From assembly GCF_010692325.1 (NCBI RefSeq), contig NZ_JAAHHW010000056.1:1-41294 (forward strand): DNA of 41,294 bases, in the 5' to 3' direction. Both the position numbers and the translations under genes were made by a program. The DNA is from Moorena sp. SIO3I8. Its GTDB lineage: Bacteria; Cyanobacteriota; Cyanobacteriia; Cyanobacteriales; Coleofasciculaceae. Every line of letters begins with the position of its first letter. Position 1 is the first letter of the stretch. Shown here one piece after another: positions 1-41,294 of this stretch. A model generated the notes under the pieces. It had not been told where the DNA came from and ran no database searches. It worked only from the letters and a program-made list of their open reading frames with translations.

Positions 1-3
1 CTA

Positions 4-135
4 GGGCGTGTTTTCAAAGTTTTCCGCAAGATTATGATCCCCCCCAGCCCCCCTTAAAAAAGGGGGGAGCCATAGTCAAAGTCCCCCTTTTTTAAGGGGG
101 ATAATGGGGGATCTCCGAGGCAATAAGACACACCC
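4..135. mobile_element. MITE-like palindromic element flanked by TA
   Basis: The ends GGGCGTGTTTTC and GGGTGTGTCTTA (read inward on opposite strands) form imperfect terminal inverted repeats. A TA dinucleotide stands on each side (2-3 and 136-137), as for IS630/Tc1-type insertions. The interior holds nested C-run/G-run palindromes around 43-115 with AAAAAA or TTTTTT centres. No coding capacity. It lies six bases beyond the stop codon of the leftward Roco gene and could act as its terminator. The family assignment is inference. Confidence 0.5.
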
Positions 136-140
136 TACGA

Positions 141-3100
141 TTAATCTACTTGCTCTTGTTGTGTTCCTGGCTCTGGACTAAACCAATCTATTACCTTGTC
201 ATTAAGAAGTCCGCTAAACAGCCAAGCCCCTAATCCTACAAATAAAGTCGCTATTATGCCGATCAGAGCAAGTTTATTGGAGAGATTCCATTTCTTCTCT
301 GTGGGTAACTGATTGACAGTAGGGTTGATAGTATTGTTGTTAGACTCTCTACCTCCTGCTCCTATTACCGTACTTCCGTCTCCAACCTTGAATTCGTTTT
401 TTTCAGACATAGTTTGACTCCCTGTCGCTTCAATGTTATTATTAATAATAATAGATCTATCAGCTTTGTTTTGCTGTCGATCTATATCTGCTTCTTCATC
501 TTTATTGAACTGCTTTAAACCTATCACATCATCAATTAAACATAATACCTCAACTGTCTTATAGGGAGGACTACCACATTCAATCGTATCCTTACCATAA
601 GCAATCCGCTCTCTTAATTTATCAAATTCATAGAAATAAGGAGTTTGACTGTTTTTACAAGTAGAACAATTACAGGGGATTAACTTACTACACTTCAATC
701 GGTGATAAGAATCATGGATCTGATCTAGTTCGTAAGTAATAGTAGTCAACAAGTCTCGTTTATGTCTACCAGTAACTCTAATTTTAATTTCTCGCTGTTC
801 GTAATCTTCAATTACTTCTGCTTTGGTGTTATCTTTGTTTAATATAACCCCACTTCTCCAGACATATTGCTGCTGGTAAATCCACTTATGCATTACCACA
901 ATAAACCGAGTTATAATACCTTTGGGCATGAAGTCATAGGTATAGCGGAGAATTAGATTGTCAGATTCATCCCAATCATAATCAGGTTGATTTAACGTTA
1001 GTAGTTGTGGCGCGATGTAGTTATCTTTACTCCCAGGGATTGGATAGCAAAGTTGAAACTTCATCATCAATTGTAGCAGTTCATCCTGCATATAAGCATA
1101 GTTTTCTTCAGACCAAATTTTTTCTAAATCAGCGCGGTTAAAGCAACCTAGATGGCGAATAACTTGATCGTTATCTAGCACTTTATAGACAGCATAAGTC
1201 CCCCATTCCGGTTTGAGAATCACCGTTTTCTTTAATAGAGGGTCATCCTGAAAATGCAAACACACTCCCAGATCGTGTAGGTACCCACTTAACTGTAATT
1301 TATCTTTGTATAAAGTAAACCCATTGTTTGAGCAGATCCTTAGATATTCATCCAGACTGATGTAATTACGGCTATCTTCTTCTAAAGCTTCTCTGACTTG
1401 TTTCCATGTTCTAGGTAAAGCTGCTTCTTTGATGTGGGGGAGGTTGCTAATATAAAATTTAATTTGGGTAAGACTATCCTCTAAACCTCGGTTAGTCGCT
1501 AGGTTGGTTGCTAGGGTTTCTTTCAAATTGGTAAACTGTCCTCGTAAGGCGCGTTCGTTTATTTCTCTATGACGATTTTGTTTCTCATTCTTGATAATTA
1601 AGAGAGGACTGTTGTCGCTTAAGAGTTCTACTATATTAAGCCAGTAGTAGAAATCTGTGTCTTCTTTCCTGGTATCTGCCACTAGGGTGTAAAGGGAACG
1701 TTTGGTCAGGAAGAATTGATGGGTGGCGTGATAAATTTCTTGTCCCCCAAAGTCCCAGATATTAACCCGAAAGTCTCGACCGTTATCCAGTGGAAATGTC
1801 CATTGGATAATGTCAATTCCTTCTGTAGATTTTTCGTTTTGCTGTAGTTGATAGTCTGGGTTTTCTATCTTTTTGGCTAGTGTTGTTTTTCCAGCACCTG
1901 CTTCCCCGACAATCAGGAGTTTTGCTTCATAGATATAATCTTTCCCTTCTTTCAGTTGTCGGAAATAATCTCTGATTGCTTCAATACCATCTTCTGCAAT
2001 TTCTATTGGTGGAGTTTCAAGGGGATTTTTGCTTAAATTAAGGTTGGTTAAATTGGCTATATTGGTGAGGGATTCTGGGACTGTTGTTAATTGATTATAG
2101 CTTAAATCAAGCTGGGTTAAGTTGGCAAGCTTGGTGAGGGATTCTGGAACTTTTTTTAATTGATTTGTAGACAAAGCAAGCTGGGTTAAGTTGGTAAGCT
2201 TGGTGAGGGATTCTGGGACTGTTTTTAATAGATTATCGCTTAAGTCAAGCTGGGTTAATTTGGCAAGCTTTTCGATAGTTTTTGGTACTTTTGTTAATTG
2301 ATTATTCCTTAAATACAGCTTGGTTAAGTTGGCAAGTTTGCCGATGGATTCTGGGACTGTTGTTAATTGATTTCCGCTTAAATCCAGCTGGGTTAATTTG
2401 GCAAGCTTTTCCAGATATTCTGGGACTGTTGTTAATTGATTGCCCCTTAAATCCAGCTGGGTTAATTTGGTTAGCTTGGTGAGATATTTTGGGACTATTG
2501 TTAAGTAATTTGTACTTAAATTAAGCTGGGTTAATTTGGTTAGCTTGGTGAGATATTTTGGGACTGTTGTTAAGTAATTTTCGCTTAAATCAAGCTGGGT
2601 TAATTTAGTTAGCTTTCCGATGGCTTCTGGGACTGTTATGAATGGATTTCCGCTTAAATTAAGCTGGGTTAAGTTGCTTAGCTTTCCGATGGCTTCTGGG
2701 ACTGTTGTTAATTGATTTCCGCTTAAATCCAGCTGGGTTAAGTTGCTTAGCTTTCGGATGGTTTCTGGGACTGTTGTTAATTGATTATAGATTAAATCAA
2801 GCTGGGTTAAGTTGGTAAGATTTGTAAGGGATTCTGGGATTGTTTTTAATTGGTTCAAGTTTAAATTAAGTTCGGTTAAGTTAGTTAGCTTTCCGATGGC
2901 TTCTGGGACTGTTGTTAATTTATTTTTGCTTAAATCCAGCTGGGTTAAGTTAGTTATATTTCCGATGAATTCTGGGACTGTTGTTAATTGATTATCGCTT
3001 AAATAAAACTCAGTTAATTGAGTTAATTTGGTAAGGGATTCTGGGACTGTTGTTAATTGATTATCGTTTAAGTACAGCTGGATTAAGTTGCTAAGCTTGG

Positions 3101-4262
3101 TGAGGGATTCTGGGACTTTTGTTAATTGATTATCGCTTAAATCAAGCTGGGTTAAGTTAGTAAGTTTTCCGATGGCTTCTGGGACTTTTGTTAATTGATT
3201 ATCGCTTAAATCAAGCTGGGTTAAGTTAGTAAGTTTTCCGATGGTTTCTGGGACTGTTGTTAATTGATTGCCCCTTAAATCCAGCTGGGTTAAGTTGGTA
3301 AGTTTTCCGATAGCTTCTGGGACTGTTGTTAATTGATTTCCGCTTAAATCCAGCTGGGTTAAGGTTAGCTTGGTGAGGGATTCTGGGACTGTTGTTAATT
3401 GATTATAGCTTAAATCAAGCTGGGTTAATTTGGTTAGCTTGGTGAGGGATTCTGGGACTGTTGTTAATTGATTGCCCCTTAAATCCAGCTGGGTTAAGTT
3501 GGTAAGTTTTTCGATGGCTTCTGGAACTGTTGTTAATTGATTTCCGCTTAAATTAAGCTGGGTTAAGTTGGTTAGCTTTCCGATGGCTTCTGGAACTGTT
3601 GTTAATTGATTATCGCTTAAATCAAGCTGGGTTAATTTGGTTAGCTTGGTGAGGGATTCGGGAACTGTTGTTAATTGATTATAGCTTAAATTAATCTGGG
3701 TTAAGTTGGTAAGCTTAGTGAGGGATTCTGGGACTGTTGTGAATTTATTATAGATTAAATCAAGCTGGGTTAAGTTGGTAAGCTTTTCGATGGATTCTGG
3801 GACTGTTGTTAATTGAGTAAAGCTTAAATTAATCTGGGTTAAGTTGGTAAGCTTGGTCAGGGATTCTGGGACTGTTGTTAATTGATTTCCGCTTAAATTA
3901 ATCTGGGTTAAGTTGGTAAGCTTGGTCAGGGATTCTGGGACTGTTGTTAATTGATTTCCGCTTAAATCAAGCTGGGTTAAGTTGGTAAGCTTGGTCAGGG
4001 ATTCTGGGACTGTTGTTAATTGATTTCCGCTTAAATCAAGCTGGGTTAAGTTGGTAAGCTTGGTCAGAAATTCTGGGACTGTTGTTAATTGATTATCCCT
4101 TAAGTTCAATACTTCCAACTGTGATAAATTAAAAACTTCAGTTGGAATTTTAGTTAACTGGTCACCATCGTTAAAAAAAATAGGACTGCTTAAATCTAAC
4201 TGTTTAAGTTGCTTCTCTTTTGCTTCTATTATTTTCTTAACAAAACGTTCTGGTACAGCCAT
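141..4262 (-). CDS. Roco family protein: leucine-rich repeats, Roc GTPase, COR domain, C-terminal membrane segment
   Basis: A roughly 1373-residue multidomain protein. About residues 20-750 are some thirty 23-residue leucine-rich repeats of the form [16 protein letters not shown]. A Roc (Ras-of-complex) GTPase follows, with P-loop GEAGAGKTT near residue 785 and switch motif DFGGQE; the NKxD-like position reads IKNEKQ, which is non-canonical. The COR dimerisation domain contains [15 protein letters not shown] Cys pair cluster (CNCSTC) and a low-complexity stretch precede a single hydrophobic segment ([19 protein letters not shown]) about 50 residues from the C-terminus, suggesting membrane anchoring. 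Roco proteins are GTP-regulated dimers; bacterial roles are mostly unknown. An ATG at 4262 is preferred over the GTG at 4271. No strong ribosome site is visible. One repeat lacks a residue (near 3360). The domain call is firm, the function unknown. Confidence 0.9.
2035..4115 (-). repeat. 69-bp tandem repeats encoding the LRR array
   Basis: About thirty head-to-tail units of 69 bp (23 codons) inside the Roco gene. Neighbouring units are nearly identical at DNA level, including third codon positions, which points to recent amplification or gene conversion rather than old protein-level repeats. One unit near 3360 is 66 bp, an in-frame loss of one codon. The array is expected to vary in copy number between strains. 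Confidence 0.85.
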
Positions 4263-4286
4263 TTTTATCACTTAGTAATTATCAAT

Positions 4287-4401
4287 TATAGCGGTTTTTA
4301 ATTAGGTTAGGTACAAATTTTTGGTTTTTAGGGAACAGGGAGCAGGGAACAGATAAGAGGGAAAAAATCCTATGTACCTCATTAAACTAAAAACTGCTAT
4401 A
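4287..4401. mobile_element. TATAGCG/GAGGTAC miniature element, copy A
   Basis: The left end TATAGCGGTTTTTAATT with AGGTACA, and the right end read in reverse, TATAGCAGTTTTTAGTTT with GAGGTACA, form imperfect inverted repeats of about 29 bp. The core holds three GGGAACA/GGGAGCA heptamers (4328-4350). It lies between the Roco gene and the next gene, and its right end overlaps the last codons of that gene. Confidence 0.6.
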
Positions 4402-4623
4402 CTTATCAAGTTTAGACTTAACCTTAGACCAAACCGTAGAGTCAATCTCATCAGCTAATTCAGCCGCTACCTCTTCTGTGAGTTGACTGCGCTGGCTGAT
4501 TGACTTGAGTTCAAGATAGTTGAGGAGTTGGGTCAGTTGCTGATAATCAATTGCTGTCTTATCAATCTTGATGATGATCGTTTGGTCATCAACACTAAGA
4601 TTGTAATAAGGATTGTTAGACAT
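4387..4623 (-). CDS. small conserved-looking protein, antitoxin-like in size
   Basis: A 78-residue acidic, soluble protein without signal peptide or membrane segment. It starts with a short beta-rich stretch (DDQTIIIKIDK) followed by predicted helices (YQQLTQLLNYLELKSI; LTEEVAAELADEID; VWSKVKSKLDKY). This architecture is seen in small cyanobacterial antitoxin-like proteins, but no toxin gene adjoins it, so that role is only a guess. The final residues YSSF and the stop codon are encoded inside the right end of miniature element copy A, so the natural C-terminus may have been altered by insertion. It begins about 50 bp from element copy B on its upstream side. Confidence 0.6.
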   Translation of the reverse strand: MSNNPYYNLSVDDQTIIIKIDKTAIDYQQLTQLLNYLELKSISQRSQLTEEVAAELADEIDSTVWSKVKSKLDKYSSF

Positions 4624-4671
4624 AATTTATAATTCAATACACTAGTATTGTAAGATATTATATATGCTATA

Positions 4672-4833
4672 TATAGCGGTTTTTGCCCTAATGAGGTACA
4701 CAGTTTTTTTCCCTGTTCCCTCTTACCCTCCTGGGAGGGGTTAGGGTTGGGTTACTCTTCCCTGTTCCCTGTTCCCTGTTCCCTGTTCCCTAAAACCAGA
4801 AATTCTGTACCTCATCAAATTGAAAACCGCTAT
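4672..4833. mobile_element. TATAGCG/GAGGTAC miniature element, copy B
   Basis: Left end TATAGCGGTTTTTGCCCTA with TGAGGTACA; right end in reverse ATAGCGGTTTTCAATTTGA with TGAGGTACA. The core is TTCCCTG heptamers (about 4708-4790) around a C/G-rich piece. It ends eight bases beyond the urtE stop codon, so it may serve as the operon's 3' hairpin. Confidence 0.65.
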
Positions 4834-4841
4834 GTAACGAT

Positions 4842-5543
4842 TCAAACCGCTAAAAATTGCTGAATCACATCCTGACTCAGTTCACTAGTCGCGCCAGATG
4901 CCACAATTCCACCCTTCTGCATAGCATAGTAGCGGTCAGCTTGTCGGACAAAATGTAGATGCTGCTCCACCAAGAGCACAGAAATCCCAGTAGTTTCAAT
5001 AATCCGGCGCACAGCCGCTTCAATTTCCAAAATAATCGACGGTTGAATCCCTTCGGTAGGTTCGTCTAACACTAATAACTGAGGACGTCCCATTAATGCC
5101 CGTGCGATCGCTAATTGTTGCTGTTGTCCACCACTCAAGTCACCACCCATCCGGGACAACATTGATTTTAAGACTGGAAACAGCTCAAAGATATTGTCTA
5201 GGATGTCGTCTTCAGTCTTTCTACCCCCTCGACGTGCTTCTAAACCCAGCAACAAATTCTCTTTCACCGTTACCCGAGGGATAATCTCCCTCCCCTGGGG
5301 CACATAGCCAATCCCTAATCTGGCTCGTTTATCGGTAGATAGTTTAGTCAGGGGTTGACCAGCAAAGGTAATCGTGCCAGTGCGGGGTTTCAGTAATCCC
5401 ATAATCGTTTTGAGAAGAGTAGTTTTGCCCACACCATTCCGTCCAATCAGGCAAACCATTTGTCCTGCTGGTACATTCAAATCTACATTTCTGAGAATGT
5501 GGCTTTCACCGTAGTAGACATTTAAATTGGAAATTTGCAGCAT
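4842..5543 (-). CDS. urtE: urea ABC transporter ATP-binding protein UrtE
   Basis: A 233-residue ATPase of the branched-chain amino acid/urea (HAAT) ABC importer class. Walker A GRNGVGKTT lies at residues 34-42, the signature LSGGQQQQ in mid-protein, and Walker B LLVLDEPTEGIQ after it. The length is usual for UrtE/LivF proteins. It is the last gene of the leftward urtA-B-C-D-E set and would energise urea uptake at the inner face of the plasma membrane together with UrtD. A 420-bp repeat-filled gap separates it from urtD. No clear ribosome site is seen before the ATG. UrtE rather than LivF is chosen from the cluster and from cyanobacterial context. Confidence 0.92.
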   Translation of the reverse strand: MLQISNLNVYYGESHILRNVDLNVPAGQMVCLIGRNGVGKTTLLKTIMGLLKPRTGTITFAGQPLTKLSTDKRARLGIGYVPQGREIIPRVTVKENLLLGLEARRGGRKTEDDILDNIFELFPVLKSMLSRMGGDLSGGQQQQLAIARALMGRPQLLVLDEPTEGIQPSIILEIEAAVRRIIETTGISVLLVEQHLHFVRQADRYYAMQKGGIVASGATSELSQDVIQQFLAV

Positions 5544-5549
5544 AAGAGT

Positions 5550-5757
5550 TTTTTAGAAGTTAGAAGTTAGAATTTAGAATTGGGAATCGGGAATCGGGAA
5601 TCGGGAAGTTAGAAGTTAGAAGTTAGAAGTTAGAAGTTAGAATCGGGAATTTAGAATTTAGAATTTAGAATTTAGAATCGGGAATCGGGAATCGGGAATC
5701 GGGAATTGGGAATTGGGAATCGGGAATCGGGAATTGGGAATTGGGAATCGGGAATCG
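5550..5757. repeat. heptamer minisatellite (TTAGAAG / GGGAATC)
   Basis: Runs of TTAGAAG, TTTAGAA and GGGAATC/GGGAATT heptamers in alternating blocks between urtD and urtE. No inverted-repeat ends are seen immediately around it. The block structure suggests slippage or unequal exchange. Confidence 0.8.
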
Positions 5758-5820
5758 CAAAAATCCCTATATAGTGGATTAACTATTGCTAGCATGCCTA
5801 TTGCCTATTGCCTTAAATGC

Positions 5821-5949
5821 TATAGCGTTTCTAGGACTCATGAGGTATACAGGATTGTTTCACTCTTGCCTAATCCCTGCTCCCTGCTCCCTGCTCCCTG
5901 CTCCCTAAAACCTAGATATTTGTACCTCACAAGTCGTAAAATTGCTATA
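5821..5949. mobile_element. TATAGCG/GAGGTAC miniature element, copy C
   Basis: Left end TATAGCGTTTCTAGGACTCA then TGAGGTATAC; right end in reverse TATAGCAATTTTACGACT then TGAGGTAC. The core carries CTCCCTG heptamers (about 5878-5906). It lies just past the urtD stop codon. Confidence 0.65.
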
Positions 5950-5963
5950 TAGCACTTTACCCT

Positions 5964-7100
5964 TTACCCTTCTCCTACTTCTGCTTCCAAGGTTTTTACC
6001 ACTTCTGCTGGCAGATCCAACAGCTTCACTAAGTTTTGGTAAGCCGCTGCTTCAGCATCATTAATTTTTGGTTCGGTAGGTGTACGGGAACTTGATTTAA
6101 TCACTTCATAAGCCAGCTTTACGATTAGTTTTCGTTCTTCAATACTTTCTATTTCACTAGTCAACTCTTCGATAGGAACATTAAGTGCTAAATAATTCTG
6201 TAATTCTTGTTGTAATTGTTGCTGTTGTTCTGCATCTGTAGCAAACACTTGGCTAAAGCGAGATATGATCACATCAACTTCTTCTCGTGCCAGATTACCA
6301 TCAGACCAAGCCATAGCAGACACAATCCGTAGCATTTTCATTTGCTCTGCTGTAATCGATGGCTTTTGTCCTAAATACACTTCAATCACCCTGGGGTCAT
6401 TTTGGACTTGATCCATTGTGCCTTCACACAACACTGAACCCTGATGTAACACGGTTACTTGACGAGCAATCTGGCGCACGAATTCCATATCGTGTTCAAT
6501 CACAATAATGGAATGACTCTTGGCTAGAGCTAACAGCAAATCTCCTACATTTTCTGTCTCTTCATCGGTTAAACCAGCCACCGGTTCATCTACTAGTAAT
6601 AAATCCGGAGCCTGAGCCACTAACATCCCAATTTCTAACCGCTGTTTTTCCCCATGGGAGAGTAACTCGGCCAGTAAATTCGCTTTTTCCACTAACCCAA
6701 TGGTTTGCAGCAAACCCGCTACTGTCCGTTTTTCCCCCGGTAATGTACGTCCAAACAGGGTGGAAAAGACATTTTTATCACGATTGCAGGCTAAATCTAA
6801 GTTTTCCCGAACCGTTAGATTTAGGTAAACTCGTGGTGTCTGAAATTTTCGACCGATCCCGAAGCGAGAGATTTGGTGTTCCGATAAGCCTCGCAAATCC
6901 CTTCCTTTAAACAACACCCGTCCCTCCGTGGGCTGTACTTTCCCAGTCACTACATCCAGAAACGTAGTTTTCCCAGCACCATTAGGACCAATCATCACTC
7001 GCAATTCCCCAGTATCCATACTAAAGTTAAACTGGTTAATTGCTTTAAAGCCGTCAAAACTTACAGTTAAGTTATCAATTTCAAGAATTTTTGAGTTCAT
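5964..7100 (-). CDS. urtD: urea ABC transporter ATP-binding protein UrtD with C-terminal TerB-like extension
   Basis: A 378-residue protein. Residues 1-250 form a LivG/UrtD-type ABC ATPase: Walker A GPNGAGKTT near residue 38, a variant signature LSHGEKQR, and Walker B LLLVDEPVAGLTDEE. Residues from about 255 to the end are an additional all-helical domain with MAWSDGNLAREEVD and PKINDAEAAAYQNLVKLLDL. This resembles TerB/DUF533-type metal-binding helical domains with an acidic DG..E pattern. Ordinary UrtD proteins stop near 250 residues, so this is a fusion. It works with UrtE on the UrtB/UrtC permease pair. The ATG at 7100 follows a heptamer minisatellite within a few bases, leaving little room for a normal leader. 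Confidence 0.9.
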   Translation of the reverse strand: MNSKILEIDNLTVSFDGFKAINQFNFSMDTGELRVMIGPNGAGKTTFLDVVTGKVQPTEGRVLFKGRDLRGLSEHQISRFGIGRKFQTPRVYLNLTVRENLDLACNRDKNVFSTLFGRTLPGEKRTVAGLLQTIGLVEKANLLAELLSHGEKQRLEIGMLVAQAPDLLLVDEPVAGLTDEETENVGDLLLALAKSHSIIVIEHDMEFVRQIARQVTVLHQGSVLCEGTMDQVQNDPRVIEVYLGQKPSITAEQMKMLRIVSAMAWSDGNLAREEVDVIISRFSQVFATDAEQQQQLQQELQNYLALNVPIEELTSEIESIEERKLIVKLAYEVIKSSSRTPTEPKINDAEAAAYQNLVKLLDLPAEVVKTLEAEVGEG

Positions 7101-7108
7101 TGTTTTTA

Positions 7109-7204
7109 GGGAATAGGGAGTAGGGAGTAGGGAATCGGGAATCGGGAATCGGGAATCGGGAATCGGGAGTAGGGAATCGGGAGTAGGGAATCGGGAATCG
7201 GGAA
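7109..7204. repeat. GGGAATC/GGGAGTA heptamer minisatellite
   Basis: About thirteen heptamers, mixing GGGAGTA and GGGAATC, directly upstream of the urtD start codon within the operon. Copy number is likely to vary and could influence expression of downstream urtD/urtE. Confidence 0.85.
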
Positions 7205-7308
7205 AAAATTATGTGTAAATCATTGTCTTGATGCAGTCGCGAATGGGGTAAATAACTAATGAATAATAACTAAGCTGTTGTGCATTTAAATGGGATATTG
7301 TTCAGTTA

Positions 7309-7417
7309 TATAGCGTTTCTAGGATTTATGAGGTATGCTTCTCAACCTCAAAGTCCCCCTTGATAAGGGGGATTTAGGGGGATCCCTTTGTACCTCATGG
7401 CATAGAGAATTGCTATA
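7309..7417. mobile_element. TATAGCG/GAGGTAC miniature element, copy D, with G-rich palindrome core
   Basis: Left end TATAGCGTTTCTAGGATT then TGAGGTATGC; right end in reverse TATAGCAATTCTCTATGCCA then TGAGGTAC. In place of heptamers, the core (7350-7394) is a CCCCCTTGATAAGGGGG palindrome followed by TTAGGGGGATC, like the interior of the element at 4-135. The ends can therefore carry different cargo. Confidence 0.6.
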
Positions 7418-7431
7418 AAACAAACCCTATC

Positions 7432-7488
7432 CCCCGACTCCCGACTCCCGACTCCCGACTCCCGACTCCCGACTCCCGACTCCCGATA
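7432..7488. repeat. CCCGACT heptamer minisatellite
   Basis: Eight CCCGACT units just past the urtC stop codon, between urtC and urtD. The opposite-strand unit AGTCGGG is the same as the array after pixL at 37617-37683. Confidence 0.85.
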
Positions 7489-7516
7489 ATGAAGAGCGCT
7501 GTAAATCAAGACCAGT

Positions 7517-8683
7517 TTAACGACCAATCTCTTCTTTTTCCCGTTGGACTACTGGATCTTTTTCTAGGCTGGGATAAGTTGTTATCACTGGTTTTTCGGT
7601 ACCAAAAAGCGATCGCATTTGTTCAATTCCCTCGTCTCGCAACCAGCCGACAATACCATTAGGCAGTACTGTCACTACAATTAGGAACAGCGCGCCCTGG
7701 AAAAATAGCCAAACTTCAGGAAATTGCTCACTCAACAAGGTTTGAGCTAGTCTGACTAATAAAGTACCCAGAATTGCTCCCACTAGAGTTGCTCGTCCTC
7801 CCACAGCCACCCAAATCACCATCTCAATGGAAAACGCTACTTCCATATAGCTGGGGGTAACAATCCCTGATTGTACGGTATAAAGCGCCCCAGCCACTCC
7901 AGCGATTCCCCCAGAAACCGCAAATACCAGGACTTTGAATCCGGTAGGATCGTAGCCAGAGAAACGCACCCGATTCTCATCATCCCGTATGGCAATTAAC
8001 AACCGACCAAAACGTCCACTGGTTAACCAACGGCACAATAAGTAGATCAGAACCACACACAGGATACTAATTTCGTAGAAAGCTAACTGAGCTTGTTTAG
8101 AACTTACTAACATTCCAAACAGGGTTTCTGTATCAGTTTTCAACCCATTAGTACCATTAATTAGCTTTTGCTGCCCATTGAAAAAATTGAATAAAACCAG
8201 CAGTGCGGCTTGGGTCAAAATCGAGAAATAAACCCCTTTAATCCGGTTACGAAATACCAGATAACCCAGCAATCCTGCCACGATACTGGGAATTAAAACA
8301 ATAGCAATTAGGGTGAAAGGAAACGAATAAAATGGCTGCCAGAAGAATGGGAGTTCTTTCACTCCATAGAGGGTGAAGAATTCCGGTATTTCTCCTTCTG
8401 GTAATTGCAGTTTGAGGTGCATAGCAAAAGCATAGCCCCCCAACGCAAAAAATATACCATGTCCTAGACTCAGCAGTCCGGTATACCCCCAAATCAGGTC
8501 AATCCCAATCGCGACAATAGATAATGACAAAAAACGCCCCAACAGCTTGAGGCGAAAATCCGGCAAAATTGCTGGCATTAATAACGCGAAAACTAGAGCA
8601 ATTGCTACGATTGCTACTATTTCTATGATTAACTTTCGTCGCCGCTGCTTTTTAATGGCTTGTGTTCTAGATACATACGTCAT
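7517..8683 (-). CDS. urtC: urea ABC transporter permease UrtC
   Basis: A 388-residue polytopic membrane protein of the LivM/UrtC permease class. An N-terminal basic stretch (KKQRRRK) precedes the first membrane segment (LIIEIVAIVAIALVFALLM). The conserved permease motif GLLSLGHGIFFALGGYA follows, and later SGGIAGVAGALYTVQSG and VAVGGRATLVGAILGTLLV. About ten hydrophobic segments are apparent. It pairs with UrtB to form the urea channel of the importer. The cytoplasmic tail is long and charged. It is third in the operon; miniature element copy E lies between it and urtB. Confidence 0.92.
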   Translation of the reverse strand: MTYVSRTQAIKKQRRRKLIIEIVAIVAIALVFALLMPAILPDFRLKLLGRFLSLSIVAIGIDLIWGYTGLLSLGHGIFFALGGYAFAMHLKLQLPEGEIPEFFTLYGVKELPFFWQPFYSFPFTLIAIVLIPSIVAGLLGYLVFRNRIKGVYFSILTQAALLVLFNFFNGQQKLINGTNGLKTDTETLFGMLVSSKQAQLAFYEISILCVVLIYLLCRWLTSGRFGRLLIAIRDDENRVRFSGYDPTGFKVLVFAVSGGIAGVAGALYTVQSGIVTPSYMEVAFSIEMVIWVAVGGRATLVGAILGTLLVRLAQTLLSEQFPEVWLFFQGALFLIVVTVLPNGIVGWLRDEGIEQMRSLFGTEKPVITTYPSLEKDPVVQREKEEIGR

Positions 8684-8702
8684 AATTTATGAAAATAGCA
8701 AC

Positions 8703-8855
8703 TATAGCAGTTCTCAATTTAGTGAGGTACTTTAGCAAAGGGAGTAGGGAGTAGGGAGTAGGGAGTAGGGAGTAGGGAGTAGGGAGTAGGGAGTAGGGAG
8801 TAGGGAATCGGGGCAATACAATTGACTGTACCTCATAAGTACGATAAACGCTATA
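8703..8855. mobile_element. TATAGCG/GAGGTAC miniature element, copy E
   Basis: Left end TATAGCAGTTCTCAATTTAG then TGAGGTAC; right end in reverse TATAGCGTTTATCGTACTTA then TGAGGTAC. The core is about ten GGGAGTA heptamers (8739-8810). The right end contains the TAG that stops urtB. Confidence 0.7.
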
Positions 8856-10020
8856 ATTCTGCCGTGCGTCCTTTTTGTGGGAATATTCCTGAAGGTCTCA
8901 CTTGTAAAAAGGTAATAATTAAAGCGAAAACCATAACTTTTGCCATACTGGTGGTCGCAAAGAAGGTAAAGAAGTCCGTTACCGGTTTCAGGAACTCTAC
9001 TGGCATCAACATAAAGGCTATGCTTCCCGAACCAATCAGATAGGTAAGTGTACCAATTGCGAGGGCGGCTATTATGCTTCCGAATAAGTTTCCGACACCG
9101 CCAACTACTACCACCATAAAGGTATCGACGATATAATTTTGACCAGTATTGGGACCAACAGAACCTAGTAATGTAATCGCACAACCTGCTACACCAGCTA
9201 AACCAGAACCTAGGGCAAATGTTAACGCATCTACCGTTTCTGTAGGGATACCTAAGCAAGCACTCATACTGCGATTTTGGGTAACAGCTCGAATCCTTAA
9301 TCCCCAACTGGAGCGATTTAAGAACCAGTAGGTTCCCAATAGACAAATAATCGTCAAAATAATGATAAAGATCCGGGCATAGGGCAATTGGAAGTTACCA
9401 ATGGGAAATCCCCCTTGAAGCCATGCTGGTGGAGTCACGTCTACATTTCTGGCACTAAACCAAGGTCGAGTAATTGCCCGTTGACCCGTTTGTCCTAACA
9501 ACACCCCAGTTACGATGGCAATTCCTAGAGATAAGAATACCATCAAAGCGATCGCCCAATTGCGAATTCTCTGCCAATCTAAACGACGGCTTAGAACCCA
9601 CCTTGACCCAAAAAACAGCAGGCAAAATACCCCAATCCCAATCACCAATACCCAATTTACACTGCGGACAAACTGCCGCAATATCAAACTTACCCCCCAA
9701 GTAGCGAGAAGGGTTTCCAACGGTCGCCCATATAGATAACGAATCACCCCCCTCTCTAATACCAGTCCTACCAACGCTGCCACCAGAAAAGCTATGGGCA
9801 GGGCAAAAAATATATAGACATTAAACAACGAATCGCCCAAAAAGGCTTTAAAGGTATTTTGGACAACATAAGTTGTATAAGCGCCCAACATCATTAACTC
9901 GCCGTGAGCAAGATTAATCACGCCCATCAGTCCAAAGACAACCGCTAGTCCTAGGGCAGCAATCAGTAGCACTGAGCCAATACTAATCCCGTTAAAAATT
10001 CCTTCTAAAAGTGGCAGCAC
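8851..10020 (-). CDS. urtB: urea ABC transporter permease UrtB
   Basis: A 389-residue polytopic permease of the LivH/UrtB class. The N-terminus has IGSVLLIAALGLAVVFGLMG followed by the conserved VINLAHGELMMLGAYTTY. Later motifs are LRIRAVTQNRSMSACLGI, the EAA-like cytoplasmic loop, and VVGGVGNLFGSIIAALAIG. It forms the membrane channel with UrtC. The start is a GTG at 10020; no better in-frame ATG is seen. The stop codon TAG at 8851-8853 falls inside the terminal repeat of miniature element copy E, so the last residues (TAEL) lie directly at the element border. Confidence 0.92.
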   Translation of the reverse strand: MLPLLEGIFNGISIGSVLLIAALGLAVVFGLMGVINLAHGELMMLGAYTTYVVQNTFKAFLGDSLFNVYIFFALPIAFLVAALVGLVLERGVIRYLYGRPLETLLATWGVSLILRQFVRSVNWVLVIGIGVFCLLFFGSRWVLSRRLDWQRIRNWAIALMVFLSLGIAIVTGVLLGQTGQRAITRPWFSARNVDVTPPAWLQGGFPIGNFQLPYARIFIIILTIICLLGTYWFLNRSSWGLRIRAVTQNRSMSACLGIPTETVDALTFALGSGLAGVAGCAITLLGSVGPNTGQNYIVDTFMVVVVGGVGNLFGSIIAALAIGTLTYLIGSGSIAFMLMPVEFLKPVTDFFTFFATTSMAKVMVFALIITFLQVRPSGIFPQKGRTAEL

Positions 10021-10207
10021 AATTTAATAATTAACTATGAATTATGAAGGATAAATGATGAATTATTGAGGATGAATTATGAATGGTGAAAACTACTTTA
10101 TTTTTATGTTTTTGAAGTTTACATTAAGCACTCAACACTCAACTAACAAAACTCGATTTTAAATGCTAAGTAGTTTACTTCATAGGTCATAATTCATCCT
10201 TGATCAC

Positions 10208-11500
10208 TTATGCTTTCTCCTTTTTGTACTTTCCTCCCTTATTGGGATCAGTCCAGTCACACCCATACCCTTTCGTTTCCGCTACATATTGATTCCAGGG
10301 GATGGGAGAAACTGGTTTAGGTGTGGATGAGACAATTTTGAACTGACCATCGGCTTGGATTTCACCAATGCGCACTGTCTTAGAGATGTGATGATTCGGA
10401 TACATCTCTACTGGTCCTTCTGGTGCGCCAAATTTTTGACCGATAGCAGCTTTGCGCACAGGCTCTAGGTCAGTAGTTCCAGCTTGCTCTACCGCCTGCT
10501 TCCATAGGTAAACCATAATGTAAGCGGCTTCCATGGGGTCGTTGGTTACCCGGTCTTCGCCATACTCGGCTTTGAAGGCTTCCACAAACTGCTTATTATC
10601 GAGGCTATCGACAGATTGGAAGTAGTTCCAGGCGGCGTACTGACCAATTAGAAATTCTGGACCGATCTGCCGGACTTCCTCTTCTGCAATACTCACCGAC
10701 ATCGTGGGATATTTATCTGGAGTGAGTCCAGCACCCTTGAGTTGTTTGAAGAAAGCGACGTTACTATCCCCGTTGAGACTGTTAAAGATTACGCCACCAT
10801 CTGGTAGTGCGGCTTTAATCTTAGAAATGATCGGGGTAACTTCTGTATTACCAAGGGGAAGGTAATCCTCGCCCACGGTCTCTCCACCCAGAGCTTTGAG
10901 TTGCTCCTTAATAATTGTGTTAGCGGTGCGAGGGAAAACATAATCCGAGCCCACTAAGAAAAACTTTTTGCCCTTGTTTTCCAGCAACCACTCTACCGCT
11001 GGCTCAATCTGCTGATTTGGTGCAGCACCTGTGTAGAAAATATTCTTGGAACATTCCTGCCCTTCGTACTGCACAGGATACCACAGCATATGGTCTTTGG
11101 ATTCAAACACTGGTAGCACAGCCTTACGACTAGCCGATGTCCAGCAACCAAAAATAGTAACGACTTGATCCTTATCAATCAGTTTGGCCGCTTTCTCAGC
11201 AAAGGTTGGCCAGTCAGACGCACCATCTTCAACAATAGGCTCAATTTTCTTGCCTAATACTCCCCCAGCTTCATTAATCTCCTTGATAGCAAGCTTTTCA
11301 GCTTCCACCACAGTAGTCTCACTAATTGCCATGGTGCCAGTCAGGGAGTGGAGAATACCCACTTTGATCGTGTCTTCCCCACCAGCACTAGCCTCTGAAG
11401 GACCCGAGCTGTCTTCAGCGCAAGCCTTCAACAGAAGACTGGTTCCCAATGCTGCCGAGCTATAAAGCAGAAATTTACGTCGTCCTAATCCACTTACCAT
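10208..11500 (-). CDS. urtA: urea ABC transporter substrate-binding lipoprotein UrtA
   Basis: A 430-residue periplasmic binding protein of the amide/urea-binding family (type I fold, Peripla_BP_5/6-like). The N-terminus has a twin-arginine motif (GRRKFLLY), a hydrophobic stretch and the lipobox LLKAC with Cys27, indicating Tat export and lipid anchoring. The mature part begins with a Ser/Gly/Glu linker, then IKVGILHSLTGTMAISE, typical of UrtA/AmiC-like proteins. It captures urea for UrtBC. It is first in the operon, with an NtcA-type promoter about 70-110 bp upstream. About 187 bp containing short ATGAATTATGA-type repeats separate it from urtB. Confidence 0.95.
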   Translation of the reverse strand: MVSGLGRRKFLLYSSAALGTSLLLKACAEDSSGPSEASAGGEDTIKVGILHSLTGTMAISETTVVEAEKLAIKEINEAGGVLGKKIEPIVEDGASDWPTFAEKAAKLIDKDQVVTIFGCWTSASRKAVLPVFESKDHMLWYPVQYEGQECSKNIFYTGAAPNQQIEPAVEWLLENKGKKFFLVGSDYVFPRTANTIIKEQLKALGGETVGEDYLPLGNTEVTPIISKIKAALPDGGVIFNSLNGDSNVAFFKQLKGAGLTPDKYPTMSVSIAEEEVRQIGPEFLIGQYAAWNYFQSVDSLDNKQFVEAFKAEYGEDRVTNDPMEAAYIMVYLWKQAVEQAGTTDLEPVRKAAIGQKFGAPEGPVEMYPNHHISKTVRIGEIQADGQFKIVSSTPKPVSPIPWNQYVAETKGYGCDWTDPNKGGKYKKEKA

Positions 11501-11567
11501 ACTTTCGTACCATCCTCTACCAAATTTAGGTGTAGCCTCATTGAAAAAATTGCGAAGCTAGGGTGTG

Positions 11568-11609
11568 ATATTAGACCTACGATGACAAGTAAACTGTTAA
11601 GTAGGATAC
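11568..11609 (-). promoter_or_regulatory. NtcA-activated type promoter for the urt operon
   Basis: On the minus strand, GTATCCTACTTAAC (11596-11609) is extended by flanking T and A to TGT-N10-ACA, close to the NtcA consensus GTA-N8-TAC. Exactly 22 bases further on is TAATAT (11568-11573), a good TAN3T -10 box. This spacing is the textbook class II NtcA promoter arrangement. It would start transcription about 60 bases before the urtA ATG, matching known nitrogen control of urt operons. One consensus base differs (AAC for TAC). Confidence 0.7.
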
Positions 11610-11991
11610 AAACAAGCTAAATTTTCCAGCAGTTCATGAAAGATTGACATTTTTTAACATTTTTTTGGATCAGATCTACCCATGCTGAGCACTAAGTATT
11701 CACATTCTGTTAATCAACTCTTTACAGCCTGGATAAGCAAAACCTCCTTTACAAAAGCAAGAGAGAGCAAGCGAAGCCAGTACCTGTTACTATGGTTCAA
11801 TAACTTCGAAAAAAGCATAGTTTTGCCTAAAAATAGCATGTTGAAGTCATTAGGCATCACCTATTCATGTTTTATTGCTCAACTTATAAACTTACTGTTG
11901 TCTTGTAACTCAGTGTACAGATTGACCATAAGGTTGATGTATTAATAAACACGCTTCGGCTCATCGGCTAACATTTGGCGAGATTTAAGCT
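11610..11991. other. intergenic region between divergent urtA and histidine kinase gene
   Basis: The far upstream part of the urt promoter and the leader of the kinase gene. An 87-codon open frame from 11682 has no ribosome site and no recognisable content, so it is not called. No clear promoter for the kinase gene was identified. Confidence 0.5.
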
Positions 11992-13773
11992 TTGTCAGGG
12001 GAGAATTTCCAAGGATTTCACACTGGATGTCACCCTAACTCAGGGGCATCCAGAATCAGCTGGATCAATCAATTCCTAGCCAGTGCAAGCATTAGGCAGA
12101 AAGTTTTTGTTGGGTATGCACTCTCCATTGGTTTGGCAATTTTGGGAACAACGACTGGATTAGGGATTGGCCAGCATTACCAAAAGGCAGCACTGGCTGA
12201 ACTCACTCGTTCCCAAAAACAAGAACATCTCCTGAAAAATTTACAAATCGCGATTTTAGACTTACGTTCCTATGCCTACTTAGGTGCGCTTGACCTTGGC
12301 GAATTAAATTCCCTAAAGGTGCGCGTTCGGGTCGCACCTCCTGTTGCTGTTCCCATGGAAGACCTACAGCTGGTTCAAGAGAAAATTGACCAAGCTCAGC
12401 AACTGCTGTTGGAAGCGGAAGAGTTTGTCAGAGAGTTTGAGACCTGTTCTCATACGAATACCAATCAGTTACTGGATTTAGTGAAGACCAACAGGATCAT
12501 TATTGATGCCTACAAGACTCTGATTCAATCCCTGTTGTCGGAAATAGAGTCTGGAAACTTACCCTTAGGTGCGCTTAAACTTGCCCAAAGGCAACTGTTG
12601 GAACAGAACAATCCTGAATTAACCACTGCCCTAGAAAGCTTTTTTGAGAAGTCAGACCAGCTGATTAGAGCAGCTCAAGTCAAACAGACGCAAGCCTTGA
12701 GTGCCCTCAAGCGTGCTGAGCAGTGCTGCTTTGGGATCATCTACAGCAGTATGATCGCCTCAGTTGCGATCGCAATCCTATTAGCTATTCATACCAGTAA
12801 TGCGATCGCACAGCGACTCAAAAGCCTGACTGAGATCACCGAACAGGTCAAACAGGAGTCTAACTTCACCCTGCAAGCACCAGTCACGACCCGAGATGAA
12901 GTGGGTGTCTTAGCCACTTCTCTCAATCAGCTGATTCACGGTATGGCTGACTACACCCACGAACTCCAGCAAACGGAAATCCAGCTGATTCAAAACGAAA
13001 AAATGTCCAGTTTGGGTACTATGGTGGCTGGTATTGCCCATGAAATGAACAATCCGATCAACTTTATCTACGGCAATCTGTTCTTTGCCAGTGATTATAT
13101 TGAGGATTTACTCTCTCTGGTGGAACTCTATCAGCAGTATTATCCCAACCCTGACCCAGAGATTCAAAATCAGCTAGAAGAGATTGATCTGGAATTTTTG
13201 GCCCAAGACTTGCCTAAAATCATCGCTTCCATGAAAGGGGGAGCTGAGCGCATTCGTGAAATTGTGCTTTCGATGAGGAATTTTTCCCGATTGGATGAAG
13301 CCAAGATCAAACCGGTTAACATCCATGAAGGAATTGACAATACCCTCGTTCTGCTCAGCAACCGTCTCAAGCCAGGGATTGAGGTGATCAAGCAGTATGG
13401 GGATTTACCTTTGGTGGATTGCTACCCAGCTCAACTGAATCAGGTATTTATGAGTATCTTGGAAAATGCCCTTGATGCTATAGAACACAAGAGTGTCGAA
13501 TCTTGCCCATCCCCAGTCTTCACCATTCGGATTCAAACTGAGCTAGTTGACCAAAACTGGGTAGTTATCCGAATCGCTGACAATGGCCCTGGGATTGCCG
13601 CAGCAATTAAAGACCGGATCTTTGACCCATTTTTCACTACCAAAGACCCAGGTAAGGGAACTGGCTTGGGACTGGCCATTAGCTACCAAATTATTACCCA
13701 CCATCGGGGGAAAATTGAGGTGGCTTCAGAACCAGCTCAGGGAGCCGAGTTTGTCATTAGTTTGCCAATATAG
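11992..13773 (+). CDS. membrane-bound sensor histidine kinase with HAMP domain
   Basis: About 593 residues. Transmembrane segment 1 is near residues 38-58 ([17 protein letters not shown]). A roughly 190-residue extracytoplasmic helical sensor follows, then transmembrane segment 2 near 245-265 and a HAMP linker ([20 protein letters not shown]). The phospho-acceptor motif is [16 protein letters not shown] with His350. The ATPase domain shows N box ([17 protein letters not shown]), G1 (IADNGPGI) and G2 ([11 protein letters not shown]). No receiver domain is present and no response regulator adjoins, so it is an orphan kinase. The frame opens with TTG at 11992 directly after an in-frame stop, and no ATG exists before the first membrane segment, so the start is uncertain. 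The sensor region includes an inserted short palindrome (12317-12339). Confidence 0.88.
12317..12339. repeat. AGGTGCG palindrome inside the kinase gene
   Basis: AGGTGCG, a nine-base spacer, then CGCACCT. In frame it encodes KVRVRVAP in the sensor region. The same arms bound the 78-bp palindrome at 20367-20444, and AGGTGCGCTT also occurs near 12284 and 12571 in this gene. Confidence 0.55.
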
Positions 13774-13907
13774 TTGTGCCTAGGTGCTGACAGAGTACTG
13801 TCACGAGTCAACTATATAAGTAATATTTTGTATCAAAGACTACAAACACCTGGTCAGAGCTTTGTTACTTTCATCCATTAGACTGATGACAGGTGTGAGT
13901 GAGAACA

Positions 13908-15524
13908 ATGAATAAACAATTACGCTCGATGTTACTGATGAGTCCATTGATGTTGGTATCCCAATGGGCAGCATCTGAGGTTGCGATCGCACAAGAGGTT
14001 TCAGAAATCATTGATTCAGTAAACCGGTCGCAAATGCCTGCACAATCAAAGCAGGTGTCGGTTGATAAACTCATCAAACAGAGTAAACAAGAGTCAGCTT
14101 CCATGGGTCAAGTCACCAGTGTTTCCCAACTGCGTGATGTATCTCCTGGAGACTGGGCTTATGAAGCGCTACGGAGTTTAGTAGAGCGCTACGGTTGTAT
14201 TGCAGGATACCCCAATCGCACGTTTCGTGGGAATCGGGCAACAACCCGGTATGAATTTGCCGCTGGTTTAAATGCTTGCTTGAACCAAATTGAGCGTTTA
14301 ATTGCTGCGTCTACCGCTGATTTTATCACTCGTGAAGACTTAGAAACCCTGCAACGGCTGATTCAGGAGTTTGAATCAGAATTGGCTACTCTCGGTGCAC
14401 GAGTCGATAACTTAGAAGGACGGGTGGCATTTTTAGAAGACCATCAGTTTTCTACCACCACCAAGCTAGAAGGGGAAGTGGTCTTCTCTATTGCCAACGC
14501 CTTTGGTGAAGACAGTGACAACCAAGTCGTGTTCCAAGACCGGGTACGTTTAGCGTTTGTCTCCAGTTTCACCGGTAAAGATGCGCTCTACACCCGTCTG
14601 GATGCCGGTAATGCAGCTACCTTTGATGGCACAGACCAAGGTGCCTTTACTTACAGCTTTGACAGCGGCAACGATCTGGGTATTGGTTGGCTAGCCTACT
14701 ACTTCCCGATTGGGGATAATATTGATGTTTATCTGCCAGCTGCGTTTCCCCTTTGGCAAGATTTCGTCCCCACCATCAGCCCCTACCTGGATGACTTCAC
14801 TGGTGCTAGTGGTGTTCTTTCCAGCTATGCTGAATCTAGCCCCATCTATAAAATTGGTTTAGGCGCAGGTGGTGGACTAGGCATCAACTTTAGCCTCGCC
14901 GATGCGGTAGTATTGAGTGCAGGTTACTTTGGTGGCAATTCCTTTGACCCCTCTGAAGGTCAGGGTTTATTCAATGGTGAGTTTTCTGCCTTAGGTCAGC
15001 TGACATTTTCCCCTAGCGACAGCTTCCAGTTAGCCTTCACCTACGTTCGTGCCTACTTCAATGACTTTGATGATGGCAACGCTATCTTTGATACAGGTGT
15101 CGGAACTGAAAACGCCAGGGCACCCTTTGGTGATGGAGCAGATGTCACTGCCAACACTAACTCCTACGGCGTAGAAGCCTCTTTTCGATTCTCTCCCAAT
15201 TTAGTAATTAATGCCTATGGTGGCTACACCGATGCTGAACAAGCTTCTGGTGGCAATGGTGATGCTGAGATTTGGTACTACGGTCTAGGACTAGCATTAC
15301 CAGACTTTGGCAAAGAAGGTAACTTACTTGGTATAATCGCTGGTTCTGAGCCTTATGTTGGTGGTGATGATGATACCGCCATTCATGTTGAAGGCTTCTA
15401 CAAGTATCAGGTAAATGATAATATCTCGATTACTCCCGGATTAATCTGGATTGCTGCTCCATTTGGAGACAGTGATAACGAGGATGTCGTGATTGGTGCT
15501 TTGAGAACTACATTCAAATTCTAA
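13908..15524 (+). CDS. SLH-domain outer membrane porin (OprB/Som type)
   Basis: 538 residues from the ATG at 13908, chosen over the GTG at 13899 because it opens a standard signal peptide (LRSMLLMSPLMLVSQWAASE, cleavage likely after AIA). An SLH domain follows at about 65-125 (VSQLRDVSPGDWAYEALRSL, GCIAGYPNRTFRGNRATTRYEFA), which binds the periplasmic peptidoglycan layer in cyanobacteria. A short coiled coil (TLGARVDNLEGRVAFLED) leads into a beta-barrel of the carbohydrate-selective OprB family, ending in Phe (TTFKF), as usual for outer membrane proteins. It forms a passive channel in the outer membrane. The gene appears to be transcribed alone, downstream of the kinase gene. Confidence 0.9.
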   Translation: MNKQLRSMLLMSPLMLVSQWAASEVAIAQEVSEIIDSVNRSQMPAQSKQVSVDKLIKQSKQESASMGQVTSVSQLRDVSPGDWAYEALRSLVERYGCIAGYPNRTFRGNRATTRYEFAAGLNACLNQIERLIAASTADFITREDLETLQRLIQEFESELATLGARVDNLEGRVAFLEDHQFSTTTKLEGEVVFSIANAFGEDSDNQVVFQDRVRLAFVSSFTGKDALYTRLDAGNAATFDGTDQGAFTYSFDSGNDLGIGWLAYYFPIGDNIDVYLPAAFPLWQDFVPTISPYLDDFTGASGVLSSYAESSPIYKIGLGAGGGLGINFSLADAVVLSAGYFGGNSFDPSEGQGLFNGEFSALGQLTFSPSDSFQLAFTYVRAYFNDFDDGNAIFDTGVGTENARAPFGDGADVTANTNSYGVEASFRFSPNLVINAYGGYTDAEQASGGNGDAEIWYYGLGLALPDFGKEGNLLGIIAGSEPYVGGDDDTAIHVEGFYKYQVNDNISITPGLIWIAAPFGDSDNEDVVIGALRTTFKF

Positions 15525-15536
15525 GACCTAATCCCA

Positions 15537-15669
15537 AGTCCGGTTAATTACTTATAATACGGTAGAGCTCATGGCTGTGACTTAAAAATTGAAAATTGAA
15601 AATTGAAAATTGAAAATGATCAACTTTCAAGTCACGAAAAGCCAAGACTTATAAGAAGTTAACCGGGCT
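15537..15669. mobile_element. miniature inverted-repeat element with AAAATTG core
   Basis: Left AGTCCGGTTAATTACTTATA and right (reverse) AGCCCGGTTAACTTCTTATA are terminal inverted repeats of about 21 bp. A second, inner inverted pair is GGCTGTGACTT / AAGTCACGAAAAGCC. The centre has four to five GAAAATT heptamers. No coding capacity. It lies 12 bp past the porin stop codon. Like the TATAGCG family it combines inverted ends with a heptamer core, but the ends differ. Confidence 0.55.
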
Positions 15670-15688
15670 CCCTATCAGCACATTATTG

Positions 15689-15719
15689 GTAAGCATATGC
15701 GCTACGCGCATATGCTTAC
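15689..15719. repeat. perfect 14-bp stem hairpin
   Basis: GTAAGCATATGCGC, loop TAC, then GCGCATATGCTTAC. A perfect palindrome with a three-base loop about 165 bp after the porin gene. No T run follows, so it is more likely a short palindromic repeat than a simple terminator. Confidence 0.7.
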
Positions 15720-15762
15720 AACGTGACTATTTCTTTGATTCCATTGATCACGAAGGGGTCAG

Positions 15763-15939
15763 ATGGCAGGACAAGGAAAAGGTATCCAGCCTGGTGATTA
15801 CCTGATTCTGCGGCATCGCTCTAATAATTTTCGCTATCCCATTGATATCGACGTTAACAACTCTCCTGAAAAGTACCAATTATTTTCCCTTACCCAAAAA
15901 CATCCTACAACAGGCTGTGTCAGAATAGTCATTGATTGA
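15763..15939 (+). CDS. possible small protein, 58 residues
   Basis: An ATG-initiated frame of 58 codons that begins MAGQGKGIQPGDYLILRHRS and ends CVRIVID. The composition looks protein-like (GD-Y-L-I beta pattern, no low complexity), but no family is recognised and no clear Shine-Dalgarno sequence precedes it. It might instead be the remnant of a longer gene. Isolated between the porin and an AT-rich gap. Confidence 0.35.
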   Translation: MAGQGKGIQPGDYLILRHRSNNFRYPIDIDVNNSPEKYQLFSLTQKHPTTGCVRIVID

Positions 15940-16428
15940 ACTAAAGACTGATATAGATTTTGATGACTTTGAGGAAATGGTTGGCTATAGTATAGGATAA
16001 AACTATAAAATCTATTTTCAAAAAAACTTTTATAACAAACTGAACAAAGAATTGATATCTATGAACTAGGAGTTTTATTGATTAAATTCAAATATCAATC
16101 TTATTTGAAATCCAAAAATTAACAAAACAAAAAACTATCAAATTTGTTACCGGTAAAATGTAGGTTGATATATATGGCAATATTACTAAATTTTATCTAT
16201 AATTATTAGTTAAAACTTTTCAAATAGGAATGACCTGGAAAAACCGCCTATTATTTGGTTTATCTGCCATTAAATCTGCCATTACTCTTATGGTAAAATC
16301 TAAGATTCATGGTTCATAGTTCATTGCAACAGTACTAATGAAAACTAATGAACCATGGATAATGAACCATGGATAATTATCCAGCCCACAACCCCCATAA
16401 AAATCCGTTTGGAACACTGACCGATGGT
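15940..16428. other. AT-rich intergenic region without recognised genes
   Basis: Mostly AT-rich DNA. Around 16308-16376 are short ATGAACCATGGATA repeats and their inverted form CATGGTTCATAGTTCAT, a small palindromic cluster. A 134-codon leftward frame covering 16307-16711 is judged spurious. Confidence 0.5.
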
Positions 16429-16563
16429 CTAGCTCAAGACATAGACAAGTTTCACGTCTGAGGGTGACAAATTGACAGGCTGTTGAGAGTCTGGTGGTGT
16501 CAGGTTTGCAATTAGGTGAAGCAATAAAGTGAGCATGGCGGCTTGAATTAGTCTTTTGAACAT
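16429..16563 (-). CDS. possible small exported peptide
   Basis: A 44-residue frame that begins MFKRLIQAAMLTLLLHLIAN and continues with a polar Pro/Asp/Ser-rich tail to YVLS. A strong Shine-Dalgarno sequence AGGAGA stands seven bases before the ATG, which is why it is called although short. The basic start and hydrophobic core look like a signal peptide or a small membrane peptide. No family is recognised. It lies on the same strand as, and about 145 bp downstream of, the GTPase gene. Confidence 0.45.
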   Translation of the reverse strand: MFKRLIQAAMLTLLLHLIANLTPPDSQQPVNLSPSDVKLVYVLS

Positions 16564-16707
16564 GGGTCTTCTCCTGAATCGCGATGGGCTGGCAGTGATT
16601 TTTCTCTGTTGAATATCTACACATGCCCAATCTACGACTCCGGTAAAAAACTTGCCAGGTGTAAAATTTAGGTAAAATTAGGGAAAAGGTTAAGGAATTA
16701 AGTTTTA

Positions 16708-18144
16708 TCACTCTCCTAGCTGTCTTTCCAATTCTTGCCGCAGACGAAAAACAATAGTGTCTGGCTCCACCCGGTCTAGAATTTCTTTAATGACGGTACT
16801 TGCTCCTAGTGGTCCGAAAGAGCAACCTTGTTCGAGATAAACCTGTGCCGCTTGACCAACAGCATAAGCCCCATAACCCGCAATTCCAGCTTGGGTAATT
16901 GCTGCCCCAGCAAAGGCACCCAAGCCACTCGGACCGATAACTACTGATGCACTCTTACCTACACCAAAAAGCACACTGGTACCCAGTTCACCTAGCAGTA
17001 AGCCTCCAGAACTGATCAAAATCTTTTGCCATAGCTTACCTGCTTCATAGCTAGTCATGGGTAGACCATACAGCCGCGCTAGAGAACGAATCATCACCAA
17101 GTCAGTCACAGTACCCCCTAAAACATCTAAAATTCCAATCGGATTGAGGGCGACTGCTAGTGCTTTGTACTTGGCAAACTGCCAGATTAAGTCTTCTGCT
17201 TCCGTTTTGTGTAACTCAATGGCTTTTTTGGCAATAGTATTCTGAGCATTGCGGGCTTGAAATAGAGCGTTGAGGGCTAAAAGTGATCGCCCTTCTCGGT
17301 TAAGTAGACTGAAAATTTTCTGTTTAAGCTGATCTACATTCGGAGGTGGAGTTTCCCATTCATAAGTCACTCTACCATCAGGCCACTCTACCCGTACTTC
17401 CATAGAAGCTGGTTCTGCTGCCACTAGAACAATCTCATCCGCTGACAACATCTTTTGTAAACGCCGATCCTTGGGACTACCGGTACCCAGTTGTTGCAAC
17501 TGTTGATAAATTGCCTCCCGGTCTTGTTCTGGATAGAGGTCAATTTTGTTAAATACCAAGATTAGAGGCTTTTGGCTTTGCCGCAGTTCACAAAGAGCTT
17601 GATATTCAGTGCGAGTGATATCACCAGCCACGACAAATAAAATTAAATCCGCTTGGGATACCACCTCCCGCGCCATCTGCGCCTTTACTTCCCCATGGAT
17701 TTCGTCCAATCCTGGAGTATCAATCAACTCCAAGAGGACTTCACTGTTGGAGCTAGGTGTCCAGCGTACCGACTTGGGCCATTGAGTGACACCGTGAATC
17801 GGACCAGTTTTAAGAATTTTTTGTCCCAGCAAAGCATTAATTACCGCTGACTTACCACGACTAACCAAACCAAAAGCGGCAATGCGAATCAATCCTTGGT
17901 CAAGTTTGTCTAAGCTAGACTGCAAAACCTCTAATTCAGTTTGCAGCAAGGCTTGCATTTCCACATCAGCAGGATTCCCCTGGGACCGATGAAAATTGCT
18001 GTACCAGGACAAGGCTTGCTGTAAACTGGCACGAGTGCGGTTGAAGAGATTTTTCTGCTGGTTGTTGGTGCCATAGGATGTCTGATTACCAGCAGCTGGT
18101 TTAGATTGGGAAGATCGAGGATAACTCAAGGTTAAATAGGGCAA
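16708..18144 (-). CDS. Era/dynamin-like GTPase with C-terminal DUF697 membrane region
   Basis: About 478 residues. The GTPase domain has G1 GLVSRGKS (residues 92-99), G3 DTPG (142-145) and G4 NKID (199-202). The P-loop is the GxxxxGKS type with Arg before GKS. The C-terminal third (about 310-460) is a hydrophobic DUF697-type region with VALNPIGILDVLGGTVTDLV and two Gly/Ala-rich segments (LLGELGTSVLFGVGKS, FAGAAITQAGIAGYGAYAVG), suggesting membrane association. Related cyanobacterial proteins are uncharacterised. The only start near the 5' end is a TTG at 18144 (or TTG at 18129), so the N-terminus is uncertain. Confidence 0.85.
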   Translation of the reverse strand: MPYLTLSYPRSSQSKPAAGNQTSYGTNNQQKNLFNRTRASLQQALSWYSNFHRSQGNPADVEMQALLQTELEVLQSSLDKLDQGLIRIAAFGLVSRGKSAVINALLGQKILKTGPIHGVTQWPKSVRWTPSSNSEVLLELIDTPGLDEIHGEVKAQMAREVVSQADLILFVVAGDITRTEYQALCELRQSQKPLILVFNKIDLYPEQDREAIYQQLQQLGTGSPKDRRLQKMLSADEIVLVAAEPASMEVRVEWPDGRVTYEWETPPPNVDQLKQKIFSLLNREGRSLLALNALFQARNAQNTIAKKAIELHKTEAEDLIWQFAKYKALAVALNPIGILDVLGGTVTDLVMIRSLARLYGLPMTSYEAGKLWQKILISSGGLLLGELGTSVLFGVGKSASVVIGPSGLGAFAGAAITQAGIAGYGAYAVGQAAQVYLEQGCSFGPLGASTVIKEILDRVEPDTIVFRLRQELERQLGE

Positions 18145-18378
18145 GACGAGTTACAGTTACTATTTTGACCTAACCGTTGATGAGAAAATACCCATTATCC
18201 GATCGCAATTACCTGATACCAAGTTGCAGTCAAAGAATAAACAAAAAGGAATTGGGAAGAGCGGAAAATTCCCCCAAGTCCTCCTGATCCCATAGGTAAA
18301 TTAAACGTCAGAAACGCAACTTGCTATAAGCCTGTAGACTAATGTGGGATTGGCGCAGGCTGATTGATGGAGGTAACT

Positions 18379-19389
18379 ATGAGTGATCTGAATAAATCTA
18401 AACAACAGCTGATTCAGGAATTGAAAGCACTGCGCCGACAAGTGGATCAACTTAAAGCTACACGAATTGTCTTCAGTGCTCAACATCAGCTATTTAAAAC
18501 CTATGGCACCATAATGCAAACAGCCTCTGGCTCCCTGATGCTTAGAGCTTTGTTACAAGATATACTCCACGTTGCTGGTCGCCTCACTAAGGCAGAGGAG
18601 AGTAGCCTGTTTTTACTCAATACTGATGGTGTGGTCACTGAGAGTATTCTAGCTCGCGGTGCAACCCTCCCACGATATAAAAAGCAGATCATTGGTCAGG
18701 TTCTAGACCAAGGTTTAGCTGGTTGGGTTAGCCGCCATCGCGAAGTTGGGCTGATAAAGGACACTATCGATGATGACCGCTGGCTTACCTTACCTGATCA
18801 GCCCTATCAAGTACGCTCAGTATTAGCTGTACCTATTCTCAGGGGTAAGAGGTTATTAGGCATTATCACCCTAATGCATTCCCAGGCGGGACACTTTGGC
18901 TCTAAATCTGCCCGTTTAATGGAAATGACTGCTGAGTCCATGGCTTTGATCTTAGAGAATGCTCAACTCCACAGTCAACAACAACAGCTAGGGCAACAGT
19001 CTCCTCAGAAATATCCAGTTTTATCCCCAACAAATAAGCTCACTGAGAGTTCAGATAATTTCTCTTCTCTGGGAATTTACATAATTTATAGTAAAGGTAA
19101 TTTTCTATATGTTAATCCCAAAATGGCCGAAATTTTTGGCTATTCCTTTGGTGAACTTATTTCTCGGCAATCATTACTACAAGTGGTGGCAGAAGACAAG
19201 CGTAAATTTGTCGATGAACGAATCACTAATTGTCTTCAGGGTCAGGGTAAAAATCTATACTTTACCTTTCCTGGTCAGTGTAAAGATGGTAGCAGGATTA
19301 ACGTAGAAATTTATGGATCCCGAACTAAATTATACGGTAAGTTAGTAATCATTGGAGCTTTGCGAAGACTTAATCATTTAAGCGGTTAG
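18379..19389 (+). CDS. GAF-PAS sensory protein without output domain
   Basis: 336 residues from the ATG at 18379, chosen because GGAGG lies five bases upstream; the frame itself opens at 18364. An N-terminal coiled coil (NKSKQQLIQELKALRRQVDQ) is followed by a GAF domain at about 35-200 (GQVLDQGLAGWVSRHREVG, YQVRSVLAVPILRGKRLLG). A PAS domain spans about 225-335 (GNFLYVNPKMAEIFGYSFGE). No kinase, cyclase or DNA-binding domain is present, so it may be an accessory sensor acting through protein contacts. The GAF lacks the Cys-His pair of bilin-binding domains. No operon partners are visible. Confidence 0.82.
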   Translation: MSDLNKSKQQLIQELKALRRQVDQLKATRIVFSAQHQLFKTYGTIMQTASGSLMLRALLQDILHVAGRLTKAEESSLFLLNTDGVVTESILARGATLPRYKKQIIGQVLDQGLAGWVSRHREVGLIKDTIDDDRWLTLPDQPYQVRSVLAVPILRGKRLLGIITLMHSQAGHFGSKSARLMEMTAESMALILENAQLHSQQQQLGQQSPQKYPVLSPTNKLTESSDNFSSLGIYIIYSKGNFLYVNPKMAEIFGYSFGELISRQSLLQVVAEDKRKFVDERITNCLQGQGKNLYFTFPGQCKDGSRINVEIYGSRTKLYGKLVIIGALRRLNHLSG

Positions 19390-19501
19390 GTTCTATGGTG
19401 TATTCTCTAGTGTGTTGGCTATAGCCATACTATTTCCATGATATTTATTTATCGCAAGGTTGTTTAAAAAATAGGTTTTATAAAAATTATGGATAGTGTC
19501 T

Positions 19502-19921
19502 CTAATTCTTTGATAGTTTACGGCTGATTCGCTTAATATTTCTGGAACGGCTAGCAATGGTAGCTTTCCCTTTACCAATTTGTACAAAAACTTTACCAGA
19601 AAAAATATTACTGAGGGCTGGGCGTTGGTAAACTACAAAATCTTCTAGCTTTGATGTTTCCTCAAACCCCATCTCGGTCAGAGCATCCTGGAGAGCAGCG
19701 CTAAAAACTTTCTTACTCTTGAATTCTAGGGATACTGTAACGGTTCGATTGAAGTAGGTACCTAATAAACCACCGATTAGGCCAAAAATTACACCAACAC
19801 TATAGGGCATCCCTGTCACCAGACTTAGCCTCAAAACTTGCGAGGAAAATACAGTGGTAATGAGGGTTGTGCAGGTGAAGTAGTACAAAAATGTTATTAA
19901 TAAACCGGGACCAAGCTGCAT
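19502..19921 (-). CDS. two-pass membrane protein of unknown function
   Basis: 139 residues. Two hydrophobic segments lie in the first half (LLITFLYYFTCTTLITTVFS and YSVGVIFGLIGGLLGTYF). A basic soluble C-terminal part follows with an alpha/beta pattern (SAALQDALTEMGFEET, DFVVYQRP, GKVFVQIGKGKATIASRSRNIKRISRKL). The tail looks like a small ferredoxin-fold domain, as in several conserved cyanobacterial hypothetical proteins. No function can be assigned. Confidence 0.65.
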   Translation of the reverse strand: MQLGPGLLITFLYYFTCTTLITTVFSSQVLRLSLVTGMPYSVGVIFGLIGGLLGTYFNRTVTVSLEFKSKKVFSAALQDALTEMGFEETSKLEDFVVYQRPALSNIFSGKVFVQIGKGKATIASRSRNIKRISRKLSKN

Positions 19922-19944
19922 AGAAATTTTCTTTGATGTTATAA

Positions 19945-20205
19945 CTATACATTTGCCATTAGTTTAAGACATTTTGAATCTGTTTCAACTGTTTTTTCCT
20001 TTAGCGATCGCTTGAGCTGCCCATCTCGATCTTCCCAGAGAGGTAAATCTCGGTCTCTATCCAGGGATGGATGATAAAATTCCTGGGGTAGTGCCAGGAC
20101 TAACATACCTTCGTCTAGCTGATCAACTGCTTCACAGGAGTTGATCAAGTTAGCGATCGCTTTTAGCGGAAGCTTTGCTTCATCGCGTGTAGAAGGGAAA
20201 TCCAC
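19945..20205 (-). CDS. hypothetical protein, possibly a truncated gene
   Basis: 86 residues from a GTG at 20205. The body (LINSCEAVDQLDEGMLVLAL and following, acidic and Asp/Leu rich) looks like real protein, but no family is recognised. The first 18 residues (STRDEAKLPLKAIA) are encoded by a short palindromic repeat containing GATGAAGCAAAGCTTCCGC and the octamer GCGATCGC, so the original N-terminus may have been replaced. An in-frame stop lies just upstream at 20236-20238. It may be a gene remnant. Confidence 0.4.
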   Translation of the reverse strand: MDFPSTRDEAKLPLKAIANLINSCEAVDQLDEGMLVLALPQEFYHPSLDRDRDLPLWEDRDGQLKRSLKEKTVETDSKCLKLMANV

Positions 20206-20277
20206 CAGGGAGGTACTGCCCCTCCTACCACTGCGTTATCAGCACAGTGCCTCGCTTTTCGGCTTCTGGTGGTTAGA

Positions 20278-20363
20278 GGAAGATGGAGGACTCGAACCCC
20301 TACAACATCGCTGCCATACCACGGTTTTCAAGACCGATTGCCGTCCACTCGGCGGCATCTTCC
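20278..20363 (-). tRNA. tRNA-Ser (UGA anticodon)
   Basis: A canonical class II tRNA of 86 nt. Acceptor arms GGAAGAT/ATCTTCC pair; the anticodon loop in CGGTCTTGAAAACCG gives TGA; a long variable arm is present; the T arm is GGGGTTCGAGTCCCC. No encoded CCA. Regular structure suggests the normal chromosomal gene, not part of the divergent array at 22.6-24 kb. Confidence 0.95.
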
Positions 20364-20366
20364 TTA

Positions 20367-20444
20367 AGGTGCGCTTTCCGTGATGGCGAACGCGCCCCGC
20401 GTGACCTACGGTCAAGGGATTGCTCGCCATCACGGGTCGCACCT
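20367..20444. repeat. 78-bp palindromic repeat between two tRNA genes
   Basis: Outer arms AGGTGCG / CGCACCT and inner arms CGTGATGGCGA / TCGCCATCACG form a long imperfect hairpin exactly between tRNA-Ser and tRNA-His. The outer arms match the palindrome at 12317-12339. Confidence 0.65.
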
Positions 20445-20447
20445 AAG

Positions 20448-20522
20448 GGTGTCTGACGGGACTTGAACCCGTTATGACTGGTTCCACAAACCAGCGCCGC
20501 GACCACTTTGGCTTCAGACACC
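20448..20522 (-). tRNA. tRNA-His (GUG anticodon)
   Basis: 75 nt. Acceptor GGTGTCTG/CAGACACC pairing; anticodon arm CTGGT-TTGTGGA-ACCAG gives GTG; the T arm has GTTCAAGTCCC. Regular class I structure with no encoded CCA. Confidence 0.95.
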
Positions 20523-20567
20523 ACGTTGTTTAAAACAATACAAATTCCTAATTATTTAGTCCTAATT

Positions 20568-20709
20568 ACAGCGTTTTTCATAATGATGAGGTATACAGGT
20601 TTTTTTCCCTGTTCCCTGTTCCCTGTTCCCTGTTCCCTGTTCCCTGCTCCCTGCTCCCTGCTCCCTTTTTCTATAAATCCTCTGTTCACAACTCAAATAA
20701 AAATGCTAT
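20568..20709. mobile_element. TATAGCG/GAGGTAC miniature element, copy F
   Basis: Left end ACAGCGTTTTTCATAATGA then TGAGGTATAC; right end in reverse ATAGCATTTTTATTTGAG. The core is TTCCCTG/CTCCCTG heptamers (20607-20665). The outermost bases differ a little from other copies (ACAGC). The right end overlaps the 3' end of the NADAR gene and supplies its stop codon. Confidence 0.6.
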
Positions 20710-21193
20710 CGTTAGCATCAAGTTGCTTGTCACGCAATATTGCCCTGACTGTCATTAAAATCTCTCCTAGTTTGTTTTTACCACTACCATCAGCACCACA
20801 ACCCCAGTAATAATCTATGGGTGAATTCTCAACAATTAGCTGATCACCTGTAGCAAGTAGTAACTGGCGAAGATCACCATGGGTTTCAAATTTTCGTAAC
20901 ACTCCTCGCTGCATAATCTCATCTTTGACTTTTTCCCAATCATCACGAAGAGGATGAGAGCGATTGGCCGTAGGCCACGCTACGCGAACGCGTCCCATTT
21001 TTGCTGCTTCCTTTGGTGTTTTTGCCTCACGGATTTTGTCATACCAAGAGGAATCAGTGGTCACAAATTTTTGGGCTTGGAAGAAATGCTCACTAGTCAC
21101 CCACCACAATTTATCTAGCTCAAAGCCATGTCGGGAGAAGTTGGAAAAACAACCATAGGGTTTTTGGCGAGTACCGTAAAAATAGATTGTCAT
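20693..21193 (-). CDS. NADAR family protein (YbiA-like N-glycosidase fold)
   Basis: 166 residues matching the NADAR/YbiA family: FYGTRQKPYGCFSNFS near the start, the conserved TSEHFFQAQKF with Glu35, and SPIDYYWGCGADGSGKNKLG near the C-terminus. Family members cleave N-glycosidic bonds of riboflavin-pathway intermediates or ADP-ribosylated substrates. Residues 69-77 (VRVAWPTAN) are an extra segment in the middle of the usual GRxRxHPLR stretch, encoded by a short palindromic repeat. The last residues (SIFI) and stop come from miniature element copy F. A MITE is inserted six bases before the start codon, so the native promoter and ribosome site are displaced. The gene may be poorly expressed. 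Confidence 0.85.
   Translation of the reverse strand: MTIYFYGTRQKPYGCFSNFSRHGFELDKLWWVTSEHFFQAQKFVTTDSSWYDKIREAKTPKEAAKMGRVRVAWPTANRSHPLRDDWEKVKDEIMQRGVLRKFETHGDLRQLLLATGDQLIVENSPIDYYWGCGADGSGKNKLGEILMTVRAILRDKQLDANDSIFI
20966..20992. repeat. in-frame 27-bp palindromic repeat inside the NADAR gene
   Basis: GGCCGTAGGCCACGCTACGC plus GAACGCG. It adds nine codons (VRVAWPTAN) without breaking the frame. The motif GGCCACGCTACGC recurs in pixL (35741-35767 and 35840-35866). Confidence 0.65.
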
Positions 21194-21199
21194 AATCGT

Positions 21200-21347
21200 G
21201 GCGTTGCTGAATTAAGGAATGAATGCGCGATCATTTGGTTTTATTAAAGCCCCCTAAATCCCCCAATTCTGGGGGACTTTGATAGTTTTGTTACCCCCAG
21301 AATTGGGGGGCTAGGGGGGCAAAACCATACGCATAATCAGCAACGCC
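21200..21347. mobile_element. MITE with 8-bp target duplication at the NADAR start
   Basis: Terminal inverted repeats GGCGTTGCTGA (21200-21210) and TCAGCAACGCC (21337-21347). The interior is a large G-rich palindrome (CCCCCAATTCTGGGGG, then CCCCCAGAATTGGGGGG). The 8-bp sequence ATAATCGT occurs directly on both sides (21192-21199 and 21348-21355), a target site duplication. No coding capacity. The right flank continues TGCTGAAT, resembling the element's own end, so it may have inserted into an older copy. Confidence 0.8.
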
Positions 21348-21589
21348 ATAATCGTTGCTGAATAATGAGAATGCTGACCACTCAGCCAGGTGGAAACCTC
21401 AAGGTTTTATGGAACCTACAACCATAGTCCCTGGATTTTATCGATGGTTGACCTTTATGGTTTGAAGGTTGATCAGCTAAGGTTTGATGATTGAGGTTTA
21501 AGGGTTAACCGTTAACCTTTGACCTTTAAATTTAGAAAGAAAAAACCATAAATTTAGAGATTTTCGAGTGACCAACACGTCTCACCATT

Positions 21590-22225
21590 TTAATCGGGAA
21601 TTTCGATCATTGTCCTGGCATTGCTGATCGAGAGTACTCGATCAACTGTTGACTTGAACTGTTCAATAAAGGTTTGTCGTCTCTCAAGTTCTTCAGCCAG
21701 GTTAGTGGGATCGAGTAGTTCAACCCCTTCTCTAGCTAGAAAGCTATCTGCCAAGGATTGATACTTCTGTGAACCAACGGATGCATTCTGTCCTAGCACT
21801 TCCAGAGCTAGTTTATCAAGTCTTTCTTTGACTCGTGCTTGTGCCATCTTATAGTGATTCAGGGTTTTAGTATATGCTGACTGCATAGTACCGATAACTG
21901 CTTCATAATACCTGATAAACATCTTCATCTCAATGGCTTCTGCCACAGTCATCTCTTGGTCAGCAACCGTAACCATTGTAGAAGCATTGGATAAGACAAT
22001 TACTCTCTTGATCGTCCGTCGTCTGGCAATCAGAGCATCCACTTTTTGCAAAGCCGCTTTAGCTTTTATCTCATAATCTTCTCGTGATTTGAAGCCTGTT
22101 GGCACTTGACCGACTTCAACCACAGAAATTAAGGTGTTGTTGTCCAAAGCTGCTCTGGCTGAGTCAATGCGCTTTTCCAGCAAGGTCAACTCTGCTAGAG
22201 CATCTGTGACAGTCATAGTTGTCAT
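21590..22225 (-). CDS. coiled-coil protein resembling a phage hypothetical family
   Basis: 211 residues, soluble, mostly helical. The N-terminal part DALAELTLLEKRIDSARAAL is followed by an ALQKVDALIARRRTIKRVIV helix, then LSNASTMVTVADQEMTVAEA with IEMK, then a long basic helix. The pattern 'RR-IK-AI-SNA-T-V-I-MTVAEAIE-K' recalls uncharacterised proteins of tailed phages; this is memory of the family, not a search result. The start follows a purine-rich AGGAGGGTAAA leader, a good ribosome site. It lies next to the tRNA array, on the same strand, and may mark the remains of a phage or plasmid segment. Confidence 0.65.
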   Translation of the reverse strand: MTTMTVTDALAELTLLEKRIDSARAALDNNTLISVVEVGQVPTGFKSREDYEIKAKAALQKVDALIARRRTIKRVIVLSNASTMVTVADQEMTVAEAIEMKMFIRYYEAVIGTMQSAYTKTLNHYKMAQARVKERLDKLALEVLGQNASVGSQKYQSLADSFLAREGVELLDPTNLAEELERRQTFIEQFKSTVDRVLSISNARTMIEIPD

Positions 22226-22651
22226 TTTACCCTCCTTATCTCTTCATTGGTATCTCCTAGCTAATCACTTGTAAACCCTGCTGTTATTTAACTTATTAGG
22301 TAAACATAGTATTTATATAAAAAGGGAACAGGGAACAGGGAACAGGGAACAGGGAACAGTAGTAAAGAGCTCTTTTTTTTAAATTATGAACAATTAGCAA
22401 GATTGTTCAGGTTCTATTGATAACTATTAAAATCAGGTAAATCGTTACTTTTTATTGGTTGTTTGTTACTTGAAAAATTTAAATTTACGAACTCCTTTAA
22501 ATGATAAGTATTCAAGCAGAGATGATAAGCTGATGTGCATTTAAATTGGTTATTCCCCGTTCCCTATTCCCTGATCCGAAGTTCCCTTTGAACAATTTAG
22601 GTATCCCAATCTAAATGCTGAACAGCTTATGACATCATGCCTGCAAATTGG
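22226..22651. other. intergenic region with GGGAACA heptamers
   Basis: Contains five to six GGGAACA heptamers (22323-22358), a poly-T stretch and AT-rich DNA, then a TTCCCTATTCCCTG piece at about 22560. No gene or structured RNA seen before the tRNA array. Confidence 0.5.
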
Positions 22652-22726
22652 TGGCAGGGGTGAGAATTGCACTCACTGATTTCCAGGGTATGAACCTGGC
22701 GAGCCTACTCTTGCTCCATCCCTGCG
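22652..22726 (-). tRNA. divergent tRNA-Met (CAU)
   Basis: Anticodon arm CCAGG-TTCATAC-CCTGG gives CAT. Acceptor pairs GCAGGG/CCCTGC while the outermost pair is C against C, an initiator-like mismatch; however, the three G-C pairs of initiator anticodon stems are absent. The T loop reads TGCAATT instead of TTCGAAT. Last (3'-most) member of the leftward array. Confidence 0.6.
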
Positions 22727-22727
22727 A

Positions 22728-22801
22728 TACCCCTGACTGGATTTGAACCAGCAACACCTAGGTTCTAAGCCTAGAGCCTCTGCCAATTGGGCTACAGGGG
22801 T
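22728..22801 (-). tRNA. tRNA-Leu (UAG) with short variable region
   Basis: Acceptor ACCCCTG/CAGGGGT, anticodon arm CTAGG-CTTAGAA-CCTAG giving TAG (codon CUA), T arm CTGGTTCAAATCCAG. At 74 nt it has a five-base variable loop, whereas leucine tRNAs normally carry a long variable arm. Identity from the anticodon only. Confidence 0.75.
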
Positions 22802-22805
22802 TTGG

Positions 22806-22884
22806 ATCCGAGGGGCAGAATTTGCGCTTATGACCAATTGACTGTTGGTCAACTGGACTAAACCAAACTGCGCCACATCTGGAT
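22806..22884 (-). pseudogene. decayed tRNA
   Basis: Remnant with D-arm-like GTGGCGCAGTTTGG and an anticodon-like hairpin CAGTTGA-CCAACAG-TCAATTG, but without U33 and without a pairing T arm. Acceptor pairing ATCC/GGAT is partial. It sits in register between two intact genes of the array. Confidence 0.45.
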
Positions 22885-22890
22885 AATTGG

Positions 22891-22966
22891 TACTCCCGAC
22901 AGGATTTGAACCTGTAAAAAAACTAGAATCTCGGTCTAGTGCGTCTACCAATTCCGCCACGGGAGC
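22891..22966 (-). tRNA. tRNA-Leu-like (GAG) with collapsed variable arm
   Basis: Acceptor GCTCCCG/CGGGAGT, discriminator A and encoded CCA (22888-22890). The D arm GTGGCGGAATTGGTAGACGC is typical of leucine tRNAs. Anticodon arm CTAGA-CCGAGAT-TCTAG gives GAG with C at position 33. The variable region is only a T run. T arm ACAGGTTCAAATCCTGT is intact. Confidence 0.65.
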
Positions 22967-22968
22967 GT

Positions 22969-23044
22969 ATACCCCTGGCAGGATTTGAACCTGCAAAACA
23001 CTCGTTCTGGGGGAGTGATGTCTACCAATTGCATCACAGGGGTA
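22969..23044 (-). tRNA. tRNA-Leu-like (CAG), divergent
   Basis: Acceptor TACCCCT/AGGGGTA pairs fully and the T arm GCAGGTTCAAATCCTGC is intact. The anticodon stem CACTC/GAGTG encloses nine bases (CCCCAGAAC), best read as CAG with poor position 33. The D arm GCAATTGGTAGACATC is leucine-like. Function doubtful. Confidence 0.5.
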
Positions 23045-23047
23045 AAG

Positions 23048-23121
23048 TCGGGGTGACAGGATTTGAACCTGCGACATCTTGCTCCCAAAGCAAGCGCGCT
23101 ACCAAACTGCGCTACACCCCG
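23048..23121 (-). tRNA. tRNA-Pro (UGG)
   Basis: Acceptor CGGGGTG/CACCCCG, anticodon arm CTTGC-TTTGGGA-GCAAG giving TGG, T arm GCAGGTTCAAATCCTGT. A regular, probably functional class I tRNA. Confidence 0.92.
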
Positions 23122-23125
23122 TTGG

Positions 23126-23199
23126 TACTCCTGGTGGGAGTCGAACCCACAACTGACCGTTTTTAAAACGGTCGCCTCTGCCAATTGGGCTACAGGAGC
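23126..23199 (-). tRNA. tRNA-Leu (UAA) with short variable region
   Basis: Acceptor GCTCCTG/CAGGAGT, discriminator A and encoded CCA (23123-23125). Anticodon arm ACCGT-TTTAAAA-ACGGT gives TAA (codon UUA). T arm GTGGGTTCGACTCCCAC. Like the UAG gene it has a class I body (TAGCCCAATTGGCAGAGGC) and lacks the long leucine variable arm. Confidence 0.75.
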
Positions 23200-23232
23200 A
23201 TATTTGATACCAAGTTGCTATCAAAATTGATT

Positions 23233-23307
23233 TGGGTTAAAGGTTAAAGGTTAAAGGTTGAAGGTTAACCTTCAACCAGTTAACCTTCAACCGGTTAACC
23301 TTCAACA
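23233..23307. repeat. GGTTAAA / GGTTGAAGGTTAACC repeat inside the tRNA array
   Basis: GGTTAAA heptamers followed by palindromic GGTTGAAGGTTAACCTTCAA units. It splits the array into two parts. Related GGTTGAAGGTT units appear in frame in pixL. Confidence 0.7.
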
Positions 23308-23312
23308 ATAGA

Positions 23313-23385
23313 ATGCCGGAGTTGGACTCGAACCAACTTCTCCGTGATTCAGAGTCACGGCGACTTGCCAATCGTCCATCCGGCA
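23313..23385 (-). tRNA. tRNA-Gln (CUG)
   Basis: Acceptor TGCCGGA/TCCGGCA, anticodon arm CGTGA-CTCTGAA-TCACG giving CTG, T arm GTTGGTTCGAGTCCAAC. Regular structure. Confidence 0.9.
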
Positions 23386-23412
23386 TTTAGCACTTGCAAT
23401 AGCAAGTGACAG

Positions 23413-23487
23413 TCCCCCAAGGTCGGCATCGAACCGACGACCTCTCGCTTTTCAGGCGAGCGCTCTACCCAACTGAGCTACCGGGGG
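23413..23487 (-). tRNA. tRNA-Phe (GAA)
   Basis: Acceptor CCCCCGG/TTGGGGG with two G-T pairs, D arm TAGCTCAGTTGGGTAGAGC, anticodon arm CTCGC-CTGAAAA-GCGAG giving GAA, T arm GTCGGTTCGATGCCGAC. Confidence 0.92.
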
Positions 23488-23518
23488 ATACAAAGGATAA
23501 AAATGAAACCCCTCCTGA

Positions 23519-23591
23519 CTGCCCTGGCAGGGATCGAACCCGCGACCATCGAGTTAACAGCTCGCTGCTCTTCCAACTGAGCTACAGGGCA
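23519..23591 (-). tRNA. tRNA-Asn (GUU)
   Basis: Acceptor TGCCCTG/CAGGGCA, D arm TAGCTCAGTTGGAAGAGC, anticodon loop CTGTTAA giving GTT (one weak stem pair), discriminator G, T arm GCGGGTTCGATCCCTGC. Confidence 0.9.
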
Positions 23592-23595
23592 TTCA

Positions 23596-23670
23596 TCGTG
23601 CCGACGGGGATCGAACCCGCAATCACCTGCTTGAAAGGCAGGTGGCTTAACCAAATTTGCCTACGGCACG
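23596..23670 (-). tRNA. tRNA-Glu (UUC)
   Basis: Acceptor CGTGCCG/CGGCACG, anticodon arm CCTGC-CTTTCAA-GCAGG giving TTC, T arm GCGGGTTCGATCCCCGT. The D arm (TAGGCAAATTTGGTTAAGCC) is unlike the usual bacterial glutamate tRNA, so charging identity rests on the anticodon. Confidence 0.82.
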
Positions 23671-23679
23671 GCAAATAGC

Positions 23680-23749
23680 GCGGAGACTGAGATTTGAACT
23701 CAGATCAACGGTTTTGGAGACCGTCATGTTGCCAGTTACACCATCTCCG
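23680..23749 (-). tRNA. tRNA-Trp (CCA)
   Basis: 70 nt. Acceptor CGGAGAT/GTCTCCG, anticodon arm ACGGT-CTCCAAA-ACCGT giving CCA, T arm CTGAGTTCAAATCTCAG. The D arm GGTGTAACTGGCAACAT is phage-tRNA-like. Somewhat short. Confidence 0.8.
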
Positions 23750-23753
23750 TAGG

Positions 23754-23825
23754 TCGCAGCGGCGGGACTCGAACCCGCACTCTCCTGGTTATGAGCCAGG
23801 TGCTCTACCTTTGAGCTACGCTGCT
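23754..23825 (-). tRNA. tRNA-Met (CAU)
   Basis: Acceptor GCAGCG/CGCTGC with an outer A-G mismatch, D arm TAGCTCAAAGGTAGAGC, anticodon arm CCTGG-CTCATAA-CCAGG giving CAT, T arm GCGGGTTCGAGTCCCGC. Second CAT gene of the array. Confidence 0.88.
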
Positions 23826-23837
23826 AGGTCACTAATT

Positions 23838-23895
23838 GGAGTCACTGATTGGAGCAGGATTTGCACCTGCAACCGATAAAAGCGACTGCAAAGAG
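23838..23895 (-). pseudogene. 3' half of a decayed tRNA, possibly Cys-type
   Basis: An intact T arm (GCAGGTGCAAATCCTGC) follows a TTTGCAG stretch that could be a GCA anticodon loop, but no D arm or acceptor 5' strand exists before the next tRNA gene begins. A TTGGAGTCACTGA direct repeat lies at its 3' side. Confidence 0.4.
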
Positions 23896-23969
23896 CGAGG
23901 CTGACGGGAATCGAACCCGCGACTTCCTGTTCGACAGACAGGCGCTCTGACCATCTGAGCTACAGCCCC
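23896..23969 (-). tRNA. tRNA-Asp (GUC)
   Basis: Acceptor GGGGCTG/CAGCCTC, D arm TAGCTCAGATGGTCAGAGC, anticodon arm CCTGT-CTGTCGA-ACAGG giving GTC, discriminator G as expected for Asp, T arm GCGGGTTCGATTCCCGT. Confidence 0.93.
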
Positions 23970-24532
23970 AGGACTTGAACAGTTTATCCGTTCGACTTTA
24001 GATAAATCTCTGGGTTTACTCTGTGGGGAATCAACCCAAGGGTCCATCCCCACGTGATGAGCAAACACAGTTATATCCAAACATGAATCAAAAGGTATGT
24101 TACATATTTAGTTGTCAAGGTTCCGTGTAAGCTTTTGGATTCGAGCTTTTTGACTCTTTCCTCTGCGCTATGTTTTTATGCTACAACAATACTACAAGCG
24201 GTGTCAAGGGTTTGGGCAAACTTTTTTTGGAAATTTTTAGGAGTTATGTGGATAGCCCCAGAAAACAATATATGTAGTGTTTTTATATAAAACTAAACAC
24301 TATATGTATATTTAGGGGGGGTAAGTCCTAATTGCCAGAGGGGCAAGGGATGGTTTAACGGATGTAATGGATGACAGGATCGAGCAGATCTCGATCAGGA
24401 GAAACTTGTTAATAAGTTGTTCCTAGTCCCCCTTCCCCCTCTTCGGTCTCTTCTTCAATCCTCAAAGAGCGTGGGATGCCGATTAGGTATGATGTACAGA
24501 CAGTGCACTATGGCAATGAATAACAAGCAAGA
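23970..24532. other. region upstream of the tRNA array and ureF
   Basis: The first 80 bases contain tRNA-like debris (GTTCAAGTCC T-loop sequence and a GTGGGGA...TTCCCCAC stem at about 24022-24052) but no full cloverleaf. The rest should hold the promoter of the leftward array and that of rightward ureF. A GTTATGTGGATAG...CTATATGTATA AT-rich stretch near 24240-24315 is the best candidate zone. No gene seen. Confidence 0.4.
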
Positions 24533-25276
24533 ATGCATTTAGATCCCCTAGTCCCTAATTCTTTGTTGAATCTTTTGCAACTGGCTAGTCCCGTACTACC
24601 AGTGGGTGCTTACGGCTATTCTGAGGGTTTGGAAACATTAGTTGATATTGGTGTGATTCACAACCAGGCTACTCTGGACCAGTGGCTAGAGCATCAACTG
24701 CGCTATGGAGCCATTCGATTAGAAGCTTATGTTATAGTCCGAGCTTACGAAAGTTATGGCAAAGGGGATTTAGAGGGTTTGAACTACTGGAATGCTTGGG
24801 TAAGTGCTGCTAAGGAAACTTCTGAATTGCGATCGCAAAGTTGGCAGATGGGTAACTCGTTGATACGGTTACTGCTCGATTTGCACCCATCCACTGAAAC
24901 TATTGTCCAGACGACCGATGTAACCTCTCAAGAAAATCTAATCTCTCTACACGATGTAGCATCAGCTGTGGGTCAACCCTGTAATTATGCGATCGCGTTT
25001 GGGATTGGGGCTGCTCACTGGCAGATTGACATTACAGCTACAGTCTTAGGTTACTTACATAGCTGGGCATCTAATGTCATCGGTGCTGGGGTCAAATTGA
25101 TTCCCCTTGGTCAAACCGTTGGTCAACAGCTACTGCTAGCACTCAACCATAGACTTACTCTGACAACCGAAGATGTTTTAACTTTGGCGGATGAAAAATT
25201 AAGTAGTTGTGGCTGGGGATTAGCCCTGGCAAGTATGGCTCACGAAACTCAGTACACACGATTATTTCGCAGTTAA
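24533..25276 (+). CDS. ureF: urease accessory protein UreF
   Basis: 247 residues, the usual UreF length. Conserved stretches are LLQLASPVLPVGAYGYSEGLE near the N-terminus, HDVASAVGQPCNYAIAFG and LGYLHSWASNVIGAGVKLIPLGQT. UreF binds the UreD-urease complex and, with the GTPase UreG, directs nickel insertion into apo-urease in the cytoplasm. In many cyanobacteria ureF and ureG are neighbours; here ureG lies 13 kb downstream beyond the pix genes. A weak purine stretch (AAGCAAG) precedes the ATG. Confidence 0.95.
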   Translation: MHLDPLVPNSLLNLLQLASPVLPVGAYGYSEGLETLVDIGVIHNQATLDQWLEHQLRYGAIRLEAYVIVRAYESYGKGDLEGLNYWNAWVSAAKETSELRSQSWQMGNSLIRLLLDLHPSTETIVQTTDVTSQENLISLHDVASAVGQPCNYAIAFGIGAAHWQIDITATVLGYLHSWASNVIGAGVKLIPLGQTVGQQLLLALNHRLTLTTEDVLTLADEKLSSCGWGLALASMAHETQYTRLFRS

Positions 25277-25918
25277 TTCTTTTGAAAATAAATAATCCTT
25301 TTTTTAAAGACTTAATAAAGTTAGCTAGATTTTGTTGCTGATGTTACTGAGAGATGCTAGATTTTCTAGTTAGCAAAGTATACTACGACAATTAGCGTAT
25401 CTTAAGACTTATATCCTAGTTATGATTAAGGCAGAATAAATAAAGTTAAGTTTAATTAATTTTATTTAAAAAACAACCTTAATGAAGCTAAAATTTATCA
25501 AGGTCAGCTACTAATTTACCTTCAGTTTGGCTAACAGAGTTTTGCTTATGGTTAGTGAAACTCGATAATGGTGCATCTCCACAACCCTGGCTTGACTTGT
25601 CTGCTAACATTACCAGTTTGGTGCATTTCTACAAAACCAGGACTTAGGCAAAACTGGGCGACAAACCATATAATTTGTTACAAATAGAGTTGCTGCGTAA
25701 GTTCTGAAAACTATACACAATATCAGGATTCACAATATTATAATTCACAATATTACCTATTAGGTTTCTAGGGTTGTAGGGATTAATTAAAACAGTAAAT
25801 ATTGACAACATCGGTGCTAATATAGGTGCTATAAAAATAGTAATATTACTTGTTAAAGATTAATTTTTAATTGTTAGTTAATAGTTACTAATTTTGCTAT
25901 ATATCAATAGAGACACCA
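25277..25918. other. long AT-rich gap between ureF and the pix operon
   Basis: 642 bp with no recognised gene, element ends or structured RNA. It should contain the pix promoter. The stretch GGTGCATCTCCACAACC / GGTGCATTTCTACAAAACC (about 25569 and 25620) is a direct repeat of unknown meaning. Confidence 0.45.
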
Positions 25919-27172
25919 ATGACTACTCACAAAGTATTGACCACCGACAAACTGGCACAACAGATTCAAGCTTGCGCAAAGGCGCAATTGACTGGTCGGT
26001 TGGAGATTGAAGATCCCCAAGGTCAGCAGTGGACTCTTTTTTTCCACTTCGGTCGTTTGAGTGGCGGTGCTAGTAAAATGCATCCCATTCGTCGTTGGTG
26101 TCGGCAGTTGTCTGTACACTGCCCAGAACTATCAGCTGATCCTGTGTGTCAGGGGTCACCGGCTCAGCCGGTGTATTGGGATTACAAATCTCTAGCAGAA
26201 CTAGTCAGAGAGGGGAAAGTACCGCTCAGACAGATGAGGTCAGTTGTTGCTGGCAACTGTACGGAAATACTCTTCGATATCATCCAACGGCAGGAACAAC
26301 TCCGCTGTGGTTCATCAGAGCAACTAACTTACAGGCAGATTCCTCAAGACACTATTGATTCAACATCTGATTCAACCTTTGATTCAACCTTTGATTCAAG
26401 GTTGGTAGTAATTCGAGCTTCACAGATTTGGCAACAGGCAATGCTTGCTTGGGAGCCTTGGCAAGAGGCTGGTTTGGTAGATATTTCCCCTTCTTTGGCT
26501 CCGGTGATCTGGGATGCTGACAAATTGCGACAGCAGACCTCATTACTGGCCTACCACAACCTGACTACCTTAGTGGATGGCGATCGCACTTTGAGGGATT
26601 TAGCTTTGACGTTGAAACAGAATCTTTTGGCTCTGGCCCAATCAATCATGCCCTACATCCGAGTACAGGTGATGGGTCTGATCGAGGTTGGGGACTGGCG
26701 CTGTGATACTCACTTTACTAAAGCCACTAACCCAATGCCAGAAAATGCTCGAAGGTTTGGAGGACCAGTTCAGACATTACCAGCTAGTCCCTTGGTAGTT
26801 TATATCGAAGACAGCCACATCGATCGGCTGACCATGAGTCAAATTCTTGCCAATGCTGGTTATCGATTTATCAATGTTCAAGACCCTATCAAAGCCTTGC
26901 CGACCTTGCTAAAGCACAAACCACAGCTGATCTTCTTGGATTTGGTGATGCCGGTTTTAAACGGCTATGAAGTCTGTGCACAAATTCGTCGGGTTTCGGT
27001 GTTTCAAGACACGCCAGTGATTATGGTCACCAGTAATGACGGAATTGTAGACCGAGTGCGGGCCAAGATGGTCGGTTCTACAGACTTTTTAGCAAAGCCT
27101 ATTACTCGGTCAAAGGTATTGACAATTCTCCAGAGGCATCTCGGGGTTAGTCGTAATATCCTGTCCAGTTGA
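25919..27172 (+). CDS. pixG: PixG: PatA-type response regulator (PATAN-REC)
   Basis: 417 residues. The N-terminal two thirds have the PATAN/DUF4388-type features of PatA-family regulators (ACAKAQLTGRLEIEDPQGQQ, WTLFFHFGRLSGG). A C-terminal receiver domain (about 290-410) has the acidic pair in VYIEDSHIDR, phosphorylation site Asp341 in FLDLVMP and Lys in LAKP. In the Synechocystis pix/tax1 system PixG acts with PixH downstream of PixL to set the direction of pilus-based phototaxis. First gene of the pixGHIJL order. A small Asp/Ser/Thr/Phe repeat (DSTxDSTFDSTFDS) near residue 150 comes from a 12-bp slippage repeat. Confidence 0.88.
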   Translation: MTTHKVLTTDKLAQQIQACAKAQLTGRLEIEDPQGQQWTLFFHFGRLSGGASKMHPIRRWCRQLSVHCPELSADPVCQGSPAQPVYWDYKSLAELVREGKVPLRQMRSVVAGNCTEILFDIIQRQEQLRCGSSEQLTYRQIPQDTIDSTSDSTFDSTFDSRLVVIRASQIWQQAMLAWEPWQEAGLVDISPSLAPVIWDADKLRQQTSLLAYHNLTTLVDGDRTLRDLALTLKQNLLALAQSIMPYIRVQVMGLIEVGDWRCDTHFTKATNPMPENARRFGGPVQTLPASPLVVYIEDSHIDRLTMSQILANAGYRFINVQDPIKALPTLLKHKPQLIFLDLVMPVLNGYEVCAQIRRVSVFQDTPVIMVTSNDGIVDRVRAKMVGSTDFLAKPITRSKVLTILQRHLGVSRNILSS

Positions 27173-27411
27173 CTACTTACTTTAATACTTTAGTAAAGGG
27201 AACAGGGAGTAGGGAGTAGGTAACTTTCTATAAAAACTTATCACAATTAATTTACTATACCTACTATACCTATTCAATTAATTGAATTATTGTTATTTTA
27301 TTTTTAAGCTTATAAATTCAAAGTTATGGTAATTAGTTTAAACTAAAAAAAATGATTAACACTAAAAAACAAAAGAATTGTAATTAACATCATCAATAAG
27401 CAAAAAAAAAT

Positions 27412-27783
27412 ATGACTACAGTCCTTTTGGTTGAAGATAGTTTGACGGAAAATGAGATTCTAAGTTGTTACCTCAGAGAAGCTGGTCTCAACGTAGTTAG
27501 TGTCACCAGTAGTGAGGATGCCCAGATTAAACTCCAGTCCCAGAAACCAGATTTAGTGATTGTCGATGTGATTTTGCCAGGACAAAGCGGGTTTGAACTG
27601 TGCCGGGAACTCAAAACTAATTCCAACACCCAAATCATTCCAGTTGTGATTTGCTCAACTAAAGGAACTGATGCCGACAAACTCTGGGGTTCAATGCTGG
27701 GAGCTGATGCCTATTTACCTAAACCGATAAAGCAGCAAGAACTAATACAAACAATCCAGCAATTGTTAGGCATTAGGCATTAG
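27412..27783 (+). CDS. pixH: PixH: CheY-like response regulator
   Basis: 123 residues, a single receiver domain. The acidic residues are in LLVEDSLTE, phosphorylation site Asp52 in IVDVILPG, Thr/Ser in VICST, and Lys in YLPKPIK. It corresponds to PixH, the free receiver of the pix pathway, and should accept phosphate from PixL. A 239-bp gap with a few GGGAGTA heptamers separates it from pixG. The last residues (LGIRH) and the stop codon are encoded by the first units of an ATTAGGC repeat. Confidence 0.88.
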   Translation: MTTVLLVEDSLTENEILSCYLREAGLNVVSVTSSEDAQIKLQSQKPDLVIVDVILPGQSGFELCRELKTNSNTQIIPVVICSTKGTDADKLWGSMLGADAYLPKPIKQQELIQTIQQLLGIRH

Positions 27784-27815
27784 GCATTAAGTATTAGGTA
27801 TTAGGTATTAGGTAA
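27770..27815. repeat. ATTAGGC/ATTAGGT heptamer repeat at the pixH-pixI junction
   Basis: About six units, ATTAGGC then ATTAAGT/ATTAGGT. They span the pixH stop codon and run up to the pixI start codon, so they form the whole intergenic leader. Confidence 0.75.
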
Positions 27816-28375
27816 TGTTAAACTCCCTTGACCCAGTGGTAACACAAACCAATCTTGACCTACTGAACTTAGATCCACTAACCCCAGAAACCCGAGTGCG
27901 GTTGCTGCGTTTTCCTCTTGGAAAAGATGACAGTGTTCTGTTGCCCCTAGAGCAGATTACAGAAATTATCAGGGTGAATGTGCCGGAGGTTCTGCTGGTG
28001 CCGGAAATGCCCAGTTGCATTTTGGGAATTGGTAATTGGCGTTCAGAAATGCTCTGGTTGGTAGACCTAAACCAGCTGGTTGGCTATCCACCTCTGTCGA
28101 AGCTTGGGCAAGTTTCGGTATCTCCTGTGGCAATAGTAGTTCAGGTCAATGACCAGTCTTTGGGTCTGGTGGTATCCCATGTTAATGATATTGAGTTACA
28201 TGAATTGGAGCAACTCCAGCCACCGACTCCTGGTTTATTTCCTCCTAAGCTATTGCCTTTTCTCCTGGGGTACCTACCTGGGGATGGCGGTGCAGTTTTG
28301 GATGTCATGGCTATTACTCAATGTCCCCTATGGCAGACACATCAACGAGGGGACTCTTGGGGAGGAGAGTCTTGA
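27815..28375 (+). CDS. pixI: PixI: CheW-like adaptor
   Basis: 186 residues, a CheW-type adaptor. Typical features are [20 protein letters not shown] near the start, [20 protein letters not shown] and [20 protein letters not shown]. It couples the PixJ receptor to the PixL kinase. Its coding end lies 50 bp before the preferred pixJ start. It is followed by pixJ and preceded by pixH, the same order as in Synechocystis. Confidence 0.88.
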
Positions 28376-28425
28376 GGTTTTTCGACTTAGCCTCCTCCGA
28401 GATCTGGCAATTGATCAGGGCAATT

Positions 28426-31400
28426 ATGATGAGTTTTGATCAACCAAATCAATCCCATCAAACCAATTATGACTGCTTGACAAGCTGGTCACTAACTCTG
28501 CCCATTGAACAGTCTATTGGAAGAGTTACTACCGACTCGATTGCCTCTGAACTGCCATCATGGTCGGCAATTTTACCATTATCAGATGTTGAAAAAAACG
28601 AAACTATAACTATGCCACAATTTGATCAATCTGAGGAAATACTCAGTTCTAAGTCCCAACTCAATCAATCATCGAGTAATGGCAATGGCAAGGGGACACC
28701 TACCGGGGTTCAGTTTCACCTAGCCGTGGATATTGAGCAACACTGCAAGGGTGAGCGGCAGTGGTTATTCAACCTGGCCACCCAGATGCGCAAAGCAGAA
28801 ACTAGTGATGCCCTGTTGAGAACCACAGTGACTGAGGTTAGTCAGCGTTTACGGGTAGACCGAGCCTTGATTTTTCGCTTCCAGTCGGAGAATCGGGGTA
28901 CAGTGCTAGTTGAGTCGATGGTGGGTGGCTATACTCCCAGTCAGGGGGAGTACCTACCAGTGATTGCTTTTGGGGCTGAGAATCGGTCAGCCTACGAGCA
29001 ACAGGAAGTTATAGCCCTTAATGATATTAATGACCGGGCTGTTAGTCCTTTTCAACTCCAACTACTGGAACGATTCCAGGTCAAAGCCAGCTTAAGTCTA
29101 CCGATTTTGATCGAAGGGCAATTGTGGGGCTTACTAGTGGTGCAGCAATGTTCTGGTTCCCGGGAATGGCAGGAAGCTGACATTAGTCTGCTCTACCAAG
29201 TTGTTACTGAACTGAGGCTGAGTCTACAGCCAGTGGAATTGAGTAACCGATGGCGAGAGCAGGTGAAGCAGGAAAAGGTCTTGGCTCAAATCTTGGGCAC
29301 AATTCCACCGTCTTCTGATCCCAATATTGCCCTGGGCAACATTTGCCACGAACTGCGCCTGTTTTTCAAGGCTGATCGGGTAGTGGTTTATCGCTTCAAT
29401 CCTGACTGGAGTGGTGAATTTGTGGCTGAGTCAGTTGCAGAGGGTTGGGTGAGCCTGCTCCAAGACCAAAAGCAAAATCCTAACCTGACATCACCAGATC
29501 TATTTTCCTCTAGGCGCTGTACGGTCAAGCAAATCGGATCGGTGGCCAGCCCTACTACCGATACCTATTTAAAGCAGACACAAGGGGGCAGCTATTTCAA
29601 ACGTAAGCAGGTAGAGCGAGTTGACGACATCTATGCCGCTGGTTTTTCACAGTGCTACATTGAAACCTTAGAAAAATACCAGACCAATGCTTATATTATC
29701 GCCCCAATCTTTGATGGTGAACACCTCTGGGGCTTATTTGCCGTTTACCAGAACTCTCGCCCTCGGCGCTGGCAAGATAGTGACGTCGTGCTGCTGTCAC
29801 TAGTCAGTGACCGTCTCAGTAATATTCTCAAGCAATTGGACATTACAGCCCAGCTACAGGAGAAATCGGAGCAACTGGATATTGCGGTTAAGGGGGAACA
29901 CATAGCAAGTCGCTTCCTTGATAAGATACTTAAGAGTTCCGACATCAACAGTGTTTTCCAGACCGCTACTCAAGAAATCCGGCAGCAGCTGAAGTGCGAT
30001 CGCGTGGCTGTTTATCGCTTCAATCCTGACTGGAGTGGTGAGTTTGTGGCTGAAGATGTGGCACACGGTTGGATACCGTTAGTTGAACCGAGTATTAAAA
30101 AAGTCTGGCGCGATACCTATTTGGAGGAAACCGAAGGCGGTCGGTATCGCCACAATGAAACCTTAGCCATTGATGACATTTACAAGGTTGGTTACGATCA
30201 ATGTCACATAGACCTGTTAGAGCAATTTCAGGCTAAAGCTTATGTGATTGTACCGATTCTGCAAGGGGAAACCCTCTGGGGTTTCCTCGCAGCTTACCAG
30301 AACAATGGCCCTCGTCACTGGCAGAAAATGGAGGTGGGTATACTGGCTCAGATGGGCCGACAATTTGGGGTTGGCCTCCAGCAAACGGAGTATATTGAAC
30401 AACTGCGAGCAAAATCCAAGCAACTGCTATTGGCTGCAGACCTAGAAAAATCAGCAGTCAAAGTCATCAACAAAATCCGGCAATCTCGGAAACTGGAGAC
30501 GATTTTCAAGACCACAACCATAGAAATTCGTAAGCTCCTGATGGCTGACCGGGTCGGTCTGTTTCGCTTTGACCCTGACTCCGATTATAACGATGGAGAG
30601 TTGGTGTCTGAAGATGTGGTCAATGGGTACGATGGGATCCTGGGTAAGAAGGTTCACGACCATTGCTTTAGTCAACAGTATTCCCAGCACTATGTCGAAG
30701 GGCGAGTACACGCAGTTGCTGATATCTACAATGGGGATCTTGGCGATTGCTACATTGAGCTGCTAACTCAGTTTCAAGTCCGGGCTAACCTGGTGGTGCC
30801 ATTGCGTAAAGGGCTTGAACTGTGGGGATTTTTATGCATTCACCAATGCAGTAAGCCCCGTCAATGGCAGGAGTATGAGATTGATTTTGCCAAGCAGATT
30901 GCCCTACACTTTGAAGTTGCCCTACAACAAACAGAGTACCTGGCGCAAGTCGAGGCCAAATCTACCCAGGTCGCTAAAATCGCAGGGATGGAGCGAGCGG
31001 TAGTTGGAATCATCAACAAGATCCGTCAGTCTCGAAACCTAGATACCATTTTCAAGACAACCGCTATCGAAATGCGCAAGCTTCTTCAGGTTGACCGGGT
31101 GGGTGTATTTAAGTTTTACCCTAACTCTGGCTTTGATGATGGGGAATTGGTATCTGAGGATGTGGCATCAGGCTACCATGCCATGCTAGGAATCAAAGTT
31201 AACGACCACTGCTTTGGTGAACAGTATGCCCCTCACTACACCGAAGGACGTGTGCAAGCAGTTGCTGATGTCTACAATGCGGGTTTAAGCGATTGCCATA
31301 TTGAGCTGCTGGCTCAGTTCCAAGTCCGGGCTAATCTGGTTGTGCCCCTACTTCTTGCACCTGATTTGTGGGGATTGTTGTGCATTCACCAATGCAGTAA

Positions 31401-33714
31401 GCCCCGTCAATGGCAGGAGTATGAGATTGATTTTGCCAAGCAGATTGCCCTGCACTTTGGGGTAGCGCTACAGCAATTGAGCTACCTGGATCAAGTGGAG
31501 GCCAAATCTCACCAGCTTGCCCAAGCTGCTGTGCGGGAGCGAGTAGTAGCAAGCCTTAGCAACCATTTGTCCCAGTCTGTAGATGTTTATAGTATCTTCC
31601 AGAGTATTACCAAAGAGTTGCGGCAAGTGTTGGGAGCTGACCGGGTAGTAATCTATCGCTTCAACTCCGACTGGAGTGGTGAGTTTGTGGCTGAATCGGT
31701 TGCCCCTGGCTGGATTTCCCTAATCACTGAACAAGAAAGAGACGACCGCCTGAAGGTGGATACAACGGCTTATGAGCGCTGCCAAGTTACAGCCCTGAGT
31801 GTTAATTCTCGTAATCATGTTGATACCTGCTTGCAAGAAACCCAGGGTGGAGAGTTCGCCCGAGGTGACCGCTTCAAGAAGGTTGATGACATCTATGCCA
31901 TGGGTTTCGCTCCCTGCTACATCAACACTCTGGAACAATACCAAGCCAGGGCATATCTGATTATGCCAATTTTCCAAAGTGACAAGCTCTGGGGGCTGCT
32001 GGCGGCTTACCAAAATACGGGACCCCGTCAGTGGCAAGATACCGATGTCACCCTCATGCTCCAAATTAGTAATTCCCTGGGATTAGCCTTGCAGCGATCC
32101 CATTACCTAGATCAGTTACGAGCCCAATCTACCCAACTCACCAAAGCGGCTCAAATTGCTCAGGGGGTAACCAAAATAGTTGGTAAGCTGTTTCAGTCTC
32201 GGGATGTAAATACAATCTATCGTATCACAACCCAAGAAATCCGGCAGCTGCTCAAATGCGATCGCGTAGCCCTCTATCACTTCAATCCTGATTGGACTGG
32301 TCAGTTTGTGGCTGAGGCAGTTGCAACTGGTTGGTTAGCATGGGTGGGAGCAGATATCAAAGCCTTCTGGCCCGATACTTATCTACAAGACACCCAGGGA
32401 GGTCGGTATCGCAATCGTGAAAGCGTGGCCGTTGATGACATTTACACCTTTGGTTATTCTGACGGTTACCTAGAAACCTTAGAGCAATATGAGGTTAAGG
32501 CTTATATGCTGGCACCGATTTTTATACAAGGAACCTTATGGGGTTTACTGGGTACCTACCAAAATACTGGTCCTCGTGACTGGCAAGAGTTTGAACTCAA
32601 CGCCCTGGCTCAGATTGCGGTGCAAGTAGGGGCAGCCCTGCAACAGGCTGAGTATCTCGCACAAATCCAAAACCAGTCCCAGCAGCTGACCGATGCCGCA
32701 CAACGGGAGAAAGCCGACAAAGAAGCAGTACAGCGGGAGGTAATGCAGTTGCTCTCAGCAGTGCGACCAGCTCTAGAAGGAGACCTCACCGTCCGAGCTC
32801 CGGTAACCAACAATGAAGTAGGTACCATTGCTGATGCCTACAACAACACCTTACAAAGCCTGCGCCGGATTGTGACTCAAGTCCAGCAAGCTTCCAGGAA
32901 AGTTGCCCAAACGTCTGTTGACAGGGAATCCTCCATTGCCAAGCTCACAGCCCAAGCCCAGCAGCAATTTATGGCTCTCGGTCAAGCCTTAGAGAACATC
33001 CAGACCATGGTTAATTCTACAGAAGCTGTAGGTGAGAGTGCTCAACAGGTAGAAGTAGCAGTCCAAACCGCTAACCAAACCCTCCAAGCAGGGGATGCCG
33101 CCATGAACCGTACCGTAGATGGAATTCTCGAAATCCGGGAGACAGTGGCAGAAACCAGCAAACGGCTCAAGCGCCTGAGCGAATCGTCCCAGAAGGTTTC
33201 GAGGGTAGTAAACCTGATTAGCAACTTTACCAATCAGACCCAATTGCTAGCGTTGAATGCAGCCATTGAAGCCACCAGGGCCGGTGAGTATGGACGGGGT
33301 TTTGTAGTTGTTGCCGATGAAGTGCGTTCTCTAGCGCGTCAGTCAGCGGAAGCCACCACTGAGATCGAGCAGTTGGTGCAGGAGATCCAGAAGAGTACCG
33401 CTGAGGTTTCTACAGCCATGGATAAAGGTATTCAACAGGTTGCCCAAGGAACCGCAATGGTACAAGATACCCGTCTCACTCTCAATGCCATTGTTGAAGC
33501 TACCAGCCAAATCAGCCAGCTTGTAGAGGGTATTACCCAAGCCACCCAGGTACAGACCGAAGAGTTCCAATCCGTGACCCAAACCATGACTGAAGTTGCA
33601 GGAATTGCCAACAAAACTTCTGAGGATGCCATGGAAATTTCTACGTCTTTCCAAGAACTCCTAGCCATGGCTCAGAATCTTCAAGCCAGTGCTGACCAGT
33701 TCAAGGTTGAGTAG
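28426..33714 (+). CDS. pixJ: PixJ: phototaxis receptor with seven GAF domains and methyl-accepting output
   Basis: About 1762 residues from the ATG at 28426, chosen because AGGG lies five bases upstream; the frame is open from 28321 and would overlap pixI. Seven GAF domains lie at roughly 125-270, 300-470, 505-650, 690-835, 870-1015, 1050-1220 and 1260-1405. GAF2 to GAF6 keep the bilin-type Cys (410-411 CY, 593-594 CH, 775-776 CY, 957-958 CH, 1164-1165 CY); GAF7 has Gly1347 instead. GAF4 and GAF5 also carry the second-Cys motif DHCF (745-748 and 927-930). The C-terminus has a HAMP-like segment and a methyl-accepting signalling domain with [20 protein letters not shown]. No membrane segment is evident, so it is probably cytoplasmic or anchored through partners. 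Confidence 0.9.
30835..31451 (+). repeat. tandem duplication of GAF4/GAF5 with identical 71-bp segments
   Basis: Positions 30835-30905 and 31381-31451 are identical over 71 bp and lie 546 bp (182 codons) apart, exactly one GAF-plus-linker unit. This marks a recent duplication or gene conversion. Confidence 0.85.
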
Positions 33715-33748
33715 TCATTTGCCTTGCTAAAATCCATTTTAAATGCGT

Positions 33749-33766
33749 TTTAGCATGCATGCTAAA
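33749..33766. promoter_or_regulatory. perfect 18-bp palindrome after pixJ
   Basis: TTTAGCATGCATGCTAAA, about 35 bp past the pixJ stop codon. It could be an operator-like site or the base of a weak terminator; no T run follows. Confidence 0.4.
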
Positions 33767-33827
33767 GGGGACTGGGATATATCTTTTTTATTTGATTTCA
33801 GGCTATAGACATTTTCAATGCACAAAA

Positions 33828-33885
33828 TTTTTATTAAAACTAGGAAAATTTTATTGAATAAAAATTTTCCTAGTTTTAATAAAAA
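33828..33885. terminator. perfect 25-bp stem hairpin between pixJ and pixL
   Basis: Stem 33828-33852 and 33861-33885 are perfect reverse complements (TTTTTATTAAAACTAGG then AAAATTTT), with an 8-base loop ATTGAATA. AT-rich, reading the same on both strands. It could end or attenuate the pixGHIJ transcript before pixL, or be a miniature element. Confidence 0.5.
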
Positions 33886-33946
33886 ATCACTAATAATACG
33901 AGCATTTTTTCGTATAATCAGTTAGAGATAATTTTTTTTATTTTAT

Positions 33947-34055
33947 CCCGATTCCCGATTCCCGATTCCCGATTCCCGATTCCCGATTCCCTACTCCCTA
34001 CTCCCTACTCCCTACTCCCTAAGAATAAAATACCTCACCCAATTGACAACTGCTC
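33947..34055. mobile_element. half copy of the TATAGCG/GAGGTAC element with CCCGATT/CCCTACT heptamers
   Basis: About ten CCCGATT and CCCTACT heptamers (33947-34020) are followed by a right end which in reverse reads TAGAGCAGTTGTCAATTGGG then TGAGGTAT. The left end is not recognisable. The element ends two bases before the pixL start codon. Confidence 0.5.
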
Positions 34056-34057
34056 TA

Positions 34058-37000
34058 ATGACTAATGACCCGAAAATTCGTGAGCAAAGCTATCGCTACT
34101 TTCTCCAGGAAGCACCGGAACTGCTGCAAGTCTTGGAAGAGGATTTGCTGAGTTTGTCAGAAAACTATAGCATCAATAAAGTCAACAACTTGATGCGGAC
34201 TACCCATACCCTCAAAGGCGCAGCAGCTAGCATTGGGTTGGAAACAATCGCCACTGTAGCTCACTCCTTGGAGGATGTTTTTAAAGCTCTGTTTAACCCC
34301 GACTTGTCCATTGATCCAGAAATTGAAGCCTTACTGTTTCAAGCTTATGAGTGTCTGCGCCTACCTCTGACCGCTGAACTCACAGGGGGGCAAATCGATG
34401 ACACCGAAATCAAAAATCGAACTGCTGCTGTTGTTGCCCAACTCCAAGAGAAGCTGGGGGACTGTTTTGGTCACGAATCCCATCTGCCCACCTCACTAGA
34501 ATTGGGCTTCGACGTCACCCAGTCCATTTTTGAAGTGGGGGTTAGCCAAGGCTTAGACGTAATCCAAGCTGCCCTAAATAATGACAATCCCAGTGAAATC
34601 AGCATCACAGTTCGCCACCAAGCAGACATTTTCTTGGGGTTAGGGGAATCCCTTAATTTACCAGGGTTTGCCGCTATTGCCAAAAATGCGATCGCAGCCC
34701 TAGACAACCATCCCGATCAGGTGGTCACCATTGCCAAGACCGCTTTGTGTGATTTCGTTGCAGCACAAGCAGCGGTGCTAGAAGGGGATAGGACTCAAGG
34801 TGGTCAACCTTCTATAGCTCTGCAACAACTAGCTGACCTTAGGTCTTCAAGTCAAAATTCACAATTCACAATTCAAAATCAATCTTCTGTCTTCGGCAAC
34901 GGAAAAGAACAAGACCTTAATCGAGTTGAGCTGGGACTAAAAGAAGGAGAAGGTGTTGTTAATAATTCTTCCGTTACTGATCCAGAATCTAAAACAAGGA
35001 AACGGTCCCAGCTTGTGGAAATGATCTGGGGAGGATCAACTACACTAGATCAGCAAACCTTTGATCAAAGTAGAAAGTTGCAGAGGTCGGAGCAAACAGA
35101 GATAGATGTCTTGCATGGAGAGATAGCCTCACCTGATCAAGAAATCGCCACAGAAAAAAATTTTGTTTTGCACAACATGGGGATGATTGATGCAGATAAT
35201 CAAAAAAAAGAACAACGACAAGATCCCGAAATTATCACAGACGAGATCATCCCGCCCATAGGCAATGCTAGAAATGCCCCTCTAAACTCTTCCCATCTCG
35301 CCATAACTCCCTCCAACCAACATCCCAGCACGCCATCATCTAGGGATCTATCTGGTACTGTGCGGATAAATATTGAGCATCTAGAATACCTGAATTACAC
35401 AATTGGGGAATTACTAACCAACCAAAACCGCCAGTTGCTCGAAAATGAACAACTGCTGGCTGCAGTGCGAGTACTCCTTGATCGTATCGACCAACATCAG
35501 CAAGTTCTAGAGCAACTCCAAGATTGGTACGACCGCCTGTTTATTTTGACCCAACAAAAGCAGATTAGGCAAAGGTTGCAAGTTAGCAAGTTGAATGTTG
35601 AAGGTTTAAACAAAAACAAAGCTACCGACCCAAATCTTAGTTTTTATTCCTACCCTTGGGCAGAAAAAACGTTGCAGCTTAGCAAGTTGAAGGTTGAAGG
35701 TTTAAAGGAACACTTTGCTACCAACCCCAATCCTACGGCCAACCTTGGCCAAAAGGCCACGCTACGCTCTCAACCTGCCAACTTTCAACATAGCAACTTT
35801 CAACATAGCAACTTTCAACATAGCAACTTTCAACCAACTAACCTTGGCCAAAAGGCCACGCTACGCGAACAACATACCGACTATTTCGATGACCTGGAAC
35901 TAAAACGTTATAGCGCACCCGAGCTTCTGATCCAGTCAGTTCTAGAAGATGCTATTCAATTAACAGAAGCTGCCCATGACATTGAGCTGTTCAGCACCCA
36001 ATCCAGTAAAACTCTCGAACAACAACGTCGGTTGTTAACCAACCATCGTGATGTCTTGATGGACGCCCGGATGTTGCCTTTAGGGGAAATATTTAGTCGT
36101 TTCCCCCCTGTCCTCAAGCAGTTGTCAGCTTCCCACCATAAGCTGGTAGAGCTAAAAATCTCTGGTAATGATGTTTTAGTGGATAAAGTTGTTGCCCAGA
36201 AGTTGTACGACCCCCTGCTGCATCTTGTGCGTAATGCTTTTGACCACGGCATTGAGACTCCTGCTGTACGGCAACAACAGGGCAAACCAGAAAAGGGATT
36301 AATTGAAATCAGTGCTTGCCATCGGGGCAGATATTTGGTGATTGAAGTTTTTGATGACGGGCCAGGGTTGAATTTTGAACGGATTCGCCAACTAGCAGTA
36401 GAACGTGAACTGATAGACTTTGAACAGAGTAATAATCTCAGTGAGGCTCAGCTGAGGAATTTGTTGTTTGAACCAGGCTTTTCCACTGTCTCTGGGGTGA
36501 ATAACCTCTCTGGACGTGGTGTTGGTCTTGATGTTGTCCTAAACCAGGTCAAAGCTCTGAGGGGTTCCGTCCAGGTTGATTCTTCTCCGGACCAAGGCAG
36601 CAGATTTAGACTACAAATTCCCTTGAGTTTAACCATAGATAAATTACTTCTGTGCCAGGCTGGGAAGCAAGTTTATGGTTTGATTACTGATCAAGTCGAG
36701 CAAATTATTATTCCTGAGGAACACCAGCTCCGAAGTTGGGAAGATGGCAAAGTTCTCCACTTGGGTACCGGGACTGATCAGCAACTGGTTAAAGTCTACC
36801 AACTTGGGCAAGTCCTAGATTATTCCTCTGTGGCAAATCCATTCTCAGTAACCCATCCCCATCAACCTGTTGTTCCTCTTCAGACGATTAGACCAATCAT
36901 TCTGATCCATTACCAGGATCAGCTTGTCGGTCTGGAAGTAGACCAACTGTTGGGAGACCAGGAGTTGGTGATTCGTCCTTTGGGGACAATGATTGTGCCA

Positions 37001-37606
37001 CCCCCCTATGTCAATGGGGGCAGTATTCTGGCCGATGGTCGGTTGACATTGGTGCTGGATGGGACTGAATTGATCCAGTACCTGTCTGAGCAACAGACCG
37101 ATGGCAGTCAAAGGTTACAGGTTAGCACATTGAAAGTTGAAAGCAAAAGCTATGACCAAGCCACCCAACCGATGGAAACCCTTTCGCGAAAGCAGCTTCC
37201 ACCTTCAACGGTTGAACCGTTCTGGGTCAGACGTAAGCCAAAGGTACTCCTGGTAGATGACTCGATCACCCTGCGCCAAACTCTAGCCATGACCTTACAG
37301 AAAAATGGCTATCAAGTGTTTCAAGCCCAGGATGGTTATGAAGGGATTGAGCAACTACAGCATCAGACAGACATACAGTTAGTGATCTGTGATATTGAGA
37401 TGCCTCGCATGAATGGGTTTGAGTTTCTCAAACACTGTCAGCAAGACCCAGCTTTGGTAGATATTCCTGTAGTCATCCTCACATCCCGCAGTAACGATAA
37501 ACACCGCTTGATTGCTGCACAGTTGGGGGCAAAGGCTTATATCACTAAGCCCTATTTGGAACACAAATTGTTGACAACAGTAACCGATGTTGTTGAGCCC
37601 ATTTAA
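34058..37606 (+). CDS. pixL: PixL: CheA-type hybrid histidine kinase with receiver
   Basis: 1182 residues from the ATG at 34058 (the frame opens with TTG at 34043; no strong ribosome site is seen for either). An N-terminal HPt domain has the phospho-acceptor His50 in HTLKGAAASIG. A long variable linker is followed by a dimerisation region and the CheA ATPase with LHLVRNAFDHGIETP (Asn726), DDGPGLNF and GRGVGLDVV. A CheW-like regulatory domain and a C-terminal receiver (VLLVDDSITLRQ, Asp1112 in CDIEMPRMNGFE) complete it. It should receive light signals from PixJ through PixI and phosphorylate PixH/PixG. The linker (about residues 505-610) is built partly from repeat DNA read in frame: NFQHS three times and NLGQKATLR twice. 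Confidence 0.9.
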   Translation: MTNDPKIREQSYRYFLQEAPELLQVLEEDLLSLSENYSINKVNNLMRTTHTLKGAAASIGLETIATVAHSLEDVFKALFNPDLSIDPEIEALLFQAYECLRLPLTAELTGGQIDDTEIKNRTAAVVAQLQEKLGDCFGHESHLPTSLELGFDVTQSIFEVGVSQGLDVIQAALNNDNPSEISITVRHQADIFLGLGESLNLPGFAAIAKNAIAALDNHPDQVVTIAKTALCDFVAAQAAVLEGDRTQGGQPSIALQQLADLRSSSQNSQFTIQNQSSVFGNGKEQDLNRVELGLKEGEGVVNNSSVTDPESKTRKRSQLVEMIWGGSTTLDQQTFDQSRKLQRSEQTEIDVLHGEIASPDQEIATEKNFVLHNMGMIDADNQKKEQRQDPEIITDEIIPPIGNARNAPLNSSHLAITPSNQHPSTPSSRDLSGTVRINIEHLEYLNYTIGELLTNQNRQLLENEQLLAAVRVLLDRIDQHQQVLEQLQDWYDRLFILTQQKQIRQRLQVSKLNVEGLNKNKATDPNLSFYSYPWAEKTLQLSKLKVEGLKEHFATNPNPTANLGQKATLRSQPANFQHSNFQHSNFQHSNFQPTNLGQKATLREQHTDYFDDLELKRYSAPELLIQSVLEDAIQLTEAAHDIELFSTQSSKTLEQQRRLLTNHRDVLMDARMLPLGEIFSRFPPVLKQLSASHHKLVELKISGNDVLVDKVVAQKLYDPLLHLVRNAFDHGIETPAVRQQQGKPEKGLIEISACHRGRYLVIEVFDDGPGLNFERIRQLAVERELIDFEQSNNLSEAQLRNLLFEPGFSTVSGVNNLSGRGVGLDVVLNQVKALRGSVQVDSSPDQGSRFRLQIPLSLTIDKLLLCQAGKQVYGLITDQVEQIIIPEEHQLRSWEDGKVLHLGTGTDQQLVKVYQLGQVLDYSSVANPFSVTHPHQPVVPLQTIRPIILIHYQDQLVGLEVDQLLGDQELVIRPLGTMIVPPPYVNGGSILADGRLTLVLDGTELIQYLSEQQTDGSQRLQVSTLKVESKSYDQATQPMETLSRKQLPPSTVEPFWVRRKPKVLLVDDSITLRQTLAMTLQKNGYQVFQAQDGYEGIEQLQHQTDIQLVICDIEMPRMNGFEFLKHCQQDPALVDIPVVILTSRSNDKHRLIAAQLGAKAYITKPYLEHKLLTTVTDVVEPI
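35572..35866 (+). repeat. mobile short repeats translated in frame inside pixL
   Basis: GTTGCAAGTTAGCAAGTTGA and GTTGCAGCTTAGCAAGTTGA units (35576 and 35672), three exact 15-bp AACTTTCAACATAGC units (35780-35824), and two identical 27-bp copies with CCTTGGCCAAAAGGCCACGC (35741-35767, 35840-35866). All lengths preserve the frame. A similar AGGTTACAGGTTAGCACATT unit is at about 37114. Confidence 0.75.
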
Positions 37607-37616
37607 CCGTTAATAA

Positions 37617-37725
37617 GGGAGTCGGGAGTCGGGAGTCGGGAGTCGGGAGTCGGGAGTCGGGAGTCGGGAGTCGGGAGTCGGGGGAATAAAATTGGCTGTA
37701 GCTCATAAGTATGATCAACGCTATA
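37617..37725. mobile_element. half copy of the TATAGCG/GAGGTAC element with GGGAGTC heptamers
   Basis: Nine GGGAGTC heptamers (37617-37683) followed by a right end which in reverse reads TATAGCGTTGATCATACTTA then TGAGCTAC. A left end is not recognisable. It begins ten bases past the pixL stop codon. Confidence 0.55.
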
Positions 37726-37862
37726 TCCTGCAATTCTTTGGTAATTAGTAATTGATCATTGCTCCTGGTGAATTGGTAGTTTAAAAAATCCTAAAAATAT
37801 CCCTATAACTACTCAGCACTAAACAATAATCACTAAACAATAATCACTATAAAATAAAGGCG

Positions 37863-38315
37863 ATGGACGATTCAAAACTAGAAAAATTAATGGTTTTTAA
37901 AATTGCTGATTATTCCCTATGTCTCCCGATTATGGATGTTATTAAAGTGGTTAATTATACCACGGAAATCAGCCGGGATATGAAAACCATGGGATTAGTT
38001 CAGCTAGGCAAGCATACCATTAAAGTTTGGGATTTACATCAGCAGTTGGGGGATGGTAGTTTACCTCACCGAAGCCCTAACCAAAGGTTCTTAGTGATTA
38101 TTCGTCCTAGGGACTCCGAACTTTGGGGAATTTTTGTCGATGATCTGCCTAATTTGGTGGAGTTACCCCAAGACATGATGCGACCTATCCCGAAGTCTTA
38201 CCGTCAGGCCAGTGTTCTGGAGATGATATCTCATGCAGCTGTTATATCAAACGAAGCATCTACTCAGAAAATTTTTCTTTTGGATTTACAGCAAGTCGGT
38301 GCCTTGACTCCTTAA
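37863..38315 (+). CDS. second CheW-like adaptor
   Basis: 150 residues with CheW features: MVFKIADYSLCLPIMDVIKV at the start, MGLVQLGKHTIKVWDLHQQL, and VIIRPRDSELWGIFVDDLPN. It may link PixJ or other receptors to PixL, or substitute for PixI. It follows pixL after a 256-bp repeat-containing gap and precedes ureG. Assignment to the pix pathway is from position only. Confidence 0.8.
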   Translation: MDDSKLEKLMVFKIADYSLCLPIMDVIKVVNYTTEISRDMKTMGLVQLGKHTIKVWDLHQQLGDGSLPHRSPNQRFLVIIRPRDSELWGIFVDDLPNLVELPQDMMRPIPKSYRQASVLEMISHAAVISNEASTQKIFLLDLQQVGALTP

Positions 38316-38369
38316 TCGTCACTAGAAAAGGCTATAATAAAAATCTAAACTTACCAATTACCATTTGTT

Positions 38370-38402
38370 AATTGTTAACTTGTAGCAATTAACAATTTTT
38401 TT
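38370..38402 (+). terminator. possible terminator between cheW and ureG
   Basis: AATTGTTAA, a ten-base loop, TTAACAATT, then a T run (38398-38402). The stem is AT-rich and weak, but its position suits separation of the pix transcript from ureG. Confidence 0.4.
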
Positions 38403-38458
38403 ATGGCTAATGATCATAAATCAACTACACTATTAAAATTAACTCTAAGTTAGTTAAC

Positions 38459-39061
38459 ATGAGTACTTTTCGTGTTGGTATTGCTGGTCCAGTTGGTTCA
38501 GGGAAAACTGCTCTATTAGATGCATTGTGTAAAGCCCTGCGAGACTCTTATCAAATCGCTGTGGTCACCAATGATATATATACTCAGGAAGATGCCCAGT
38601 TTTTAGTTAGGAGTCAGGCCCTAGAAAGCGATCGCATTCTGGGTGTGGAAACGGGGGGTTGTCCCCATACTGCCATTCGGGAAGATGCCTCCATGAACTT
38701 GGCAGCCATTGAACAGTTGGAAAATCGGTTTACTGATTTAGACTTGGTGTTCCTAGAAAGTGGAGGGGATAACCTAGCAGCAACCTTCAGTCCAGAACTA
38801 GTAGATTTCACGATCTACGTTATTGATGTGGCTGCTGGGGATAAGATTCCTCGTAAAGGAGGACCAGGAATCACCAAGTCTGACTTGCTGGTGATTAACA
38901 AAATTGACCTGGCACCTCAGGTGGGAGCAGATTTAGGGGTGATGGAACGGGATGCTAAAAAGATGCGAGGAGATAAACCCTTTGTGTTTACGAATTTGAA
39001 AACTAAAGAGGGAATCTCTACGGTGATTGACTTGATAAAACTTGACATGGGCGCTTATTAA
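38459..39061 (+). CDS. ureG: urease accessory GTPase UreG
   Basis: 200 residues, full UreG length. P-loop [18 protein letters not shown] near the N-terminus, the metal-binding CPH motif in [15 protein letters not shown], the conserved [17 protein letters not shown], and NKID near residue 143. UreG is a SIMIBI-class GTPase that, with UreF and UreD, delivers nickel to urease. It stands apart from ureF, about 13 kb away beyond the pix genes, and has its own 143-bp upstream gap. Confidence 0.96.
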
Positions 39062-39142
39062 TTCCCTTGAGAAGGGAGTAATAAAAGTGTTGGAATCAAA
39101 CCTAATCTGATCATATGATCATGGGTGGTGATGATACTGTTT

Positions 39143-39322
39143 TATAGCGTTTATCACAGTTATGAGGTACAGTCTTCTTTGACGTTGATTCCCTGTCTTG
39201 ATGCAACCCATCCCTATTCCCTATTCCCTATTCCCTCTTCTCTCTTCTCTGTTCCCTGTTCCCTGTTCCCTGTTCCCTAAAATCCATAAATTGTTTACCT
39301 CATAGCTATGAGAATTGCTATA
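39143..39322. mobile_element. TATAGCG/GAGGTAC miniature element, copy G
   Basis: Left end TATAGCGTTTATCACAGTTA then TGAGGTAC; right end in reverse TATAGCAATTCTCATAGCTA then TGAGGTAA. The core is TTCCCTA and TTCCCTG heptamers (about 39208-39279). The ends agree closely with copies D and E. Confidence 0.7.
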
Positions 39323-39848
39323 TTTGTTTGTGTTATTGCATTTATCACTTGGTTGAAAAATGCTAGATAATTAATTATTATATTATAGTTTAGCAATTTT
39401 AATCTACGATAAAAAAATGTATTAAATTCTACCTAAATTTAGGTAAGCTGGTAGAGCCAACGTTATCCTGGTTGACTACCAAAAAGTCGAGTAACTGTGT
39501 GAACGCCAAAGGCGTGGCAGAGCCCATGGCCCCCCTCGTGATCCCCATTTCTAGCCAGATTCAATCACTGGGATTCCTTGCTTTCCAGGGTTTCCCTTTA
39601 GGGAGTAATGTAATGTCGAGATAATTACCCTTAATACAAATCTCCCCATCTCCCCATCTCCCCATCTCCCCACACTTCCCACACTTCCCACACTTCCCGC
39701 GCCCGGGCTCGACACTTTTATTATGGGTATTCAACAACAATCTCCACAGCCTTATAAAATTATCGGAAGTAAAACTCAACCAGTATAGTCCATCTGATTG
39801 CCGTGATTTGATAGTCTAAAATATAATGGCTCCTTCATTCCCAATCCC
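39323..39848. other. intergenic region with CTCCCCAT and CTTCCCACA repeats
   Basis: No gene recognised. At 39642-39698 are four CTCCCCAT octamers followed by CTTCCCACA units, the reverse-strand counterparts of the minisatellite at the right edge of the window. The octamers and nonamers flank the hypothetical gene on both sides in inverted orientation. Confidence 0.6.
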
Positions 39849-40922
39849 ATGGAAGTTGTTGTCCCCTTTACCCCTCCTAGTCGTCCAACCGAGTTTTCGG
39901 CTCTGGGCTATCTGTTTGGGCGATTTGACCCAAACCCATCTCAAGAGCCTAATCGGTCAGTTAAAGGAACTCTTGTTCTCAAACAAGGAATCAGCTTCAG
40001 TGCCTATATGCACCAACCCTTGTGGAATAAATTAAGTACCAACCCCTCTTTTGGTGAGAAAAAAGTCTATCTTTGGCGAGTATATTTCCGCATCACCAAG
40101 GCAGGAAAACTCGCTCAAATTCAAATCAAGAAATTTATTCCCCTAGAAGGGAAAACTACTCTACGTCATTCTCCCAGTGACGAAAGAGTCGATCAGTTTC
40201 GGGTTCGTGGTTTAATTCACGATGTCAAGCCAGAAGCAGTCGTGGCTTATGTAGAACGCAATCACCTGCCTCCTAGAGGAAAAGCCAAAAGTTATCCATG
40301 GCAGCCTTTTTTGTTAAGTCTCCAGGGGTCTTTGCCAGAACCAGCAGAAAAGGATGATTTCTGGGAATTTTTTTGTAGACGAGTAGGGGAGCAACTCCAC
40401 ATAGAGGAAGCTCATCCAGTTAACGTAAATCTAGAAGACTCAAATTTCTATTCACATTACTCCGAAGAAAAAACTGACTATCAACCTCAACCAAGCCCTA
40501 ACACTAAACCCAATGAAGTTATCATGATTCAAGGCAGAAAACCCGAAATCACCGTCAAGTTTACCGAAAGACCTAATTTACCGGAGCAAGGCAAGAAAGT
40601 TACTTTACTCCTCACTGGTGACAATGGCATAACCGTTCAGGCAGAACTTAATCGCAAGACCCTCAAAAAGCAAGTAGAAAAGATGGATAGCTTTGCTGAT
40701 TGGGTAGCGGCTTTGAGTGGAAAGATAGCCAGGGTTTCTCCAGAAGGGGTAATTGAGTTAGAAGGTGCAGGAGTTAATGTATTTGAGAAAAAACCAAAAG
40801 TTACCGAATCAACTGAGCCAAAAGAGTCTCAGAAGCCTTCTAGCAACCCAGAAACAAGTAAGCAAGAACAATCACAACAACCTGCTCAAAAACAGAAGAA
40901 AGTATTTCGTCTGATTGATTAG
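39849..40922 (+). CDS. hypothetical protein with disordered C-terminal tail
   Basis: 357 residues from the ATG at 39849. The N-terminal part (about 1-200) looks globular, with FSALGYLFGRFDPNPSQEPN, VYLWRVYFRITKAGKLAQIQ and YPWQPFLLSLQGSLPE. A central part (about 225-315) contains a second beta-rich region (VIMIQGRKPEITVKFTERPN). The tail is Lys/Glu/Gln/Ser-rich and probably disordered. No signal peptide or membrane segment. No family is recognised, although the style is that of conserved cyanobacterial proteins with unknown function. Confidence 0.75.
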   Translation: MEVVVPFTPPSRPTEFSALGYLFGRFDPNPSQEPNRSVKGTLVLKQGISFSAYMHQPLWNKLSTNPSFGEKKVYLWRVYFRITKAGKLAQIQIKKFIPLEGKTTLRHSPSDERVDQFRVRGLIHDVKPEAVVAYVERNHLPPRGKAKSYPWQPFLLSLQGSLPEPAEKDDFWEFFCRRVGEQLHIEEAHPVNVNLEDSNFYSHYSEEKTDYQPQPSPNTKPNEVIMIQGRKPEITVKFTERPNLPEQGKKVTLLLTGDNGITVQAELNRKTLKKQVEKMDSFADWVAALSGKIARVSPEGVIELEGAGVNVFEKKPKVTESTEPKESQKPSSNPETSKQEQSQQPAQKQKKVFRLID

Positions 40923-40994
40923 GATAGGTGTTGGTTGTAAGGAGCAGGGAGTAGCCCACAGGGGTACGTTGTTTACCTCAGGGTCAAACAGGTA

Positions 40995-41220
40995 GTGTGG
41001 GAGGTGTGGGAGGTGTGGGAGGTGTGGGAGGTGTGGGGAGATCGGGAGATAAGGAGATGGGGAGATGGGGAGATGAGGAGATCGGGAGATGGGGAGATCG
41101 GGAGATGGGGAGATGGGGAGATGGGGAGATCGGGAGATGGGGAGATGGGGAGATGGGGAGATCGGGAGATGGGGAGATGGGGAGATGGGGAGAGGGGGGG
41201 ATGGGGAGATGGGGAGATGA
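40995..41220. repeat. GTGTGGGAG nonamer and GGGGAGAT octamer minisatellite
   Basis: About five GTGTGGGAG units followed by more than twenty GGGGAGAT/CGGGAGAT units with G/C alternation. Open frames on both strands through it are artefacts of the periodicity. Confidence 0.9.
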
Positions 41221-41294
41221 AATTAATAGAATTGGAATTAGTAACACTAGACTGACTAGGTGATCGGAAGAGACAAAGTCTGAACAACAGTCAC

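What the first reader, a model, noticed from the sequence alone, without database searches (positions are those of the whole stretch)
4287..39322. Miniature element family with conserved inverted ends and an exchangeable minisatellite cargo
Copies at 4287-4401, 4672-4833, 5821-5949, 7309-7417, 8703-8855, 20568-20709 and 39143-39322, and half copies at 33947-34055 and 37617-37725, share ends reading TATAGCG(T/G)TT...TGAGGTAC in inverted orientation. Flanking TA suggests Tc1/IS630-type target choice. Between the ends lies a different heptamer array each time (GGGAACA, TTCCCTG, CTCCCTG, GGGAGTA, CCCGATT, GGGAGTC), or in copy D a G-rich palindrome. Some arrays are purine-rich on the plus strand and others pyrimidine-rich. 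The ends are conserved while the cargo is fluid, which is unusual for a MITE.
Basis: partly seen in the sequence, partly recalled or inferred. Interest (0 to 1): 0.8.

Follow-up and report, generated by a model that had tools for sequence, protein, structure and literature searches.

The report
Transposon-derived mini-elements carrying heptamer minisatellites
Small non-coding mobile elements, with the ends of an IS630-type transposon of cyanobacteria, mostly carry in their middle a seven-base tandem repeat that changes its sequence and length in place, and they account for part of the G-rich repeats scattered through these genomes.

Summary
The window lies in a Moorena-type cyanobacterium whose genome has 258 exact hits of the end TATAGCNNTTN{8,20}TGAGGTA (reversed control 0). 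The outer boundary is sharp; 49 of 56 paired elements in 1.27 Mb of Moorena DNA have TA at both outer ends. Three sites have alleles without the element and with a single TA. Apparently intact ~1.03-kb IS630-family copies with the same ends occur in Moorena and other cyanobacteria. The elements are IS630-derived MITEs.

"Exchangeable cargo" needs correcting. Most array-bearing copies share asymmetric inner arms, with the array in one orientation to them; the G-rich and C-rich versions are insertion orientations. At orthologous insertions the array changes in place: at three of six sites length differs, mainly by multiples of 7, and the unit can change (GGGAGTA/GGGAGTC). Core replacement also exists (palindrome cores, a chimera, other genera).

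New: arrays are concentrated in the elements (37/56; random intergenic placement mean 6.4, maximum 16). 52 of 158 free G-rich arrays carry element arms. Other cyanobacterial families show the design with other heptamers (GGCAAAA in Microcystis, GGGCATA elsewhere): period 7 is kept, the unit is not. Why the core is a heptamer array is inferred, not shown.

The parts
4287..4401 (+). Copy A: MITE, 115 bp, G-rich heptamer core (array about 4330-4363)
   Evidence: profile pair, scores 26.6 and 36.4; same insertion in three congeners with a changed array
4672..4833 (-). Copy B: MITE with TTCCCTG array (4758-4791) and a nested GC palindrome
   Evidence: profile pair, scores 33.4 and 36.0
5821..5949 (-). 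Copy C: MITE with TCCCTGC array (5874-5906); ends nearly those of the IS in L130
   Evidence: profile pair; site without the element in G002, CA instead of TA
7309..7417 (.). Copy D: 109-bp subfamily with a G/C-rich palindrome core and no heptamer array
   Evidence: profile pair; same core in G001; in G003 a further insert is nested in it
8703..8855 (+). Copy E: MITE with GGGAGTA array (8739-8806)
   Evidence: profile pair; orthologous alleles of 160 bp (GGGAGTC) and 139 bp, and a 354-bp chimera in G001
20567..20709 (-). Copy F: left end and TTCCCTG/CTCCCTG array (20605-20666), decayed right end
   Evidence: single end, score 28.9; right-arm score 38.4 at the array
39143..39322 (-). Copy G: MITE with TCCCTAT/TCCCTGT core (39211-39279)
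   Evidence: profile pair; 180 bp in three genomes
33946..34057 (-). Half copy: heptamer array joined to one end only
   Evidence: single end, score 25.6; identical region in G002, other array lengths in G001 and G003
37617..37725 (+). Half copy of the copy-E type: GGGAGTC array (37617-37682) plus one end
   Evidence: single end, score 25.0; array changed in G002 and G003
7107..7230 (+).
   Evidence: arm scores 10.4 and 28.3; G001 and G003 alleles keep more of the left end
39464..39465 (.). Empty target TA: G001 has a 143-bp heptamer-bearing element here

Best explanation
These are IS630-derived MITEs. A group of about 1.03-kb IS630-family insertion sequences, spread through cyanobacteria, has ends made of an outer TATAGC block and an inner TGAGGTAC block with 10 variable bases in the middle part. 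Miniature derivatives keep the ends and are, by inference, cut and pasted in trans into TA by that transposase. Most have two short asymmetric arms and between them a tandem array of period 7, G-rich on one strand. After insertion the array gains and loses whole units and its unit drifts, most likely by slippage and unequal exchange. Exchange between arrays of different copies makes chimeras, half copies and shuffled ends, and decayed copies leave free-standing arrays. Shown: ends, TA target, empty alleles, ends shared with the IS, fixed architecture, array change in place, enrichment, remnants. Inferred: trans-mobilisation, slippage as cause, exchange as the source of half copies, and that the array is a passenger.
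For: 258 ends in G000, reversed control 0. 56 pairs in 1.27 Mb, 49 with TA at both outer ends. Empty alleles with a single TA at three sites: G002:2782589, G001:676276, G001:690265. IS copies with the same ends: L130 with two open overlapping frames, L078 and L140 broken; DDE_3 131 bits and IS630 NF033545 120.6 bits over their cut-offs for the second frame; 33 of 80 named loci with a 0.9-1.2 kb inward pair of ends. Conserved arms and orientation. 37 of 56 elements hold an array against mean 6.4, maximum 16 in 1000 random intergenic placements. 52 of 158 free G-rich arrays carry an arm, 0 and 0 with arms the wrong way. In-place change at copies A and E and at G002:2526469. Element lengths in two Microcystis-group genomes: 31 of 38 in one class modulo 7.
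Against: No movement was observed. Copy C's empty allele in G002 has CA, not TA; the G003 allele without copy G has one leftover base; the window allele of the G001:690265 site lacks the element but is not a clean TA; G001:120193 against G002 is ambiguous. Three of six orthologous array sites show no length change, and copy A also shows 1-bp differences. 106 of 158 free G-rich arrays have no detectable arm. In the window's own genome the IS copies that I read are broken. Elements without arrays are common, so the array is not needed for spread.
Confidence: 0.85

Rival explanations
1. Exchangeable cargo: the ends are stable and whole arrays are swapped in from a genome-wide pool of heptamer arrays by recombination or gene conversion.
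For: Chimeric allele of copy E in G001; mosaics of end types and cores, for example G001:120193 with copy-C ends and a copy-G core; palindrome cores; arrays abutting the ends without arms in genus g10; unit change at copy E.
Against: 35 of 39 in-element G-rich arrays keep at least one arm and arms are never found the wrong way round at 158 free arrays; length changes at intact orthologous copies are mainly multiples of 7.
Confidence: 0.2
2. The array has a selected role in the element, for example a G-quadruplex or a flexible spacer that helps transposition or gene regulation.
For: Arrays at 37 of 56 Moorena elements, period 7 in other families, and a second element family with the same habit.
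Against: Microcystis-group units have only GG, so the GGG quadruplex is not conserved; 19 of 56 Moorena elements have no array by this test; period 7 also dominates outside the elements (28 of 35 arrays in non-Moorena flanks).
Confidence: 0.15
3. Chance similarity among intergenic repeats.
For: Heptamer arrays are very common in these genomes: 390 lag-7 arrays in 1.27 Mb.
Against: Reversed-pattern controls 0 in Moorena, reversed profile 0 at the threshold used, empty alleles and IS copies with the same ends.
Confidence: 0.01

Closest known systems
IS630/Tc1/mariner insertion sequences of cyanobacteria such as ISY100 (PMC2170065, passages seen)
   Same: DDE transposase of the IS630 family, imperfect terminal inverted repeats, insertion at TA with TA duplication.
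   Different: ISY100 is 947 bp with 24-bp repeats and a single 282-aa frame; here the IS is about 1.03 kb, the end is about 28 bp, and in most copies the transposase lies in two overlapping frames. The miniature elements have no gene.
BrickBuilt, a minisatellite-bearing MITE of Porphyromonas gingivalis (PMC4596501, abstract and part of one section)
   Same: A non-coding element with leader and tail segments and a tandem repeat in the middle.
   Different: 23-nt unit, IS5-type ends, 19 copies in one strain and no uniform target duplication; here 7-nt units, IS630-type ends, TA target, and spread across cyanobacterial families with different units.
G-rich heptamer repeats of Nostoc and Xanthomonas (PMC4692102, abstract, two sections and passages)
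   Same: Period 7, G-rich, dispersed, mostly intergenic, variable in length and sequence at one locus between relatives.
   Different: That paper reports that the repeats were generally not associated with insertion sequences or transposable elements. In Moorena 52 of 158 free G-rich arrays carry MITE arms and 37 of 56 MITEs hold an array.

Membership tests
MITE | Short, without a transposase gene, many copies, terminal inverted repeats | tested here: met
   56 pairs of 95-323 bp
MITE | Target duplication and empty sites | tested here: met
   Single TA in the empty allele at three sites, TA at both outer ends in 49 of 56 pairs; copy C, copy G and the window allele of G001:690265 are imperfect
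MITE | Ends shared with an autonomous element | tested here: met
   L130 and 33 of 80 named loci
MITE | Movement in trans by that transposase | not testable with these tools
   needs a transposition assay
IS630 family (the partner) | IS630-type DDE transposase with N-terminal HTH | tested here: met
   Second frame of L130: DDE_3 and NF033545 over their cut-offs; first frame: HTH_Tnp_IS630 26.5 over 21.3, but NF033545 only 56.2 under its cut-off of 100
BrickBuilt | IS5-type ends GAGACC... and a 23-nt unit | tested here: not met
   Ends TATAGC...TGAGGTAC, unit 7 nt
G-rich heptamer repeats (Rehm et al. 2015) | Period 7, G-rich unit, dispersed in the genome | tested here: met
   390 lag-7 arrays against 25 at lag 8 and 14 at lag 9 in 1.27 Mb; 193 with a dominant unit starting GGG
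G-rich heptamer repeats (Rehm et al. 2015) | Quadruplex formation in vitro | not tested

The most novel reading that the evidence does not exclude
IS630-type MITEs are a main vehicle that seeds and spreads the dispersed heptamer minisatellites of cyanobacteria. The core keeps period 7 across families while its unit is rewritten lineage by lineage, so the elements are moving test sites for a host process that expands seven-base units whatever their sequence.
Probability: 0.38. Interest if true: 0.7.

Novelty: new variant of a known kind. Interest (0 to 1): 0.52.

Why it matters
The origin and role of the abundant heptamer repeats of cyanobacteria are open, and the main paper that I found on them reports no general link with mobile elements (PMC4692102, passage). 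Here a third of the free G-rich arrays in a Moorena sample is tied to a mobile element, and one and the same insertion can be compared across genomes with fixed flanks and a changing array. That makes the step size and unit drift of a bacterial minisatellite measurable, and it separates period 7 from GGG quadruplexes as the conserved feature.

Tried and rejected
Rejected: chance similarity (controls). Rejected as the main process: exchangeable cargo (arms and orientation). Rejected as the conserved property of the core: GGG quadruplexes (Microcystis-group units have only GG). Rejected as the partner: IS copies with TATAGCGGTTTGC...TTAGTTAC ends (L076, L077), related but with another inner block. 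Rfam at gathering thresholds found only 12 tRNAs in the window. Literature searches (listings seen) returned no paper that I recognised as describing this combination; the Microcystis NIES-843 genome paper, cited for MITEs, is not held, and ISfinder and supplementary tables could not be read, so single copies or the IS may be annotated elsewhere.

Limits and rows dropped: 35 rows carry the label EMPTY; several are repeated alignments of one site or slips in heptamer flanks (all rows for 7309), and I used only the sites named here. The outputs were cut, so not every other row was read. In one search I left one 1,038-bp IS pair out of the length test; copies there are not independent, so its binomial value is only a guide. 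The arm profiles were trained on 10 left and 22 right arms of elements, so the in-element figures are partly circular; the free-array counts and the wrong-way control are not. The 59 elements come from loci fetched by the ends pattern, a few per genome, not a random sample. Some loci may overlap. One search used a wrong pattern and gave one hit; it was redone.
Full report
What was checked. The window is contig C463 of G000 (8.0 Mb), in one genus with G001, G002 and G003. G002 has a contig of the length of Moorena bouillonii PNG (NZ_MKZS01000001.1, 8,262,658 bp), and two contigs of G003 have the lengths of contigs of the MAG Moorena sp. SS36440bin_2. So the window is from Moorena or a near relative (inference).

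Ends. The exact pattern TATAGCNNTTN{8,20}TGAGGTA occurs 258 times in G000 (122 forward, 136 reverse) and 454, 294 and 224 times in G001, G002 and G003; the reversed pattern 0 times in each. Nearly all listed hits are 27 bases long, so the variable middle is of nearly fixed length. With the outer block left free, TATAGC is 87-95% conserved per position and the bases outside are near random (n=91). A profile run on 1,266,082 bp of Moorena DNA (window, 722 kb of G002, 470 kb of G001, 33 kb of G003) gives 174 ends at threshold 12, reversed profile 0. They form 56 inward pairs of 95-323 bp and 62 single ends. 49 of 56 pairs have TA at both outer ends.

Mobility. Flanks of the paired elements were aligned to the other fetched stretches. 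Three sites have an allele without the element and with one TA where the filled allele has TA on both sides: G002:2782589 (empty in G001), G001:676276 (empty in the window at 39464) and G001:690265 (empty in G002, in G003 and in a second copy of the region in G001). Window copy C is absent in G002 with CA in place of TA. Against or unclear: copy G is absent in G003 with one leftover base; the window allele of the G001:690265 site lacks the element without a clean TA; G001:120193 against G002 is ambiguous.

Partner. A search for DDE_3 (PF13358) in G000 gave 24 places. One, L078, lies between ends of this type in a 1,030-bp element with broken frames. Its C-terminal piece, searched in eight genomes (matches in 7 of 8), led to L130 in G003: 1,033 bp, two overlapping open frames, ends TATAGCGTTTCTAGGACTCATGAGGTAC and TATAGCAATTCTACGACTTGTGAGGTTC, nearly those of window copy C, middle part included. 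Its second frame is DDE_3 (131 bits, cut-off 28.6) and IS630 transposase NF033545 (120.6, cut-off 100); the first frame matches HTH_Tnp_IS630 (26.5, cut-off 21.3) and is below the NF033545 cut-off (56.2). Another subfamily's ends flank broken IS copies in L140 and L086. In the named collection 33 of 80 loci have a 0.9-1.2 kb inward pair of these ends; eight are near-identical copies in one Leptolyngbya genome, and many of the others are cut by contig ends or only partial matches. The ends pattern with final C occurs in 87 of 386 cyanobacterial genomes, 49 of 142 genera; the reversed pattern in one genome.

Architecture. With the G-rich strand on top, most elements read: end, about ACAAATTTCTGGGTTTTA, array, about GGGAAAAAATCCTGT, end. 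Subfamilies differ: the copy-G type has another right arm, the copy-E type has other short arms, the copy-D type has a palindrome and no array. 37 of 56 elements hold a lag-7 array; arrays with a GGG unit make up 19.9% of element DNA against 2.4% of other intergenic DNA. Random intergenic placement of the 56 lengths gives a mean of 6.4 with an array, maximum 16 in 1000. Of 158 free arrays with at least three GGG, 52 carry one or both arms in the right place and orientation, at a control rate of 0.5% per side; arms the wrong way round occur at 0 and 0. Of 193 other heptamer arrays 5 have an arm. So about a third of the free G-rich arrays look like remnants or halves of the elements; the other 106 are not explained by this family, though some belong to a second one.

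Turnover in place. Copy E is the same insertion in four genomes: 153 bp with GGGAGTA in the window, 160 bp with mostly GGGAGTC in G002, 139 bp in G003, and a 354-bp chimera in G001. Copy A has lengths 115, 116, 158 and 157: two classes 42 bp apart, plus 1-bp differences. G002:2526469 (178 bp) and G001:14402 (157 bp) differ by 21 bp. Unchanged in length: copy G (180 bp in three genomes), G002:2526976 (147 in two), G001:265975 (166 in two). A free array changes likewise: the one at 7433 is CCCGACT in the window and CTGTTCC in G001.

Other genera. In 59 distinct elements from other loci (two of them Moorena), 18 have a lag-7 run and at most one has a run at any other lag from 4 to 12. Units differ: GGCAAAA/GGCAAGA with arms like those of Moorena in genus g33, GGGCATA/GGGCATC abutting the ends in genus g10, GGGGAGT in G007, GGGAATT in G005, TAGGGGC in G143. 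There 31 of 38 element lengths listed for G111 and G324 fall in one class modulo 7 (from the listing). Outside Moorena, lag-7 arrays number 16 in 7,208 bp of elements and 28 in 190,298 bp of flanks; other lags total 1 and 7. Period 7 is thus a habit of these genomes as a whole, and the elements are rich in it.

Mechanism. Shown: shared ends, TA target, empty alleles, ends shared with an IS630-type IS, fixed architecture, change in place mainly by whole units, remnants. Inferred: that the IS moves the elements in trans by cut and paste as ISY100 does (PMC2170065, passages), and that slippage and unequal exchange change the array. A GGG quadruplex as the reason for the core is weakened, because GGCAAAA arrays keep the period without GGG. 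The core may be a passenger; members without an array are common.

Known and new. MITEs, IS630 ends and G-rich heptamers are each known; a minisatellite in a MITE is known in Porphyromonas (PMC4596501, abstract and part of one section). The paper on heptamers of Nostoc and Xanthomonas (PMC4692102, abstract, two sections and passages) reports no general link with mobile elements. MITEs of Anabaena sp. 90 and of Microcystis PCC 7806 are described in other papers (PMC3542288, PMC11448079, passages); the passages seen name no such element, the Microcystis one being ISL3-related. Searches listed no description of this combination. I rate it a new variant of a known kind.

Noticed in passing
Moorena stretches, e.g. 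G002:2114470 and G002:2188150; the array at window 27204-27220 has a similar flank: A second miniature element family, end TATAGCAATCCGTGTAGGAATTGTGA: 19 loose hits in 1.27 Mb (reversed control 0; a few hits look spurious), 12 of 19 with a heptamer array just inside the end and 2 of 19 outside.
   Followed up: partly
L231-L304, IS630-type IS copies: The transposase lies in two overlapping frames in 20 of 26 distinct copies (7 with a -1 and 13 with a +1 layout), with a run of A7-A9 in the overlap in 16 of 26; 3 of 26 have a single frame. This suggests expression by slippage or frameshift, which is reported for the IS630 family (PMC5009743, passages).
   Followed up: partly
window 7309-7417 and its G003 allele (G003:C108:13142-13452): In G003 a further element with CAGGGCTGT-type ends is nested in the palindrome of copy D; the same insert sits in the G003 allele of copy B.
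   Followed up: no
window 4672-4833; several elements in G001 and G002: A GC palindrome (CCCCTCCTGGGAGGGGTTAGGGGTGGGTT and variants) is nested inside the heptamer arrays of several elements.
   Followed up: no
G001:120193-120358 and others: End types and cores are shuffled among elements, for example copy-C ends round a copy-G core.
   Followed up: no
window 2024-4103: A 69-bp repeat of about 30 copies inside the large open frame 141-4271; the aligned stretches of G001, G002 and G003 seem to hold fewer copies.
   Followed up: no
window 22728-23969: A cluster of 11 tRNA genes on the minus strand; one more lies at 20448-20521.
   Followed up: no
window 39640-39698 and 40995-41219: Octamer and nonamer arrays (ATCTCCCC, TGGGGAGA, GTGTGGGAG), unlike the heptamers elsewhere.
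   Followed up: no
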